Shown: one piece after another, positions 1 through 64,000 of the stretch
How positions within the stretch are numbered: the stretch's first letter is position 1
Layout: each line of letters opens with the position of its first letter
Source: Ignavibacteriaceae bacterium
Lineage (GTDB): Bacteria > Bacteroidota > Ignavibacteria > Ignavibacteriales > Ignavibacteriaceae
Assembly (NCBI GenBank): GCA_013360295.1
Contig: JABWCL010000015.1
Location: 1 to 64,000 of the forward strand
Reading direction: 5' to 3'
Length of the DNA: 64,000 nucleotides
Program-made: the position numbers and the translations under genes
The notes under the pieces: model-generated
What the model was told of the DNA's origin: nothing
Seen by the model: the letters and a program-made list of their open reading frames with translations, nothing else
Database searches by the model: none

Positions 1-1475
1 CCGCCTATGGTAGTAATTGTGTTGTCGCTGACTAATGCTTTAATTCCACCTATCAATGATATACCAAGAGTTCCAACTGATAAATTGCAGTTGATTATTT
101 CAGGAAACTCTCCGCCAAAATCGGTTATGCTTATCCCCGTTCCGCAATTATTAAAGGATGTCCCGTTCAGTTTGATATTGCCGCTCCCTGTGGATGCTAT
201 ACCGTATTGCGCATTACTTATGTTCCCGCCTGTTGTTATTATTTCAGAGCCGGGCGAGCAGATTATTCCCGTTATTACTCCGATACTGTCTCCTGTGAAG
301 TCTATTGTCCCGCCATTTATTTTTAACCTGCCCCCTGCCTGGAACCTCGCTCCTTTACTGAATTTGAGTGTCCCGGCGGCGTTTACTACAACCTCGCCGC
401 CACCTTCAACTATTATATTTTTCTCTGCTTCATACATTGTATTGATAACAAGCTTTGAGCCCGCCTTTACTACCAAGTCCTTTTCTATCAGATTCATCGG
501 ACTGTTTATGGTATCGCTGTTTGTCAGAGGCCCGCCTATGTGCAGTACTGATGATAATTCATAAAACCTGCCGTCGCCTCTTTCAAACACTTCTTCAAAA
601 CTATATTCATTCCCAAATACAATATCTGCTCCGGACTCTATGTTCCTTAAGACGGCATTGTTTGTGCCTGTCCTGTTTGATATTTTTATTCTTACTCTTT
701 TCGAAGGATCAAAATTCACATCGGTGATCAGATTGGCAAGGCAGATAACTTTATAGTAGTTATCATAATAAATGTTTCCCTGCTGACGCGAGAGAAGCGT
801 ACCAAGAAAGAACACAGGGTCTATGCTCTGTTCAAGGTCGGTTATTGTCAGCTCATTATTGTTGGCGACTGTTACATCTATCGGAGTGGGAACACCCGGC
901 CGGAGCCACGCAGTTCCAAGATTCTTATACAAGACAAGCCGGTTCGCTCCCATATCTGTAAGCTGTACCTTTGCTAATTTGGGGCCAAGTTTTTCTGTTA
1001 TGCGCGGGGATAGACTACCCCGTACATACTCTCCTAAAGGATTTAATTCGTTTGTTGCCGGAAGCGGATACTTTGTTAATCCCATCGTTGTACAACTAGG
1101 GCAGGTTTCGTCTGAAAGATATGATAATAACGGTTCGATATACACCCCTTTACACCCGTATGCCAGAGCCATAAATATTGAACCACGCAACGCTTCCCCG
1201 GATGGCTGCCTCCACCTCCGCCAGTTTTGCATTGCGTTATCCCAATATCCCCACGCCTGTGCCGTGTAGTAAAAATCACGTGACGGGTAATATTTATTCG
1301 CTTCCTGATCATCCATCAAAGTTCCGGCACGCTCAAGGATATAACTGTGAAAATTATACATACCGCTTAAATCCGTAGCTCCCGAATCGAACGGGTAATA
1401 CCAATAGAACAGAGGGTTCGGCTGTGCTACTGTCATTATCTGTTTAAGAAAATCTGTCCCGTCTATTGTATTGTT
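1..1475 (-). pseudogene. C-terminal continuation of a large secreted protein, separated from its N-terminus by a TGA; runs off the window
   Basis: Reading the minus strand past the TGA at 1476-1478, the same frame stays open for about 490 codons down to base 1 with no further stop, so this is the rest of the protein that starts at 2627. The first part (to about base 800) is rich in Trp and Tyr and includes a stretch ALRGSIFMALAYG that resembles the barrel of glycoside-hydrolase-like proteins; the later part turns into short Gly/Asn/Ile-rich repeats (VVNAAGTLKFSKGARF, GGTIDFTGDSIG, LNGTSFNNCGTGIS) typical of a right-handed parallel beta-helix. A T9SS sorting domain is expected beyond the window edge but is not visible. 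Whether it is translated (readthrough, or a sequencing error at the TGA) or dead cannot be decided from the sequence. Function unknown. Confidence 0.6.
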
Positions 1476-2627
1476 TCAGTTCGGATACCACTGTGTAAAC
1501 ATTGGCCTGGTATTAAACTGGTATTTGCACAATGAGTCCACAAACCTGAACGGTCGGAGCAAATCAACTGTGTGTGGTTCATTTAAGGATAGCCAGCCGC
1601 GTAAATTATTGTAAAATCTGGAACCCGTAGCTGCTTGGAATTTACCTAAGTATTCGTTAACCTTTCCTATATAAACAGGGAAAAAATCTATTTTGCGTTG
1701 CTGCCAAACCGCAACATCCCACAGTTCAATCTTGTGAGCTAAAATCTCATAATTGCCGAGCCAATTTATTACATATTCCGTGCCGTAGGGGGTGGGATCA
1801 TTAGGTGGGACAATTGTGTATGCTAGGCCACTGAGATTGTATTTGTAATTAAATTCAATAATATTATTTGAAGCTGTTAGCTCATTGTAGGTTTTGACTC
1901 GCGATTCGAGTGTGTAAACCCTGTCCTCAGGCTGTGGCTCTTTAATGTGTACTTTATAAAGCACCGAACAAGCGACCATCGGCAGGTTGGGGCTGCTCCC
2001 TTCCGCAATTACGGGCTCTCCGGGTTTGATCTCAAATTGTATTTTATAATTTATAATTTGGTCCGATGAAATCTGATTAAACAACTCGTATGTCTTGTGC
2101 TGGTAGTAATTAGGGCCTCGCAGTAGTATCTTATTAATGTCATCAATGTTACTCCCCGATGACAGATACTCCTTTCCGTTTATGGTTTTTACTACTCCGA
2201 ACCGGCTGTTCCATCCTTCCCCTTCCTTCAGTACTACATACTGGTTTGTAGTGTCAGCCGCTCGTGATGCATAAAACACATTGTAGTATCCTCCGGTAAG
2301 AAGGTATAGCCAATCAGTCGGGATGTTAGTATAAAAACCTCTCCCTTCAGAAGTGGCGTTATTGTTAACAGCGAAAATATTTTCATAGAAAGAAAGATCG
2401 CTCAGATTAATCCGTGCATTTGGCAATGGACGTGTATTATCGGCAAGGGTCTCAGGAATAGCCCTTTCCATCACCGTGCGGAAGCCAAGTTGATTATGCA
2501 GGCCGGTATTGTGATACCCCCACGCGCTCCAATGTATATTGTCTGAATTAAAGCTTGATTGGCTCTGGCATAATGCCGCAGTTGATAATATTAATGAAAT
2601 AAAAAATATTTTGAACCTTAGGAACAT
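1476..2627 (-). CDS. N-terminal part of a large secreted protein, interrupted by an in-frame TGA
   Basis: A 383-residue product starts at ATG 2627 behind a good ribosome site (GGAGG). Residues 1-20 are a signal peptide (hydrophobic stretch, then CQSQ), so the product is exported. The body is acidic-neutral, Tyr/Asn-rich and matches no family I can name. It ends WYPN and TGA, but the frame continues open beyond the stop, with matching composition, to the window edge. The natural gene is therefore probably at least 874 residues long. It lies alone on the minus strand, 170 bp downstream of the T9SS repeat protein. The stop could be a true nonsense mutation, a sequencing error (for example TGG or CGA), or recoding; no recoding element was recognised. 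Confidence 0.7.
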   Translation of the reverse strand: MFLRFKIFFISLILSTAALCQSQSSFNSDNIHWSAWGYHNTGLHNQLGFRTVMERAIPETLADNTRPLPNARINLSDLSFYENIFAVNNNATSEGRGFYTNIPTDWLYLLTGGYYNVFYASRAADTTNQYVVLKEGEGWNSRFGVVKTINGKEYLSSGSNIDDINKILLRGPNYYQHKTYELFNQISSDQIINYKIQFEIKPGEPVIAEGSSPNLPMVACSVLYKVHIKEPQPEDRVYTLESRVKTYNELTASNNIIEFNYKYNLSGLAYTIVPPNDPTPYGTEYVINWLGNYEILAHKIELWDVAVWQQRKIDFFPVYIGKVNEYLGKFQAATGSRFYNNLRGWLSLNEPHTVDLLRPFRFVDSLCKYQFNTRPMFTQWYPN

Positions 2628-2797
2628 AATTTAATCCTCCGGTAATTTATACTGGTGAAATTACAAAAATATAATTCTGAATTCAAGAGCTGCAGCTAAT
2701 ATACCGCAGCTACGCTACTGATTATCACATAATCATTGATTTTTCCATTTATGAATATGAAATAGTTTGAACATTTTTATTATCAATTATCAATTAC

Positions 2798-5083
2798 TTA
2801 CTTAACTAATTGCATCTTACGGGCGATAAATTTTCCGCGGTGCTCCAGTACATAGAAATAAATGCCTGACGCAAGGCCGCCCGCGTTGAATACCGCTGAA
2901 TGAATTCCAGCCTTTAACTCACCCCTGAACACTTCGGCAGTATGCTCGCCGAGAATATTGTAAACTGCAAGCCGCGCCATTCCGTCAGAAGGGAGTGAGA
3001 ATTTAATGCGGGTTGCGGGGTTAAACGGGTTTGGGTAGTTCTGCGAAAGCGAGAACTCGTATGGAACGGTGCTCTCATCTTCAGAACCGGTAACGATAAA
3101 CGCGGGGTTCAGCGTAAACCTGAATTTATCCTGAGGAGTGACAGGGCGGGTTGTAAGCACAAAGTTTGTGTCTCCGGGTCCCGGCATAATTACCGGAGAT
3201 CCCGGCATTACTGTTACAAGCTGCGCGTGAGTGTTGAATCCCGTTACCTGGTAAGGCGGGGGAGTAAGGAATACAATATCTTCGCCCGGATCCCATTTAT
3301 TGTTCCTTGTTGAAGCTGGTTCCTTGACAAGCGTGGTTACTTTTTGGTTTTGGGTTATGTCCCACGCGCGGAAAGGAACGATGATATTTTTTTGCCCGCT
3401 GGTGGCAAGCGCCGTATCAAGAGGCGTTGCGTACTGCCCGTTGGCAAGAGTATCACAGCTGCCCCATATAAGTATAATGTCCACCGGCGCGATCTTCTTT
3501 ACCCCTGTAAGCGCGATTCCGGTAGTAAAGTTCAGATTGGTGTTTGTGTTTTTCCTGAAGTATGAACCCGCGTCATCAACGGCGAGCCGGTAATCGGGAA
3601 TAAATTCCACAGCACAGCCATCAAAAACAGGAGTAATATAAAAGACGCTCTTCCCTTTATTCAGCGGGAAAGACTGCACCTTTACCGTGTTAGTGCTCAG
3701 GTCTTTAATCGTGGCATACAGCGAGTCGATGTTTGCTGTTGTATCAAAGCTTACTTCGTACTGATGGCCGGTATATTGCATTGAATCAACCGCGTGCACA
3801 AAAATTTTGCCGGTTGACGTACCCGAGGTGTGCTGATAACTTGAAACGCCGAAGATACCATAGGGGACAACAGGTTCAACAACCCTTGTTACGATATCAT
3901 AATCATTTCCGAACTGCTCCCAGGTTGACCAGACTGCACGGATACGTTTTTCATCCACGGGGAAAAAATCAGGTTCCCACTGGAAAGAAGAGACATAGCT
4001 GTTCAATCGTGTTTCAAATGTGTAAGCGGTATTGTTCTCATCCAGAAATATCGCGTAAACTCCTTCGCGGTCGCCATCCTGCTTCCAGCTTGACCAGGCA
4101 ACAGCGACTTTCTTTCCGGGAAGTTTATGTATACGCGGAAACCACTGATATTGCCCGGTGGTCTTATTAACGCGGGTTTCATTGCCGGATTTACTTCCGT
4201 CAGCGTTAAAGCGCTGGATATAAATTCCGCCGTCGTCACCATCCTGTTCCCAGCTGCACCAGACAACCGCGAAAGTATTATCATCAAAGACGGTCAGATC
4301 GCTGAGCCACTGGTAATCCTTAGTGTATGTATTAACACGTATCTCCGGGGTTGCGGGTGAAGCGTCGGTGTTAAATAATCTCATATAGACAGAATAACCG
4401 GACATTGTTTCGTTATCCTGCTTAAATGATTCCCAGGTTACAATGAACTTTCCGTCGCTCATATACTTAACCCGCGGGCGTGCCTGGCTGTAGGCGGTAG
4501 TAGTGTTAATCCGGAATTCAGATCCCGTCTTGTTCCCCGCGGCATCAAATCGCTGCGCGTAGATGCCTCTGTCTCCGCCGTCCTGGTACCAGGAATCCCA
4601 GACAACAACAAAAGAGCCGTCCTCTCTTATCGCCGCCGCCGGATTATTTTGTGTATATGCAATTGTAGAGGTCACTTCCAGCTCAGGGGTAACGGGAGTG
4701 TTGCCGTCGAAGACCCTGCAGCGGATATCAAAAATGCTTCCGGTGTCAATATAGGACGCCCAGGCAATGACCGCCCTGCCTGCGCTGTTCATCGCGAGAA
4801 CGGGGCGTTCCTGTTCTCCGGCGGCATAGGTATTTACCGTGATCTCGCTGCCGGACTTTACGCCGGCGGCGTCAAATTTCTGCATTACGATATCACCTTT
4901 ATCGGGCTGAGGCGCCGTCCTCACTGTTGCCCAGACGACCAAAAAATTCCCGGCAGCATCGCGGGCAATCGCGGGAAACTTCTGCGTGGAATCGGTGAAT
5001 GTATTTACAAGTGTTTCGGTCTGCGCCGATGCGGCAGAGATAAAGATTATAAAGAGCGCCGGTAAAATTAAAAGTTTTTTCAT
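2798..5083 (-). CDS. T9SS-sorted secreted repeat protein (beta-propeller-like)
   Basis: 761 residues. ATG 5083 follows a strong GGAGG site. Residues 1-20 are a signal peptide ending SAAS-AQ. Residues about 25-390 hold roughly seven repeats of about 50 residues with a recurring pattern: VVWSSWEQDGD, then GIYIQRF(N/D)ADGSK, G-E-x-RVN, then Q-W-P; these are likely blades of a surface beta-propeller. A less repetitive linker with Cys/Asp-rich segments follows. The last ~85 residues are a type A T9SS sorting domain: SLSQNYPNPFNPATRIKFSL, VYNILGEHTAEV, LASGIYFYVL and a basic C-terminus RKMQLVK. The protein is expected to cross the outer membrane by T9SS and be attached or released at the surface. 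Ligand or substrate is unknown. Confidence 0.88.
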   Translation of the reverse strand: MKKLLILPALFIIFISAASAQTETLVNTFTDSTQKFPAIARDAAGNFLVVWATVRTAPQPDKGDIVMQKFDAAGVKSGSEITVNTYAAGEQERPVLAMNSAGRAVIAWASYIDTGSIFDIRCRVFDGNTPVTPELEVTSTIAYTQNNPAAAIREDGSFVVVWDSWYQDGGDRGIYAQRFDAAGNKTGSEFRINTTTAYSQARPRVKYMSDGKFIVTWESFKQDNETMSGYSVYMRLFNTDASPATPEIRVNTYTKDYQWLSDLTVFDDNTFAVVWCSWEQDGDDGGIYIQRFNADGSKSGNETRVNKTTGQYQWFPRIHKLPGKKVAVAWSSWKQDGDREGVYAIFLDENNTAYTFETRLNSYVSSFQWEPDFFPVDEKRIRAVWSTWEQFGNDYDIVTRVVEPVVPYGIFGVSSYQHTSGTSTGKIFVHAVDSMQYTGHQYEVSFDTTANIDSLYATIKDLSTNTVKVQSFPLNKGKSVFYITPVFDGCAVEFIPDYRLAVDDAGSYFRKNTNTNLNFTTGIALTGVKKIAPVDIILIWGSCDTLANGQYATPLDTALATSGQKNIIVPFRAWDITQNQKVTTLVKEPASTRNNKWDPGEDIVFLTPPPYQVTGFNTHAQLVTVMPGSPVIMPGPGDTNFVLTTRPVTPQDKFRFTLNPAFIVTGSEDESTVPYEFSLSQNYPNPFNPATRIKFSLPSDGMARLAVYNILGEHTAEVFRGELKAGIHSAVFNAGGLASGIYFYVLEHRGKFIARKMQLVK

Positions 5084-5093
5084 TGTCAGCCTC

Positions 5094-5735
5094 CTATCTT
5101 AACTGGAAATCAAGTAATGGATAAGATGATGATGGGGCGTAGGTATAATGCCACCACTCAGAAACATAGATGCTGAAGCCGGCAACCTGGGTCATCATAT
5201 CCCGGAGCAGAGTCCTGTTCGCAATAATGTTAGGGGGGAGATTCATATAATCGTGGCTCGCCTCGATTCCAAAATGGTCGAACTTAGTGGGCATCGGAAG
5301 TTCTTCGCCGGTTGCAAGGTTCACCAAAGAAACATCCACCGCTCCGCCGCGGTTATGGATGGAACCGGAAGCGGGATCGGCGACATAGATGGGATTAGGA
5401 AATATCTCAAACATAAGGTACTGAACTGACCTGGGACGGTAACCGTCGTATATCTTAAGCCCTAATCCCTGCGGATATGATATACCGTTGTGAGTGAGAA
5501 TTCGTTTGAGGCTGTCCTGCACTACCTTTAACCTGACCACCGCTCCGCTCGCGAGATAGGCTTCATCGGTAGTGTATAGTTTTTGTGAAGTGAAATTGTC
5601 CGTCGTGTTATATTTAAGATCAATAACGATGTCGGCGATCAGTTGTTTAACCGGCACCAGTTCGTCGCGCGCTGTCTGGGAAAATGAACTGACGGAGAAA
5701 AGTAAGAGTGAAATATATATGTAATATTTTACCAT
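5094..5735 (-). CDS. D-alanyl-D-alanine dipeptidase, VanX/DdpX-like (peptidase M15D)
   Basis: 213 residues with a signal peptide (residues 1-20, ending SSFSQ), so it acts in the periplasm, where it would hydrolyse D-Ala-D-Ala released from peptidoglycan turnover. Zinc ligands of the M15D family are visible: H127 and D134 in SIHNRGGAVDVSL (7-residue spacing as in VanX) and H196 with the catalytic base E193 in EWWHY (3-residue spacing as in VanX). R100 in YDGYRP matches the substrate-contacting Arg. ATG 5735 is preceded by GAAGG. It ends 10 bp upstream of the T9SS gene on the same strand, so the two may be co-transcribed. No vanH/vanA-like genes are near, so a recycling or nutritional role is more likely than glycopeptide resistance. 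Confidence 0.9.
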   Translation of the reverse strand: MVKYYIYISLLLFSVSSFSQTARDELVPVKQLIADIVIDLKYNTTDNFTSQKLYTTDEAYLASGAVVRLKVVQDSLKRILTHNGISYPQGLGLKIYDGYRPRSVQYLMFEIFPNPIYVADPASGSIHNRGGAVDVSLVNLATGEELPMPTKFDHFGIEASHDYMNLPPNIIANRTLLRDMMTQVAGFSIYVSEWWHYTYAPSSSYPLLDFQLR

Positions 5736-5809
5736 GATACCTTCACGATGAAATTTAAAAAGAGATACCTAAATGTAACTATTCCCCCGGTAAAAAAATA
5801 TTGATCCGA

Positions 5810-6496
5810 TTATTGTTTAAAGAGATGCCGGTTCTTTTTGTACCATACCGCGAACTTTAGCAGCTGATGCCCGCCGCTGAAATTACACTTATCCGAAATG
5901 TTTTTCCTTATTGAATCTACAGTCCGCTTTTTAATGTTAAGGGAATCAGCGATTTCAAGACTGGTGAGTCCGGTTGCAATGAGCAGTATAACCTCAATTT
6001 CGCGGGGTGTAAGTTTATATGATTCGGGATCATACATTTCTTCCAGTTCATTTAATCTTATCACCAGTTCCTCGAGGCGTGCCCGGGTATAAGCCGGCCC
6101 GAAATAGATATTGCCTGAAAGTACGGTATTGATCGCGTAGAGAAGCTCTCCGAGGATGATGTCCTTATTCATATAACCCATCGCCCCTGCCTCGAAAGCC
6201 CGAGCTATAACCGACTCGTTTTCGTGCTGAGTGAGAACAATTGCCTTCACGTTTTTGTCAAGTTCTTTTATGCTCCTGATTGTTTCTATCCCGTTGCGCT
6301 TCGGCATTTCGATATCAATGAGCAGAATGTCCGGGTTGAGGGTAAAATATATATCCTCGCATTCTTCTCCGTCAGAAGCTTCCCCCACCACGAACAGATT
6401 CTGCTGGGTCTGAAGCAGGGAGATTAAGCCCGAACGGAAGAGTTTGTGGTCGTCGACCACCATTATCCGGATCATATTTCCTGTGTTGGTTTGCAT
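5810..6496 (-). CDS. NarL/FixJ-family response regulator
   Basis: 228 residues: receiver domain at about 8-125 and a C-terminal LuxR-type helix-turn-helix at about 155-220 (LTPREIEVILLIATGLTSLE, then KKRTVDSIRKNI). The acidic pocket (VVDD), the phospho-acceptor Asp in ILLIDIEMP and a Lys near NKD are present, so it should be phosphorylated and bind DNA. No sensor kinase adjoins it, making it an orphan regulator; the giant kinase at 10383 is the nearest candidate but lies on the other strand. The product starts MQTNTGNMIRIMVVDD; ATG 6496 is the longest start and the ATG seven codons later is possible. The upstream region carries an AAGTGGTT-type element also found upstream of another regulator gene in this window. 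Confidence 0.9.
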   Translation of the reverse strand: MQTNTGNMIRIMVVDDHKLFRSGLISLLQTQQNLFVVGEASDGEECEDIYFTLNPDILLIDIEMPKRNGIETIRSIKELDKNVKAIVLTQHENESVIARAFEAGAMGYMNKDIILGELLYAINTVLSGNIYFGPAYTRARLEELVIRLNELEEMYDPESYKLTPREIEVILLIATGLTSLEIADSLNIKKRTVDSIRKNISDKCNFSGGHQLLKFAVWYKKNRHLFKQ

Positions 6497-6633
6497 AATA
6501 AATGTCTAATATGTTAATAATTACTCGATTAATCGCGGCTCTCTGCAATGAATACCTATAAACCCTCCCCCTCGCGGTATTAAGTACGGATGTAAGTGGC
6601 CGAATAAAACCATAATTTTCAGTGGGGGATTTA

Positions 6634-6647
6634 AAGTGGTTACTACC
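6634..6647. promoter_or_regulatory. Candidate operator AAGTGGTTACTACC upstream of the 6496 regulator
   Basis: This 14-base element lies about 140 bp upstream of the response regulator start. Nearly the same sequence (AAGTGGTTCCACC) lies at 48004-48016 upstream of a second response regulator gene and is there part of an inverted repeat. Recurrence upstream of two regulator genes suggests a binding site; the protein that binds is unknown. Confidence 0.3.
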
Positions 6648-6666
6648 ATTTTGGGGGAAGCGGATT

Positions 6667-6693
6667 CCGGGAAGTAGTCCCCTTACTTCCCGG
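6667..6693 (-). terminator. Hairpin just downstream of the GNAT gene
   Basis: A perfect 10-bp stem CCGGGAAGTA / TACTTCCCGG with a 7-base loop begins 7 bases after the stop of the acetyltransferase gene (minus strand). There is no clear T-tract after it, so it is either a weak terminator or an mRNA 3'-end stabilising hairpin. Confidence 0.4.
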
Positions 6694-6699
6694 TGATCC

Positions 6700-7173
6700 T
6701 TATAAAATCTCCTTCAGCGGCCCCGCGGTTTTCCTCATTATAAATTCACGTTTCCCGTTTACCAGGTAATCTTTTATTTCACCGATCTTTTCATATCCGA
6801 GATTCAGATAATAATCAATCGCCCCGGGGTTAAAATCCGAAACGCACAAAAAAACGTTTTTGGTACGCGGGAGGATTCTCTGCTCCGCGAACATCATCAG
6901 TTCTTTTCCCATTCCCACTGACCTGTGCTTGCCGGATACGGCGATACGTTTGATATAACCGGGAAGGCTCCCCTTTAAAGTTATGGTAACAAACCCGGCA
7001 ACGGTACCGTCGCTGAGCTTAAAAATAAAAGTTTCATTATCCGGATCATTAATAACAGAGAGCGCTTCATCGTAAGTCGTGCGGAAGGTAATCCACGGTT
7101 CGCTGGCGATCATTATGCCGGCGCAGGCGGCGCCGTCTTGCGCGGAGTTAAGCGGTGTGATTATTCCTTCCAT
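6700..7173 (-). CDS. GNAT-family N-acetyltransferase
   Basis: 157 residues with one GNAT fold. The acetyl-CoA pyrophosphate loop is visible as HRSVGMGKEL (R-x-x-G-x-G) at about residues 84-93, preceded by the beta-4 strand GYIKRIAVS and followed by the NPGAIDYYLNLGYEKIGE segment characteristic of motif B. It should transfer an acetyl group from acetyl-CoA to an amine in the cytoplasm; the acceptor cannot be inferred. It ends in a Lys/Glu tail. It lies 20 bp downstream of a small membrane protein gene on the same strand. No strong ribosome site is seen before ATG 7173. Confidence 0.88.
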   Translation of the reverse strand: MEGIITPLNSAQDGAACAGIMIASEPWITFRTTYDEALSVINDPDNETFIFKLSDGTVAGFVTITLKGSLPGYIKRIAVSGKHRSVGMGKELMMFAEQRILPRTKNVFLCVSDFNPGAIDYYLNLGYEKIGEIKDYLVNGKREFIMRKTAGPLKEIL

Positions 7174-7193
7174 TTTTCCGGCGCAAAGACAGA

Positions 7194-7562
7194 TTATTTC
7201 CAGAGATCGCGGTAATTACGCCGCGGTTTTTTAGCCTGCTCCTTATGATCCTGCTCAGGTTCAAATTTCTCAAGCCGGTGCTGAGTTCTCTGGGGCTGTG
7301 GTTGCGGCTGCGGAGCGGGCGGTTCTGAAGCAATGTGCCTCTTGATCTCTTCGATAGTATGTGACCGCGCGGGGTCGGTAGTTGCTGATGTCTTTTCGGC
7401 GGTCTGTTGCTTCAGATCATTCACAACCTTTATCCCTTTATGATGCAGTTCTTCTAACTTCTGCTTGCTCTTTCTTTCCGCGTTTATCCCATAGAAAACG
7501 GAGAGGAGGATCGCGAAGAGCAAAAATCCTGAAGTGAAGATCAATATTTCAACAAGGGTCAT
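7194..7562 (-). CDS. Small protein with N-terminal membrane anchor and Pro-Gln linker
   Basis: 122 residues. One membrane helix at about 5-25 (EILIFTSGFLLFAILLSVFY) is followed by a charged, probably helical region, then a low-complexity APQPQPQPQ segment and a basic tail KKPRRNYRDLWK. Its shape, one N-terminal helix and a long polar cytoplasmic part, resembles accessory envelope proteins, but I recognise no family. It sits between a three-helix membrane protein gene (114 bp upstream) and the GNAT gene (20 bp downstream). Confidence 0.65.
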   Translation of the reverse strand: MTLVEILIFTSGFLLFAILLSVFYGINAERKSKQKLEELHHKGIKVVNDLKQQTAEKTSATTDPARSHTIEEIKRHIASEPPAPQPQPQPQRTQHRLEKFEPEQDHKEQAKKPRRNYRDLWK

Positions 7563-7677
7563 ATATGCTGCCTAAATAATAAAATCGTGTTTGCAATATC
7601 TGATTTTTAATTGTAAAAATCAGGTTAATAATTAGCCCGTTCCTCCGTGCGGTGCTATAAATCACCACGGAAAATAT

Positions 7678-8070
7678 TTACTGTTTGCCGGATTTCATTT
7701 CGAAAATCCGGATAATACCGATAGTTATCAGTGAAAAAAGAAAATATACAAACAACATCCAGGACATAGCGACGATGGTGTCAATCACCACCATATACAG
7801 TTCAAGCACCCAACGCTCCTGCGTCAGGATAAGCGGTTTGGTGTCCTGCCCGGCCTGGCTCAGATAACGCTCCATATTCCAGGGCTTTACGCCGCCGGAA
7901 ATACCCACCACGAACAGCGCGAACTGGATAAATTTTTTCCAGCTGCCGGCTAGTTCTTCCCCCACTACCCGGACCAGGGTTTTGCTGAGCGAACTTCTGA
8001 AGATGAAGATCACTATAAGGGCGCAGGTAACCGATACGAGAAACCCGGACAACAGCAGCCATAAAAACAT
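7678..8070 (-). CDS. Small integral membrane protein of unknown function
   Basis: 130 residues with three predicted membrane segments at about 3-24, 47-60 (weaker) and 90-120 (VVIDTIVAMSWMLFVYFLFS and LITIGIIRIF). A polar loop with WNMERYLSQAGQ lies between the second and third. ATG 8070 is preceded by a textbook AAGGAG site. No family recognised. All neighbours on both sides are on the minus strand; the permease genes end 94 bp upstream. Confidence 0.7.
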   Translation of the reverse strand: MFLWLLLSGFLVSVTCALIVIFIFRSSLSKTLVRVVGEELAGSWKKFIQFALFVVGISGGVKPWNMERYLSQAGQDTKPLILTQERWVLELYMVVIDTIVAMSWMLFVYFLFSLITIGIIRIFEMKSGKQ

Positions 8071-8163
8071 AAATACTCCTTATGTAGAAGCGTAAATTAT
8101 ACAAAAAACGGCTTCTTAAATGTAGTGATTTTTTATAGAAATGTTCAACCCTGCAGTATGGCG

Positions 8164-8973
8164 CTATTTACCCGTGCCGGCAAATACGCCCCGGCGGAAC
8201 TGTTTCTGCATAGTCAGGAAAACAACAAGCACCGGTATCAGCGCGAGCACGGAACCCGCCGCCACGTACCGGTAGTTGTTCACGAACGTTCCGGTCATAT
8301 AACTAAGCCCGACCTGCAGTGTGTAGTTTTCGCTGTTTTTAAGTACCACAAGCGGCCAGATGAAATCCCCCCAGGTTCCGATGAATGTAAAAATAACAAG
8401 CGTGCCGATTGCGGGTTTTGTCATCGGAAGCATAACCCGGTACCAGAGCGTGAGGAGCGAGCAGCCATCCATTATTGCCGCCTCTTCAATCTCTTTGGGG
8501 ATCTGCAGGAATGCCTGCCGCATAAGGAATATCGAAAACCCTTCGACGGCAAAAGGAAGTATGACTCCCGCCAGCGTATCATCAAGCCCGAGAGCAAGCA
8601 CTGTGCTGTATAACGGGATAATAATTATTTCTTTGGGTATCATCATCGCGGCGAGCACGAGGAGGAAAAAGATACTTTTGCCGGGGAAGTTTAACCTTGC
8701 GAGCGCGAAGCCGGCAAGCGAAGCCAGTAAAAGGTTCAGCAGAACAGTTACGGAAACTACTATAATACTGTTAAGCGTGTAAACGCCGAAACTGATACTT
8801 TCCCACACGCCGGTATAATTCCCTGTATTTAACGTGTCCGGGATAAAAGAGGGGGGGAAGGCGAATATCTCTTCCGCTCCTTTAAGGCTGGTGCTGAGAA
8901 GCCACAGGAAAGGGATCGCGGCAGCCGCTCCGAAAAACAGGATGATTGTATATCGTAATATTCTGCCGCTCAT
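8164..8973 (-). CDS. Carbohydrate ABC transporter permease, MalG/UgpE type
   Basis: 269 residues with six membrane segments and the cytoplasmic EAA loop EEAAIMDGCSLLTLWYRVML followed by P-x-x-K-PA, which contacts the ATPase subunit. It is the second half of a heterodimeric inner-membrane channel for sugars or glycerol-phosphate-type substrates (CUT1 family). Its ATG overlaps the stop of the first permease by 4 bp (ATGA), a translationally coupled pair. Neither a substrate-binding protein nor an ATPase gene is adjacent, so substrate cannot be assigned and the ATPase is presumably encoded elsewhere. Confidence 0.93.
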   Translation of the reverse strand: MSGRILRYTIILFFGAAAAIPFLWLLSTSLKGAEEIFAFPPSFIPDTLNTGNYTGVWESISFGVYTLNSIIVVSVTVLLNLLLASLAGFALARLNFPGKSIFFLLVLAAMMIPKEIIIIPLYSTVLALGLDDTLAGVILPFAVEGFSIFLMRQAFLQIPKEIEEAAIMDGCSLLTLWYRVMLPMTKPAIGTLVIFTFIGTWGDFIWPLVVLKNSENYTLQVGLSYMTGTFVNNYRYVAAGSVLALIPVLVVFLTMQKQFRRGVFAGTGK

Positions 8974-9824
8974 TCTTTTGCCGCCCCGGATGAAATTTTC
9001 ACGTTCGCGTAACTGAACCCGAGTGTAAGAATAAAAAGCAGGACTCCCGCCGCGGAACTGTACCCGAAATTAAATCTTTCAAATGCTTCCGTGAAAAGGT
9101 AATATACCAGTGTTTTGTTTGCCATCGGCGAACCGGGGATCATAATGTATAATTCGGTGAAGATCTTAAGCGCGGAAGCGGATGAAATTACGAACACGAG
9201 AGTTATTGAAGGTTTTAGCTGCGGAAGTATGATATGGAATACCTTTTGCAGCCTTGAGGCTCCGTCAAGTTCGGCAGCCTCTTCCAGTTCCCTGGAAACA
9301 AGTGCAAGCCCCGCGAGGAATATCATCATATAGTAACCAAAACCCCGCCATACAGTGAGTATCATTACCGAGAACATATTCTGCGGAGATTCACTCAGCC
9401 AGCTGACCTTCCCGATCCCCAATAATGACAGCAAATAATTTAACAATCCGGTATCTTCGGTAAATATCCACCGCCACATTATGCCGGCGATTACCAGCGG
9501 AGTGATAACCGGGAGGAAGTAGAGAGTCCGGAAAAAGTTATTCAGCCTGGTCTCTTCCCTTACCGCGATAGCGAGCGTCAGTGAAATAATTATGAGTACC
9601 GGAGTAACGAGTAGGTAAATGAAAGAGTTCAGAAGCACGCTCCAGAAGTTTCTGTCCGAAACCAGTTCAGCGTAGTTTTCTAATCCTACGAATACCTTTG
9701 GAATTATCAGATTGTCTTCAAAAAAGCTGTAATAGGCTATCTGCGCCATCGGCAGCAGCGCAAACATTCCGAGGAAAAGAAACGCGGGAAAAAGGAATAA
9801 ATATGCCGGAGCCTTATTATTCAT
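8970..9824 (-). CDS. Carbohydrate ABC transporter permease, MalF/UgpA type
   Basis: 284 residues with six membrane segments. The EAA loop is ELEEAAELDGASRLQKVFHI, followed by ILPQLKPS. It forms the transport channel with the downstream permease, whose gene it overlaps by 4 bp. Upstream on the same strand, where a binding-protein gene normally lies, there is a 558-bp gap with no convincing gene. ATG 9824 has only a weak ribosome site, so another start cannot be excluded, but the N-terminal helix begins right after it. Confidence 0.93.
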   Translation of the reverse strand: MNNKAPAYLFLFPAFLFLGMFALLPMAQIAYYSFFEDNLIIPKVFVGLENYAELVSDRNFWSVLLNSFIYLLVTPVLIIISLTLAIAVREETRLNNFFRTLYFLPVITPLVIAGIMWRWIFTEDTGLLNYLLSLLGIGKVSWLSESPQNMFSVMILTVWRGFGYYMMIFLAGLALVSRELEEAAELDGASRLQKVFHIILPQLKPSITLVFVISSASALKIFTELYIMIPGSPMANKTLVYYLFTEAFERFNFGYSSAAGVLLFILTLGFSYANVKISSGAAKE

Positions 9825-10382
9825 TAAAATTAATTTTGGTTTAACGTAAGATACACAAATTTTTCACCTGATTGATAATCCACGGCTCTTGAAATGGAGA
9901 CAACACCGGTTCTACCTGAAATTGCTGCGGCGGAATAGTGTATTTTTATAACGGCGCTTCTGACATCTCTTGCCGGTGGCGCCGGGTTAAATTTTTTGAG
10001 TTCCGGAGGCAGGGTATTAGTATAACCGGCCACCAACCGGCTTTTCAAAAATCACAAAGGAAAGGATTGTCCGGAAGGCCGCCATAAATTTATTTTGACC
10101 GCTCCCGGGGTTTTCATAAAATGAATAAAAGATATTCTTACTTAGAAGCAGATATTTAAACTAAAATAACTATTTTACATTCGGTATTTGAAAAAGTACC
10201 AAAACGAATGCTTCTTAAAATAATTTGAGTTAGCACGTGACCTCTTTAATCAACTATTGCTCCGGTTATGTATATGACTGAGTATCTACCCCGGCTATGC
10301 ATAATCCTATTTAATGATACGTCCGAAAAATTCAGACATATCCTTTTTTAAGTATTAACAAAACTTTTCAGGCTGAACAGCT
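9825..10382. other. Intergenic region between divergent permease and kinase genes
   Basis: 558 bp between divergently transcribed genes, so it must hold both promoters. An open frame of 72 codons on the minus strand (9830-10048, TTG start) is the only reading frame of note and lacks a ribosome site or recognisable domain. The half next to the kinase gene is AT-rich. No repeat or RNA gene was recognised. Confidence 0.5.
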
Positions 10383-13300
10383 ATGAGTAATTCAATTAAG
10401 ACCAAAATATTAAAATTTACACTTCTCCCGATAATCCTTGTGCTTGCCATAGATATTTTAATCAGCATCAGCGAGGAAAGGGATGTACTTACCTGGCACG
10501 TAAACAACTATATGAACCACGAGGCTATGTCAATGAGTGAGACCATAGCCGGAGAATTGAAGCTCATTGAGTCCCTCGCTTACCTGGGCGCGGAATATGT
10601 TCAGTTTTCGGAGAAGGTTACACGGGAAGAGGCCATTGGCTGGCTGGAGGCTAACTTTGGAAAAAGTAATATTTTACTCGGTTCGCGTTTCGCGTTTGAG
10701 CCGGCTTATAATGACGGAAAAAAGACACTGCCATCGGTTTCAATTCTTGATAACAAAATAGTAAAAGGTGATATAAGTAACCTGATAGATTACACGGCAG
10801 AATCTGAATTATGGTATCAAATCCCCAAAAGAACCTTAAAGGGGATATGGCAGGAGCCATTCCGTGACCGTGAAACCGGAATTAATGTCGGCAGATTTAG
10901 TTGCCCTATAATTAAAGATGGGAAATTCATTGGGGTATCGGAAGTCCGGATTGACCTGTCCCGCCTTCATAATTTCTTAATAGAGTCCGGTTATAAATCA
11001 TTCAGATATATGATACTATCTGAAAAGGGAAGGTATGTTTACCATTCAAGAAAGATCAAGTACGGATTAACAGTATTTGACGATACATTATCCGTCTTAA
11101 GTAAGGATGACCGGCAGAAACTCGGGGAAAAAATGCTTGCGGGAGAGAATGGTAAAATGGTGTTAGGTTCTTTGGACGGTAGCGGCAGCACCTGGGCATA
11201 CTATTACCCGGTTTCCCTTAACGGGTGGAGTGTTTGCGCCTTGGTTTCGGAGAATGACGCGCTTGAGGGAATTGAAGAAGTAATCAACAGGGAAATAATC
11301 CAGGGGGTAATATTCTTAGGCATCATAGTGCTGCTCGCATTCTTTATTGCCGGCAAGATAGCCGGACCTATCAAGGCGGTAACACGGCAGCTTGAAAAAT
11401 TATCCGAAAGCGAGAAACTTGAACCTATCGCAATTACGACCAAAGATGAAACGGGAGTAATGATAAAAGCGTTCAACCGGCTTGTGGGGAAATTGAGGGA
11501 GAAGGAGAATGAAATTCAAACATTAAACCAAAGATTCAATTTGGCTTTTGAGGCAACCAACGACGGGATATTTGACTGGTCGGTTCAGTCGGGAGAGATC
11601 TTTATCAGCGACAGGTTATATTCAATGCTTGGATATCAGCCCGCGGAATTCCATCCTACGCCGGAAATGTGGAAAAAGCTAAATGATCCGGAAACGAAAA
11701 AAGATGCTGTGAGTATAATACCAGAGCAGATCAAAAAAGACGGCAGGTATGAAGGTGCTTTCAGGATGGCCAGGAAAGACGGAAGTAAAATTTGGGTCAA
11801 GCTTAAAGGAACGGTTGCTGAGTATGATCAGAACGGCAATCCCGGCAGGATTGTTGGTACCGTATCTGATATTTCCGAACTCAAAAACTATGAAAACGAG
11901 ATACTTCACATTAACGAGTCTCTTGAGGCGAAAATACAAGAGAGAACCGCCGAACTGGAACTTACGACAAAGGCAATAGATGCCTCGGCTATGACGGTAG
12001 CTTTGAATGAAGACAGAATTTTTACCAGGGTGAACGAAAACTTCTGCAATTCTTCGCAGTACAAAGCGGAAGAATTAGTCGGGCAGCACTACGGCTGTAT
12101 TTATCAGGGTAATCATTCTGAAGAATTCCGGAATGAAGGGTGGAATACACTCTTATCCGGCAGGATCTGGAGAGGGGAAGTGAAGGGGAGGGCAAAAGAC
12201 GGTTCGTTTTTCTGGGAGGATGCCGCTGTTATTCCGATCAATTTCGAGAGCAGCGGTTCACGCGAATTCCTCAAAATAAGCTTTGACATAACCGCCAAGA
12301 AAAAACAGGAAGAGAGTACTGTTATTTTCAAAACTCTGATCGAGTCAATACCTGATATTATATATTTCAAGGACATTGAAGGGAACTATAAATCCTGCAA
12401 TAATGCTTTTTGTCAATATACGGGAAAAACATTTGAAGAAATAGTTAATCACTCGGATTACTCTGTTTTCCCGGCGGAAATCGCGGAAACAAATATTATT
12501 GAAGACCGCAAAGTGTATGACCGGAAAGAAGTAGTTTTGACCGAAGCGTGGGTGAAATTCCCCGATGACAGCCGTGTATTACTTGAAATGAAGAAGTTCC
12601 TGATCTATGATACGGAGGGGAACATACTTGGACTGATGGGTATAGCCCGCGACATAACCGACAGCAGGTTAGCCGAGACCGCGCTTGCATACGCGGAGGA
12701 GAAAAGCAGAACCATTCTCAGTTCGATTGAAAACGGTATCTTCGGAATAGACAGCAAGGGCAATATCACTTTTGCAAATCCGGGTGTTACCAAGATACTT
12801 GGATTTGAAAACGATGAAGTGATTGGCAGGAACGCGCACCAACTTTTTCATCATCATTATTCTGACGGGAAAGAATATCCGGCCAAGAATTGTCCTATAT
12901 ACTTCAGTATGAGGGATAATTACACCGCGAAGATTGAAAATGAAGTATACTGGAGAAAAGACGGGACATCAATTCCCGTGGAATACCTTTCCAGCCCGAT
13001 AACTAAGAACGATGCAGTGATCGGCGCGGTGATCAGTTTCACCGATATATCGGAAAGGAAAAGGTTAGAAACCGAGTTAAAGAAATCGCTCGTTCTTTCC
13101 GATAATGCTTTGCAGCTTAATAATGCGGGATTCTGGTACGTAATGCTTGACGGCAGCCAGCGCTTCTTCCAGTCCGAACGCGCCGCCCAGATACACGGCT
13201 TACCCTTAACCCAGGACGGCTGGTACAGCCTTGATGACCTTGTAAGTTCAACAATGCAGGGGTCGCCTGAATTAGGGCGCAAGGCCCTCGAAGCTTTTCA

Positions 13301-16300
13301 AAGTATCGGGGAAGGGAAGGCGGCTAGATTTGATGTCCTGAACAGGATCAAGAAAATTGTTGACGGAAGCATAATATGGGCACGCGCGGTCGGAGAGGTG
13401 CAGGATGTGGAGGGAACAAAGATGCTGGTCGGGGTGGTTCAGGATGTAACCGAGCAGAAGAATATCGAGCAGGCGCTTGAGCGTTACGTGACGACGTTAA
13501 ACCAGATAATAGATTTTCTGCCTATACCGATAGTCATTACCAGGTTATCAGACGCGAAAATTCTTCGTCCGAACTTTGCCCTTGCGGAGCTTGCAGGTAC
13601 AACCATTGATGATCTTAGAAATTCGTCCGCCGGGGACTGGTACGCTGATCCGGAGGAGAGGAAAAAAATATTTCTAGAACTTGAAAAGAGGGGCATCGTA
13701 ACAAACCGGGAGGTTAAATTCAGAAGCCTTAAGGCGCCTGAATTAAGAGACGTATTCCTTTCACTCATCCCGATTCAATACGAGGGGGCGGATGCCGTAA
13801 TTAGTTCATTAATTGATATTACTGAACTTAGAAAGTATGAAACCGAACTGGCTCTGTCTAAAGAAGCGGCTGAAAGAATTGTTGATTCGATGCCGATACC
13901 AACCGCGGTTACAAGGATAAGCGATGGGGTGATTCAGAGGGTTAATCTGGCAATGGCTGAATTTCACGGGCTGACAACTGATGATTTTAAAGATATGAAA
14001 TCTTCCCAGTGGTACTATGACCCCGAGGACCGCGTTCGTCTGGTGGGGAAACTAAAAATAAACGGTTCTTTAAGAGGCGAAGAAGTGAGGTTCATAAGGT
14101 TCAGGACCAGGGAGGTGCGCGATGCAATCGTATCATTTACTCCGATTGAGTTTGGGGGAGAGGAGTGCCTTGTCGGTTCAATCATTGATATTACCGACAT
14201 TAAGCGGATTCAGAGAGAGCTTGCATCAGCAAAAGAGGCGGCCGAATCCGCAACGGTGGCCAAGACACAGTTCCTCGCTACTATGTCTCACGAAATACGA
14301 ACCCCGATGAATGCCGTTATCGGGCTTACCCATCTCGCGCTTCAGACGAAACTGGATAAAAAACAAAAAGACTATCTGACAAAGATTGAAAAGTCTGCCC
14401 AGTCACTTTTGGGTATCATCAACGACATACTCGATTTCTCTAAAATTGAGTCGGGGAAACTGAATATAGAGAATGTGGAGTTTGATATAGAAAAAGTTCT
14501 TGAAACGGTATCCACACTGATTTCTCAGAAGGCGTATGAAAAAGGATTGGAATTCTCTGTATTTATCTCACCGGAAGTTCCCCATAATCTTATCGGCGAC
14601 CCATTAAGGATCGGACAGATATTAACGAACTACTGCAGCAACGCGGTAAAGTTCACCGAAACAGGCGATGTAGCGGTGAAGGCGGATATTATAAAACGTA
14701 CCGCGGATACAATTAAACTCAGGTTTTCCGTGCGTGATACCGGTATCGGGCTAACACGCGAGCAGAAAGAAAAGTTGTTTTCCGCGTTTCAGCAGGCTGA
14801 TGCCTCCCCTACAAGAAAGTACGGAGGAACGGGGCTTGGGCTCGCGATCAGTAAAAGGCTCGCCGAATTGATGAACGGCGACGCCTGGCTCGAAAGCGAA
14901 GAGGGGAAAGGGAGTACATTTTACTTCTCCGCGGAGTTTGGTATTAGTAAACAGCAGAAGAAAAAAGAGTTTATTCCATCACCCGACCTTCGCGGACTTA
15001 AGGTTTTGGTGGTTGACGATAATCAGACAAGCTGTGAGATACTCACCTCAATGCTGAAGCTCTTTTCATTCAAGGCGGTATCGGTCGATTCCGGACTGCA
15101 GGCTATAAAAGTGATCAGCGAAGCAGAAGATGATCCGTTTGACCTTGTGTTAATGGACTGGAAAATGCCAACCCTCGACGGACTGGAAACAGTAAAAATC
15201 ATTAACGAAAAGCACGGGGATAAAGCACCGGCGGTGATAATGCTTACCGCTTATGCGCACGACGAATTAGCCAGGAAGGCGAGGGAAGCGGGTATAAAGG
15301 CGTTTCTTAGCAAACCTGTCGGACACTCCGCTTTGTTCGATGCAATAATCGAAGTATTCGGCGGGCAGGGTTCGAGGGTGGAAACAACTACCGGTGAAGG
15401 CGTCGCGAACCCGAACTTTGAAACCATTATGGGCTCCACCATACTGCTTGCTGAAGATAACGAGATTAATCAGCAGGTAGCAACAGAACTTCTGGAGGGG
15501 CAGGGGTTGGTTATTGAGGTCGCAAATAACGGGGCAGAGGCAGTTGAGATGGTGAAAAAGTCCGGTTTGCCAAGCAAGTACGATCTTATCCTGATGGATC
15601 TGCAAATGCCCGTTCTGGACGGATACTCTGCCACAATCGAGATACGTAAACTGGAAGAGTACAATGACCTGCCGATAGTCGCGATGACGGCGGACGTTAT
15701 GGAGGGGGTAAAGAACAAATGCCTTGAAATTGGAATGCAGGATTTTGTTTCCAAACCAATTGATCCCGCGGAGGTTTACAGGGCGTTGATAAAATGGGTG
15801 AAACCGAAAGGTACGGGAAAAACCGCGGCCTTGCCTGTTAAAAAGAAAACAGAAACGGCGATTGAGTTTCCCGACTTTAAACATATTGACCTGAAGGACG
15901 GCCTGACGAGGGTGAACAACAACCGGAACTTATTTAAGAATCTGCTTGAGCGTTTTGCAGCCGGACAAACAGGTCTTCCGGATAAGATCAGGGATGCAGT
16001 ATTCCTGAAAGATATGGAACTGGCGGTAAGGTTGGCGCACACACTTAAAGGGGTGAGCGGTAATCTCGGGGCGAAAGAACTTCACAACGTAAGCGCTAAA
16101 ATGGAAAAACTGCTTAGAGACGGTGAGACGGACGGAATAAATCCCCCACTCGAAGAACTTTCGGAGGCTTTAACAAAAGTATTAGATGAGATTACAGAGT
16201 GGCTTTCTGCGCAGTCCTCACAGGAGAAACAGGAAGATGGCGGTGAAATCAATAATGAAGAATATCTTCAGTTAATAAGTGAATTGATTATGTCGCTGGA

Positions 16301-16469
16301 GGAGTCATCCTATGACTCTGTTAAAAAGATCGAACGAATCTCCAGTCTGAGCGGCGCCGGAAAATTCAGGGAACAGATCTCGGAAATAACTAAAGACATT
16401 AAAGGGTTTGATTTTGACGAAGCCCTTGAAAAGACACTTTCACTAAAAAACATTTTGGATAAAGAATAG
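10383..16469 (+). CDS. Giant membrane hybrid histidine kinase (Cache-HAMP-7xPAS-HisKA-HATPase-REC-REC-HPt)
   Basis: 2028 residues. Membrane helices at about 10-28 and 303-328 flank a periplasmic Cache-like sensor domain; HAMP follows (about 330-380). Seven PAS-type domains start near 381, 525, 640, 770, 895, 1033 and 1162; the last two are similar to each other (IPIVITRLSDAK and IPTAVTRISDGV) and look duplicated. HisKA has H1301 in SHEIRTPMNAV; the ATPase has N-box NYCSNAVKF (about 1419) and DTGIG (about 1450). Two receivers carry phospho-acceptor Asp in LVLMDWKMPTLDG (about 1590) and LILMDLQMPVLDG (about 1736). An HPt domain has LAHTLKGVSGN (about 1885). The product is a complete internal phosphorelay. 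The stop TAG abuts the ATG of the next hybrid kinase, so the two are co-translated partners. Confidence 0.95.
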   Translation: MSNSIKTKILKFTLLPIILVLAIDILISISEERDVLTWHVNNYMNHEAMSMSETIAGELKLIESLAYLGAEYVQFSEKVTREEAIGWLEANFGKSNILLGSRFAFEPAYNDGKKTLPSVSILDNKIVKGDISNLIDYTAESELWYQIPKRTLKGIWQEPFRDRETGINVGRFSCPIIKDGKFIGVSEVRIDLSRLHNFLIESGYKSFRYMILSEKGRYVYHSRKIKYGLTVFDDTLSVLSKDDRQKLGEKMLAGENGKMVLGSLDGSGSTWAYYYPVSLNGWSVCALVSENDALEGIEEVINREIIQGVIFLGIIVLLAFFIAGKIAGPIKAVTRQLEKLSESEKLEPIAITTKDETGVMIKAFNRLVGKLREKENEIQTLNQRFNLAFEATNDGIFDWSVQSGEIFISDRLYSMLGYQPAEFHPTPEMWKKLNDPETKKDAVSIIPEQIKKDGRYEGAFRMARKDGSKIWVKLKGTVAEYDQNGNPGRIVGTVSDISELKNYENEILHINESLEAKIQERTAELELTTKAIDASAMTVALNEDRIFTRVNENFCNSSQYKAEELVGQHYGCIYQGNHSEEFRNEGWNTLLSGRIWRGEVKGRAKDGSFFWEDAAVIPINFESSGSREFLKISFDITAKKKQEESTVIFKTLIESIPDIIYFKDIEGNYKSCNNAFCQYTGKTFEEIVNHSDYSVFPAEIAETNIIEDRKVYDRKEVVLTEAWVKFPDDSRVLLEMKKFLIYDTEGNILGLMGIARDITDSRLAETALAYAEEKSRTILSSIENGIFGIDSKGNITFANPGVTKILGFENDEVIGRNAHQLFHHHYSDGKEYPAKNCPIYFSMRDNYTAKIENEVYWRKDGTSIPVEYLSSPITKNDAVIGAVISFTDISERKRLETELKKSLVLSDNALQLNNAGFWYVMLDGSQRFFQSERAAQIHGLPLTQDGWYSLDDLVSSTMQGSPELGRKALEAFQSIGEGKAARFDVLNRIKKIVDGSIIWARAVGEVQDVEGTKMLVGVVQDVTEQKNIEQALERYVTTLNQIIDFLPIPIVITRLSDAKILRPNFALAELAGTTIDDLRNSSAGDWYADPEERKKIFLELEKRGIVTNREVKFRSLKAPELRDVFLSLIPIQYEGADAVISSLIDITELRKYETELALSKEAAERIVDSMPIPTAVTRISDGVIQRVNLAMAEFHGLTTDDFKDMKSSQWYYDPEDRVRLVGKLKINGSLRGEEVRFIRFRTREVRDAIVSFTPIEFGGEECLVGSIIDITDIKRIQRELASAKEAAESATVAKTQFLATMSHEIRTPMNAVIGLTHLALQTKLDKKQKDYLTKIEKSAQSLLGIINDILDFSKIESGKLNIENVEFDIEKVLETVSTLISQKAYEKGLEFSVFISPEVPHNLIGDPLRIGQILTNYCSNAVKFTETGDVAVKADIIKRTADTIKLRFSVRDTGIGLTREQKEKLFSAFQQADASPTRKYGGTGLGLAISKRLAELMNGDAWLESEEGKGSTFYFSAEFGISKQQKKKEFIPSPDLRGLKVLVVDDNQTSCEILTSMLKLFSFKAVSVDSGLQAIKVISEAEDDPFDLVLMDWKMPTLDGLETVKIINEKHGDKAPAVIMLTAYAHDELARKAREAGIKAFLSKPVGHSALFDAIIEVFGGQGSRVETTTGEGVANPNFETIMGSTILLAEDNEINQQVATELLEGQGLVIEVANNGAEAVEMVKKSGLPSKYDLILMDLQMPVLDGYSATIEIRKLEEYNDLPIVAMTADVMEGVKNKCLEIGMQDFVSKPIDPAEVYRALIKWVKPKGTGKTAALPVKKKTETAIEFPDFKHIDLKDGLTRVNNNRNLFKNLLERFAAGQTGLPDKIRDAVFLKDMELAVRLAHTLKGVSGNLGAKELHNVSAKMEKLLRDGETDGINPPLEELSEALTKVLDEITEWLSAQSSQEKQEDGGEINNEEYLQLISELIMSLEESSYDSVKKIERISSLSGAGKFREQISEITKDIKGFDFDEALEKTLSLKNILDKE

Positions 16470-18062
16470 ATGAACATAAAACCAGAAGATCAGACAATAC
16501 TCGTCGTAGACGATGTCCCGGAAAATATTGCAATCTTAGGGGAATACCTATCCTCATACCGGTTAAAGATAGCCACGAGCGGGGTGAAAGCGCTTGAAAT
16601 CGCGAAAACGAATAATATAGACCTGGTACTCCTGGATATAAAAATGCCTGGTATGGATGGTTATGAGGTTTGCAGGAGGCTGAAAAAGGATCCTGCCACC
16701 GGAGATATTCCGGTGATTTTCCTTTCGGTATTATCCGAAGTGGAGGATAAGGTTAAGGGCTTTCAGGCGGGAGCGGTTGACTATATCACAAAGCCGTTCC
16801 AGATAGATGAAGTGAAATCAAGGATATATACCAATATCACATTAAGTTTGTACCGCAAACAATTGAAGGAACTTAACGCGGAACTGGAAAAGAAAGTTGA
16901 ACAGCGTACCGCCGAACTGATAGTTGCCCGTGAAAAAGCGGAAGAATCAAGCAGGCTGAAGTCAAGTTTCCTTGCCCTGATAAGCCACGAACTGAGAACT
17001 CCGATGTCCGGAATACTTGGCTTTTCGGAAATACTCCACTCTGAACTCGAGGACCCCGTAATGAAGGATTACGTTGAAGCGATCAACAAATCAGCGATGC
17101 GGCTGAATGATACACTTGAAGCGATCCTCAGCCTTTCGAGTTACCAGTCCGGTAAGATGTCAGCGCGCCTTGTCCACGTTAATCTTGTGGAGAGGATAAG
17201 GAATCTGATACAACCCTGCATACCGCAGGCATCCATAAAAAACGTAAAACTGGAATTTATCCCCCGTAAAGAAGAAGTCATCGGTACAATTGACCCGCCA
17301 ATGTTTGACCTGATACTGAATAATCTTTTGTGCAACGCGGTTAAATATACTAACGAAGGATCAGTATCAGTATTACTTACAACCGAATCGCGCTTCGGAA
17401 CAAAATATGATTGTATAACGGTATCAGATACCGGAATAGGCATTCCGGCGGAAATGCACGACACGATATTTGATGATTTCAGGCAGGTTGGCGAGGGAAT
17501 TTCCCGCCCGTACGAAGGAGTCGGACTGGGCTTAAGTATGGTGAAAAGGTTTACGGAACTGCACAACGGGTTCATTGAACTGAAAAGCGCTCCCGGGGAA
17601 GGATCTGAATTCAAAGCCTTTTTCCCCCGTAAAGCGGAGAACGCGAAGCAGAGCAGCCCGGGAATCGCCGATAACATCACCTTAGAGGAATTAAGACAGA
17701 AGCAAAAATCCCGTATACTGCTTATTGGCAAACAGGCATTCAAAGATCCGCAGGAAGAGAGTTTTCTGAAAGAAAATTTCAGGGTTGACCACGTGGCGGA
17801 CGGGAAGACGGCTATTGAACTTCTCCAGGTGAAGAACTACGATCTTATTATTTCAGAATCCCGGCAGGCGCTGGGAATGAACGAGGCGAAGGTGTTAAAA
17901 ATAATAAACAACCGAAAGGGTAATCTTCCTGTTATTGTTTTCCCCTCGCAGAATACGGCGCTGCAGGAGGGGGAAGAGATAGACCCCGCGCTGAGTATGC
18001 GCCCTAAGCCGGAGACTCGCGGCGAACTGCTTAGCCTCCTGGAGGAGTTTATCAGGCGGTAA
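16470..18062 (+). CDS. Soluble REC-histidine kinase hybrid with a degenerate C-terminal receiver
   Basis: 530 residues, no membrane helix. An N-terminal receiver (about 8-125; VVDD, Asp in LVLLDIKMPGMDG, Lys in ITKPF) is joined by a coiled coil (KELNAELEKKVEQRTAEL) to HisKA (H172 in SHELRTPMSG) and an HATPase (N-box LCNAVKYTN about 285, DTGIGIP about 321, GLGLSM). Residues about 416-525 are shaped like another receiver, but the acidic pair is missing and the phospho-acceptor position reads LIISES, with Glu in place of Asp; the conserved Lys remains. This is a pseudo-receiver. The gene directly follows the giant kinase without a gap, and the HPt of that kinase could pass phosphate to this N-terminal receiver. 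A strong terminator follows. Confidence 0.94.
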   Translation: MNIKPEDQTILVVDDVPENIAILGEYLSSYRLKIATSGVKALEIAKTNNIDLVLLDIKMPGMDGYEVCRRLKKDPATGDIPVIFLSVLSEVEDKVKGFQAGAVDYITKPFQIDEVKSRIYTNITLSLYRKQLKELNAELEKKVEQRTAELIVAREKAEESSRLKSSFLALISHELRTPMSGILGFSEILHSELEDPVMKDYVEAINKSAMRLNDTLEAILSLSSYQSGKMSARLVHVNLVERIRNLIQPCIPQASIKNVKLEFIPRKEEVIGTIDPPMFDLILNNLLCNAVKYTNEGSVSVLLTTESRFGTKYDCITVSDTGIGIPAEMHDTIFDDFRQVGEGISRPYEGVGLGLSMVKRFTELHNGFIELKSAPGEGSEFKAFFPRKAENAKQSSPGIADNITLEELRQKQKSRILLIGKQAFKDPQEESFLKENFRVDHVADGKTAIELLQVKNYDLIISESRQALGMNEAKVLKIINNRKGNLPVIVFPSQNTALQEGEEIDPALSMRPKPETRGELLSLLEEFIRR

Positions 18063-18105
18063 AGACCGCGCCGGCGGAGGCAGATTCTGCAGGACTAATA
18101 TTGGC

Positions 18106-18139
18106 AGCGGCGAAGGGCATAGCCCCCGCCGCTTTTTTT
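18106..18139 (+). terminator. Rho-independent terminator of the kinase operon
   Basis: A stem of 7 bp, AGCGGCG (18106-18112) with CGCCGCT (18127-18133), contains an inner GGGC/GCCC pairing and is followed by seven T residues. It begins about 45 bp after the kinase stop. On the other strand no T-tract follows the stem, so it serves the plus strand only. Confidence 0.85.
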
Positions 18140-18162
18140 ATATACAAATCAGATAAATAAAA

Positions 18163-20304
18163 CTAAATTCCCATCTCTTTAAGCAGATGTTTCGCCCCTG
18201 CGTACTTATCCAGAATAAAGCAGACATATTTAAAGCTTACGGATATTGTGCGCTGGAGTTCAGGATCATACTGCCAGTCAGAGATCAGGGCTTCATAATT
18301 ACCGTCGAAGGCAAGCCCGACAATCTCTCCTTTAGCGTTCATTACGGGGCTGCCGCTGTTGCCGCCGGTTATATCGCAGGTATGGGTGAACGCGATCGGC
18401 ACATCTCCGATTGACGGATCTTTCCACGCACCGAAATCCTTACTCTTATGGAGTGTGACAAGTTTTTCAGGGGCGTCAAACGGATCTTCTCCGGTATTCT
18501 TTTCAACCACCCCTTTCAGCGTAGTAATCGGGGCGTATGTAACCGCGTCAGCAGGCTTGTATCCTTTTACTCTTCCGTAGGTGAATCTCATCGTTGAGTT
18601 GGCGTCGGGATACATATTCATTCCCTTCCACGCAAAGAGTGCATCGAGATATTCTTTCCTTATTGCAGTGACCTCAATGCCAAACCGGCTGTTGGCTTTT
18701 CTGATCTCATCGGAAAGGTCATAGGTTTTTAGCGCGATATCAATGAACGGATCCTGCAGCTTTGCCAGCTCTGCAGATGACTTTTCGAAGAGAGAAGCGG
18801 CGAACTTTTCATCTTTTATTTTGCTGTTCATATATGCGTCGTTCGTGAACTTATCAATAGCGTCTGTGCCGTCTTTTAATATATAGTTTAGTTCGCTGAT
18901 GCGCTGTGATTCCGGAAGCGCTGCGAGTTGTTTCAGAGTGCGGGCGAATAAAACTTTATCAACGGGTTCGTAATAATCGGCGTATTGGTATTTTAGTTCT
19001 TCAATTGTCTCATTAATTCTCCCTTCCATAAACCCGGGCGCGCGTTCTCCTTCCGGCTTTTCTTTTTCCTTCACAATAGCCACAATGGTTGCCGCGACTC
19101 CGCTAAGCGTTCCTGATAAGCCCTGCAGGTTTCCCAGCATATCATCGCGTTCTTTTGTTTTTCCGAGCGGTACATATAGTTCTTTTTCTCTTTCGAGCAC
19201 ATCACCATATTTTGCTTTGCGTTCGGGCGTGCTGTTTACCCAAGCGAGAAATTCCTTTTCGAAATCAATTTTCTTCTGGAGGAAGTTAGTCCGTTTCATC
19301 GCGGTTACTTTTCCTTCGTAGTTCTTCATGGCATTTGCCAGACCTTTTACCAGATTCGATACTTTGATCGCTCCTTCACGGTCATTTTTGGTCATAGATT
19401 CACAGATCTCAATAATCTCTTTGAAATTTTTTATGGATGACGGGTAGTTTTTATTAAGATTCCATTCAACTGAAGTGGAAGTCCTGTAGCGGGTGGTAAA
19501 TCCCGGGAAGCCCATAATAAATGTAATGTCGCCCTCGCGGAGAAAATCCTTGCCGGGTTTCAGCCAGACTTTTGGTTTATAGGGAACGTTGTCTTTGCTG
19601 AATTCACTCCCTTCGCCGTTTTTAGAACAATAGACGCGAAGGAATGAGAAGTCGCCGGTATGACGCGGCCACATCCAGTTATCAATCTCCCCGCCGTAGT
19701 TGCCAATGGACATTGGAGGGATATATACCAGGCGCACATCGTTAAATACTTTGTAAACGTAAAGGTAGTATTGTTTTCCGTTATACATTTCGGCAACCGC
19801 TGCCTCAATATCTTTTTTACCCTCCTCGTAACCTTTTTTGATTTCGGCTATTTTCTTCTCCCTCAGTTTATTCTTTTCCATCGCGTCTTTCCCGGAAGCG
19901 GTTTCAGCTTCCAGTATCGCGGTAATATCTTTTACCTCAGTAAGCACCCGGGCTGCGTATCCGGGGGCTGGGATTTCCTCTTCGTTGTTAAGTGCGAGGA
20001 AGCCGTTGGCCAGGTAATCATTTTCTTTGTTTGAAGCTCTCTGTACGGCAGTGAATGCAACGTGGTGGTTGGTGACGAGCAACCCCTCGCTGGAGACGAA
20101 TGATGCCGAGCCTCCCCCAAGTTGTACTATCGCGTTATATAGTGATGGTTTTTGGGTATTAAAAATCTGGTCAGGGGTTAACTGCAGTCCTTCCTTTTTC
20201 AGATTCAGCTGCCCGATCTGGTTCAGCATCCACATCCCTTCCTGCGGGAAGGCAGGGTTAAAAAGGAGAAGAACAAATAAAGAGAGGGCAATAATTTTTT
20301 TCAT
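18163..20304 (-). CDS. S46-family dipeptidyl-peptidase (DPP7/DPP11-like)
   Basis: 713 residues, the usual length of the family, with a signal peptide (residues 1-20). The trypsin-like triad is visible: His in VTNHHVAFTAVQ (about 80-81), Asp in the NWMWPRHTGDFSFLRVY segment, and Ser in DITGGNSGSPVMN (about 650). It removes dipeptides from the N-terminus of peptides in the periplasm, feeding amino-acid catabolism. After the Ser motif the sequence reads LAFDGNYEA: family members with Gly at this point are DPP7-like (hydrophobic P1), while DPP11 has Arg for Asp/Glu P1; I infer DPP7-like specificity. ATG 20304 follows CCGGAG. It is a single-gene unit between two plus-strand operons. Confidence 0.94.
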   Translation of the reverse strand: MKKIIALSLFVLLLFNPAFPQEGMWMLNQIGQLNLKKEGLQLTPDQIFNTQKPSLYNAIVQLGGGSASFVSSEGLLVTNHHVAFTAVQRASNKENDYLANGFLALNNEEEIPAPGYAARVLTEVKDITAILEAETASGKDAMEKNKLREKKIAEIKKGYEEGKKDIEAAVAEMYNGKQYYLYVYKVFNDVRLVYIPPMSIGNYGGEIDNWMWPRHTGDFSFLRVYCSKNGEGSEFSKDNVPYKPKVWLKPGKDFLREGDITFIMGFPGFTTRYRTSTSVEWNLNKNYPSSIKNFKEIIEICESMTKNDREGAIKVSNLVKGLANAMKNYEGKVTAMKRTNFLQKKIDFEKEFLAWVNSTPERKAKYGDVLEREKELYVPLGKTKERDDMLGNLQGLSGTLSGVAATIVAIVKEKEKPEGERAPGFMEGRINETIEELKYQYADYYEPVDKVLFARTLKQLAALPESQRISELNYILKDGTDAIDKFTNDAYMNSKIKDEKFAASLFEKSSAELAKLQDPFIDIALKTYDLSDEIRKANSRFGIEVTAIRKEYLDALFAWKGMNMYPDANSTMRFTYGRVKGYKPADAVTYAPITTLKGVVEKNTGEDPFDAPEKLVTLHKSKDFGAWKDPSIGDVPIAFTHTCDITGGNSGSPVMNAKGEIVGLAFDGNYEALISDWQYDPELQRTISVSFKYVCFILDKYAGAKHLLKEMGI

Positions 20305-20660
20305 AGGGTTCTCCGGTAAATAGAATTTTGGAAAATAAGCCAGTTAATTTTGAAAGAATTGGCATACAGTAAAAGGGAGTTTGGATATCCGGTAAAAATG
20401 CCTTGTTAAGCGGAAAAAGAGGGGAAAAGCCGCTCCGGCTTTGTTCGGCAGGGGGCTCTCCCCGCTGGGTCCGGTAACTTCCGGGCACTCTTCCCCTGCC
20501 GGTTCCCCGGGTATGGGCGCCCTCTATGGGACAGTAAAATCCGGTTTTATTACCCGGACAAGTAGGCTGTTATTTTTTATTTATTTAGCGAAGTTTTGTT
20601 ATTAGTAACATCGGATTTTGTTATTTTTGTTGGATAAATAGTTTTAATAGTTAGTATCTA
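20305..20660. other. Intergenic region between divergent S46 peptidase and polysaccharide cluster
   Basis: 356 bp with a GC-rich central half (about 20410-20540, several CCGG and CCCC runs with short inverted matches) and a very AT-rich half near the plus-strand gene. It must hold the promoters of both directions. No gene recognised. Confidence 0.5.
20622..20629 (+). promoter_or_regulatory. Candidate -7 box (TATTTTTG) of the polysaccharide cluster
   Basis: TATTTTTG matches the Bacteroidota -7 consensus TAnnTTTG and lies 31 bp before the first ATG of the cluster. A TTTG at 20595-20598 could be the -33 element, although the spacing (23 bp) is longer than usual. Prediction by pattern only. Confidence 0.4.
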
Positions 20661-22223
20661 ATGGAAGTTCCGAAAAAAGTACTGGTTGTGGATGATGATC
20701 AGCTTAGCCGCAGGGTCATCAGCTTCAATTTAAGCAAAAGAGGATTAAACCCGCTCGAAGCTGAGAACGGTAATGATGCTTATCAGATCCTTACGGAAAA
20801 TGAGGTGGATTTGATACTATGTGATATCGAAATGACAGGACTCAACGGGTACGAGTTCTTTAACATGGTCCGCAGTAAATCAAGATTTAATTCGATACCG
20901 TTTATCTTTATTACATCTCACACATCCACGGAAGAAAAGGCAAAGGCGTATTCACTCGGCGCTGATAATTTTATATCAAAACCTTTTAACATGACTGAGT
21001 TTGTCGCCAAGGTTGAGAGTTCGCTGAAAAGGATAGAGATCAATAAATCTTACGGTAGGAGGAGACTGCCTCAGATCATTGATACGGAAAAATCAAACAG
21101 GGTATTAATTGTTGATGATCAGCCCGATTCCGCAGAAGTACTCCGCCTTTATCTGGAAAAAGACCATCTGATATGCAAGATTATTGAAAACCCGTTTATG
21201 GCGATCCAGGCCATATATGAGTTTCAGCCTGATCTTATTATGTGCGATTACAGTATGCCCGGCATTAATGGGTTTGAACTCAGAAAGAAAATACTTGCGG
21301 ATAATAAGATTAAAGATATTCCGTTCGTTTTTCTCACATCCATTGAAGACGAAAGCGTTGTGCTGGACGGTTATAATCTTAATATTAAAGATTATATCAT
21401 AAAGAATACACCCGTGAAGATAGTCGCGGTAAAAGTTAAAAACATGATCAAATCAATCCAGCAGGACAGGCTGGCGGCACTGAGTGAACTGAAGGATGCC
21501 GCTTCTGAAATGCACCTTGACCTTACGCCGGATATACCTGACGAGAAAGGTGACTTTAAAATTTCTCACTGGTACCAGCCGTTTAAGGATATCCCCGGCG
21601 GTGATTTCATGGACTTTATCGAAATGCCTGACGAAAAGTATATACTGGTGGTCGGGGATATTATGGGTAAGAAGTGGGGCGCCTGGTTTTATGCTTTTTC
21701 GTTTATCAGTTACATAAGAAGTTCAATAAGAGTGGTGTGCGGTGAAACCACTGAGTACAGCGCCGCGTTACTGCTCAGGAAAGTCAACTCTGCCATTTAT
21801 AACGACGCGAAAATTTCAGAGATCTTTTCCGCGGTTTCGATCCTTATCTTCTCCCCCGACCAGGGAGAGATAGATTATTCGGGCGCCGGAGACCTCCCGA
21901 TGCTGCACTACCTTAGGGAAACGGGCGAAGTGAAAGAATATGGTACAGGGGGGATTTTACTCGGAGCCCGTGCCGACGGCAAGTATGATGATATCCGGAT
22001 AAGTTTCAACAGGGGAGACAGGATTGTGCTCTTCACGGACGGGATAATTGATTCTTCCAATATCCATAATGAAACGTTTGGTATGGAACGCCTGAAGCAG
22101 GTGTTTTTAAAGTATGCGGCAAATGAAGATTTTCTCCTTAAATTTAAAGAGGAATTTTCAGGATTTACTGCCGGAAATTTCTCTGATGACATTTCTTTAT
22201 TAACTATAGCCAGGCGTATGTAG
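20661..22223 (+). CDS. REC-REC-PP2C phosphatase (RsbU/SpoIIE-type response regulator)
   Basis: 520 residues. Receiver 1 (about 5-125) has VVDDD, Asp in LILCDIEMTG and Lys in ISKPF; receiver 2 (about 147-265) has IVDDQ, Asp in LIMCDYSMPG and Lys in IIKNTP. A linker leads to a PP2C/SpoIIE domain (about 300-515) with metal-binding motifs GGDFMD (about 312), VVGDIMGKKWGAW (about 330), FTDGIID (about 458) and SDDISLL (about 507), so it should be an active Ser/Thr phosphatase controlled by two phosphorylations. Its expected substrate is the phosphorylated STAS protein encoded two genes downstream. It is the first gene of the polysaccharide cluster; its TAG shares a base with the GTG of the next gene. 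Confidence 0.93.
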   Translation: MEVPKKVLVVDDDQLSRRVISFNLSKRGLNPLEAENGNDAYQILTENEVDLILCDIEMTGLNGYEFFNMVRSKSRFNSIPFIFITSHTSTEEKAKAYSLGADNFISKPFNMTEFVAKVESSLKRIEINKSYGRRRLPQIIDTEKSNRVLIVDDQPDSAEVLRLYLEKDHLICKIIENPFMAIQAIYEFQPDLIMCDYSMPGINGFELRKKILADNKIKDIPFVFLTSIEDESVVLDGYNLNIKDYIIKNTPVKIVAVKVKNMIKSIQQDRLAALSELKDAASEMHLDLTPDIPDEKGDFKISHWYQPFKDIPGGDFMDFIEMPDEKYILVVGDIMGKKWGAWFYAFSFISYIRSSIRVVCGETTEYSAALLLRKVNSAIYNDAKISEIFSAVSILIFSPDQGEIDYSGAGDLPMLHYLRETGEVKEYGTGGILLGARADGKYDDIRISFNRGDRIVLFTDGIIDSSNIHNETFGMERLKQVFLKYAANEDFLLKFKEEFSGFTAGNFSDDISLLTIARRM

Positions 22224-23662
22224 TGAGTATTGCCGAAATAGTATTCTGGTTTTCGCTTCTTGTAATTTTTTACTCCTATGCGGGATACGGGATACTATTG
22301 GTATTTATCTCAAAGATCAGCTTTCTCCGTTTGCTCTTCCCGAAGCCGCGCAACAGAAAAGAAAGCCGGAAGATCTGCGCAGATGCTTCAGAATATAAAC
22401 CTCTTGTCAGCCTGATCATCTCTGCCTCGGGCGAATCACGTGAGATCATCAAGCAGAAAATAATAAATACTGTTAATCTTGATTACCCTAAAGATAAACT
22501 GGAAGTGTTCTTTGCGATAGCCTATGACCCTTCTTCCCCGACCGACGAGACCCTGGACACGTTTTATGACGAATTCCTCGCAGAACCCGCTCCCTTAAAA
22601 GTTACCTCTACCGATGAGGAGGTTTTTGTCCGGTTTATGAATTTTGACCGGGAAGAAAACCTTAGGTCTGAAGAAGCGCTCAACAGGCTTGAAGAACAGT
22701 TATACACTATGTCATTTGATTCCTCGCAGGTTACTGACGGTGCAAAGGATGTTATCGAAGGAAAACTCGCTGCTCCGGCATCGGAAGATCCGCTGAGGGT
22801 TTTTGTTACAAAAGATATCAGGCGCAAGGGAAAGATCGCGCAGGTTAACAGGACAGTAGAAAAAGCAAAAGGGGAGATTATTGTTTTCTCTGACGCTAAT
22901 TCAATTTTCAACCGTGACTCAATTAAGAATATTGTTACCCACTTTAATGATACAAGTGTCGGCTGTGTTGCCGGCGAAAAGAGGGTTAAAAAGAGTGAAG
23001 GTTCAACCAGCGGCGAAGGGGAGGGATTATACTGGAAATATGAATCATTCCTGAAAAAACTTGACTCGGACCTCTGGACAACCGTCGGAGCAGCCGGAGA
23101 GATTTTCGCAGTGAGAAAAGAACTGTGGGCGGGTTCCATTGAATCGAACGCGATTATCGAAGACTTTGTGGTTTCGATGAGAATCGCGGAGAACGGATAT
23201 AGGGTAATATATGAGCCCGACGCATACGCTGAGGAGGAACCAACCCAGGACTTAAACGCGGAACTGATCCGGCGGAAGAGGATCGCGGCAGGAGGATTTC
23301 AATCCATTGTCTGGCTGAAGTCACTGCTTAATCCTTTCAAATACGGAGTTGTCACGTTCCAGTACGTTTCACACCGGGTGCTGAGGTGGGCTTTGGTCCC
23401 TTTTCTGCTTCCGATCGTATTTTTTACTAACTTATATTTGGCTTTTTTTCTACATTCATTATTGTATTTGTTGATTTTTTTAGCGCAGTGCTTTTTTTAT
23501 CTGTTTGCCCTGGCGGGCTGGCGGCTGGAGTTAAAGCGTAAGAAAGTCAAGATTTTTTATTTCCCCTTCGTACTTGCGATGATGAATTATGCCGCGTATC
23601 ACGGATTAATCAGATATCTCCGCGGTTCACAAAGCGTGGTATGGGAGCGGGTGAAGAGATAG
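22223..23662 (+). CDS. Family 2 glycosyltransferase with a large insertion, membrane-anchored
   Basis: 479 residues from GTG 22223, which shares one base with the preceding stop. Membrane helix at about 7-30, GT2 domain about 60-370 (LVSLIISASGE; DANS around 224-227 as the nucleotide-sugar metal motif; IEDFV as the acceptor-side acidic motif; RRKRIAAGG near the usual QxxRW position), then two or three C-terminal membrane helices (390-450). Between the second strand of the fold (VFFAIAYDP) and the region that normally follows it (RVFVTKDIRRKGKIAQVN) there is an unusual acidic, helical insert of some 60-70 residues. It should polymerise or add sugars at the inner face of the cytoplasmic membrane. 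It sits between the phosphatase and the STAS gene. Confidence 0.9.
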   Translation: MSIAEIVFWFSLLVIFYSYAGYGILLVFISKISFLRLLFPKPRNRKESRKICADASEYKPLVSLIISASGESREIIKQKIINTVNLDYPKDKLEVFFAIAYDPSSPTDETLDTFYDEFLAEPAPLKVTSTDEEVFVRFMNFDREENLRSEEALNRLEEQLYTMSFDSSQVTDGAKDVIEGKLAAPASEDPLRVFVTKDIRRKGKIAQVNRTVEKAKGEIIVFSDANSIFNRDSIKNIVTHFNDTSVGCVAGEKRVKKSEGSTSGEGEGLYWKYESFLKKLDSDLWTTVGAAGEIFAVRKELWAGSIESNAIIEDFVVSMRIAENGYRVIYEPDAYAEEEPTQDLNAELIRRKRIAAGGFQSIVWLKSLLNPFKYGVVTFQYVSHRVLRWALVPFLLPIVFFTNLYLAFFLHSLLYLLIFLAQCFFYLFALAGWRLELKRKKVKIFYFPFVLAMMNYAAYHGLIRYLRGSQSVVWERVKR

Positions 23663-23695
23663 TTCTATAAATTTTAATTTTATTCAGGAGTCATT

Positions 23696-24034
23696 ATGAA
23701 TTTTCTTGTTGAAGAGGTTTCAGGCATTAATGTTGTCAGAATTGCAATACCCCGCGCGACCGCGGATGTTTCGAAAGAGTTTAAGTCGGTATTGTTTGAC
23801 CTGATTGACAATAAAAACGTACAGAAGGTGATAGTTGATTTTGGCAAAGTTGATTTTGCTGACAGCTCATTCCTCGGCACGCTTGTTTCAGGATTAAAAA
23901 AATGCTCAGCCAACAAGGGCGATATAAAAATATTATCGCTTCAGCCGCCTGTACGCGCAATGTTTGAACTTACAAGATTATATAAAGTCTTTGAGATTTT
24001 TGATAACGAACAAGACGCAATAAAGAGTTTTTAA
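23696..24034 (+). CDS. STAS-domain anti-sigma-factor-antagonist-type protein
   Basis: 112 residues, one complete STAS domain. The phospho-acceptor region reads VDFADSSFLGTLV, with S57/S58 followed by LG, matching the Ser of SpoIIAA/RsbV. It should be the switch component: phosphorylated by the RsbW-like protein encoded next and dephosphorylated by the PP2C protein at 20661. ATG 23696 is preceded by AGGAG. The next gene begins directly after its stop. No sigma-factor gene is nearby, so the final target is unclear and may be a polysaccharide enzyme. Confidence 0.93.
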   Translation: MNFLVEEVSGINVVRIAIPRATADVSKEFKSVLFDLIDNKNVQKVIVDFGKVDFADSSFLGTLVSGLKKCSANKGDIKILSLQPPVRAMFELTRLYKVFEIFDNEQDAIKSF

Positions 24035-24607
24035 GTGACTGATAAAATACATATCACAGTTCCGTGCGATATGAAGTTCATTCATCTCGTTGGGGATGCT
24101 CTGGAGTCTTATCTCCGGTTAAAGCTCCTGCCTGGCAAAGTCCTCAGTGAAGACGAGACATTAAAAAGCTGCAGGCTGATGATGTATGAACTTTATTCGA
24201 ACGCTGTCCGGCACTCACCGGGGTCGAAAGTGGATATCATAATCTACTTCAAACTTAATTATCTGGCGATAGATATTGAGACCAACGGTGAAGAATTCAT
24301 AGTGCGCCCTAAGGACAAACCGGGGCTTGAGATCCGCTTCCCCTATCCCGATTCTGTGCTTGGCACAAATTTCATTGTATATCGTGACAAGGACGAGGTG
24401 GTCAATTGCCACGTGCTCAGTGATTCCTGCCTGGAGTTCTCCAAGCAGAAAACAGGCGGAGGAGTGACGGAAGAATTGGAAATTCCGGATCACTTCGGGC
24501 TTCTGCTCCTCACATCGCTTACAAATGACGTGAAATACTTCAGGACAAAATCCGGTAAAAATATTTTTTCAGTAAGAAAGCATTTCCCTAAAGAGGCTGT
24601 GAATTGA
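24035..24607 (+). CDS. RsbW-like ATP-binding (HATPase_c) regulator, G1 box altered
   Basis: 190 residues from GTG 24035, immediately after the STAS stop. The N-box ELYSNAVRHS (E52, N56, H60) of the GHKL fold is intact. The G1 box, normally D-x-G-x-G, reads AIDIETNGEEF (D80 kept, glycines displaced), and the distal motif is HFGLLLLTSLTNDVKYF. It is longer than typical RsbW (about 150 residues), with an extra segment at about 90-145. It would bind and phosphorylate the STAS protein, or only bind it if ATP use is lost. Its stop overlaps the TTG of the next gene by 4 bp. Confidence 0.85.
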   Translation: MTDKIHITVPCDMKFIHLVGDALESYLRLKLLPGKVLSEDETLKSCRLMMYELYSNAVRHSPGSKVDIIIYFKLNYLAIDIETNGEEFIVRPKDKPGLEIRFPYPDSVLGTNFIVYRDKDEVVNCHVLSDSCLEFSKQKTGGGVTEELEIPDHFGLLLLTSLTNDVKYFRTKSGKNIFSVRKHFPKEAVN

Positions 24608-26412
24608 AAGCTATGATATTAGCGGCGGGAATGGGATCACGGCTGATGCCGCTTACCCTGACCATTCCGAAACCGATGCTTCCTATCGCGAACAAACCCT
24701 CGCTTGAACACATTATAGACCTCTGCAAGCGCCATAACATTACCAAGATCAAAATGAACCTCTTTCATCTTCCCGAAGCCGTGGATCATTATTTCCGCGG
24801 CGGAGAAGATTTCGGGGTGGAGATATCCTACTCTATCGAAAAAAGACTTTGGGGTACTGCCGGCGGAATAAAGAGGGTTCAGAGTTTTTTTGATGAGACC
24901 TTCGTTGTTCTGATGGGTGACGGGCTGACTAATATTGATCTTACGGCGATGCTGAAATTCCACCGCGAGAAGGGAGCGAAGGCGACAATAGCCGTCAAAC
25001 CGGTGGAGGACCCTTCGAGGTACGGTGTTGTGGTAACGGATGAAAATAACGCCATTAAAAGTTTTCAGGAAAAACCAAAAAAGGAAGAAGCAAAGTCGAA
25101 CCTTATTAATCTTGGCATTTATATTCTCGAGCCGGAAATACTTGATCTTGTGCCTCCAAAAGAAGAGTATGATTTCGGGCATCAGTTATTCCCGAAACTG
25201 CTCGAGCTTAACACTCCCTTCTACGCCTTTCATACAGACGCCGCGTGGGATGACATCGGCGGACTTATGGATTACTGGCGGGTGAACCTTGATGTTATTG
25301 AGGGAAAAGTACCCGGGTATGAGTTTAAAGGGGAGGAATTGAAGAAGGGGGTATTTGTACACCCTTCGACGAAGATTGACAAAAAAACGCTTGAGAAGAT
25401 CACCGCCCCCGTGCTTATCGGGAGAGATGTTGAAATCAATTCAGGGGTTGAGATTACCGGCCCCGCTGTTATTGGCGATGAGGTGTGCCTGGAATCAGGC
25501 GTCTCCGTAATTAAGAGTGTAGTGCTTAATAATACCTGGGTCGGAAAGGGGATTGAAATAAAGGACTCTGTTGTAAATAAAAATTATCATCTCAGTGTTC
25601 CGAACAACTTCGGCACATACATTGATGATGACAAAGTGCTTAAGGTTCACAGGATCGTTCCGTTTAGGGTAAAACTGGATCAGTTCCTGATTAATATTAC
25701 TGACAGGATAGTTGGCTTTTTCGCTCTGTTATTCCTTTCGCCTCTATTCCTTGTCACTGCCATTCTGATAAAACTTGATTCGCCGGGCCCGGTATTCTAT
25801 ATTTCCAAGCGCCTCCGCTCTCCCGCAATTGAAAAACGAGGAAAGCATTGGTATGTCTATTATAAAGAAAAATCCGTTAAGTATTACGTCTTCAGAACGA
25901 TGTACACTGATGCAGACAGAAGGGTGAAGGAACTGAAGAATAAATATCAGTCCGGCCCGTTCATTAAAATTGAAAATGATCCCAGGGTTACACGCGTGGG
26001 ACGAATACTCCGCAAAACTTCGATAGATGAACTTCCGTTGTTCTGGAACGTTCTTAAAGGAAGTATGAGCCTGGTTGGTATCTGGGCACTGCCGGTTTAT
26101 GAAGCGCAGCATCTGCTGGAAAAAGGATTGAAAGCGGGTGAAGGAGAAGAGAGCATTGACCTGACGGATGTTTCGCAGCTGAGGTTTGAAGGAAAACTCG
26201 GAATAGCCGGATTCTGGCAGGCGCGCGGGCGGAGTAATCTTACCGCGGAAGAGAGGGCAATACACGATTCATTCCAGTCTGTACTGGATGAAAACGTTGT
26301 GGCCGGAAATAATTATCTCGGTGAATATTCGGAGTTTCCGACATATAAAGGCTATATCAAAATGCTTATTGAGACTTTTAACGCCGTGGTAAGGCGTACC
26401 GGGGCGGAATAA
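24604..26412 (+). CDS. Fusion of sugar-1-phosphate nucleotidyltransferase and phosphoglycosyl transferase
   Basis: 602 residues. TTG 24604 is chosen because the resulting MKAMILAAG is the family's normal start and AGAGG lies 7 bases before it. Residues 1-235 are a nucleotidyltransferase ([32 protein letters not shown]), about 245-345 a left-handed beta-helix, and about 363-602 a bacterial sugar transferase with one membrane-inserted helix ([20 protein letters not shown]) and the catalytic [21 protein letters not shown]. So one protein may both make the NDP-sugar and start the lipid-linked repeat unit. The usual GPRP after SLVG is replaced by GIWALP. Genes before (4-bp overlap) and after (1-bp gap) are tightly packed. 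Confidence 0.92.
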
Positions 26413-26413
26413 A

Positions 26414-27088
26414 ATGAGAAAACTGCTCCTCATCTTTCTTTTGCCGGTGGCGGTTTACTCGCAGAATTTCACTTTTGAGGAAGTTCTCGCAGATTCCGCC
26501 GGGAAGGCATTTGTTGAAAAGCTTGTGGAGCTTGCGTGGAACAATTATCCCCACAATAAAGTTTTTTCGAGCCACATAGCAATCGCGGAGCAAAATCTTA
26601 CACAGACAAAATGGAACTGGCTGAACAATCTGAACCTGACCTATCAGTACAATCCGAACTTCGGATCTTCTCCGAACGATGGGTCTATCGTCCCCCGCTT
26701 TGGTATCGGGGTGTCGGTTAATGTTGGTTCAATTGTTCTTGCCCCGAGCAGGGTTTCACAGGCTGAAGAAGAGCTGAAGATTGCGGCCGCAAATTTAGAA
26801 ACACAAAAAATCTTCATCCGCACGGAAATCCGGAAACGCTATTCGAACTATATCAGCGCGGTAGAAAGGCTGAAGATCAGAACAAAAGCGGTGAATAACG
26901 CCGAATCAAGCCTTGAACTTATTAAGAAGAGGTTTGCCAACGGAGAAGTGTCTCTTGAGACGCTTAACCAGGCATTGAATACGCTTGCCAACAATGAGGA
27001 ACTGCGGGTGACTTCTTCCGGAGACTTGCTGTTCTATAAAGCCGCGATTGAAGAATACATCGGTGTTCCTCTGGAAAGTGTGAAGTAA
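26414..27088 (+). CDS. Half-length TolC-like outer-membrane channel family protein
   Basis: 224 residues with a signal peptide (1-17, ending VYSQ). The mature part shows the outer-membrane efflux (OEP) pattern once only: an alpha-helical hairpin half (AEQNLTQTKWNWLNNLNLTY), a short strand pair with NPNF and GVSVNVG, then the long coiled-coil helices (RVSQAEEELKIAAANLETQK, KKRFANGEVSLETLNQALNT). Full TolC proteins have two such repeats in about 430-480 residues; a protein of half that length could form oligomers of more subunits. In this cluster it takes the place where a Wza-type export protein (OPX) is usually found. Genes on both sides are 1-2 bp away. Confidence 0.8.
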   Translation: MRKLLLIFLLPVAVYSQNFTFEEVLADSAGKAFVEKLVELAWNNYPHNKVFSSHIAIAEQNLTQTKWNWLNNLNLTYQYNPNFGSSPNDGSIVPRFGIGVSVNVGSIVLAPSRVSQAEEELKIAAANLETQKIFIRTEIRKRYSNYISAVERLKIRTKAVNNAESSLELIKKRFANGEVSLETLNQALNTLANNEELRVTSSGDLLFYKAAIEEYIGVPLESVK

Positions 27089-27090
27089 CT

Positions 27091-29376
27091 ATGGAACTGA
27101 TCTGGTTTTTACGGGAACTGGCTAAAAAATGGAGGCTCCTCCTTATTGTGCCTCTTGTGGCTGTTATCGCCACATATCTTCTAACCTTAAAGATACCCAA
27201 AGTGTATAATGCAAACGCGCAGCTTGCCGCCGGTATTGTTGATGATACACAGGCGAGTTTTGACGCGACTAAGGAGATAATATCCAGTTATGCCGTCCAG
27301 ACAAAGTTCAGCAACCTCATTGAGCTGATCGAATCAAAAAAGGTTTATAATCTCATATCATATAAATTACTGCATCACGACCTTACTGATAATTATCCAT
27401 TCAGATTAACTCCACAGCAGTCCGCGTCGCTCAGCGACAAAGAAAAATCTCAGCTGATCGAACTGATGGATAAATATCTGATATCGGGCGCGTCATTAGG
27501 GCTGAGCACGCCTGTGGAAAGGCTCGCGAACAAACTGATAGGGGAACTCAGGTATGATGAGGAATCCGTTGATAAGGCGATTAAAGTTGATCGCGAAACG
27601 AACAGCGATTTTATTAAAATAGAAGCAGAAGCGGAAAGCGCCGTGCTTGCAGCGTTTCTAGCTAATACTATGTGCGAGCAGTTTCTTAAGTTCTATATTG
27701 ATCTGAGGCGTGAGAAGAATACCGCGATCATTGATTTCTTTGAAAAGCTCGCGCGTGAAAAGAAAGCCGAACTCGACGCTAAGGTTGAAGAGTTGAAAAG
27801 ATATAAGATGGATAATAAAATTATCAATCTTTATGAGCAGACGAAATCCATTGTCAACCAGATTGCGAATGTTGAGATTATCCGTGAAGGAGAAAATCAA
27901 AAGATCCCTGCTCTGACAAAAGCAATACAGGAAATTGAAAAACGCTTCTCTTCAAAAGAAAAATCATTTATTGAGACGGGGCTTATTCCATTTAATGAGA
28001 GGATCGCGCTCTTAAAGGACAGGGTCGCGGAGCTTAATATGCAGCTGATCTCCTCCAATTATACGGATAACAAAGCAAGAGACTCTCTGAATAAAACAAA
28101 ATCCGAACTGTACGAGATCGTTAAAAACGCCTCGGATAATCTGCTGGTTGACCCTAATGTACCGAAACAGGACCTGGTCGTTAAAAAAATAACGTATGAG
28201 CTTGACAGGGAGATAGCGATCAAATCAGTGGAATCCATTGATAAGGAAATCAGGCGTTTGAAGAATATCGTCGAGGGATATACCCCCTCTGAAGCAATGA
28301 TCTCTTCCTATGACAGGGAGATAAACGTTATCGCGGAAGCTTATCTTGTTATCCTGAATAAATTAACCTTCGCGCGGTTTGAGGCGGAAAACGCGGGAGA
28401 GAGCGTCCAGGTAACCCAGCGTGCCACGCCTCCTGAAAAAGCAGAACCGTCAAAAAGGCTTTTGCTTATAATAATTGCCGGACTGGCAAGCTTTGTGTTT
28501 ACAATAGTCGTTATTATTCTTCTCCTCTATCTTGATCTGACCATCAAGACGCCAAAGCAGTTTATTCAGAGGAGCGGACTTGAACTGGCGGGAATTATCA
28601 ATAAACTGACATTGGAAAAACTTGACCTGCGCTCTCTCTTCGGCAGTGAACCCAAGAACCAGGATGAAGTAATTTTCCAGAATCTGCTTCGCACTTTCCG
28701 CCAGCACTTTTTGGAAAGGGCGCCGGCTAAGGGAGTGATCCTCTTTACTGGTAATCACGGCAAAGAAGGGAAAACAATACTGATGATATCCCTGGCATAT
28801 TCGCTGAAGCTGACAGGAAAAAAGGTGCTGCTTATTGATACAAACCTGAAATCACCGGGACTAACAAAAATATTCAACGCGAAACCCGCGCTTGAGGCTG
28901 CCGCATTGGGCAATGTTTCGGTTGATGAAAGTATCAGCAATACCAGTCTTAATGATATTGATGTAATCGGCTGCGAAGGATTGAATATGACTCCTTCGGA
29001 AATAAGAGGAACTAAAACCTTCAGTGAAATACTCGCGGAGGTAAAAGCTTCTTATGACTATGTTTTTCTTGAAGGCGCCGCGCTTCTGAAGTACTCTGAT
29101 TCAAAAGAACTTATCACTGAAAGTGACGCCGTGATTCTTGTCTACGCGGCAAACTCAACAATACAGGAAGACGACCTTAATGCATTCCTTTATCTGAAGT
29201 CTTATGAAAGTAAATTCCTTGGAGCCGTGCTGAATAAAGTCCTGCCTGAAAATATGGAGGGGCTTTACGGTGAAATTGAGAAAAAGCGGAGCGGTACCAG
29301 AAAGTTTTTCAAAAAACTGGTAAAAAGGAATTTATCAGGGCAGATTAAAAACGGGACGAAAATCTCGGCGGACTGA
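27091..29376 (+). CDS. Wzz/Wzc-like polysaccharide co-polymerase with degenerate tyrosine-kinase domain
   Basis: 761 residues. N-terminal membrane helix (about 15-33), a large periplasmic Wzz-type region with long coiled coils (about 215-440), second helix (about 455-480, LLLIIIAGLASFVFTIVVII), then a cytoplasmic P-loop domain (about 540-730). Walker A TGNHGKEGKTIL (about 552) is intact, but Walker A' reads LLIDTNLKSPG (consensus D-x-D-x-R) and Walker B reads VFLEGAALL (consensus D-S/T-P-P). The C-terminus is basic and lacks the Tyr cluster of BY-kinases. It probably sets chain length and couples to export, with doubtful kinase activity. Translationally packed with neighbours. Confidence 0.9.
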   Translation: MELIWFLRELAKKWRLLLIVPLVAVIATYLLTLKIPKVYNANAQLAAGIVDDTQASFDATKEIISSYAVQTKFSNLIELIESKKVYNLISYKLLHHDLTDNYPFRLTPQQSASLSDKEKSQLIELMDKYLISGASLGLSTPVERLANKLIGELRYDEESVDKAIKVDRETNSDFIKIEAEAESAVLAAFLANTMCEQFLKFYIDLRREKNTAIIDFFEKLAREKKAELDAKVEELKRYKMDNKIINLYEQTKSIVNQIANVEIIREGENQKIPALTKAIQEIEKRFSSKEKSFIETGLIPFNERIALLKDRVAELNMQLISSNYTDNKARDSLNKTKSELYEIVKNASDNLLVDPNVPKQDLVVKKITYELDREIAIKSVESIDKEIRRLKNIVEGYTPSEAMISSYDREINVIAEAYLVILNKLTFARFEAENAGESVQVTQRATPPEKAEPSKRLLLIIIAGLASFVFTIVVIILLLYLDLTIKTPKQFIQRSGLELAGIINKLTLEKLDLRSLFGSEPKNQDEVIFQNLLRTFRQHFLERAPAKGVILFTGNHGKEGKTILMISLAYSLKLTGKKVLLIDTNLKSPGLTKIFNAKPALEAAALGNVSVDESISNTSLNDIDVIGCEGLNMTPSEIRGTKTFSEILAEVKASYDYVFLEGAALLKYSDSKELITESDAVILVYAANSTIQEDDLNAFLYLKSYESKFLGAVLNKVLPENMEGLYGEIEKKRSGTRKFFKKLVKRNLSGQIKNGTKISAD

Positions 29377-29377
29377 T

Positions 29378-30604
29378 ATGTATGAATTTATCCTGTCCGC
29401 CTATTTAACAGTAAACGGAATTTTCCTTTTCTATCTCTGCTTCCCGTTTATCAACACTCTCCTTGGATTTTTCCTCCGTGAAAAACCTGTTGCCGGGACC
29501 GTCAGTGAGGCTGATTTCGGAATCATCATTACTTCATACAAAGATATTAAAATTACCCTGCCGCTGATTAAATCAGTGCTGAACCAGGATTACGGTAATT
29601 ACCACATCTACCTTGTTGCCGATCATTGTGAGCCGGATAGTGGGTTTATTAAAGATGAACGGTTAACGGTTATTTACCCTCAGCCCTATCTTAACTCGAA
29701 AGTAAAATCCATTATTACGGGACTGGAATCATATATCCGTCCGCACGAATATACTCTGATCTTTGATCCGGATAACCTCGCTGTGCCTGGCCTACTTTCC
29801 ATTTTCAACAGATATTGTTCGGCGGGATACAAGGCTGTGCAGGGAAGAAGAGCCGCGAAGAATCTCGATTCCCGCTATGCCAGCCTCGATGCTCTTGGTG
29901 AGCATTACTACAATCACACACAGAGGTATGTGCCTTTTTTATTGGGATCATCCGCGCCTATAGCGGGCTCCGGAATGGTGATTGAAACCTCCCTTTACAG
30001 GTCAATACTTGATGAAATTGAGGCTGAGAATGTGGATGGGAAAGTTATTGTGGCTGAGGATAAAATGCTTCAGAATAAGATCGTGGAGCGCGGGTTGCGG
30101 ATCGCCTATGCCCGTAACGCGATTGTGTATGACGAAAAAATTGAAACGGGGCAGCAGCTTGAACGGCAGAGAACAAGGTGGCTGAACTCGTACTTTAAGC
30201 ATTTTGTTGAATCGCTTAAACTTATTCTTTCCGGGTTGTTTAAGTTTGACTGGAACAGGTTTTATTTCGGACTGATTGTGTCCATCCCACCTATGGTAGT
30301 GCTCCTGCTTGGCGGAGTCCTGTTTTTAACGGTGAATATCTTTATATCTGTCCCTTTTTTGATCGCTACGTTCGCGGCAGGCTTTTTATTCTCTTTAAAT
30401 TTTTTACTTGTGCTCATCGCTGTGAAAGCGGAAAAGGAAATCTGGAACGCGCTTTTCGGGCTTCCCGCGTTTGTGTTTAACCAGGTGCTTGCTTTATTAA
30501 AAATTAAAAAAGCTAATACGGATTTTCTCGTTACGACTAAAAGTAAAGTTGTTTCAATTGAAGATGTAATGGCAGGCAGGGAGAAGGATAATGACGGAAA
30601 ATAA
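29378..30604 (+). CDS. Family 2 glycosyltransferase, membrane, processive type
   Basis: 408 residues. N-terminal membrane helix (about 2-28), GT2 domain with FDPDN (D-x-D metal site), VAEDKML (acceptor-side acid) and QRTRWLNSYF (Q-x-x-R-W), followed by two or three membrane helices (about 290-345) and an amphipathic tail. The Q-x-x-R-W motif is typical of membrane GT2 enzymes that extend a polymer or add to a lipid carrier. Its end overlaps the next glycosyltransferase gene by 14 bp. Donor sugar cannot be predicted. Confidence 0.92.
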   Translation: MYEFILSAYLTVNGIFLFYLCFPFINTLLGFFLREKPVAGTVSEADFGIIITSYKDIKITLPLIKSVLNQDYGNYHIYLVADHCEPDSGFIKDERLTVIYPQPYLNSKVKSIITGLESYIRPHEYTLIFDPDNLAVPGLLSIFNRYCSAGYKAVQGRRAAKNLDSRYASLDALGEHYYNHTQRYVPFLLGSSAPIAGSGMVIETSLYRSILDEIEAENVDGKVIVAEDKMLQNKIVERGLRIAYARNAIVYDEKIETGQQLERQRTRWLNSYFKHFVESLKLILSGLFKFDWNRFYFGLIVSIPPMVVLLLGGVLFLTVNIFISVPFLIATFAAGFLFSLNFLLVLIAVKAEKEIWNALFGLPAFVFNQVLALLKIKKANTDFLVTTKSKVVSIEDVMAGREKDNDGK

Positions 30605-31727
30605 AAAGATTAAAATCCTCGAAACGATTCGCCAGGGAAGCATAGGCGGCGGCGAAACCTACCTGATGAACCTTGTGCTGAACCTTGATAAATCAAAATA
30701 TGAACCCGTAGTGCTCGCCTTTACCGACGGTGAAATGATCAGGCGGTTAAGAGGCGAGGGGATTGAATGTTATGTTATACCAACGGAAACACCGTTTGAC
30801 ATACGTAAATATCCGGCTGTGATGAAACTGATATCTGAATTGAATCCCGATATCGTTCACTTTCACGGAAGCAGAGCGGGAACAAACACACTCATTCCTG
30901 CTAAGCTAAAAGGGAAACCTGTTATCTACACTGTTCACGGATGGTCGTTTCATACGGGAACGGCAGCGTCAGTTCAGAAGGGAAGGATTCTCGCGGAGAA
31001 ATTTCTTGTACGCATTTGCAATAAAACCGTCTGCGGATCTGAGGCAGATATTAATAACGGCAAGCGCCTCCTTAAGGCAGGCGACTACCGGCTCATCCAT
31101 AATAGTATTGACTCGGATAAATACACCCCCGCGCCGAAGAATGAAAAAGTATTGTCCGAACTCGGGCTTAAGAATGATGACTTTACGGTTTGTTTTATCG
31201 CGCGTGTAACTTTTCAGAAAGACCCCCTTACTTTTGTCAGGGCGGTGAAGAGTGTGCTGGAGAAACGTCCGGAGATCCGTATTGTAATGATAGGCGACGG
31301 GGAACTTAAAGGCGAAGTGATAGCTGAAGCAAAAAAGCTGAATGTATATAATTCAATTATCTTTTCCCCGTTCCGGACGGATGTGAGGGATGTGCTTGCG
31401 TCGGTTGATGTTTTTGTCCTTCCGTCTTTATGGGAGGTAATTCCGCTTGCGATGCTTGAAGCGATGGCGATGGAAAAAATATGCATAGCTACCAGAATAG
31501 AAGGAACAACCGAAGCTCTTAATCACAATGAGAATGGCCTGCTGTTTAATCCCGGGAAACCCGGGGAGCTTGCCGAACAGATCATAACAGCTTATGATAA
31601 CAAAGAACTTTCTGGCAGGCTTCGTAAAAGCGCGCGCGAGACAGTTGTTAAGTACTTCGATCTTAAGAAACTTGTAAAAGCAAATGAAGTTCTTTACACA
31701 GAGATTTTAGAGGGGCGCCGCAAATGA
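30591..31727 (+). CDS. Family 4 (GT-B) glycosyltransferase
   Basis: 378 residues, GT-B fold. The N-terminal half has the glycine motif IGGGETYLMNL (about 17-27) and the C-terminal half the nucleotide-sugar site FIARVTFQKDP and the E-x7-E motif EVIPLAMLEAMAMEK. It should transfer a sugar with retention of configuration to the growing lipid-linked repeat on the cytoplasmic side. Overlaps the previous gene by 14 bp and the flippase gene by 4 bp. Confidence 0.92.
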   Translation: MTENKKIKILETIRQGSIGGGETYLMNLVLNLDKSKYEPVVLAFTDGEMIRRLRGEGIECYVIPTETPFDIRKYPAVMKLISELNPDIVHFHGSRAGTNTLIPAKLKGKPVIYTVHGWSFHTGTAASVQKGRILAEKFLVRICNKTVCGSEADINNGKRLLKAGDYRLIHNSIDSDKYTPAPKNEKVLSELGLKNDDFTVCFIARVTFQKDPLTFVRAVKSVLEKRPEIRIVMIGDGELKGEVIAEAKKLNVYNSIIFSPFRTDVRDVLASVDVFVLPSLWEVIPLAMLEAMAMEKICIATRIEGTTEALNHNENGLLFNPGKPGELAEQIITAYDNKELSGRLRKSARETVVKYFDLKKLVKANEVLYTEILEGRRK

Positions 31728-33067
31728 GTTTTGCTAAAGACTCCTACTGGATGAAGTCCGGTCTATACACCCTGCTCCAGAGAGTCTCGGCGCTGCTCTT
31801 CGGCCTGGGTGGATTTATGATTCTGGTAAGGATACTTCCGAAGGATCAGTTTGGCACTCTCGCGTTATTCACTACGGTTATTGCTCTGGTTGAAGTTGCC
31901 AGGAACGGCCTGGTGCAGAACGCCCAGATCAAATTCGCCGCATCTGCGAAGGAGGAAGAATTACCCATAATTCTTAATTCCTCATTCACGCTCAACTTTT
32001 TTGTAACAATCTTATCAATTGTAATACTCATCGGATTAGCCTATCCTCTCAGCCTGCTATGGAGCAGCCCGAAGATTGAAATGATGTTCTACCTCTCGAC
32101 GGCTACCAATCTGATACTTATCTTCTTTTCGCAGTTTACCTTCATACAGCAGGCGAAAATGGATTTCAAAGGGATATTCTACAGTAATTTTGTCCGCCAG
32201 GGAAGTTATTTCGTTGTTATCTGTATATACTTTTTTTCCGGAATGATTATCAGTCTCGAGATGCTGGTTATATACCAGGCAATAGGCGCAGTGTTAGGGA
32301 CGATAATCGGCTACGGATATGTGAGAGGCTATTATAAACCGAGATTGCTTTTTCACTGGGAATGGATCAAAAAACTATTTAATTACGGAAAGTTTGTGTT
32401 CGGTACAAATATCAGCGCGATGATCTTTTCAAGCATAGATCAGGTGATCCTTGGCGCGATGCTTATGCCGGTGCAGGTAGCGGTATATAATACGGCTACA
32501 AGAATGAACAATTTTGTTGATATACCGGTGGCGTCGGTAGCTTCAATCGTTTTTCCGAAGAGCGCTCAAAGGGTGGAAGAATCAGGTTCGGATGCAGTAG
32601 TGTATCTGTATGAACGCTCAGTTGGATTGCTGCTGGCGATACTTGTCCCGCCTGTAATTGCAGTCATCCTTCTTGCCAAACCCATTATTATGATTATCGC
32701 CGGGGAGCAGTATCTCGCGGCGGTTCCGATACTTCAAGTGCTGATGGTCGTCGCGCTTTTCAGGCCTTTTATCAGACAGTTTGGCACGGCTCTCGACTCT
32801 CTTGGAAAACCGAAGATCAATTTCAGGATGCTCATAATAATTTCCGTCGTTAATGTTATCGCAAACTATTCTTGCATAACTTTATTTGGTACTATCGGCG
32901 CCGCAGTCGGGACGGCTTCAGCTCTGTTGGTTTTCTTCGTCTCCACGCAGGTAATTCTGAAAAAGGAAATAAACGCTAAGACGCATCATACATTTATTTA
33001 TATGTGGGACTTTTATAAAAAAGCTTTTACAACAGTAACAAACAAGTTAAAAGGACCAGCCCGTTGA
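31724..33067 (+). CDS. Oligosaccharide flippase, Wzx family
   Basis: 447 residues, largely hydrophobic, with about 12-14 membrane segments and the conserved Lys/Arg/Gly pattern of the polysaccharide transporter (MOP) superfamily, including the N-terminal LYTLLQRVSALLFGLGGFMI and the ILPKDQFGTLALF segment. It would move the lipid-linked repeat unit to the periplasmic face for polymerisation. ATG overlaps the previous stop by 4 bp (ATGA), and its TGA overlaps the TTG of the next gene. Confidence 0.94.
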   Translation: MSFAKDSYWMKSGLYTLLQRVSALLFGLGGFMILVRILPKDQFGTLALFTTVIALVEVARNGLVQNAQIKFAASAKEEELPIILNSSFTLNFFVTILSIVILIGLAYPLSLLWSSPKIEMMFYLSTATNLILIFFSQFTFIQQAKMDFKGIFYSNFVRQGSYFVVICIYFFSGMIISLEMLVIYQAIGAVLGTIIGYGYVRGYYKPRLLFHWEWIKKLFNYGKFVFGTNISAMIFSSIDQVILGAMLMPVQVAVYNTATRMNNFVDIPVASVASIVFPKSAQRVEESGSDAVVYLYERSVGLLLAILVPPVIAVILLAKPIIMIIAGEQYLAAVPILQVLMVVALFRPFIRQFGTALDSLGKPKINFRMLIIISVVNVIANYSCITLFGTIGAAVGTASALLVFFVSTQVILKKEINAKTHHTFIYMWDFYKKAFTTVTNKLKGPAR

Positions 33068-34275
33068 GTGATATGAACCTCATTTCCGGAAGAGATATTG
33101 TTGTCATCGGCCTGCAGGCGTGGGATGTTGATATCGGAAGCAACTGTAAAAATATCGCGTATGAATTCGCTAAGCATAACCGGGTGCTATACGTTAATTA
33201 TCCTCTTGACATAATTACTTTGCTTCGCGAAAGGCATCTCCCGCGCACTAAAGAAACCCGGGAAATGATAAGAGGCAGGAGGGATAATCTGCGGCAGGTA
33301 GCTGAAAACATTTATACATTCACACCCGCGCGGCTCCTGGCTTCAATCAATTGGATCAAAAGCCCTGATATGTTTGACAGGCTCAACAGGTTTAATAATA
33401 AAAGATATGCCGCTGAAGTAAAAGACGGGATAAACAGGCTTGGGATGAAAAACGTTATTCTGTTTAATGATAACGATATATTCCGGCCCCTTTATTTTAA
33501 GGAGTATCTGAATCCCGCGTTGTCCGTCTACTATTCACGCGATAATCTAGTCGGAGTGAACTACTGGAAACTGCACGGGGAAAGGCTCGAACCCCTGTTG
33601 ATTGCCAAGTCGGATTTATGCGTTGCAAATTCAACCTACCTCGCGGAGTACTGCAGAAAGTATAATCCTAATTCGTTTTATGTAGGGCAGGGATGTGAAC
33701 TGGATATATTTGATGAAGATAAGATAAAGGACAAACCGGAGGATATGAAGAATATTACCGGGCCGGTAGTTGGGTATGTCGGCGCTTTAAACGGCTTACG
33801 GCTTGACATAAAATGTATTGAGTATTTCGCAGGTAAACTTGAAAACTGGAGTGTGGTTCTTGTCGGGCCGGAGGATGATAACTTTATGAAAAGTTCTCTC
33901 CACAACATGAAAAACGTCTATTTCCTCGGACGCAAGGATGCATCACAACTTCCCGGCTATATAAAGTATTTCGATGTATGTATCAATCCTCAGGTTATCA
34001 ATCCTGTTACTATTGGGAACTATCCACGTAAGATAGATGAGTATCTCGCAATGGGTAAACCCGTGGTGGCGACAAAAACCGAAGCGATGAGCGTTTTCGC
34101 AGGCCATACTTATCTCGCGGAAAACAATGATGATTATGTCAGGTTTATCGCAAAAGCTAAGGAAGAGAATAGCGCGGAACTGGCATCAGTGCGTAAGGCG
34201 TTTGCCCGCGAACATACTTGGGAGAAGAGTACGAGCGATATTTACGCCGCAATCGAAACAGTTACTAAATCTTAA
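33064..34275 (+). CDS. Glycosyltransferase, TuaH-like GT-B family
   Basis: 403 residues from TTG 33064 (AAGGA about 9 bases before; an ATG three codons on is the alternative). GT-B architecture: N-terminal domain IVVIGLQAWDVDIGSNCKN and the conserved YYSRDN segment, C-terminal domain with VVGYVGALNG and PRKIDEYLAMGKPVVATKTE. The pattern resembles teichuronic-acid-type glycosyltransferases (TuaH). It probably adds one sugar of the repeat unit. Overlaps the flippase gene by 4 bp and is followed after 15 bp by the acetyltransferase gene. Confidence 0.9.
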   Translation: MSDMNLISGRDIVVIGLQAWDVDIGSNCKNIAYEFAKHNRVLYVNYPLDIITLLRERHLPRTKETREMIRGRRDNLRQVAENIYTFTPARLLASINWIKSPDMFDRLNRFNNKRYAAEVKDGINRLGMKNVILFNDNDIFRPLYFKEYLNPALSVYYSRDNLVGVNYWKLHGERLEPLLIAKSDLCVANSTYLAEYCRKYNPNSFYVGQGCELDIFDEDKIKDKPEDMKNITGPVVGYVGALNGLRLDIKCIEYFAGKLENWSVVLVGPEDDNFMKSSLHNMKNVYFLGRKDASQLPGYIKYFDVCINPQVINPVTIGNYPRKIDEYLAMGKPVVATKTEAMSVFAGHTYLAENNDDYVRFIAKAKEENSAELASVRKAFAREHTWEKSTSDIYAAIETVTKS

Positions 34276-34290
34276 CAAGGTTAAAATTAA

Positions 34291-34923
34291 ATGAGCGGAT
34301 TAGTTTCTAAACTCAAAAGTTCAAGCCCGGCAATAAAGAAATTTTTACTGTGGCTTCTGATGCCCGTCAACCAGGCGCGTCCGAGAATATGGGTAAAGCT
34401 TTTAATGCATCCGTTAATTATAAAGCGCGGTAAAAGAGTGACAATACGTCCCAGAACAAGAATAGATATTCTTCCCTTCAATAAATGCAGTATCGGAAGT
34501 GATTCAACGATTGAAGATTTCTCGACGGTGAATAACGGGGTGGGAGATATCCGGATCGGCGAGAGGACAAGGATCGGAATGGGAAACGTGGTAATCGGTC
34601 CGGTAACTATCGGTAGTGATGTGATGTTTGCCCAGAACATAGTCCTTTCCGGATTGAATCACGGCTTTGAAGATATATCAATGCCTCCGAGTATTCAGAA
34701 AGTAAGTACCGCGGAAATAGTTGTTGAGGATGAAGTGTGGATCGGAGCGAATGCTGTGATTACAGCCGGCGTCCGGATAGGCAAGCATTCAGTAATCGGG
34801 GCGGCAAGTGTTGTGACTAAAAACGTGCCGCCGTATTCCGTGGCAGTTGGTAACCCAGCGAAAATAATAAAGCAGTATAATAGCGAAACAAGTAAGTGGG
34901 AAAAGGTTAATAAAAATGTATAA
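34291..34923 (+). CDS. Left-handed beta-helix acyltransferase (maltose/serine O-acetyltransferase-like)
   Basis: 210 residues. An N-terminal helical segment is followed by hexapeptide repeats (IGSDSTIEDFSTV, IRIGERTRIGMGNVVIG, VTIGSDVMFAQN), a short loop with the catalytic His candidate in LSGLNHGFED, and the cap WIGANAVITAGVRIGKHSV, ending GNPAKIIKQY, the classic end of this family. It should O-acetylate a sugar of the exopolysaccharide. AAGG precedes ATG 34291. Its stop lies inside the start of a 42-codon gene. Confidence 0.93.
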   Translation: MSGLVSKLKSSSPAIKKFLLWLLMPVNQARPRIWVKLLMHPLIIKRGKRVTIRPRTRIDILPFNKCSIGSDSTIEDFSTVNNGVGDIRIGERTRIGMGNVVIGPVTIGSDVMFAQNIVLSGLNHGFEDISMPPSIQKVSTAEIVVEDEVWIGANAVITAGVRIGKHSVIGAASVVTKNVPPYSVAVGNPAKIIKQYNSETSKWEKVNKNV

Positions 34924-35044
34924 GATCAGGATCAAGCAAACAGAGGACGATCTGGATCCGCGCAGCAAAATGGTTGAAAAGGTCACGCTGATCTTTGTGG
35001 GCGCGGTTATCTACGGGATAGCCCTTAAGATAGTATTTTTCTGA
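34916..35044 (+). CDS. 42-residue single-span membrane protein within the polysaccharide cluster
   Basis: An ATG at 34916 overlaps the end of the acetyltransferase gene by 8 bp and opens a 42-residue frame ending TGA at 35044. The product begins MYKIRIKQTEDDLDPRSKM, a charged N-terminus, followed by one hydrophobic helix (VTLIFVGAVIYGIALKIVFF). The overlap style matches the rest of the cluster and the composition is clearly that of a membrane micro-protein. No family recognised. It may be a small partner of a membrane glycosyltransferase or the polymerase. Without it, a 161-bp gap would be the largest in the cluster. Confidence 0.65.
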   Translation: MYKIRIKQTEDDLDPRSKMVEKVTLIFVGAVIYGIALKIVFF

Positions 35045-35084
35045 AACAGTGAAGTGTTTTTAATAATTTAAAGTATACCAGGAA

Positions 35085-36062
35085 ATGGAAGAAAAACTTA
35101 ATAATCAGTTGCCCGATGTAGCTATCGTAATTGTTAGCTGGAACACAAAAGACCTTTTACGGAAGTGCCTCAAATCAGTCTATGATGAGACTAAAAAATA
35201 TACATTTGAGATCTGGGTCGTTGATAATGATTCGCCGGATAATTCCGCCGGAATGGTGGCTGAAGAGTTTCCGGAAGTCAAGCTTATCGCTAACAAAACG
35301 AACAATGGCTTTGCACCGGCTAATAACCAGGCGCTGCGGGTTGCAGACGCTAAGAATTATTTACTTCTGAATCCTGACACGGTTGTGCTTAACGGCGCGA
35401 TTGATAAGATGCTGGACTATATGTATGAGCACAAGCCGGGGACAGTCACCTGTAAATTGCTTAATGACGATATGACGCTGCAGAAATCGGTGAACAACTT
35501 TTTCTCCCTGTGGCGTTCATTCTTTGAGAACAGGTTTTTCGCGGAGATATTTCAGAACTTCAGTCTTTCCGGCTCGATGTTTATGTCCTACTGGGATCAT
35601 AATGAACTGAGGGAAATTGACTGGGCCTACGGCGCGGTGATTTTATTCAGCCGCGAAGTCTATGATAAAGTCGGGATACTTGATGACCGTTACTACATTT
35701 ACGCGGAAGAGATGGATTTCTTTATGCGCGTTAAGAAAGCGGGGTATAAATCTGTGTTCCTGCCAGAAGTTCACATTATACACTACGGGAAATCGTCCTC
35801 ACGCCAGAGGCGCGCGGAGATGTTCATAATGAATTATAAAAGTTTTTATATGTTCCTGCGCAAGAACTATCCCTCACACGTCTATCCTATATACAGGGCT
35901 CGGACGGTTTTCTATCTTTATTTGTGGCTGCTCAAATTCAACACAGATGTTTTTATCGCGAAGCTTAAAGGGAAGAGAAACGAAGAAGCGCTGACACAGA
36001 TAGATGTTTACACAAGAACGCTTCAGTGGCACAAATCACCTGAAAGTGAAATTCCGGTTTGA
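35085..36062 (+). CDS. Family 2 glycosyltransferase, rhamnosyltransferase-like
   Basis: 325 residues. The GT2 domain begins VAIVIVSWNTKDLLRKCL and has the VVDNDSPD, NNGFAPANNQ and LLLNPDTVV (D-x-D-like) signatures of the WcaA/rhamnosyltransferase subgroup, with EEMDFFMRVKKAGY as the acceptor-side motif. A C-terminal basic, amphipathic region follows. It probably adds one sugar to the repeat unit. CAGGA precedes ATG 35085. Overlaps the polymerase gene by 4 bp. Confidence 0.93.
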   Translation: MEEKLNNQLPDVAIVIVSWNTKDLLRKCLKSVYDETKKYTFEIWVVDNDSPDNSAGMVAEEFPEVKLIANKTNNGFAPANNQALRVADAKNYLLLNPDTVVLNGAIDKMLDYMYEHKPGTVTCKLLNDDMTLQKSVNNFFSLWRSFFENRFFAEIFQNFSLSGSMFMSYWDHNELREIDWAYGAVILFSREVYDKVGILDDRYYIYAEEMDFFMRVKKAGYKSVFLPEVHIIHYGKSSSRQRRAEMFIMNYKSFYMFLRKNYPSHVYPIYRARTVFYLYLWLLKFNTDVFIAKLKGKRNEEALTQIDVYTRTLQWHKSPESEIPV

Positions 36063-37549
36063 ATGATTTTGTATTAGATATTAGCGCCGCGCGTCCGGTA
36101 AACGGAAAAGAACGGATAAAGGTTTTTTTCCGGGAAAAGTTCATTGACTCCAGGCTGGAGAGCGGTTACGGTATCTCAATACTTTCATTAGCGGCAATAT
36201 TTATCGCTTTTGTTGTTACAAAGGCAGGCCTCACCGCAGGGATAGGGTTGATTGCGCTTGCCCTGGCTTTGCCGATGGTGCTTTTATGCCTTTATAATAT
36301 TAAGGCTACCCTGGTTTTCACTATAGTGTTTTCATTCTTTTTTTCGATCATTAAGCGAGCTGTCGGAAATATCCAGCTTGGCCTGGTTGTTGACGCCCTC
36401 ATTGCGTTAATGTTTTTTGGATTGGTATTAAAGCAGGTACAGGAGCGTAACTGGAAGATCAGGAATAACGCGGTTAATAAAGTCATACTCGCCTGGATAG
36501 TCTATAACCTTCTGCAGCTTGTCAATCCAACTGCCGAATCCCGGCTGGCGTGGTTTTATACCGTACGCACCTTCGCCGGGATAATGATAATGTACTACCT
36601 GCTTATGTATGCAATTGATAACCGGAATTACTTTTTCCTTCTGATAAAAATATGGATTAGTCTGACAATACTCGCAATGATATACGGTTATATACAGGAG
36701 TATATCGGACTTATGCCTTTTGAGGAGCGCTGGGCTACGGCAACGAAGGAAAGATACGCACTTCTCTTTCAGGCCGGGAAATTCCGGAAGTTCTCTTATT
36801 TTTCGGATCCCCTCGTGTATGGTTTTATGATGGCCGTTACCAGTATTCTCTGTTTCATACTCGCACAGGGGCCGATTAAAAAAGGTTATAAGATATCGTT
36901 ATATACAATTAGCGTGCTTATGATGTACGCGATGCTTTTTTCCGGCACCCGCACCGCCTTTGTGCTGCCGATGGCGGCATTTCTTTTCTACGCGGTAATT
37001 TCCTTTAAGAAAAATATTTTGATTTTCGGGGGAGTAATGGGTATTGTGCTTCTTATATTACTCAATATCCCGGCGAACAATGCTAACCTCTACCGATTCC
37101 AGAGTGCCTTTAATCCAACAGAAGACGCTTCTTACCGGACACGCGCGAGAAACCAGGCATTCATACAACCGTTTATTCAGAAGCACCCGTTAGGCGGCGG
37201 GCTCGGCAGTGTGGGTGAGTGGGGGAAGAAGTTCTCTCCCTGGTCGCCACTAGCAAACTTTCCGCCTGATTCAGGTTTCGTTCGCACTGCGGTAGAGCAG
37301 GGGTGGCTCGGACTTTTACTTTACTGCACTCTGCTTTTCCTTGTGTTTAAACAGGGGATCCACGATTATTTCAGGATACGAGATCCGCTCTTAAAAAATA
37401 TTTCTCTCGGAATGTTAACCGTATTGTTCTCGCTTGTGGTTGCAAATTTCCCGCAGGAAGCGATCGGACAATACCCCATAAATATATTATTTTTTGTCGC
37501 AATCGCGCTGATAACAAAAGCGCGGGAATTTGATTTGGTGAAAACATGA
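36059..37549 (+). CDS. O-antigen polymerase/ligase family membrane protein (Wzy-like)
   Basis: 496 residues with about 11-12 membrane segments and the large periplasmic loop (about 360-410) that carries YRTRARNQAFIQPFIQ and HPLGGGLGSVGEWG, the pattern of the Wzy/WaaL O-antigen ligase family. SGTRTAFVLP is the conserved motif before it. It should join repeat units at the periplasmic face. Start is TTG 36059, overlapping the previous stop; no in-frame ATG lies nearby. Overlaps the next gene by 4 bp. Confidence 0.91.
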   Translation: MNDFVLDISAARPVNGKERIKVFFREKFIDSRLESGYGISILSLAAIFIAFVVTKAGLTAGIGLIALALALPMVLLCLYNIKATLVFTIVFSFFFSIIKRAVGNIQLGLVVDALIALMFFGLVLKQVQERNWKIRNNAVNKVILAWIVYNLLQLVNPTAESRLAWFYTVRTFAGIMIMYYLLMYAIDNRNYFFLLIKIWISLTILAMIYGYIQEYIGLMPFEERWATATKERYALLFQAGKFRKFSYFSDPLVYGFMMAVTSILCFILAQGPIKKGYKISLYTISVLMMYAMLFSGTRTAFVLPMAAFLFYAVISFKKNILIFGGVMGIVLLILLNIPANNANLYRFQSAFNPTEDASYRTRARNQAFIQPFIQKHPLGGGLGSVGEWGKKFSPWSPLANFPPDSGFVRTAVEQGWLGLLLYCTLLFLVFKQGIHDYFRIRDPLLKNISLGMLTVLFSLVVANFPQEAIGQYPINILFFVAIALITKAREFDLVKT

Positions 37550-38391
37550 AAAACAGGTTCAGCTCCCCCGATTGGCTGCAGAAGCATCTGGATATCCCCG
37601 ACACCCCTTTTACAATAAGTGAGAGCAGGTTTGAAGAGATAAGAAATAAAATGAAAAAATTTACCGCTGAAGATCCTGAGGTTTCAGTTATGATACCCTG
37701 CTGGAATGAAGAACCTAATATAGTTCGGACTATCTCCACGTTCAGCGAGCAGACAACGCAGAGAAGGACTGAGATTGTTTTTGTAAACAACAACTCGACC
37801 GACAGGACCGCTGAACTTCTCGATAAATGCGGCGCGGTAAGCATCTTTGTTGAAAAGCAGGGGATCAGTTTTGCCCGTCAGGCGGGGCTGGAGAGGGCTA
37901 AAGGGAAATATCATCTCTGCGCTGACGCCGATTCATTTTATCCGCCGGACTGGATAGAGACTATGGTTAAAGCGCTTGAAGATGATTCCGTTACCTGTGC
38001 TTATGGGCGGTACTCCTTTATTCCCCCTGAGGGAACAAGCAGATTCGCTCTAGGCGTGCACGAAATAATTGCCGAATCGCTGTTCACACTTCGCAACCGG
38101 CGCAGGCAGTACCTGAATGTCGGGGGCGCAAATTTTGGTTTCAGAACTGCTGACGGAAAGAAAGTCGGAGGTTTTAATACAACACGCCCGAAGTGGTCAG
38201 ACGGTTGGATGGCAATGACACTTGCTGATATCGGGAAAATTCAACTGGTCAAAAGTAACAGCGCGCGTGTCTGGACCAGCGCCAGAAGGCTCATGGCAGA
38301 CGGCAGCCTCGGAAAAGCTTTCGTAAGAAGAGTTAAGAAGGAGATTGGCAGATTATATGAATACGTATTCCCCGTGGAGCATAAGAAGTAA
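37546..38391 (+). CDS. Family 2 glycosyltransferase, last gene of the cluster
   Basis: 281 residues. The GT2 fold starts at about residue 45 (VSVMIPCWNEEPNIVRTI) with FVNNNSTDRT, the metal site CADADSF (D-x-D) and KWSDGWMAMTLADIG in the acceptor half. No membrane helix. It ends 12 bp from a convergent minus-strand gene, which closes the cluster. No terminator hairpin was evident in that short gap. Confidence 0.92.
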   Translation: MKNRFSSPDWLQKHLDIPDTPFTISESRFEEIRNKMKKFTAEDPEVSVMIPCWNEEPNIVRTISTFSEQTTQRRTEIVFVNNNSTDRTAELLDKCGAVSIFVEKQGISFARQAGLERAKGKYHLCADADSFYPPDWIETMVKALEDDSVTCAYGRYSFIPPEGTSRFALGVHEIIAESLFTLRNRRRQYLNVGGANFGFRTADGKKVGGFNTTRPKWSDGWMAMTLADIGKIQLVKSNSARVWTSARRLMADGSLGKAFVRRVKKEIGRLYEYVFPVEHKK

Positions 38392-38403
38392 GGGGGGAGA
38401 ACT

Positions 38404-38781
38404 CTACAGTTGTCTGCGAAGGGATATCCCGGTAACGGCGATTATTATTCCGGTTAAGAGAATTATCACTCCGGCGATATCGGAAACCGTAATCCCGTCA
38501 TTCGGATTAAAATAGAAAAGTGTTTTAACCTCAAGAAATTTCGGAAGGGGAACTAAGATTATCACACCCGCCAGCAGTGAGAGCAGGCCCCCGGTGATAA
38601 GGAGAAAGAGAGCGGTAAAAGAACGCTTCTTTAAATACTTCTCGGCCGCGGCGCTGTCAAGATCGCTGCTGTCAAGCGCGAGAATAAAATCATCCAGAAC
38701 CTCGTCACGCCCTTTGGAATCAACATCAATCTCGCGGAACGGCTTTATCCGCTCTTCTATGGTATGAGCTTTATCTTTCAT
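38404..38781 (-). CDS. Small two-helix membrane protein of unknown function
   Basis: 125 residues: a charged N-terminal half (about 1-50, DVDSKGRDEVLDDFILALDS) and two membrane helices (about 52-78 and 98-120, VSDIAGVIILLTGIIIAVTG). No family recognised. ATG 38781. Convergent with the polysaccharide cluster and probably not part of it. Confidence 0.65.
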   Translation of the reverse strand: MKDKAHTIEERIKPFREIDVDSKGRDEVLDDFILALDSSDLDSAAAEKYLKKRSFTALFLLITGGLLSLLAGVIILVPLPKFLEVKTLFYFNPNDGITVSDIAGVIILLTGIIIAVTGISLRRQL

Positions 38782-38888
38782 CGCGTCAATATTATTTGAT
38801 TTATTAAGTGTAACTTAACGGATCACGGCGGATAAATGAAATAGCCCGGGAGCGCAATTTTCTGATAAATCGCAGCCGTCTTGGGCCA

Positions 38889-39005
38889 TCAGGAATCCTG
38901 TTCACCGTTCGTTTTCTTCTTCCGGCTGTAAATCTTCCTGCTGTCCTTGATTTTTGGTTTTTGCTTCGGAAGAGGGATGCGGATTTTTTTGGGTTTTTGC
39001 TTCAT
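38889..39005 (-). CDS. 38-residue very basic protein
   Basis: From ATG 39005 a 38-residue product MKQKPKKIRIPLPKQKPK... ends in a Lys/Arg-rich KKKTNGEQDS tail. A longer frame starting at 39089 exists, but its first 28 codons read like non-coding sequence, so the ATG is preferred. Similar tiny basic proteins occur in Bacteroidota-type genomes; function unknown, perhaps nucleic-acid binding. An inverted repeat at 39147-39166 lies about 140 bp upstream. Confidence 0.45.
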   Translation of the reverse strand: MKQKPKKIRIPLPKQKPKIKDSRKIYSRKKKTNGEQDS

Positions 39006-39146
39006 AATAAAATTAACGGTTAGCGGTTTTAGAATAATATTCTCACTGAAAACAATAATTAAATTAAGTAGTAATGCACGAATGCGCAAATTTGGCAGAG
39101 GATACTGTGATGGGTTGTGACATACAGATGTTCATATACTGAGGAA

Positions 39147-39166
39147 TGTTCACAATTTTATGAACA
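39147..39166. promoter_or_regulatory. Inverted repeat TGTTCA-N8-TGAACA
   Basis: Perfect 6-bp arms separated by 8 bases lie in the gap between the DUF4954 gene's stop and the small basic gene's start; a third TGTTCA lies at 39129-39134. The layout resembles a dimeric repressor site for the small gene. No regulator can be named. Confidence 0.35.
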
Positions 39167-39246
39167 AGCAATTAATTACAACATTAAATTAATAGTTGGA
39201 AATAATTAATAATATTTAAGTTTTCGGTAACCGGACAATTTCCCTC

Positions 39247-41127
39247 TCAGGTAAGTATCCCGATCAGCTTTTCCGCCAAATCAGTAATCTCCTTTGACTC
39301 TTTATTCAACTCGAGCACGAATTTATTATCAGCATATGTGCCGCGGACATTATTAAAATCAGCATCGCGTTCATCTGCACCGCCGTCTACGCCAAACCCG
39401 ATCTTACTGGACTGGTCAAACTCTTTCTCGGCGTCTTTCAGGATCATATTGTTGAGTTTAATGCTGTTTTCTTTCCAGTCGTTGATAATTTGCACCAACT
39501 GTTCGCGCGATAGTCCGGAAGGTTCAGCGCCGAATCTGGTCTTTATAAGATTGGCACACCACGCCCACGAGCTTTCCTCATATTCGGAGGCGGTTTCTTT
39601 CAGCGCGGTGATGAACCCGTCAATTGAATCTATTTTTTTGGCCTTAACTTCTTTAATAAGATTATCATAGTTCGCTTTTGGAATAAGCATTCCTGCTGCA
39701 TCAACCCACGATTCACAGAAAAGAGAAGGATTATCTTTCAAAGCTTCTTTAGCCGGGAGCGATTTGTCAGATTGTTCAAGCTTTTTAATAACCTGCAGTC
39801 CGATAAAGATTTTAATTGCCATTTCATAATATTTTCCGCAAGTTTTAAGAAGAAGGCGTTTGATATGGAGGCCTTTATAGGTAACATATTCCTGTTCCTT
39901 GCTTGCCTTCTCAAGCAGTTCCTTCATTATATTTGAGCCGTTAATGATCTTTCCAATGATGTACGGATTAAAGAGATCAAAATTCAGAATGTCAAAACGG
40001 ATGGGATCTTTTCTCCTGTCACGCGCAGGCCATTTCTGGCTGTCGCGCCTTGTGCCAACTGTGAACATATTCATCGCGGGAGTAAGCAGGCTTTTACCGT
40101 CCTCTTCGTTGATGTAAGAAAACGGGAAATCACCGGCATCGAAGTTTGTATAATGCTTTCCAATTACCACGCTGAAAGCGCCGACTCTCGAAGGCCAAAG
40201 CATATAGGAAAAGGAACCCGTCTTTGATCCGCGCTCAAGTATACCCTGGTGCAGAGGGCCAAGTTTATACATATGATTGCTCTGGTTAGATCCGCTGCCG
40301 GCGTTATAGAAAGAAAACATCGCGGCAATAAGCAGGGAAGATTTATGATGAGTTACCGTATACGGTCCCGCGAAAATACTTACCGCTTCTCCGTGAAAGC
40401 CTTCGCAGTTGGAAAAGAAGGCGGAATTCTCTGCCGAGTACTGTTTACCAATCCTTACCCCCTGACCGATGAAGCAATTGTCTATCAAGGCTCCGTCACT
40501 TATAATAGTTCCTGACTGTATTATAAAATGCTTCGCCGTTACTCCAGTGCTTATCTTAACCTGGTCTTCAGGTGAGCTTAATATTGTTCCTGTTGAAAGG
40601 CAGGATATTCCTTCAATTTTTGCGGGCCCTTCTATCCATACATCTTTAATAATACCGCAATGTGAAATTGATGTGCCCCTGCCGATAAGTCCGGTAGAAG
40701 ATTTTTTACTTTCACAATATACGTGAATGAACCTTTCCGCAGTTTCAACGAAGGCATTATCGTGGCGGCAGGTAACCAGCATATAAGCAATTTGAGAAGT
40801 GAGCCGGTCGAACATAATCAGTTCTCTTCCACCCCCCTCATTCAATACACTTATCTTTGTTCCGTTCCCGAATGTTGTCTCGCCATCTACGGAAAGGGAG
40901 TCAACATTACGTATTGCTACATTATCTTCTATACGGTAACCGGCTAAATTGAAGACATTATTAATCTCCACATTTTCACCGAGAAATACTTCTCCGTTAA
41001 AATTTACATTTCGGATTTTCGCGGGAGAGAAATTTTCGGAAACAGAGATGTTTTTCCAGTCGCGTGATGTGCAGCCGCTGTTTTCAAGCGCAGATATTTC
41101 GGAAGAGGTGAGATTTCTATAGTTCAT
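39247..41127 (-). CDS. DUF4954 family protein (left-handed beta-helix, sugar-nucleotidyltransferase-like)
   Basis: 626 residues. The N-terminus (MNYRNLTSSEISALENSGCT, then RDWKNISV) and the following hexapeptide-type repeats (NVNFNGEVFLGENVEINNVF, FIIQSGTIISDGALIDNCFI) identify DUF4954, a cytoplasmic family widespread in Bacteroidota with the fold of UDP-GlcNAc pyrophosphorylase C-terminal domains. The second half (about 380-626) is helical. Activity is not established. It precedes nothing on its strand within 240 bp and follows a 431-bp gap; its neighbour upstream is the NagB gene, which may hint at amino-sugar metabolism. Confidence 0.85.
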   Translation of the reverse strand: MNYRNLTSSEISALENSGCTSRDWKNISVSENFSPAKIRNVNFNGEVFLGENVEINNVFNLAGYRIEDNVAIRNVDSLSVDGETTFGNGTKISVLNEGGGRELIMFDRLTSQIAYMLVTCRHDNAFVETAERFIHVYCESKKSSTGLIGRGTSISHCGIIKDVWIEGPAKIEGISCLSTGTILSSPEDQVKISTGVTAKHFIIQSGTIISDGALIDNCFIGQGVRIGKQYSAENSAFFSNCEGFHGEAVSIFAGPYTVTHHKSSLLIAAMFSFYNAGSGSNQSNHMYKLGPLHQGILERGSKTGSFSYMLWPSRVGAFSVVIGKHYTNFDAGDFPFSYINEEDGKSLLTPAMNMFTVGTRRDSQKWPARDRRKDPIRFDILNFDLFNPYIIGKIINGSNIMKELLEKASKEQEYVTYKGLHIKRLLLKTCGKYYEMAIKIFIGLQVIKKLEQSDKSLPAKEALKDNPSLFCESWVDAAGMLIPKANYDNLIKEVKAKKIDSIDGFITALKETASEYEESSWAWCANLIKTRFGAEPSGLSREQLVQIINDWKENSIKLNNMILKDAEKEFDQSSKIGFGVDGGADERDADFNNVRGTYADNKFVLELNKESKEITDLAEKLIGILT

Positions 41128-41558
41128 TAAAATGAATGATCGATTTTTAATTAATATATTCTAATTTGGTAAAATTATAATTGATTTAATGCTTTTCTCC
41201 ACAGCGGAGGAAAATAATTTTTGATTTAACGCAAAGACGCGAAGTCAACGCCAAGTCCGCAAAGAATTCTTCATAAAAGCTTAAAGAGATATATGTGAAT
41301 TAAAATGGGAATCTTAACTTTTAATAAATAATATAGCACGAAACCGAAAAAAGGTTTTTACGTTATACTAACAATTCCGGAGGTTAATCAATCATACGCC
41401 TCATTAACACCGTCGGGAGGGGCAAGCCCGCTCCCCTACTTTTAGAAAACTGCGGTCATCCGTTGCATCTGCGTAATCTGTGGTCCATCACAGCGAATTA
41501 TGCGGGCTATATTTACAGGTTTCTAAAAGTTCTTAATGATATCCTTTTAATCCTTAAT
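41128..41558. other. Intergenic region with decayed repeat-like segments
   Basis: 431 bp with no gene. It contains an ACGCAAAGACGCGAAGTC-type stretch (about 41228-41262) and a GC-rich imperfect palindrome at about 41415-41441 (GGGAGGGGCAAGCCCGCTCC followed by CCTAC) similar in style to the palindromic repeats at 45 and 52 kb. Both look like remains of dispersed intergenic repeats. Confidence 0.45.
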
Positions 41559-42368
41559 TCACAAAACCGGTAAATTCGCAAGCGCCTGTTCTTCGATTTC
41601 TTTAAAGTATTTTACGGTACCAACTTTAAGTTCCAGAGTGGCCTCTTCATCACAGGCGATAATCCCGTGCGGGTGAAGCTGAAGCATTGATACCGTCCAC
41701 ATATGGTTAACGCCGTCTTCAACCGCGCTTCTGAGAGCCCGCGCTTTATTAAACCCGGAAACGATAATCAGAACTTCCCTGGCATCCATTACCGTACCCA
41801 CGCCAACGGTAAGCGCGGTCCTTGGCACTTTATTAACTTCATTATCAAAGAAGCGTGCGTTAGCAAGGCGGGTATCATATGTAAGCGTTTTTATCCTGGT
41901 ACGCGAAGAGAGCGATGAACCGGGTTCGTTGAAAGCGATGTGCCCGTCAGCCCCGATCCCGCCTAAAAAGAAATCTATTCCGCCGTGCTCTTTTATCTTA
42001 TCTTCATAGAGCCGACATTCTTCATCAAGGTCTTTCGCGTTACCGTTAAGTATATTTACGTTTTCTTTAGGAATATCAACGTGACTGAAAAGATGCTGCC
42101 ACATAAAATAGTGGTAACTCTGCGGATGGCTCTCGGAGATATCCACATACTCATCCATATTAAATGTCACGACGTTCTGAAATGAAACCTTCCCTTCATT
42201 GTAAAGGGCAACGAGTTCCCGGTAGGTGCCTATGGGAGAAGATCCTGTAGGAAGGCCAAGGACATAAGGCTTCTCAGGGGTTGGTTTAGCCAGGTTGATT
42301 TTCCTTGCGATATAATGCGCGACCCATTTACTCAGTGACTGATAATTATCATAAATTAAAATTCTCAT
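41559..42368 (-). CDS. nagB: Glucosamine-6-phosphate deaminase
   Basis: 269 residues, full length. Converts glucosamine-6-phosphate to fructose-6-phosphate and ammonia in the cytoplasm. Catalytic residues align with the E. coli enzyme numbering: D72 in FNMDEYVD, D141 and H143 in [14 protein letters not shown], and E148. The phosphate loop [12 protein letters not shown] is intact. It lies 21 bp downstream of the ADP-forming acyl-CoA synthetase gene on the same strand and may share its transcript. Confidence 0.96.
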
Positions 42369-42389
42369 TTAAGACTCCGAAAAAAATTA

Positions 42390-44522
42390 TTAAAGCATTA
42401 TTTTTGTGTCAGCTACAAAACAACCCTTTCCGTCCTCGAGGACGATAAGGGGATTGATATCCAGTTCTTTTATCTGCGGGCAGTCTATTGCAAGCTGCGA
42501 TAGCCGCTGGATGCATTCTTTAACAGAAGTAATATCACGCGGCAGCCGGCCTCTTGCCCCGGAGAGTATCTCTGAAGCCTTAGTTCTGGTTATAAGGTCT
42601 CCGGCGGTTTTACCGTCAAGCGGGGCAATGCCAAAGTTGACATCTTTATATATTTCAACAAAGATTCCGCCGAGTCCGAACATTACAACGGCTCCGAAAG
42701 TAGTATCACGCTTTAGGCCCAGAATGACCTCCTCTCCCGGCGGGATCATTCTCCTTATAAAGACCCCTTTGATTAGTGCCTCCGGTTTATGCTTCTGAAC
42801 GTTTTCCAAAATCCGCACGTATCCCTTTTCGGCATCTTCTTTTGAATTAATGTTCAGCAGCACTCCGCCGACATCAAACTTATGAACTATGTCATCTGAC
42901 ATAATTTTCATTACGACAGGATAGCCCAATTCCCCGGCAAGCTTGCCTGCCTCTTCTTTAGATTTTACAAGTCCGCTTTTCAGGACAGGGAACCTGTAAG
43001 CCTCAAGCACTTTCACGGCTTCTTCTTCGGGCAGGTACTTTCTTCCCGCGTTCACTGCTTCCTCGAGTATTGCCGACGCCGTTTTTGTATCCACATCAGA
43101 AAACGAACCCACGGGCTGTGGCTGTTCCTCAAGCATCTTCTTAAACTGATAAGTGGATGCAAACGCTACGGGCATTGATTCAGGGAGGATGTAGTGTGGG
43201 ATTTTATTCCTCTGAAGAATATCTATACCCGCAGCCACATCGGCTTCGCCCATAAATGATGTATATATTGGTTTAGAGAACTGGCTTGAAATGCGGCTGA
43301 TCTCCGAGGCGATACTTTCAATTTCGGTCATTGACTGTGGTGTCAGAATAATAAAGACACCGTCAATGTTTTCATCCTTCATTATGCTTGAAACGGCCAC
43401 ATTATACCGGTCGGCGCGTGCATCTCCGATAACATCCACGGGATTATTAATGTTAGCGGTTTTAGGAAGGCTTTTGCGCAGAATGTCGGTAGTTTCCGGT
43501 TTAAATCGGGGCAGGTCAAGGCCGCATTTTATCGCGGCATCGGTTGTAAGTACACCCGGCCCGCCCGCGTTTGTAATGATGGCAACCCGGTTTCCCTTTG
43601 GCAGAGGCTGATAGGTAAAGGCAATTGCTTTATTGAACATCTCTTCAATATCATCGCACCTTATGATGCCCGCCTGCTTAAATGCGGCGTCACACGCATC
43701 ATCGCTTCCGGCGAGGGAGCCTGTATGAGAGGCCGCGGCTGAGGCGCCGGCGTGTGTCCGTCCGGATTTTATCGCCAGCACGGGTTTGCCTGTTTCGCGT
43801 ATCACGGTATTTGCCGCCTTCACAAGCGCGGGGCCGTCACTGATCTCTTCGAGGTAGATGAGAATAACTTTCGTTTTAGGGTCATCTTTAAGGAAATAAA
43901 GAAGGTCTATTTCACTTATGTCTGCCTTATTTCCGATACTGACGAATTTGGAGAAGCCGATGTGTTTAGCCTGGGCATAATCAAGAACGGCGGTACAAAG
44001 CGCCCCGCTTTGTGAAATGAAGGCGATGTTTCCTTCTTCCGGCATCTTTCTCGCGAAGGATGCATCAAGCATAACCGCGGGATCGGTGTTTATCACACCA
44101 AGGCAATTGGGGCCGATAAAGTTCATACCGTATTTTTTAGCGATTTCCTTTATGGTTTCCTCGCGTTCTATACCCTGCCCTCCAACCTCCTTAAAGCCGG
44201 CGGAGATAATTATCGCTCCTTTGATCCCTTTCTGCCCGCACTGCTCAAGCGCCATATGCATAACGGAACTCGGGTAAACGATTACGGCAAGATCCACGGG
44301 ATCTTCAATATCGATCACATATTTGTATGTTTTAATTGAAGCTATATGTTTTTCGCGCGGATTGACCGGATAGACCACCCCTTTGAACTCAGCTTTGAGA
44401 ATATTGGTGAGAATGTCGCTGGGAACAGTTCCCTTTACGTTGTTTGCCCCGAGAACCGCAATTGACTGCGGGTTAAAGATCCTTTCGATGTTTTTTATTT
44501 TTTCGGAAACATCGTTATTCAT
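42390..44522 (-). CDS. Acetate/acyl-CoA ligase (ADP-forming), fused alpha-beta
   Basis: 710 residues: CoA-binding and ligase-CoA domains (alpha part, about 1-460) then an ATP-grasp domain (beta part, about 485-700). The phospho-His is H265 in AAASHTGSLAGSDD. FIGPNCLGV and PGVLTTDAA are conserved family motifs, and ATP-grasp residues are in YPVVMKI and GLGGIFVEI. It makes ATP from acyl-CoA, ADP and phosphate, an energy-conserving step in fermentation of acetate or branched-chain acids. Flanked by an acyl carrier protein gene 25 bp upstream and nagB downstream. Confidence 0.94.
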   Translation of the reverse strand: MNNDVSEKIKNIERIFNPQSIAVLGANNVKGTVPSDILTNILKAEFKGVVYPVNPREKHIASIKTYKYVIDIEDPVDLAVIVYPSSVMHMALEQCGQKGIKGAIIISAGFKEVGGQGIEREETIKEIAKKYGMNFIGPNCLGVINTDPAVMLDASFARKMPEEGNIAFISQSGALCTAVLDYAQAKHIGFSKFVSIGNKADISEIDLLYFLKDDPKTKVILIYLEEISDGPALVKAANTVIRETGKPVLAIKSGRTHAGASAAASHTGSLAGSDDACDAAFKQAGIIRCDDIEEMFNKAIAFTYQPLPKGNRVAIITNAGGPGVLTTDAAIKCGLDLPRFKPETTDILRKSLPKTANINNPVDVIGDARADRYNVAVSSIMKDENIDGVFIILTPQSMTEIESIASEISRISSQFSKPIYTSFMGEADVAAGIDILQRNKIPHYILPESMPVAFASTYQFKKMLEEQPQPVGSFSDVDTKTASAILEEAVNAGRKYLPEEEAVKVLEAYRFPVLKSGLVKSKEEAGKLAGELGYPVVMKIMSDDIVHKFDVGGVLLNINSKEDAEKGYVRILENVQKHKPEALIKGVFIRRMIPPGEEVILGLKRDTTFGAVVMFGLGGIFVEIYKDVNFGIAPLDGKTAGDLITRTKASEILSGARGRLPRDITSVKECIQRLSQLAIDCPQIKELDINPLIVLEDGKGCFVADTKIML

Positions 44523-44547
44523 CGTTACTCCGGGTTTTTGGTTTGTG

Positions 44548-44790
44548 TTATTTCAGGTATTGAGATATAAATTTTACTGCATCTGCTACCGTCTGAACTT
44601 CGAGCGCTTTATCTTCAGCCATTTCAATGTCGAACTCTTCTTCAAAAGCGGCTACAAGTTCAACGCTCTGGAGAGAGTCGGCGCCGAGATCAAAAATAAA
44701 ATTGGAGTGATCTGCTATTGTTTCTTCGTTAACTTTAAGGACCCGTGCAATAACCTTTTTAACTCGGGCCTGTACTTCGCTGTTATCCAT
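44548..44790 (-). CDS. Acyl carrier protein
   Basis: 80 residues, acidic, with the phosphopantetheine attachment site S39 in LGADSLQSVELV and the usual helix pattern. It carries acyl chains in fatty-acid or a related pathway. CAGGAG precedes ATG 44790. Unusually for a main-pathway acpP it has no fab gene next to it; instead an ADP-forming acyl-CoA ligase follows by 25 bp. It could be a dedicated ACP or just the single housekeeping one moved from its usual place, so no symbol is given. Confidence 0.93.
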   Translation of the reverse strand: MDNSEVQARVKKVIARVLKVNEETIADHSNFIFDLGADSLQSVELVAAFEEEFDIEMAEDKALEVQTVADAVKFISQYLK

Positions 44791-45286
44791 ATATGACTCC
44801 TGGGAATAATAGATTTGTGATGTGAGGAAAACCGGGGGACCATTATAATAAAATGAATGCTATAGATTTTCTGATTTTTTACTAATTAAATATCCCTATT
44901 TGGGAGGATAAAAGCAAGAAAAAGCGGCGTGAGAACTGAAAATTTTATTGTTACATGGGGAGGGGTGAGGCGGCAAGACAGATGGTTTTAGCGTATTCGT
45001 AAAGTTACTAATGCGTATCCGGATATGATAATTTAAAATATTTGTTTGTACAAGACTATCAAAAAATTATAATGTAGGTCGAGGCTGGAAGTGTAGTGCG
45101 GGTCGAGGTGGGGAGTGTAGAGCAGGTCGCGACCTGCCCTACAAAAACAAATAATTACTTCCGGCGGGTATGTTTCTTAAATGTATTATTAAACCTCATC
45201 AAAGAGACCTTAAAAAATATTATATGCAATAAACTGTTGCATCATACAGAAAAATAACTTTTATAAAATTTGATTGCTTGATATGC
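44791..45286. other. Intergenic region with a palindromic repeat
   Basis: 496 bp without a gene. The only structure is the repeat at 45073-45142 (separate entry). The rest is AT-rich; the part next to 44790 holds the promoter of the acyl carrier protein gene. Confidence 0.5.
45073..45142. repeat. Degenerate repeat ending in the GCAGGTCGCGACCTGC palindrome
   Basis: Three successive copies of a TGTAG-(T)GC(A/G)GGTCG-like unit (starting at 45073, 45092 and 45116) end in a hairpin-forming palindrome whose 16-base core GCAGGTCGCGACCTGC (45122-45137) is perfect and flanked by GTAG and CTAC. The same palindrome, with longer perfect arms, occurs at 52119-52144, so this is a dispersed family. Confidence 0.7.
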
Positions 45287-46030
45287 TCAATCTTTCACAC
45301 ACCGCACACTGAACCCATAATCCTTTTCTATGAGAGATAAAGTGATATTACTATAGTTGAATTGCAGGTTCATATAATTTGTAAAAGTAGAGTTGATTTG
45401 CGATGAACTTAAAAAGTAAGCGTTCGCGCCGATATTGCCGTAATACGCAACGTAGGGTTGACGGTAGCCTCCCAACAGGGCTGAGAACCCGCTTGTATTT
45501 GTCCCGACACCATTTTGTGAGGGTGATTGATATACACCCTGTCCTATAGCCTTTAATGCGTTACCGCCTGTACTTACTCCGCCGGCAGTATTTGATAATG
45601 TTGTAATTTCAGCAATCGTGGGAATATGCCAGCCGGTCGGGCATATTCCCTTAGCGCCTGACGTCGTCACATACTGCATTGCTTCATTCCATTGATAGAG
45701 CCCGCCGTAAGTATTACAATTGTTCTCATTGTCGCCATTACAATATTTTTCTATAATGCCGTTATCAGCTGCATTCTGACTTCCATTTATTCTTGTACCG
45801 ATATTCAGGTTTCGTGCAAACCAGCATTGTGAGCCGATTAAAACAGTAGGATAAACTTCCCCTCCGTAAAGCACCTTATCGCCGCAGGTAAAAGAATGAA
45901 ATGTAATAGAGTCCACATCCGAGGTATGGCTGAAAACCGATTCAGACCCTTTGATTATTTTGACATGATTCTGTGAATACACTGAAGTATAGCATAACAA
46001 TAGTATAAACATTAAAATGATTTTTTTCAT
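45287..46030 (-). CDS. FISUMP-domain secreted protein
   Basis: 247 residues from ATG 46030 (a TTG two codons earlier is in frame, but GGAAGGGAAA fits the ATG). Residues 1-19 are a signal peptide (ILMFILLLCYTSVYSQ). About residues 50-247 are the Fibrobacter succinogenes major paralogous (FISUMP) domain: YPTVLIGSQCWFARNLNIGT, YGGLYQWNEAMQY, GICPTGWHIPT and the terminal GFSVRCVKD. Such domains are surface or secreted and of unknown activity. It lies 17 bp downstream of the T9SS gene at 46048 on the same strand, likely one transcript. Confidence 0.9.
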   Translation of the reverse strand: MKKIILMFILLLCYTSVYSQNHVKIIKGSESVFSHTSDVDSITFHSFTCGDKVLYGGEVYPTVLIGSQCWFARNLNIGTRINGSQNAADNGIIEKYCNGDNENNCNTYGGLYQWNEAMQYVTTSGAKGICPTGWHIPTIAEITTLSNTAGGVSTGGNALKAIGQGVYQSPSQNGVGTNTSGFSALLGGYRQPYVAYYGNIGANAYFLSSSQINSTFTNYMNLQFNYSNITLSLIEKDYGFSVRCVKD

Positions 46031-46047
46031 TGTCAATTTCCCTTCCT

Positions 46048-46848
46048 TTATTTTATTAATAACATTTGTATGGTTGAAGAATAGTCTTTACCGTAAAGCC
46101 GGCAAATATATAGTCCGCTTGGGAGTCCGTCTCCGTCGAAGTTGATTTCGTAATCTCCTGCAATCTGCTCTGAATTTACAAGGTTTCTCACCTCACGCCC
46201 CAGAGCATCATACACAATAAGCTTTGTATAAGAATCCTCCGGAATCGAATAACTGATCGTTGTTGACGGATTAAACGGGTTTGGATAGTTTTGACGCAGA
46301 GTAAAATTTTCCGGAGCGCCGGACGAAATACTGACTGGATCGCTGTAGCTGAACGTCCCATCTGTATCTATCTGTTTAAGTCGGTAGAACAATTTCCCTT
46401 TTACCGTGACCGGATCGGTGAACGAATAATCTTTTGTGCTGTTGCTGTTTCCGTTCCCGGGTACAAATCCGGCTTTTTTCCATTCCTCGGATTTCTCAGA
46501 ACGCTTTTCAATTTCAAATCCGTAGTTGTTTACCTCCGTAGCCGTGCTCCATTTTAACAGAATATGAGGTCCCTTTCTGTGTGCCGTGAAATAGACCAGC
46601 TCTACCGGAAGCGGGTTTCCGCCGTCCTCGGTACCGAAAAACAATTTGTTTATATCGGTCATCTGCTTGTTTATGCTCGTAGCATTGGTAAGCAGGAAAG
46701 TTACCGTTGAACCGGAAAATGTAACTTTTTGTATTAATTCAATTGAAGTGCTGTTCGACGGATCACCGTTCTTGTATGATACTCCCAGGAAAGTCTGAGA
46801 ATAAAGCCACATAGGTAGAAGCGATAAAAATATTATTAATTTTTTCAA
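46048..46848 (-). CDS. Short T9SS-sorted secreted protein
   Basis: 266 residues starting at TTG 46848 (AAGGA 9 bases before). Signal peptide 1-17, a short N-terminal region, then a fibronectin-like stretch recurring in this group of proteins (NPLPVELVYFTAHRKGPHIL, LKWSTATEVNNYGFEIEKRS, FFYRLKQIDTDG-type) and a complete type A sorting domain (QNYPNPFNPSTTISYSIPED, LVYDALGREVRNLVN, SGLYICRL). So T9SS export to the surface. The gene at 52154 shares the LKWTTATEVNNRGFEIER segment. Confidence 0.88.
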   Translation of the reverse strand: MKKLIIFLSLLPMWLYSQTFLGVSYKNGDPSNSTSIELIQKVTFSGSTVTFLLTNATSINKQMTDINKLFFGTEDGGNPLPVELVYFTAHRKGPHILLKWSTATEVNNYGFEIEKRSEKSEEWKKAGFVPGNGNSNSTKDYSFTDPVTVKGKLFYRLKQIDTDGTFSYSDPVSISSGAPENFTLRQNYPNPFNPSTTISYSIPEDSYTKLIVYDALGREVRNLVNSEQIAGDYEINFDGDGLPSGLYICRLYGKDYSSTIQMLLIK

Positions 46849-46897
46849 TCAATGATTCCTTTTGGTAATAATTAATTTTCAGCGGGATGTTTGCCGA

Positions 46898-47089
46898 TCA
46901 AAGTAATGCCCAGTTAAAAGTTATGATCACAGCCATTGCCAGGCCGGCCCAGAAGAGTCTCGCTATTTTATCTTTTATCGTTTTTTTGGCTATATAGAGC
47001 TGATCATAATCAGAGTCCCTTATGTAATCTCCGTCCTTTATGTTCCAGTTGTGTAATTGCAGATTATGTTCCAAAAAATTCCTTTCCAT
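46898..47089 (-). CDS. 63-residue single-span membrane protein, paralogue of the 47110 gene
   Basis: 63 residues: a soluble N-terminus with WNIKDGDYIRDSDYDQ and one C-terminal helix (IARLFWAGLAMAVIITFNWA). The upstream neighbour encodes a similar protein, sharing W-(N/D)-I-x-(N/D)-G-D-Y-I-x-D, so the two form a tandem pair. No family recognised. Gap of 20 bp between them; 49 bp to the T9SS gene downstream. Confidence 0.6.
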   Translation of the reverse strand: MERNFLEHNLQLHNWNIKDGDYIRDSDYDQLYIAKKTIKDKIARLFWAGLAMAVIITFNWALL

Positions 47090-47109
47090 TTTAACTTTAG
47101 TTGGTGACC

Positions 47110-47313
47110 TTATATTTTAATCTTTGACGCGAATAACATAAAAAAGAACATTGCCCCGAAGGCCATTAAGCCCAGCGTAACATAGATGCCCGTGATTTCA
47201 CGTTTCCTTTCTTTTTTCGCAAGTTCGTGTTGTTTTACATAATTTGGCTCGTCCGGGATATAATCACCGTTCGCAATATCCCAGCCTGATTGGGGGATAA
47301 GTATATTTTTCAT
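47110..47313 (-). CDS. 67-residue single-span membrane protein, paralogue of the 46898 gene
   Basis: 67 residues: N-terminus with GWDIANGDYIPDEPNYVKQH, a charged helix KKERKREIT and one membrane segment (IYVTLGLMAFGAMFFFMLF). Shares the GDYI motif with its downstream partner. The shared soluble part is before the helix and the helices themselves differ, suggesting the motif is the functional part. ATG 47313 is preceded by AAAAGGAAC. Confidence 0.6.
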   Translation of the reverse strand: MKNILIPQSGWDIANGDYIPDEPNYVKQHELAKKERKREITGIYVTLGLMAFGAMFFFMLFASKIKI

Positions 47314-47440
47314 ATATGTTCCTTTTAATTATTATAAATATATTTTTCAGTTATCGATTTTATGGCCATTTATCCGTCAGAATTATATTTGCATTAAATA
47401 ATTCTGGAGTAATCCAAATATTTCATTATTCCCATTTTAT

Positions 47441-47788
47441 TTATTGCTTATGAACATAGTTTATCAGCATCGTCAGATCATCCTTGCCCAGAAAAGCCTT
47501 TGCTCCTGCGGACATTGCGGCATCCCTGAACACGCTCTTATCGTGAGCAGTCAGAATTATCACATTGGCAAGGGGATCATAGGTGATTATGTTTTTGGTT
47601 GCGGTCAAGCCGTCAACCTTCTTCATTTCAATATCCATAATCACATAATCGGGGTGGTTTGATTTATAGAGTTCAAACGCTTCCTCCCCGTCTTCTGCCT
47701 CAATAAACAGATCATACCGGTTTTTCAGCACTGAAGCGATCATTCTCCTTAATTTGGGATTATCGTCAACGGAGAGAATCTTAGTCAC
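47441..47788 (-). CDS. Single-domain response regulator (REC only)
   Basis: 115 residues from GTG 47788 (a TTG five codons earlier is in frame, but GGTGGAG is placed for the GTG). Receiver signature complete: ILSVDDNPKLRR, phospho-acceptor Asp in YVIMDIEMKKVDG, Thr in VIILTAHD and Lys in FLGKDD. With no output domain it must act by protein contact or as a phosphate shuttle. Its start overlaps a possible 41-codon frame. The cluster at 48849 or the large kinases may be its partner. Confidence 0.9.
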   Translation of the reverse strand: MTKILSVDDNPKLRRMIASVLKNRYDLFIEAEDGEEAFELYKSNHPDYVIMDIEMKKVDGLTATKNIITYDPLANVIILTAHDKSVFRDAAMSAGAKAFLGKDDLTMLINYVHKQ

Positions 47789-47906
47789 ATCTCCACCCTG
47801 CAATTAGAAATTTCGGCGCTGATACGGAAGATTTTTTGCCCCTCAGTGTTACGTGCTTGGCGCCAGGAAAATATCCTTCGCGCAGGGTCCTGCCGGTTAA
47901 GTTCAT
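47781..47906 (-). CDS. Possible 41-residue leader frame overlapping the REC gene
   Basis: From ATG 47906 (AGAGAGAAT upstream) a 41-residue frame MNLTGRTLREGYFPGAKHVT... runs to TAA 47781, overlapping the GTG of the regulator gene by 8 bp. The overlap style suggests translational coupling, but the product has no recognisable domain and the region may simply be the regulator's leader. Confidence 0.25.
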   Translation of the reverse strand: MNLTGRTLREGYFPGAKHVTLRGKKSSVSAPKFLIAGWRCD

Positions 47907-47981
47907 ATTGATTCTCTCTTTATGTGTGAAAACGAAAAATTAACGAAATGAAATTACAGAGGAGACCTAATGGAGGACAAT

Positions 47982-48022
47982 GAGTGTAACCACTCAATTA
48001 TCTAAGTGGTTCCACCTAGGTG
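47982..48022. promoter_or_regulatory. Cluster of inverted repeats: AACCACT-N9-AAGTGGTT and CACCTAGGTG
   Basis: GAGTG-N4-CACTC (47982-47995) overlaps AACCACT (47988-47994), which pairs with AGTGGTT (48005-48011), directly followed by the palindrome CACCTAGGTG (about 48013-48022). AAGTGGTTCCACC here matches AAGTGGTTACTACC at 6634-6647, also upstream of a regulator gene. Probably a protein-binding site. Confidence 0.4.
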
Positions 48023-48069
48023 AAGCGGGAATCAGGGATCAGGGAGCAGAGATCAGAGACCAGGGTTTT

Positions 48070-48110
48070 CAATGATCAATTATCAATGGACAACGATCAA
48101 TGATCAAATT
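48070..48110. repeat. ATGATCAAT-type short repeats
   Basis: Several imperfect copies of CAATGATCAAT are packed in about 40 bp; a similar run lies at about 56248-56282 after another gene. They look like dispersed, decaying intergenic repeats. Confidence 0.5.
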
Positions 48111-48232
48111 TTTTTTTGAGCGGTCTCCCCGATTGAAGGACAGCTATTATTCCCGGCTATTTTTGCAGGGAATTGGGAACTGGGGAATTAAGGTTAAGAA
48201 ATTCTTAATTCATAATTCTTAATTTTTAATTC

Positions 48233-48874
48233 TTAAAGTTTTTCTTTGTTATCAAGCGCGAAGCGGAGGAGGGCATTGCCGCCGGACAGGTTAAGCTTTT
48301 TGCAAATATTGTTTCGGTGGTTTTCTACCGTCCTGTATGAGATGAACAGTTCCGCGGCGATCTCTTTTGTGGTTTTGTTTAGTGCTACATATTTCAGGAT
48401 CTTTCTTTCGGTCAGCGTTAGTGCTGATAATGACGATGATAAAATTCCTGAGTCGGGAGCTTTGTCTTTCAGTAAAATGTCTGAGAGTTCACTGCTGATG
48501 TATTTACCGCCGGATAACACTTTGTCCAGGCATAGCTTTATTTCTACAAGCGCGGTATCTTTAAGAAGAAATCCCGCGGCTCCGTATTCAAGCGCCGCGC
48601 TGAGCAACGAAGCATCTTTGTAAGCGGTATTGATGATAATCCTGGTGCCGGTTTTCTTTTTCGCGATTTCTTTCAGTATCTCGATGCCGCCGAGTCCGGG
48701 CATATTGATGTCTATCAGAGCCAGATCAGGTTCGGTTTTTTCTATCAAACGGAGCGCTTCCAAACCATCCCCGGCTTCACCTGTAATTATCATTCCCGGG
48801 TATCCGGCGATCAGTGATTTCATTCCCTGGCGGACTATCGGGTGGTCATCAGCTATTATTATCGAGTATTCCAT
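48233..48874 (-). CDS. NarL/FixJ-family response regulator, partner of the adjacent sensor kinase
   Basis: 213 residues: receiver (about 3-120; IIADDHPIVRQGM, phospho-acceptor Asp in LALIDINMPGLGG, Lys in FLLKDT) and a LuxR-type helix-turn-helix (about 148-205; LTERKILKYVALNKTTKEIA and RTVENHRNNICKKLNLS). Its start lies inside the end of the kinase gene (26-bp overlap), which defines the pair as a co-translated two-component system. Confidence 0.94.
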   Translation of the reverse strand: MEYSIIIADDHPIVRQGMKSLIAGYPGMIITGEAGDGLEALRLIEKTEPDLALIDINMPGLGGIEILKEIAKKKTGTRIIINTAYKDASLLSAALEYGAAGFLLKDTALVEIKLCLDKVLSGGKYISSELSDILLKDKAPDSGILSSSLSALTLTERKILKYVALNKTTKEIAAELFISYRTVENHRNNICKKLNLSGGNALLRFALDNKEKL

Positions 48875-51800
48875 TTAATTTCTCTTTCGTAACAGGAATT
48901 TTTATATGAATTGTTGTTCCGCCGTTAATCGCGGAGTTAATATGATATTCCCCCCTTAAAATTCTTGCCCGTTCAATTATTCCCGTCAGCCCCATTCCCT
49001 TTGTGACAGTATTGTTTTCCAAAACCAGTTTAGCATCAAATCCCTTCCCGTTATCTTTGACAAGCAGATTAATGAAATCCTCCTCGCGCGAGATAATCAC
49101 GGTAATAAGTTCCGCCCCGGAGTGTTTTATCACATTGTTCATTATCTCCTGAACGATCCTGAAAATAAGAATTTCGTTATCCTTCTCCACCAGGCCGTCT
49201 ATTGGATTAATCTCGTGCTCAATCTTCATTTCAGTTGCTTTCTGAACGTTTGACATCAGCTGTTTAAGTGTCTCCGTCAATCCGAGACGGTCAAGCTGAA
49301 CAGGCCTCAGGTTCTGCGCGATCTTCCGTGATTCGTCAAGCGCTTCCCCCGCGAGAGTTGAGATCTCGGTCAGGTGTCCGGCGGAGTCGTCAGCCTGTTT
49401 GTTATCGCGCAGCGCGATGAGCGCGTAGTTCTTTATGAGCAACAAATTCTGCGCGAGGCTGTCGTGAATCTCTCCCGCGATCCTTTTCCTTTCACTTTCC
49501 TGCGATTCGATCAGTTGTCTTGCCAGCTCTTCTCTCTGACGCGCCTTTTTCTTAAAAATTCTGACACGCCAAAAATAAAAACTTGGGCCAGATAATATAA
49601 ATATGAAAACTACAAGGGCGATGAACCAGTTCGAAAGCCAGAACGGAGGAAAGATAATAATCCCAAGCTGTGCCGGGACCTCGCTCCAGACACCGCTGTT
49701 ATTTGCCGCTCTTATTAGTAGCGTATATTCTCCAGGAGGGAGTTTTTCAAAAACAATTTCGCGCCTGCCGCCAATATTTATCCATTCATCGTCTGAGCCT
49801 GCCAACTTATAACTATACCTGTTTTTTAATGGTTCGGTAAAACTTAATGCCGTGAACGCAACCAGAAGGCTGCGGTGATTATAGGGCAGTTCAAGAATAC
49901 CTGTGTGGCTTACAGGTTCATTGTTATGCCAGACTCCGGATATTTTAACGGGAGGTGGAACCCGGTTTTCTCGTACTGCATTTGTATTAATGGAGGCGAT
50001 GCCGTTTACGGTGGGGAACCAAACTCTTCCGTCGGGCGAAAATGCCGAGTTAGGGGAGAATCCCCCGTTAGTCTCGCTGTTTATCATCCCGCTGCCCGCG
50101 GTGAAAATCAGAGATGTGATGTATTTCTCTTTTCCATCAAAAAAACTCTCTAAACTATTTTTTGTAACGGCAAAGATACCCCTGTTGCATCCCATCCAAA
50201 GCCTGCCGTAATCATCTTCCAATATGTGTGAAACAAGGTTATCGTAGAGCCCTCCTTTTGTGGTAATCACGGAAACAATGCCGTTACTTAGCCTTGCAAG
50301 CCCAGCCCCGTAAGTGCCGATCCATAAATTATTCTCATCATCCTCGTAAAGAGCCCGCACTGTTTTTGAAGGTATTGACTCTGAACCGGGGAAATCAATA
50401 ACCTTTCCCCCGCGGATTTTTGATAACCCTCCTCCGGTGCCCACCCACAGTGACCCGTCACGCGATAATAAAAATGATCTTATCTCATTACTCTTTAATC
50501 CTGAGGATGTATCATACCGGTTAACTGATCCGCGTTCTGTCAGTTCGTAAATCCCGTTTGCCAGCGAACCAAACCAGATACTTCCGCCCGCCTCAGTTAT
50601 TGCGAGTACAACCTTTGCGGCGATTTCCTTTACATTTATGATCTTTATCCTGCCGCTTCGGGTGGTGTTTTTCCAGTCTCTTAACAGGTACACACCGCCT
50701 CCCCAGGTGCCTATCCAGAGATCTCCGTTTGAATCCTCATATAGCGACCAAACACATTCGTTCGGGAGTGATGGGGCGGCGATCAGTGTTCGATGATTAT
50801 TTCCTTTATCAATAATGCTTATACCGCCGCAATTAATACCTGAGAGGAGGCTGCCGTTTCGTGTAAGTAGAACGGATGTGAAGTTGTTGATTGAAGAAGG
50901 GTGAGTATTCCTAAAAGTGTTGATACGGCTCTTCCGAAGCTGCATCAGGCCTGAAGTTTTTGTCCCGAGCCAATAATTTCCTTCTCTGTCTTCCAAGAAA
51001 GTAAAAATTTCATTGTCTGAAAGCTCGTCTCCCCTGGTGTAATTATGTACAGTTTGACCGTCGAAAATATTTATTCCTTTGTCAGTAGCAAACCAAATAT
51101 TGCCGTTCGAGTCCTGGTTGATTCTCCTGACCCAGTAAGAAAGGAGCTTGATTTTTGGGAATTGTTTTTCTTTTGAGTTGCCCGGAAAGTATTGTATGTT
51201 ATAATCCCTTCGGCATACCCAGAGATTATTATCTTTATCAAAGAACGGTGCAATAGCAAGTTCATTCCCCGCGGAGAAATCAAAACCTGAAAGAATAAAA
51301 GCCCGTCCGTTAAATTTCAGGCAGACACTCCCCGACGCAACGAAAATGTTTTCATTTTTGTCTTTGAAGAGATAATAGTTTTTCTCCGCTCCGGTGACGT
51401 TATTAAAAATCTGTTCTTCTTTGCCATTCAACCGGATCAATGCTCCCGATAATGTTTGTATCCATACGGCGTTTTCCGAATCTTTCATTATAGCGAGGAT
51501 AGACTCGTTATCAGGTATGCCTTTAATCTTTACCCTCCTGAAGTTATCATTCTTGTAAACTACAATTCCCCCGCCTTCAAACCCAATCCACAATTCGCCA
51601 TTAATTTCGGACATAGTCAGCACCCTGTCGGTGTTCATCTCGGGTGTATTTGACGTATTGAAGTGTGTGAATTCTACTCCGTCGAACCGTGCGACACCGC
51701 CGAACGTACCGATCCATATATATCCGTCCGAAGACTGAACAAGGCTTTTCACGGTATTCTGCGGAAGACCGTTTTCGATATTCCACGATTTTACCAAAAA

Positions 51801-51890
51801 CCTGACCTTGTCTCCGGCGTAGTTATCCTCGCAAAACACGGACAGCAAAATGACAATAAAAAGAAATAATCCGGCCAGTGGTTTATTCAT
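48849..51890 (-). CDS. Two-component sensor kinase with periplasmic two-propeller and Y_Y_Y domain
   Basis: 1013 residues from ATG 51890 (a TTG four codons earlier is in frame; neither has a strong ribosome site). Signal or anchor helix 1-25, then about 14 regulator-propeller repeats (GLPQNTVKSLVQSSDGYIWI, LWIGTYGAGLARL) to about residue 600, a Y_Y_Y domain (about 650-740; NRYSYKLAGSDDEW), one membrane helix (about 748-775), HisKA_3 (H809 in AGEIHDSLAQNLLLI) and HATPase (NNVIKHSGAE, DNGKGFD, GMGLTGI). The architecture is that of hybrid sensors of polysaccharide-like ligands, without the AraC domain. Overlaps the regulator gene by 26 bp. Confidence 0.94.
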   Translation of the reverse strand: MNKPLAGLFLFIVILLSVFCEDNYAGDKVRFLVKSWNIENGLPQNTVKSLVQSSDGYIWIGTFGGVARFDGVEFTHFNTSNTPEMNTDRVLTMSEINGELWIGFEGGGIVVYKNDNFRRVKIKGIPDNESILAIMKDSENAVWIQTLSGALIRLNGKEEQIFNNVTGAEKNYYLFKDKNENIFVASGSVCLKFNGRAFILSGFDFSAGNELAIAPFFDKDNNLWVCRRDYNIQYFPGNSKEKQFPKIKLLSYWVRRINQDSNGNIWFATDKGINIFDGQTVHNYTRGDELSDNEIFTFLEDREGNYWLGTKTSGLMQLRKSRINTFRNTHPSSINNFTSVLLTRNGSLLSGINCGGISIIDKGNNHRTLIAAPSLPNECVWSLYEDSNGDLWIGTWGGGVYLLRDWKNTTRSGRIKIINVKEIAAKVVLAITEAGGSIWFGSLANGIYELTERGSVNRYDTSSGLKSNEIRSFLLSRDGSLWVGTGGGLSKIRGGKVIDFPGSESIPSKTVRALYEDDENNLWIGTYGAGLARLSNGIVSVITTKGGLYDNLVSHILEDDYGRLWMGCNRGIFAVTKNSLESFFDGKEKYITSLIFTAGSGMINSETNGGFSPNSAFSPDGRVWFPTVNGIASINTNAVRENRVPPPVKISGVWHNNEPVSHTGILELPYNHRSLLVAFTALSFTEPLKNRYSYKLAGSDDEWINIGGRREIVFEKLPPGEYTLLIRAANNSGVWSEVPAQLGIIIFPPFWLSNWFIALVVFIFILSGPSFYFWRVRIFKKKARQREELARQLIESQESERKRIAGEIHDSLAQNLLLIKNYALIALRDNKQADDSAGHLTEISTLAGEALDESRKIAQNLRPVQLDRLGLTETLKQLMSNVQKATEMKIEHEINPIDGLVEKDNEILIFRIVQEIMNNVIKHSGAELITVIISREEDFINLLVKDNGKGFDAKLVLENNTVTKGMGLTGIIERARILRGEYHINSAINGGTTIHIKIPVTKEKLNGILDNNS

Positions 51891-51985
51891 TAAGGAAATC
51901 AATTGAAAAAATATTGAGGGTTATAAGTAACACGTTCAAATTTAAGAATAACTGAACAAAAAATCTATAATTGAACTTAATTTAA

Positions 51986-52013
51986 TAAAAAACCCCGGCG
52001 TAAAACCCGGGGT
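51986..52013 (-). terminator. Rho-independent terminator after the T9SS gene at 52154
   Basis: On the minus strand the stem ACCCCGG (51992-51998) with CCGGGGT (52007-52013) and an 8-base loop is followed by TTTTTTATT. It lies about 140 bp beyond the stop of the 52154 gene, past a tandem repeat array. Confidence 0.8.
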
Positions 52014-52014
52014 C

Positions 52015-52144
52015 AAAATAAAACTGTAGTGCAGGCGCCGTGTATAAAATAAAAATGTGGCGCAGGCGCCGGATGTAAAATAAAACTGTAGTGCAGGCGC
52101 CACGTGTAAAATAAAACTGTAGCGCAGGTCGCGACCTGCGCTAC
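52015..52144. repeat. Four-copy 31-bp tandem repeat ending in a 26-bp perfect palindrome
   Basis: Units start at 52015, 52046, 52077 and 52108, exactly 31 bp apart. Each reads AAAATAAAA-CTGTAG(T/C)GCAGG then CGCC, with the self-complementary GGCGCC in the first three. The last unit ends in a perfect 26-bp palindrome at 52119-52144 whose core is GCAGGTCGCGACCTGC, the same as at 45122-45137. The array lies between a gene stop and its terminator and so is transcribed. Confidence 0.8.
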
Positions 52145-52153
52145 AAAAATTTG

Positions 52154-53836
52154 TTATTTGAGAACAGAAAGTTTCTTTGTTGAGGTGAAACTTCCGGCGG
52201 TCATCTTATAGAGATAAACGCCGCTTGAAAGTCCTTCAGCGCTGAGTGTTAATGAGTGAACACCCGCGTCCATTTTCGAGTTAACAAGAGTACTGACTTC
52301 CCTGCCTGTCATATCATATAATTTTATGACAACGTTTTCCTGTGAGGGGAGCGAGAAGGAGATCTTTGTTTCAGGATTGAACGGATTTGGATAGTTCTGC
52401 GCAAGGTCAAATGATACAGGGGCAATATAATCTACAAGTACTGCCTTGCTGTATGTGTTTCTGCCGTCAAAGTCGATCTGTTTCAGACGATATGAAACTG
52501 AAGAAGCGCTGAGCGCGGAAATATCATCGCTGAAATAATAGGATTTAGCTTCGGTTGTGGTTCCGAATCCCGCCTTATATCCGACAGTGATCCAGGAGCC
52601 TTCGCCGGCCATTCTTTCAATTTCGAATCCGCGGTTATTAACTTCGGTAGCGGTTGTCCATTTAAGGTCAACGTTATTTCCATTCTGCATCGCGGTAAAT
52701 GAAGTGAGTTCAACCGGGATAAGATCGCCGATATATTTCCTTACGCCGCCAACAGTAGCGCTGGTATTGAAAGCGCCAGCCCAGCCTGATGTGGTTCCCG
52801 CGAAGTCAACGTTAAGGAACTGAGTTCCTGAAGTATTAGCGAAGTCTGTCCAGGTAAGTCCGCCGTCGAAGCTGTAAGATGCGCCTGACATTCCGGTTGC
52901 GGCGCCGGTGCTGACCCAGGTGTTAAAAGAGCCGGGGACATAGCAATAATCGTTTGTATAGAAAGGACCATTAGCAATGAGTGTAACCCAATTTGCGCCG
53001 CCGTCAGTTGTGCGGTAAGCCGCGCCGGTTGAAGGATTCTGGATGATTCCGTAAAGAGCATCCTTCATAACGATCTTAAACTGGTTGTTGCCCATCGGTG
53101 TGGTGGAAACCGTCCAGTTGAGTCCTTTATCGGTTGATTTGAATATTCTACCATAGTTGGTTGTGAACCAGACAGTATTGCCGACAACTGAATAATAACC
53201 AACAACGCCATACTCATCCGCGGCAGCAGGAGCGGGGATGTTTCCGGTTGGAACGCGTGTCCAGTTTGTGCCGCCATTGGTTGTGGTGTAGAGTTCGAAG
53301 TAACCGCCGTTAGGATCGCCCATACAGAATCCGTCGTTATCGTTCCAGAAATGAACAACATTTGGGAAACCGGCAGGACCTGCAAATGTGGCTGTGGACT
53401 GGTGGGTCCAGGTTGTGCCGCCATCGGTAGTCGCGAGAATTCTTCCGCCGCCGGAAGAAGCGTTAAAAACAGGCATCCATGCTTTCGATCCGCTTGTTGC
53501 GTAGATCATAGAAGAACCCCAACCCGAAGCATAACCTGAGATTGTCCCGGCTGTCCAGAGTGTACCGCCGTTAATAGTGCGGGTGTATTCAACGATGTAG
53601 GTCGTGGTTGAGGTTCCGTTATAAGCGGCGCCCCAGCAGACATTCGCATCAACAGCTTTCATATAATTGATACCGCGGGATGCGGTCGCGAATCCGGATG
53701 CCTGGTCAACCCAGATACCGGTCTCAACAAAGTTAACAACTCTGCTTATCGATGGGTGTTTGACCTTCTCGGGCATACCAAAAACAACGGCTGTAAGAAC
53801 AAGGAATGACAGAAGAAAAGAAGTAAAGTGCTTCAT
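52154..53836 (-). CDS. T9SS-sorted secreted protein with Ycf48/BNR-like propeller
   Basis: 560 residues. ATG 53836 follows a very good site (AAGGAG). Signal peptide 1-20. About residues 40-370 hold six or seven propeller repeats of the Asp-box/photosystem II stability type (TTDGGTTWTHQ, TTNGGTNWTRV, STDKGLNWTV, TTDGGANWVTL, SFDGGLTWTDF). Then the PVELTSFTAMQNGNNVDLKW and TATEVNNRGFEIERM segment also present at 46048, and a type A sorting domain (LAQNYPNPFNPETKISFSLP, LYDMTGREVSTLVN, SGVYLYKM). Surface-exposed or released; target unknown. Confidence 0.9.
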   Translation of the reverse strand: MKHFTSFLLSFLVLTAVVFGMPEKVKHPSISRVVNFVETGIWVDQASGFATASRGINYMKAVDANVCWGAAYNGTSTTTYIVEYTRTINGGTLWTAGTISGYASGWGSSMIYATSGSKAWMPVFNASSGGGRILATTDGGTTWTHQSTATFAGPAGFPNVVHFWNDNDGFCMGDPNGGYFELYTTTNGGTNWTRVPTGNIPAPAAADEYGVVGYYSVVGNTVWFTTNYGRIFKSTDKGLNWTVSTTPMGNNQFKIVMKDALYGIIQNPSTGAAYRTTDGGANWVTLIANGPFYTNDYCYVPGSFNTWVSTGAATGMSGASYSFDGGLTWTDFANTSGTQFLNVDFAGTTSGWAGAFNTSATVGGVRKYIGDLIPVELTSFTAMQNGNNVDLKWTTATEVNNRGFEIERMAGEGSWITVGYKAGFGTTTEAKSYYFSDDISALSASSVSYRLKQIDFDGRNTYSKAVLVDYIAPVSFDLAQNYPNPFNPETKISFSLPSQENVVIKLYDMTGREVSTLVNSKMDAGVHSLTLSAEGLSSGVYLYKMTAGSFTSTKKLSVLK

Positions 53837-54190
53837 TAAAGATCTCCTTAAGATAGTTAATTGTGAAGAGGGAATTAACCCTCGTTGATTTATTATATTG
53901 AGTTAGTAAATCTCTATAAGAAAATAATCGTTTATCTTTTTAACATACTTACTTTATATAAAAATGTCAATAAAAAAAATCCGTAAACCAAAATTATTTT
54001 GGCACGCTTTTTGCCGACGGACACGGGCTTAATCCGCCCGCGGCCGGATGCTCAGCGGGATGAATCCCGCAGCGGATTTTAGCGGCCGGAAAGCGGGGAT
54101 CATTTTCTGCTATACTCAAAAATTAATTTGTTAATTACTGAAATTTTATTTAATCTTTAGTGGTATACATAATTACTCATTTATTAAATC
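53837..54190. other. Intergenic region between divergent T9SS and TPR genes, with hairpins
   Basis: 354 bp holding both promoters. A perfect hairpin GCGGGAT-GA-ATCCCGC is at 54055-54070 inside a longer GC-rich palindromic stretch (about 54027-54095; CGGCCGG at both ends). It resembles a dispersed palindromic repeat. The rest is AT-rich. Confidence 0.5.
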
Positions 54191-54667
54191 ATGAATGGAT
54201 CCCAGACAGCATATAAAATATTCCGCCGGGCGTATGAGAAACAGATGGACGGACAAATTGAAGAAGCGATCGATTTGTACAAAACCTCCATCAGCCTCTT
54301 CCCGACTCCGGAAGCGCATACTTATCTCGGATGGGCTTACAGCATGAACGGGCACTATCGCGAAGCGATAAGTGAATGTATGCAGGCGATCGAACTTGAT
54401 CCCGGTTACGGCAATCCGTATAATGACATCGGCAGTTACCTGATGAGCCTTGATGAATACGATGAGGCGATCACCTGGCTTGAGAAGGCGATCAGCGCGG
54501 AAAGGTACGAGCCGAGGCACTACCCGTATTTTAATCTTGGCCGAGTATACGAATTAAAGGGGATGTGGTGGGAAGCGCGGGAATATTATTACCGGGCGCT
54601 TGAAGTAAACCCCGACTTCGAAGCCGCCAAACTCGCGGTCATCAAACTAACCTCGCTTATGAATTAA
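54191..54667 (+). CDS. TPR-repeat protein
   Basis: 158 residues made of about four tetratricopeptide repeats (DGQIEEAIDLYKTSISLFPT; AHTYLGWAYSMNGHYREAIS; NPYNDIGSYLMSLDEYDEAI; PYFNLGRVYELKGMWWEARE), no signal peptide, so a cytoplasmic protein-protein adaptor. Function and partners unknown. It is convergent with the Trm112-like gene; an AT-rich inverted repeat lies between them. Confidence 0.9.
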   Translation: MNGSQTAYKIFRRAYEKQMDGQIEEAIDLYKTSISLFPTPEAHTYLGWAYSMNGHYREAISECMQAIELDPGYGNPYNDIGSYLMSLDEYDEAITWLEKAISAERYEPRHYPYFNLGRVYELKGMWWEAREYYYRALEVNPDFEAAKLAVIKLTSLMN

Positions 54668-54765
54668 AAATTAAGAATGAAGAATTAAAATGAATGTGGA
54701 TATTCTGAGAGACTATATTTTATTGGGAGTTTTTAATTCTTAATTTTTAATTCTTAATTTTAATT
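54664..54765. terminator. AT-rich inverted repeat between convergent genes
   Basis: AAAATTAAGAATGAAGAATT (54667-54686) can pair imperfectly with TTTTAATTCTTAATTTTTAA (54731-54750). The same AATTCTTAATTTTTAATTC-type sequence lies at the 3' ends of the genes stopping at 48233 and 56419. It may act as a two-way terminator, or be a dispersed repeat that settled there. Confidence 0.4.
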
Positions 54766-54973
54766 ACAATCTTCCGTGTTTTTTCATTACGTTTTCCCAC
54801 TCGTTTATATCCATCACTTCTGATTCGTCTATAAGCATCACGGGGATGTCGTCGTCGATGCGATATTTACGCCTGGTGTTCCTGTCGGTGGAGATGAGGA
54901 AATTTCCTTCCAGCACCAGATCGGCTTTGGTTTCGGGGCAGCAGAGTATATCAAGCAGTTCTTTTTTAATCAT
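54764..54973 (-). CDS. Trm112-family protein
   Basis: 69 residues with the Trm112/YcaR pattern: LLDILCCPETKADLVLEGN at the start and RRKYRIDDDIPVMLIDESE at the end. Members are small partners of methyltransferases or other enzymes. The second pair of zinc Cys residues is missing, as usual for bacterial members. ATG 54973. No methyltransferase gene is adjacent. Confidence 0.88.
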   Translation of the reverse strand: MIKKELLDILCCPETKADLVLEGNFLISTDRNTRRKYRIDDDIPVMLIDESEVMDINEWENVMKKHGRL

Positions 54974-55145
54974 CTTTTTTTTTCTTTATCATTCAATGCA
55001 AATATAATTAAAACGTTGATTTTTGTGTGGGCGATTAATCGGGGATATTCAGAAATTCCCTCTTCCGATTTGAATTGAAAACCAGCAGGCCAGTAATTAG
55101 ATTACCGGAAATTTTCTCCGGATTTTTTCATAATTATTGAGTAAT

Positions 55146-55946
55146 ATGAAACCATTTGTCCTGTTCCTGCTGATTTCCTTTGCTTTAAATGCTCAGGAAG
55201 TATATGAACCAGAATCCAAATTAATGGGGAAACGGCATCTGTACTCAGAAGCTACGTCAAAAATTTACTTTTACATTCATTTTATATCCGCGCGGTACGG
55301 AAAGAAATTTGAAGACCCGAAAGTACAGGCTGAATTTGAAAAACAGGAGTGGTATAAAGTTAATGACTCCTACAGCGATAATGTGCTTAATGATACTGAC
55401 AGGAAAAACATACAATTCCTCACCTCACTGCATAAGTCAATATCCGAAAACACCGGGCGCTTAAGAAGTATGTCGGGAAGCCTGACCTGGGAGAAACCGG
55501 TAATGTTCCTTGAGAATGATCCAGGGCAAAAGTGTGAGTTTAATGTGACCAGAGACGGGGACGATTTCCTGATTGAGTACCGGTTTCTGGATCAAAACGG
55601 AGAATATTTTAAAGACAGTTATCAGTTAAGCGTAACTGATTTTGAAGATGAATGGGGAGGCTACCCTTTCGGCGGAGTTTACGAAGCGATTGCCCGGAAT
55701 TACGAGTTTATAAATATTGAGTTTGTTCCGGATGACCTTAGTGAGCGGAATATAATTGAGTGGTATATGTCAGCCGGGGATTTAAGTTTTGAAGACGCTG
55801 CAGGTAAGTACAGGGAGATTGAGGGGTGGTTAAACCAGTTCAAAGGGGAGAAGTATTTCAGCGGCAACAGGAACGACTTTAGCTTTCCGGCGGAGTATTT
55901 ATACGTTCCCGCGGAGAAGGCTTTTGTGACTGTTTATCACCCTTAA
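55146..55946 (+). CDS. Exported YARHG-domain protein
   Basis: 266 residues from ATG 55146, which puts the signal peptide (MKPFVLFLLISFALNAQ) at the very start; a TTG three codons earlier is in frame. About residues 30-85 match the YARHG domain: HFISARYGKKFEDPKVQAEF, then QEWYKVN and LNDTDRKNIQFL, with Tyr in place of the usual His. The rest is acidic, with no recognised domain. Periplasmic or surface protein of unknown function. It is followed 58 bp later by a small unknown gene on the same strand. Confidence 0.75.
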   Translation: MKPFVLFLLISFALNAQEVYEPESKLMGKRHLYSEATSKIYFYIHFISARYGKKFEDPKVQAEFEKQEWYKVNDSYSDNVLNDTDRKNIQFLTSLHKSISENTGRLRSMSGSLTWEKPVMFLENDPGQKCEFNVTRDGDDFLIEYRFLDQNGEYFKDSYQLSVTDFEDEWGGYPFGGVYEAIARNYEFINIEFVPDDLSERNIIEWYMSAGDLSFEDAAGKYREIEGWLNQFKGEKYFSGNRNDFSFPAEYLYVPAEKAFVTVYHP

Positions 55947-56004
55947 AATGTGAAATTCTTTTTTTATTTTTAATTGTGTTTTTATTCATAATACAGGAAA
56001 ATTT

Positions 56005-56247
56005 ATGTCCCTGACTCCAAAAGAAATAAAATTTGAAGAAGAAATCAAGATACTTAATGGAATATATTCCGATATGCTTGAGGCCATCCACGCGAAACCT
56101 GATACAACCAACGTGGAGGAACTTAACAACTATTTCGGAAACGTTTACGGAATACTGAACCGCACCGCACTGCGGGTAAAAGATATTAAAAATTTACTCG
56201 AGAGAGATAAGAAATTCATTCACGAAACCTGGAACGCGCCGGCTTAA
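56005..56247 (+). CDS. 80-residue soluble protein of unknown function
   Basis: 80 residues, helical and charged (LTPKEIKFEEEIKILNGIYS; DIKNLLERDKKF), no signal peptide or membrane helix. AGGAAAA precedes ATG 56005. Probably co-transcribed with the YARHG gene. Family not recognised. Confidence 0.6.
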   Translation: MSLTPKEIKFEEEIKILNGIYSDMLEAIHAKPDTTNVEELNNYFGNVYGILNRTALRVKDIKNLLERDKKFIHETWNAPA

Positions 56248-56282
56248 TCAATGAACAATGATCAATGACCAATGATCAAAGT
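56248..56282. repeat. ATGATCAATG-type short repeats after the 56005 gene
   Basis: AATGATCAATGACCAATGATC-like copies directly follow the stop codon, as at 48070-48110. Dispersed repeat or recombination relic. Confidence 0.45.
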
Positions 56283-56418
56283 TTCATTTCGTAGCGGGAA
56301 ATATCATTCTCCGCGTGTAACTAATTCAGAGAACAGGGATTAGTGTCAGTAATGGTAACCGGTTAAATTGCCGGGCTTGGTAATTTAATTTCTCTGAATA
56401 ATTATTAATTCTTCATTC

Positions 56419-57801
56419 TTAATTTTTAATTATTTTTTTGATCCACTTGTCAATCTCATCCGTCAATCTGAAATTAAATTTACTAAAATACTGAACGGTC
56501 AATCCTTTGTTCTGGACTTCAAAACTCTCTTTCATATTGCCGGTTAAGAGCATACTATGGTTTGTGCCGGGGAGGAAAATGTACTCCGCTTTGCCGGGGT
56601 TATATGTGTTAACAATATCAACTATCGTTTCGTGCCCGAATGAATCCATCACTTCAAAATCACCTTCACCGAATATGGAGAGAACGTAACCTCTTGTCCT
56701 GCTCCAAGATTCCGTCATATTAAGATCCTGCAGAGACTGCTGGAACTCAAGGCTCCGGGTGAAGAGCATTCCGTCTTCATCCAGCATAAAATCCCGCTCA
56801 AGAAGGCGTTTGTATTCCGGATTCGCGGTAAGTTGCTTTATATTTTTCTTCTCAATCAGCATTTCGAATAACAGCCGGTGGTATATCTTTATGTCATTTT
56901 CTGATTCAATATAATCAACTCCAAAACCCGGATTCTGGAACCGGAGCATCTTTATAAGGTATTCAAACCAGGGGAGATGATCGGTACCGTAAACTATAAC
57001 CCCTTTTATATTTGTTTTTTCGGCAATAAGAGGCGCGACAATCCCGCCCATCGAGTGGCCGAATATAAACGCGTTATTACTGTCTACAAATGAATATTTT
57101 TTCATATACTCAAATGCCGCTCCGAATGCTTCTGTTTCGGTCAGGATGTCCATTGTGAAGCAGTCGGGAGTATTAATGCAGTCACCGACTCCGGGTTTCT
57201 CCACCCGCATTACCGCGTATCCTTTTAGTGTAAGCGTATCCGTCAGTTGTTTGTAAGGATGAAGCGGCGAGAGCCCGTCAACGGTTGTGCAGGTGTAACC
57301 CTGTATTAAAAGTATCGCGGGCAGTTTTTCTTTTCCGAAGGGTTTTGTAACTATTGAACGCAGCCAACCGCCGCGGAAAGGGACTTTATCATAGATCACT
57401 TCAAACTTATCTGACTTTTCAAATTGTTTCCCCGTGACTTTACCTTTTGCCGTGCCCGCCTTCCCTTCACGCTGATATTTAACTGTAATATCATCGCCTT
57501 CCCTGAGTTTGCGGATTGCTTTCTGAAGCTTGTTGTTGCCGCCTATTACAGCGCCGTTTATTTCCGTAATGATATCACCGGCTTTGAGTCCGCATTTATC
57601 AGCGGTGGCTCCTTCTACTGTGCGGGCGATAACCATTCCCGCGTTAATGTTCACACCCGATGCTTTTGCAAGGGAATCACTAAGTGGCGACAACTGCGCC
57701 CCTAGCACGCCGGTTCTGCGCATCTCCTGGGAGTAGGTATCAGGGGAGAGAATCAGAGAAATGAAAAGTATTAATAACGATGTTCTTAATATGCCGGACA
57801 T
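56419..57801 (-). CDS. Exported PDZ-alpha/beta hydrolase fusion
   Basis: 460 residues. Signal peptide 1-24; PDZ domain about 30-110 (LGAQLSPLSD; GATADKCGLKAGDIITEING); alpha/beta hydrolase about 135-455 with nucleophile Ser near 249 in FGHSMGGIV, the oxyanion region LLIQGYTCTTVDG, and likely acid and His in GEGDFEVMD and LPGTNHSMLL. It should be a periplasmic esterase or peptidase whose PDZ domain recruits substrate. ATG 57801 lacks a strong ribosome site. An AT-rich repeat marks its 3' end. Confidence 0.9.
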   Translation of the reverse strand: MSGILRTSLLILFISLILSPDTYSQEMRRTGVLGAQLSPLSDSLAKASGVNINAGMVIARTVEGATADKCGLKAGDIITEINGAVIGGNNKLQKAIRKLREGDDITVKYQREGKAGTAKGKVTGKQFEKSDKFEVIYDKVPFRGGWLRSIVTKPFGKEKLPAILLIQGYTCTTVDGLSPLHPYKQLTDTLTLKGYAVMRVEKPGVGDCINTPDCFTMDILTETEAFGAAFEYMKKYSFVDSNNAFIFGHSMGGIVAPLIAEKTNIKGVIVYGTDHLPWFEYLIKMLRFQNPGFGVDYIESENDIKIYHRLLFEMLIEKKNIKQLTANPEYKRLLERDFMLDEDGMLFTRSLEFQQSLQDLNMTESWSRTRGYVLSIFGEGDFEVMDSFGHETIVDIVNTYNPGKAEYIFLPGTNHSMLLTGNMKESFEVQNKGLTVQYFSKFNFRLTDEIDKWIKKIIKN

Positions 57802-58162
57802 AAAGCCTAACCTGTTATGAAATATTTCAAAACAGAAATATAAAGAATAGCGGGGAGAGATGTTTATAAATTTTTGCTAAGTTAAACTCCCGGGCAACCT
57901 TGGTTGCCGTAAAATTCTTTTCTCCTTTTCAGCCGCAGAATTTGTGAGGGCCTCTAAATTAAACTAAAGGGACTCAGCGATCCGAATCACAAGTCCGCTT
58001 TGTGATGACTTTTCATTGATAATTGTGCTGGAAGTTACTAAATTTGCTATACGCTTGCCGCGGAGGTTGGAGAGAAGAAACATAATAAAGTTATCCCGCG
58101 GACGGCAAGCCGGCACAGTTACTGTTCTTGAGTTATTAAACAAATAATTTGGAAAAACTTAG
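57802..58162. other. Intergenic region between divergent hydrolase and T9SS genes, with hairpins
   Basis: 361 bp. Hairpin GGCAACC-TT-GGTTGCC at 57893-57908. A larger interrupted inverted repeat, GCTTGCCG (58053-58060) with CGGCAAGC (58103-58110) plus inner CCGCGG copies, lies about 50 bp before the ATG of the plus-strand gene and may affect its expression. No gene. Confidence 0.5.
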
Positions 58163-61100
58163 ATGAATAAACTGTTTCTCTTATTGGCGCTATTCCCGTT
58201 GTCCCTGCAATCGCAGCCCTCGGGGTTTACCAAAATGCTTATTCCCCGGTTCCAATACGAACACGACTTTATGGCAACACAGTTTCTTCAACTCTCAGAA
58301 AGCACACACCTGTTTTTCTACCTGACATCCGATAACCAAATATATCAGACTAAAAGCACAGACGGAGGCAATAGTTGGAGTGTGCCCAAATTTATTGATT
58401 TTGGACGGATAGATCACCCATATGACGCCTCAAATTTCTCGGCTTACAAAGCAAAAACCGGCAGAATATTTCTCGCTTATCGTTTAGACTATACAAGGTA
58501 CCGTTACTCGGATGACGAGGGGGAAACGTGGCAATATAAAAACGATCAGTACTTCAGGATCGGTACAACCACAAGGGCATCTCACACCCTTCCATCCTCC
58601 GGTGTTTTGTTTCAATCTTCCGGATCGCCTTTGATTTATATTTTTTCTTACAACTTAACGCGCCTAAGTTATACTATATCTCAAAACGCCGATACGGTGT
58701 GGGCGCCCTATGTTAATATAATAACCTCCTGGCCGGGGAAGAAAATAAAAGAGCCTGGCCTGGTAATACAACCCTCCGGAAAGTGGATTTGCAGTTTCAG
58801 GGCGTATGACACGATCGCCAACAATCATTCGGTATACCTGTTGTCGAGTACCGACAACGGCGCCACCTGGCCGAACCCTTCTCCCGTATTTACGGAAGAG
58901 ATATCGTTCCATCGGCTGATAAACAAACCGGACGGTCAATTATATTTACTATATACAAAAATAACTGATTCAATTATCGCGGGCTCAAGAATCCTGCATA
59001 ATCACGATATTTATTACCGCGCAAGCACCGATGACGGCGCCACCTGGAGCGCGGAAACGAAGATTACCCGCTACCCATACACGGATTTTAATTTCTGCGT
59101 GAGCCGTTTCAATGATAATATTAACTTCGTTTTCGCGAGTCTGAGGGACAGCATATATAGTGCCAGTACGCTTGCAGACGGGTGGAAGCACTATATATAT
59201 CGCCCCGGGGTTTATCGCGGTATCCTGAGCGTTACACCTGACACAGACTATCCCCCAATACTGATACGGGAGAGGTGCGTCAGGGCGGACTCCGTTAAAA
59301 GCCCGTTTATCTTTCAGGCGCAGGTCGTGGGCGACTCCAATTATGTTGTAAACGGAACCATTATTCAGAGCGCGGGAAAAACAATTACATTGCCGCTCTA
59401 TGACGACGGACTGCACCACGACTCGCTGGCAGGCGACGGCATTTACGGGAATGTGGCCGGCGGAATTATCTATCCCTTCGGTTCCGCAAGTATACAGGGC
59501 GGTTATAAAATTTCGGTGAGCCGCCACTCTGCAACGGCTCTCAGCGGCGAATTGAGTTATTTGAATTTCTCGGGGGTCACACCGGTTAAATCAGCTTCGT
59601 TCGACATAAACAACCTTTATGTTCCTCTCCGGCACGATGTGTTTACCGGTGACGGATGGCTGTATGACAGTGTTTCTGTTATTTTTAATTGCGGCTTTTA
59701 TCTATCGGGGATGGCTAACGGCAGTCTATGGGCGAACGGACTATTATCTCCCGCATTGACGGAAGACTATATCCCCGGGCCGGTCAGGGATTATCCGGGT
59801 TCCGGGTCCCTGTTTATACTGCGTTCGTCAGATCCTCCTTTTAGTAAAAGCTGGCAGGAATGGAGACTTGCCGTTGCAGACGGCGCTTCGTTTTATGACG
59901 GCGACAATGATGGTATTTATAGCCCTTTCGATAAAAACACCAACGGCTCGTGGGATTCTGATGAAGACCGCCCCGATCTGATCGGCGATTTTACCGCCTG
60001 GACGGTTATGAATGACGGAAGGCTCCCCCGGGACCGCAGATTCAGCAATTCTTATCCACTCGGTATTGAAGTTCAGCAAACCCTTTTTGGATGGAGTGGA
60101 ACCGGAACGCCGCTGGAGAACAGTTTATTTATTCGTTACCGCATTATTAATAAAAGCAAAAACTACGAAAGGCTTGACAGTGTATATTTTACAATTGCCA
60201 CAGACCTGGATCTCGGGAATTATAGTAATGACCTTCAGGGCTGTGATACTTTACTAAACCTTGGGTATGCTTATGATGCTTCGCCGGATACTCCTTATTG
60301 GGCGGTGGGCGCATCCTCGGGAGCCGCGCTTGTGCAGGGGCCGGCAGTGTTTTTACCCGGCATTACTTTTACTGATGTTAACGGTGACGGGAAATATCAG
60401 CACGGTACCGATATACCCCTTGATTCCGCCTTTAATCACAACGGAAAATACATCGGAAAGAATATATTACCGGGCGCGGTAAATCTGGCAATGACTTCTT
60501 TTCAGCCAATTTTCCGCTCTCATCCAACCCACGGCGATCCGTATCAAATAGAATCCGTCCGATACTATCAATTGGGAGGTATGCTGATTGGGGGATCACT
60601 GTTTGATTTATGCAATTCCAATTTCTGGATATTCAATCCGCCAGAAACCTGTTCCTCAGCAAACAGAGTTTTTCCGTTATCAGGGAATCCTGTTGACAGT
60701 ACGGGTTGGTTAAGCTCAATAAAAATAGATGTACGTGACTGGGTTAATTCAGGGCCTTTTACACTATTTCGGAACGAAACGGTAGATATTATTTCCGCTT
60801 ACAGTGTGGGGCGGCACTCCTCCAACACTCTTGCCTCAGTAGATGAACTTAAAAATAATATCAGGTATTTAACCGGTTTTTATAATGATAACTTCACGCA
60901 GTCAGGTTTGCCCGAAACGAACAGCAGCAAAAGAGGAGTGGGATTCTCTCTCGGAGATAATTATCCAAATCCGTTCAATCCTGTTACAGTGATTGGTTTC
61001 AGCATTCCGATTGCATCAGATGTTTCGTTAAAAGTGTTTGATATTCTCGGAAGGGAAATTGCGGATCTGGTTAACGAGCATAAAACCTCGGGATACCACA

Positions 61101-61201
61101 AGGTTCAGTTCAATTCCTCGGGATTGGCGAGCGGAATTTATTTTTACCGGATAAAAGCAGGAGAGTTCACACAGATCAAAAAAATGGTTATAGTAAAGTA
61201 A
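58163..61201 (+). CDS. T9SS-sorted secreted protein with sialidase-like Asp-box propeller
   Basis: 1012 residues. Signal peptide 1-17; N-terminal propeller (about 20-370) with Asp boxes STDGGNSWSVP, SDDEGETWQY, STDNGATWP and STDDGATWS, the pattern of sialidase-type exo-enzymes, although no catalytic residues could be assigned. A region of about 390-870 contains dockerin- or calcium-like Asp/Asn loops (DGDNDGIYSPFDKNTNGSWD) and DVNGDGKYQHGTD. The C-terminus is a type A sorting domain (LGDNYPNPFNPVTVIGFSIP, VFDILGREIADLVN, SGIYFYRI). GGAAAAAC precedes ATG. The next gene encodes a close paralogue. Confidence 0.9.
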   Translation: MNKLFLLLALFPLSLQSQPSGFTKMLIPRFQYEHDFMATQFLQLSESTHLFFYLTSDNQIYQTKSTDGGNSWSVPKFIDFGRIDHPYDASNFSAYKAKTGRIFLAYRLDYTRYRYSDDEGETWQYKNDQYFRIGTTTRASHTLPSSGVLFQSSGSPLIYIFSYNLTRLSYTISQNADTVWAPYVNIITSWPGKKIKEPGLVIQPSGKWICSFRAYDTIANNHSVYLLSSTDNGATWPNPSPVFTEEISFHRLINKPDGQLYLLYTKITDSIIAGSRILHNHDIYYRASTDDGATWSAETKITRYPYTDFNFCVSRFNDNINFVFASLRDSIYSASTLADGWKHYIYRPGVYRGILSVTPDTDYPPILIRERCVRADSVKSPFIFQAQVVGDSNYVVNGTIIQSAGKTITLPLYDDGLHHDSLAGDGIYGNVAGGIIYPFGSASIQGGYKISVSRHSATALSGELSYLNFSGVTPVKSASFDINNLYVPLRHDVFTGDGWLYDSVSVIFNCGFYLSGMANGSLWANGLLSPALTEDYIPGPVRDYPGSGSLFILRSSDPPFSKSWQEWRLAVADGASFYDGDNDGIYSPFDKNTNGSWDSDEDRPDLIGDFTAWTVMNDGRLPRDRRFSNSYPLGIEVQQTLFGWSGTGTPLENSLFIRYRIINKSKNYERLDSVYFTIATDLDLGNYSNDLQGCDTLLNLGYAYDASPDTPYWAVGASSGAALVQGPAVFLPGITFTDVNGDGKYQHGTDIPLDSAFNHNGKYIGKNILPGAVNLAMTSFQPIFRSHPTHGDPYQIESVRYYQLGGMLIGGSLFDLCNSNFWIFNPPETCSSANRVFPLSGNPVDSTGWLSSIKIDVRDWVNSGPFTLFRNETVDIISAYSVGRHSSNTLASVDELKNNIRYLTGFYNDNFTQSGLPETNSSKRGVGFSLGDNYPNPFNPVTVIGFSIPIASDVSLKVFDILGREIADLVNEHKTSGYHKVQFNSSGLASGIYFYRIKAGEFTQIKKMVIVK

Positions 61202-61239
61202 CGGGGAAAGCGCGTTGCATTTTCGTTTTTTTTTTTTTG

Positions 61240-61247
61240 TATATTTG
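61240..61247 (+). promoter_or_regulatory. Candidate -7 box (TATATTTG) of the 61276 gene
   Basis: TATATTTG matches TAnnTTTG and follows a run of 13 T residues; the ATG is 29 bp downstream. It suggests that the second paralogue has its own promoter in the 74-bp gap. Confidence 0.45.
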
Positions 61248-61275
61248 TTGAACACACTCATAATAAGGTTACAAT

Positions 61276-64000
61276 ATGAAAAAGCTACTTGTAATTTTTC
61301 TGCCGTTTTTCTTAGCGGCAAACATTTCGGCACAAACGGGGAATTTCAGGCAGGTGCCTCTTGCTTTCAAAAACCAGAATTATCTTGCCACGCAAATATT
61401 ACAACTTGATAACAGCACCTTTTTGTTTTTCTATGTTGATTACAGCAGGAATCTTTTCAGTATTAGAAGCACTGACGGCGGTAATTCGTGGAAGGAGCCA
61501 TCTTTGCTGTTACAACTATCGGAAGATCTTATGAATAACTACAATCTTTCCGCGTTTCGGACCGCGTCCGGGAGGATCTTCCTCACTTACCGCGGCGGAT
61601 ATACATATTATGCGTACTCTGACAACGGCGGAGAATCGTGGAATTTTTCTTCAAATTACTATTTCCGGATCGGAACCTCAAGCATTACCCACAGAAGCCA
61701 GTCAATGGGTTCGTTTTTTCAGGCCGCCGGCCAGCCGCTTGTTTATATATTTTCTTTCCAGAACACAAGGCTTAGTTATTTAACATTAGCCAACTCGGAT
61801 ACGGTCTGGTCTCCTTATATTAATATTCCAACTTCACTGACCAACAAAAAAATATTCGAACCGTCTCTTGTCCTTCAACCCGGCGGAAAGTGGATATGCA
61901 GTTTCAGGGCCTGGGATGCGGTTTCCCAAATCTATTCAATACACTCTGTTTCAAGCTCCGATAACGGAGTTACCTGGTCCGCGCCCGTGGAATGGTTAAA
62001 CGGAAGAATACTTTTTCACCGGCTTGTCACAAATTCTTCCGGCGAGCTTACACTTATCTATAACATATTTTCTGATTCCACCGCTTACGGACTGAGTTCC
62101 CTGGTTAACTATGATATCTGTTACAGGACCAGCGTAAATGACGGAGGCGCCTGGAGCAGTGAAAATAAAGTTACGAGATACAAAGGTATGGACTCGGAGT
62201 TCAACGTGGATCCGTATAACAATAAGATCAATATTTCGTTTTTAAGTGAACGTGGTTCCACGCTAGAGGGTTCTTTACTTGGCGATGGCTGGCGCCATTA
62301 TAAGGGTTTTGCGCAGGCTTATTATGGAACCGTTGGAGTTTCAACTGATGAGACTCCGCCCCCCGTTCTTGTTCGAGACCGCATAGTCGGCGATTTGATC
62401 GTTAAAAGCCCCTGGGTATTACAATGTCAGATAATAGGCGACTCGTCAACTGTTGTAACCGCGGAATTTTATCAGAACACAGGGAAGGGGTTTAAACTCG
62501 CGCTTTATGATGACGGGAATCATTCAGATTCTCTTGCCGGCGATGGAATATTTGGGGGTGTTAACGGCGGTATTGTTAATCCAATTAACCAAGGCACCGT
62601 AATTATGGGTTACACGTTATCAGTCTCAAACAGTTCCGGGGCAATAGTTAATTCTTCTGCTTCACAGCTCTTCCTTGCAAATTATACTCCGGTAAATGCG
62701 GGGCTTTTTAATTCAAACAATTTATATATACCTTTTTCAAATGACGGAATAATCGCGGATTTAGATACCGGGGCGGGGGCCGGAGGCAAATATGATAATA
62801 GTGTTTTTCTTTTCTCTTCCGGGTTTTTCCTTTCAGGGCTTGCCGGGATCAATGACTGGGCTAATGGCGTAATGTCCGCGTCCCGTATCCAGGATTATTC
62901 AACCGGCCCGGTCCGCGAATATCCCGGATTTAATTCAATATTTATTGTAAAGGCAAGTGATGCGCCTTTCAGTAAATCGTGGCAGGATTGGCGTTATGCG
63001 GTTGCGGACGGCGCTTCCTTTTATGATGGGAACGGGGATGCAATATATAACCCGGTTGATCTCAATAATAACAGTGTTTGGGACACTAATGAAGACCGCC
63101 CCGATTTGATCGGTGACTTCACCGCCTGGTGTGTCTTTAACGACGGTATTCCTTCCGGTTTAAGACGGTTTTCCAACGTAGACCCAATGGGAATTGAAAT
63201 TCAGCAAACAATCTTTGGGTGGAGCGCCCCCGGTACTCCTCTTAGTAATTCAATGTTTGTCAGGTATTCGTTAATCAACAAGAGCGGATCATACGAAAAA
63301 TTTGACAGTGTTTACTTTTCATTTGCAAGCGATCCCGATTTAGGGGATTATGCTGACGACCTGGTTGGTTCTGATTCATTGTTGAACCTCGGATATGTAT
63401 ATAATTCCGGGCCTGATGACGTTTTTGGAAATAATTGTCCGGCTTTTGGTATTGCTGTGTTACAGGGTCCGCCGGCTTATATACCCGGGAAAACATTCAC
63501 GGACGTAAACGGGAACGGAATATATGATCATGGTTCTGATACTCCGCTTGATACCGCTTTTAATCATAAGGGAAAATATTTATCGCGTGATGCTTTCCCC
63601 GGTGCTGAAAATTTGAAGATGACATCGTTTCAGCATTATATGAGTTCACACCCGACAAACGGAGACCCGAATACAAAAACCGAGTTAAGAAATTATCTGT
63701 TGGGCGGAAGAGATAAATTCGGACAGAGAATAAATCCCTGTACCTGGTCTTTTGGGTCTGTTTATCCGCCGGCAAACTGCGCGCTGGTGAATCCGGAGTA
63801 TTTCTATTCCGGCGACCCGGTCACATCCACCGGGTGGTTGAATAATACCGGTGTTGACCAAAGAATGCTGGTAAATACCGGCCCATTTACCTTAGTAAGA
63901 AATAAAAAAGTAGATATAATAGGCGCTTACAGTGTCGGAAGGCATTCAACAGCATCACTTAATTCGGTGAATGTGCTTAAAGATAATATTACTTATATAA
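61276..64000 (+). CDS. T9SS-type secreted protein, paralogue of the 58163 protein; cut by window end
   Basis: ATG 61276 opens a frame with no stop to base 64000 (908 codons). Signal peptide KKLLVIFLPFFLAANISAQ, then the same plan as the preceding gene: Asp boxes STDGGNSWKEP, SDNGGESWNF and SSDNGVTWS, then the Asp/Asn-rich loops and EDRPDLIGDFTAW. The last visible residues (NSVNVLKDNITYI) align with ASVDELKNNIRYL of the neighbour, so about 100 residues with the sorting domain should lie beyond the edge. The two genes are a tandem duplication that has diverged. Confidence 0.88.
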   Translation, partial: MKKLLVIFLPFFLAANISAQTGNFRQVPLAFKNQNYLATQILQLDNSTFLFFYVDYSRNLFSIRSTDGGNSWKEPSLLLQLSEDLMNNYNLSAFRTASGRIFLTYRGGYTYYAYSDNGGESWNFSSNYYFRIGTSSITHRSQSMGSFFQAAGQPLVYIFSFQNTRLSYLTLANSDTVWSPYINIPTSLTNKKIFEPSLVLQPGGKWICSFRAWDAVSQIYSIHSVSSSDNGVTWSAPVEWLNGRILFHRLVTNSSGELTLIYNIFSDSTAYGLSSLVNYDICYRTSVNDGGAWSSENKVTRYKGMDSEFNVDPYNNKINISFLSERGSTLEGSLLGDGWRHYKGFAQAYYGTVGVSTDETPPPVLVRDRIVGDLIVKSPWVLQCQIIGDSSTVVTAEFYQNTGKGFKLALYDDGNHSDSLAGDGIFGGVNGGIVNPINQGTVIMGYTLSVSNSSGAIVNSSASQLFLANYTPVNAGLFNSNNLYIPFSNDGIIADLDTGAGAGGKYDNSVFLFSSGFFLSGLAGINDWANGVMSASRIQDYSTGPVREYPGFNSIFIVKASDAPFSKSWQDWRYAVADGASFYDGNGDAIYNPVDLNNNSVWDTNEDRPDLIGDFTAWCVFNDGIPSGLRRFSNVDPMGIEIQQTIFGWSAPGTPLSNSMFVRYSLINKSGSYEKFDSVYFSFASDPDLGDYADDLVGSDSLLNLGYVYNSGPDDVFGNNCPAFGIAVLQGPPAYIPGKTFTDVNGNGIYDHGSDTPLDTAFNHKGKYLSRDAFPGAENLKMTSFQHYMSSHPTNGDPNTKTELRNYLLGGRDKFGQRINPCTWSFGSVYPPANCALVNPEYFYSGDPVTSTGWLNNTGVDQRMLVNTGPFTLVRNKKVDIIGAYSVGRHSTASLNSVNVLKDNITYI

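Follow-up and report, generated by a model that had tools for sequence, protein, structure and literature searches.

What does a partner-switching module control when its genes are built into an exopolysaccharide operon? The question is raised by positions 20661-38391 of a 64,000-nucleotide stretch of DNA from an Ignavibacteriaceae bacterium (contig JABWCL010000015.1; the whole stretch is called the window below). We propose, as an evenly balanced judgement, that the operon begins with the genes of a serine-phosphorylation switch that serves this polymer alone, resembles SypE/SypA, has a STAS protein as its output and acts on the polymer machinery itself.

Gene content of the locus

ORF listing and a Pfam profile search recovered the gene content, order and coordinates given by the first-pass annotation, with 15 packed ORFs rather than about 16, all on the plus strand. 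Neighboring genes overlap or are separated by gaps of 0-33 bp, the exception being 161 bp before 35085. Sigma70-type promoters and terminators predicted in 20000-39300 were at the level of shuffled sequence (36 vs 35.0 and 24 vs 19.8, respectively).

The operon opens with a REC-REC-PP2C (SpoIIE-type) phosphatase of 520 aa (20661..22223; two Response_reg domains, 159 bits, and SpoIIE, 99 bits, well over cut-off), which keeps the motifs GDIMG, FTDG and SDD and is presumed to be the STAS phosphatase under two receivers. Both receivers described earlier are found in the window, but they are not a universal feature, the phosphatase ORF being shorter in G549 (389 aa) and G183 (371 aa). Between phosphatase and STAS lies, as annotated, a glycosyltransferase, the 479-aa family 2 enzyme GT2a (22223..23662; Glyco_trans_2_3, 50 bits). 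The STAS protein (112 aa, 23696..24034; Pfam STAS, 56 bits, over cut-off) is followed by RsbWl, a diverged RsbW/SpoIIAB-fold protein (190 aa, 24035..24607), and by PGT, a 602-aa fusion of sugar nucleotidyltransferase, left-handed beta helix and bacterial sugar (phosphoglycosyl) transferase (24604..26412; NTP_transferase, 181 bits; Bac_transf, 117 bits) that likely initiates polymer synthesis.

The remaining genes encode a short outer-membrane-efflux-type protein (OEP) of TolC type, 224 aa (26414..27088; Pfam OEP, 84 bits); a Wzc/Wzz-like polysaccharide co-polymerase with a CpsD/MinD-like ATPase domain (27091..29376; AAA_31, 36 bits; Wzz, 22 bits, below cut-off; eps_fam, 81 bits with a cut-off of 108); the glycosyltransferases GT2b (29378..30604; Glyco_tranf_2_3, 96 bits) and GT4a (30591..31727; Glycos_transf_1, 122 bits); a Wzx-type flippase (31724..33067; Polysacc_synt_3, 92 bits); GT4b (33064..34275; Glyco_trans_1_4, 43 bits); a hexapeptide acyltransferase (34291..34923; Hexapep, 62 bits); GT2c (35085..36062; Glycos_transf_2, 73 bits); a Wzy-type polymerase/O-antigen ligase-like protein (36059..37549; Wzy_C, 51.5 bits); and GT2d (37546..38391; Glycos_transf_2, 97 bits). 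Judged by domain families, the initiating PGT, Wzx, Wzy and co-polymerase of a Wzx/Wzy-dependent pathway are all present, the Wzz match being the one below cut-off. To call the pathway complete was nevertheless generous: Pfam detects no Wza-type outer-membrane export gene in 20661-38391, with OEP in its place; the sole Wza-type match of the genome (Poly_export, PF02563) is on contig C30, and an rmlA/rmlC/UGDH-type precursor operon is on a separate contig, C48.

Conservation of the arrangement in relatives

The order PP2C-GT2a-STAS-RsbWl-PGT is found at nine loci in two families, the window included, and between-family protein identity is mostly about 40-70% (23-34% for RsbWl); this order is more than chance. 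In a third family, f13, all four operons fetched read REC-NtrC-GT2a-STAS-PGT-RRP2C, with a sigma54 activator and without RsbWl. STAS, PP2C, GT2a and PGT are together in G183, where RsbWl lies outside the operon, and G548 has PP2C-GT2a and STAS-RsbWl-PGT at separate places. The first-pass annotation had called for a check of gene order in relatives and had held scatter of the regulatory genes against its own reading. The switch genes turn out to stay with the transferase genes across families, so such scatter is largely absent, the exceptions being the mobile or missing RsbWl and the split in G548. That the switch genes also stay with the polymer genes in a number of relatives suggests that what they control is the machinery of polymer synthesis and not a sigma factor. 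For the window and its congener G588, a dN/dS comparison gave no synonymous rate for any of seven genes, which we read as saturation.

A diverged RsbW-fold protein

RsbWl matches HATPase_c_2 at 18.3 bits (cut-off 27.4); the RsbW-like call is thus weak by sequence, and is borne out by the predicted fold (pLDDT 87.4, pTM 0.83). The 20 PDB matches of this model at E<=0.001 are SpoIIAB, RsbW, UsfX/anti-sigma-F and Leptospira LvrC chains, with VIA Z scores of 14.2 for UsfX, 14.1 for RsbW and 14.0 for SpoIIAB vs 7.4 for the best histidine kinase row. When 15 members were scanned against Pfam up to E 10, with filters that drop weak matches, no SiaB-type family was listed.

Within this predicted fold the ATP-pocket motifs are altered. 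N-box residues E52 and N56 are kept in 21 of 21 sequences, while the Asp of G1 (DxGxG; position 83) is present in one of the 21 (the window reads T-N-G-E-E) and the first Gly of G2 (GxG) is replaced by His in all of them; a long insert separates the G1- and G2-like motifs. In the host genome, two canonical RsbW proteins retain the G1 Asp. These changes in G1 and G2 make the earlier designation of RsbWl as an ATPase doubtful.

RsbWl keeps close company with STAS: the two are adjacent at 19 of 23 RsbWl loci and fused at two more (G183 and G571), leaving two (G549:C207 and G590) with no STAS neighbor; the model of the fusion (pTM 0.58) does not fix the arrangement of its domains. RsbWl immediately precedes the PGT fusion at 11 of the 23 loci. 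At six loci (G149, G218, G604, G605, G587 and G542) the stretches examined contain an RsbWl-STAS pair but no polymer genes of the window type, so a link to polysaccharide is not constant for the pair.

The RsbWl profile was also run on a phylum sample drawn evenly from a larger group, scoring at most eight candidates per genome, so that members can be missed; at E<=0.001 it matches 193 of the 395 genomes. Among the matches listed, six beat 1e-10 (G183, G149, G218, G000, G005 and G530), and these six only are counted as family members. Most of the other matches listed span fewer than 100 of the 191 profile positions, and many of these lie in ORFs longer than 500 aa; we read them, collectively rather than one by one, as histidine kinases.

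STAS as the probable output, and its paralog

The window STAS protein exceeds the NCBIfam TIGR00377 cut-off (57.1 vs 53.45 bits). Its presumed phosphoacceptor is Ser57, in the motif D-S-S-F-L; D56 and S57 are kept in 19 of 19 aligned rows, and D-S-[STF] in 35 of the 36 rows of the tree set. Since STAS, PP2C, GT2a and PGT are found together without RsbWl in f13 and G183, the evidence suggests that the switch works through STAS and not through RsbWl.

Where the genes for sugar nucleotides are split off into an operon of their own, a STAS paralog stands at its head in five genomes. In the STAS tree the precursor-operon proteins are a clade of their own (support 98/97), with rmlA next, directly or after an epimerase, in five of the seven members; the type-A STAS rows do not resolve as one group, so the placement of the precursor-operon STAS goes no further than its own clade. 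The tree carries a long-branch warning, with G530 grouped with the fusion STAS, and leaves the duplication undated. G140 has the STAS-headed precursor operon and neither RsbWl nor a close GT2a ortholog.

Relation to known systems

The first-pass annotation considered partner switching inside a biosynthetic operon uncommon. This holds in part: the kind of switch is already known from Vibrio syp and Pseudomonas SiaABCD, and the composition here is new. The Vibrio fischeri syp locus unites SypA (STAS), SypE (kinase-REC-PP2C), the sigma54 activator SypG and a polymer pathway, and SypA is a precedent for STAS output without a sigma factor, STAS being proposed as its downstream component. Compared by description, the window likewise has STAS and a receiver-bearing PP2C inside a Wzx/Wzy locus, and the f13 version also has the sigma54 activator, while the window operon lacks a sigma factor. 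SypE joins kinase, receiver and phosphatase, whereas here the kinase-like part has its own gene, the window's phosphatase has two receivers, and the RsbW-type protein is both degenerate and dispensable; STAS lies between GT2a and RsbWl-PGT with a paralog on the precursor operon, and the phylum is different.

In Pseudomonas aeruginosa, STAS-like SiaC binds the diguanylate cyclase SiaD directly, again an output without a sigma factor. SiaABCD resembles our locus in combining PP2C and an RsbW-fold kinase with a STAS-like phosphoprotein, which there makes direct contact with an enzyme, and chain B of the SiaB-SiaC structure 6kko, presumed from its length to be SiaB, resembles the RsbWl fold (Z 11.1); it differs in its target, the cyclase, and in that SiaC belongs to the DUF1987 family and carries its phosphate on Thr68. 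The window shares the PP2C, STAS and RsbW-fold trio with RsbU/RsbV/RsbW and SpoIIE/SpoIIAA/SpoIIAB of Bacillus and keeps the phospho-serine motif and the N-box Glu and Asn, but has no sigma factor gene, and RsbWl has the long insert and lacks the G1 Asp and first G2 Gly. By description the locus is also like HmpU/HmpV/HmpW of Nostoc punctiforme, a partner-switch set linked to motility and polysaccharide whose HmpV target is called unknown in the part of the source seen (PMC8256260). For STAS proteins such as SypA that control polysaccharide below transcription, the literature, as far as its available text goes, likewise calls the target unknown. A separate system, in another phylum, in which STAS keeps its place between one glycosyltransferase and the transferase that initiates synthesis, and a paralog heads the split-off precursor genes, leaves few candidate targets, and RsbWl offers an example of an RsbW-fold protein still paired with STAS although its ATP-pocket motifs have changed.

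The proposed switch and its alternatives

In the switch that we propose, upstream signals would set the two receivers of REC-REC-PP2C, which would dephosphorylate Ser57 of STAS. Unphosphorylated STAS would be the output form, binding a partner in the polymer pathway, for which the constant gene neighborhood offers GT2a (via an acidic insert) and the initiating PGT as candidates. RsbWl would be the opposing partner that binds STAS; it may phosphorylate STAS weakly or with changed nucleotide preference, or may only sequester it. We infer the reactions catalyzed, the direction in which the switch works and its target; what we observe is gene content, the kept arrangement, the conserved position of Ser57, the RsbW fold predicted for RsbWl with its altered ATP-pocket motifs, and the pairing of RsbWl with STAS including its natural fusion. 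Weighing against the proposal are the RsbWl-STAS pairs at loci lacking polymer genes of the window type, the two RsbWl loci with no STAS neighbor, the sigma54 activator of f13, the GT2a relative without insert beside the switch in G530, and the gene content of G140.

A realistic minority possibility is that control runs through sigma54, with STAS/PP2C and an NtrC-type activator setting transcription of the polymer genes and co-location reflecting co-regulation only. The sigma54 activator in the four f13 operons makes control of transcription possible; contig C70 of the host genome carries an NtrC-STAS-REC-REC-PP2C trio whose STAS and PP2C fall with their f13 counterparts (100/100 in both trees); and syp is likewise under SypG. 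The window operon, however, has no NtrC gene by Pfam among its 15 ORFs, sigma54-like sites in the window number 30 vs 45.8 expected (<=2 mismatches) with none in 20305-20660, and the STAS arm in syp acts below transcription.

We consider it unlikely that the locus is a classical anti-sigma partner switch, with STAS acting on a canonical RsbW elsewhere or RsbWl holding a sigma factor. The genome does encode three RsbW-type proteins over the Pfam cut-off (contigs C36, C48 and C20; open frames of 139-148 aa), the predicted fold of RsbWl is that of an anti-sigma factor, and a 758-aa protein encoded two genes away from STAS-RsbWl in G149 has a segment resembling Sigma70 region 4 (26.2 bits, cut-off 24.1). 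Against this, G1 and G2 of RsbWl are changed; the absence of a sigma factor gene from the cluster, already noted in the first pass, is borne out by Pfam domains across the 15 ORFs; and a whole-genome search found one Sigma70_r3 protein, which reads as the housekeeping sigma, so no client of SigB/SigF/FliA type was found by this region 3 search, a test that does not extend to ECF sigmas.

Hitch-hiking of a signalling cassette in the polymer locus without a functional link is highly improbable: STAS and PP2C domains are common in the genome (12 matches each) and RsbWl-STAS pairs do occur away from polymer genes, but separate families keep the same order at the identities given above, a STAS paralog leads the split precursor operon, and the cluster genes overlap.

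GT2a as a candidate docking site

Returning to the polymer-dedicated switch, a more specific form of it is unlikely as a whole: STAS, under the control of PP2C and of a non-canonical RsbW whose usual mode of ATP binding may be lost, would dock on the acidic insert of GT2a and toggle repeat-unit assembly without a transcription step, and the duplicated STAS would do likewise for the precursor enzymes. The candidate docking site, this conserved acidic insert, is 72 residues long and interrupts the GT-A domain at about residues 99-170 of the alignment-based numbering. All 10 type-A orthologs that were aligned have it, at 70-72 residues, and none of 10 other relatives does; in G530 the switch adjoins a GT2a relative without it. 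The raw alignment suggested that type-A GT2a had lost its nucleotide-binding loop (TDGSxDxT); by eye the loop is probably shifted two residues. D102 is found in nine of the 10 type-A orthologs, and D108 and T110 in all 10; as these residues probably represent the shifted loop, we do not claim that GT2a is inactive. In place of YNE, nine of the 10 type-A orthologs in the alignment have SGE, and G183 has FAE.

Gene content and order of the polymer operon

The operon at 20661-38391 consists of 15 genes, all on the + strand. Their Pfam matches are, in order, REC-REC-SpoIIE/PP2C; a first family 2 glycosyltransferase (GT2a); STAS; a diverged RsbW-like protein with a weak HATPase match (RsbWl); a nucleotidyltransferase, left-handed helix and bacterial sugar transferase fusion (PGT); a short OEP; a Wzc-like protein; GT2b; GT4a; Wzx; GT4b; a hexapeptide acyltransferase; GT2c; a Wzy-like protein; and GT2d. 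The first-pass annotation described a packed run of about 16 genes that begins with the REC-REC-PP2C phosphatase, has a glycosyltransferase between phosphatase and STAS, and continues through an RsbW-like gene to polymer genes; packing and content hold, the count becomes 15, and Pfam agrees that none of the operon genes encodes a sigma factor. The STAS stop immediately precedes the RsbWl start, and the RsbWl end overlaps PGT by 4 bp. Flanking the operon on the opposite strand are an S46 peptidase and a DUF4954 protein, with a small ORF in between on the latter's side. Because no C-terminal tyrosine cluster was seen by eye, the Wzc-like protein (27091-29376) may be something other than a typical bacterial tyrosine kinase. 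A small membrane-type protein (38404-38781, 125 aa, no Pfam match) is encoded convergently to the end of the operon; blastp places relatives of it close to the polymer loci of G159 (L074) and of G116 (L075), plus a weak match adjoining the G530 switch (L073).

Conservation of gene order, which had been left to be checked, was assessed using RsbWl as the probe, after which larger stretches around the matches were compared ORF by ORF with the window proteins. RsbWl family members were found in 12/245 genomes from the class, in 13/80 of the window's own family (f1) and 8/29 of a second family (f8), and outside the class in one genome of another class (G530; phylum sample, n=395), for a total of 23 loci in 22 genomes, the window locus counted. 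The seven named relatives from the scan are Ignavibacteria, Ignavibacteriales, Ignavibacteriae or Bacteroidetes MAGs, and the window genome is accordingly Ignavibacteria-like; their loci (L024-L030) are treated as duplicates of seven genomes already counted and add nothing to the total. The order PP2C-GT2a-STAS-RsbWl-PGT is intact in nine loci, those of the window genome (G000), G588, G549 (with a shorter phosphatase ORF, 389 aa), G159, G116, G193, G083, G201 and G055, and on this comparison the arrangement is conserved. STAS adjoins RsbWl in 19/23 loci, and in two more the proteins are fused (G183 and G571, a 309-aa protein, that of G571 read from L026); RsbWl is solo in the other two. Partial sets are GT2a-STAS-RsbWl-PGT at a contig end (G189), PP2C-STAS-RsbWl on a 3.5-kb contig (G005) and a set split between two places (G548). 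In G530, REC-PP2C, STAS and RsbWl precede an acyltransferase and lie opposite a pair of GT2 genes. Family f8 apparently has GT2b and GT4a joined in a single long ORF, of 773-777 aa in the complete cases (L020 9483-11807; also L014, L018 and L030).

In six loci the examined stretch has a STAS-RsbWl pair but lacks any polymer gene of the window type. At the one of these whose neighbors were scanned (G149), they comprise dehydrogenases, a redoxin and a protein of 758 aa in which one segment resembles Sigma70 region 4; the last (L016, 5967-8243) is two genes from the pair, and G218 and G604 also have ORFs of similar length close to their pairs.

Predicted fold and ATP-pocket motifs of RsbWl

The AlphaFold model of RsbWl (pLDDT 87.4, pTM 0.83) gave 20 PDB matches in Foldseek at E<=0.001, which were SpoIIAB, RsbW, UsfX/anti-sigma-F and LvrC chains. 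VIA comparisons scored UsfX (Z 14.2, 2.1 A, 116 residues), RsbW (Z 14.1, 1.4 A, 103 residues), SpoIIAB (Z 14.0, 2.7 A, 127 residues), LvrC (Z 12.0, 2.8 A, 130 residues) and chain B of the SiaB-SiaC entry (Z 11.1, 2.9 A, 131 residues), against Z 7.4 for the best histidine kinase. The natural STAS-RsbWl fusion was modeled with good domains (pLDDT 84.8) in an unsure arrangement (pTM 0.58).

In a 21-row alignment that left out G218 and G571, E52, N56, H153 and G155 are invariant. The G1 Asp, which in GHKL proteins contacts adenine, is retained by the canonical RsbW proteins of the window genome on contigs C36 and C20 (two); at this position RsbWl has T in 14/21 rows, other residues in six and Asp in one. 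The window protein reads G-E-E-F where 18/21 rows have the second Gly.

A core that persists without RsbWl

The four operons fetched from a third family, f13 (G051, G041, G021, G011), read GT2b-GT4a-Wzx-?-REC-NtrC-GT2a-STAS-PGT-RRP2C (RRP2C, REC-REC-PP2C), and RsbWl was not found in them. The G183 polymer operon, RRP2C-GT2a-STAS-PGT, likewise has no RsbWl, that of G183 being the STAS fusion elsewhere. Thus the lasting association is that of STAS, PP2C, GT2a and PGT, with RsbWl the part that comes and goes, which argues that STAS output would be independent of RsbWl. Residues were compared in both proteins: Asp56 and Ser57 of STAS are present in 19/19 rows, and D-S-[STF] in 35/36 rows of the larger set used for the tree; only the STAS of the canonical RsbW operon on C36 departs from it. 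GDxMG is present in 11/11 PP2C rows (a twelfth, matching another kind of protein, was left out), and a plain TDG string is absent from one (G055).

A NtrC - STAS - REC-REC-PP2C trio without polymer genes lies on contig C70 of the window genome (L105, 7070-10414); both its STAS and its PP2C are related to their f13 operon counterparts, and L117-L119 have similar trios.

Does STAS serve the pathway or a sigma factor?

In f8, rmlA, rmlC, (glycogen phosphorylase) and UGDH follow PGT directly or one gene later in all six re-examined stretches (L013, L014, L018, L020, L022, L023). In the window genome these genes lie on contig C48 (L104, 10100-16776) as STAS-epimerase-rmlA-rmlC-phosphorylase-UGDH, the phosphorylase being glycogen phosphorylase and the leading STAS a paralog (47% identical, motif D-S-F-F-L). 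G588 has the same layout, G549 and G140 lack the epimerase, and G548 has STAS-rmlA cut off by the contig end; in G590 the precursor genes are preceded by a partial STAS match containing a stop. The five precursor-operon STAS proteins (G000, G588, G549, G140, G548) form one clade with those of G183 (L141) and G571 (L140), support 98/97; the latter two adjoin a 1123-aa protein, not sugar genes. This protein has weak similarity to REC-REC-PP2C. When the locus splits, then, a STAS gene tends to go along with the sugar genes, a pattern explained more easily by a STAS serving the pathway than by one serving a sigma factor. Genome-wide, a region-3 search, which does not cover ECF sigmas, found a single Sigma70_r3 match, a 284-aa ORF that reads as the housekeeping sigma factor. 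Since the genome has three canonical RsbW-type proteins, cross-talk with them is possible.

Relation to known systems

SypA of Vibrio is a STAS protein encoded by the first gene of the 18-gene syp polysaccharide locus; it is phosphorylated at Ser56 by SypE, a kinase-REC-PP2C protein, and acts below transcription on a target unknown in those papers (PMC4517449, PMC10120452), a placement kept in 2025 (PMC12369376). The STAS output argued for above, independent of RsbWl, parallels what was concluded for SypA in Vibrio (PMC10120452). In SiaABCD, unphosphorylated SiaC, which resembles anti-sigma antagonists (PMC7647112), binds and activates the cyclase SiaD (PMC8457831). By anatomy the Ignavibacteria systems work like both, but their composition differs. 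Searches of open-licence literature yielded no account of partner-switching in Ignavibacteria, and those aimed at this STAS/PP2C/glycosyltransferase variant matched papers that included ones on myxobacterial phosphatases, a STAS review, SypA, Vibrionaceae eps and conflict systems. On comparative evidence, a polymer-dedicated phospho-switch is well supported.

The f13 regulators (L196-L199), REC, NtrC-type sigma54 activator, STAS and REC-REC-PP2C, form a syp-like set, with GT2a and PGT; the syp sigma54 activator is SypG (PMC5801674).

An acidic insert in GT2a

That the switch directly controls a glycosyltransferase is a guess, and is the step that would make the system exciting, if true. GT2a matches at E<=1e-40 occur in 23/80 f1 genomes, near full length at only five places (G000, G588, G548, G549, G183). 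We aligned 20 rows. Ten are of type A, namely that of G183 and nine whose genomes have RsbWl next to STAS and PGT (G193 and G189 left out); f13 contributes four, and the remaining six are other relatives, including the one adjoining the G530 switch. An insert of 70-72 residues, its borders uncertain by several residues, is present in 10/10 type A rows and 0/10 others; its absence from the G530 relative counts against a strict insert-RsbWl link. The insert, a candidate docking site, has 15-22 acidic residues against 5-10 basic ones, and E132, E133, F138 and L160 in 10/10 rows.
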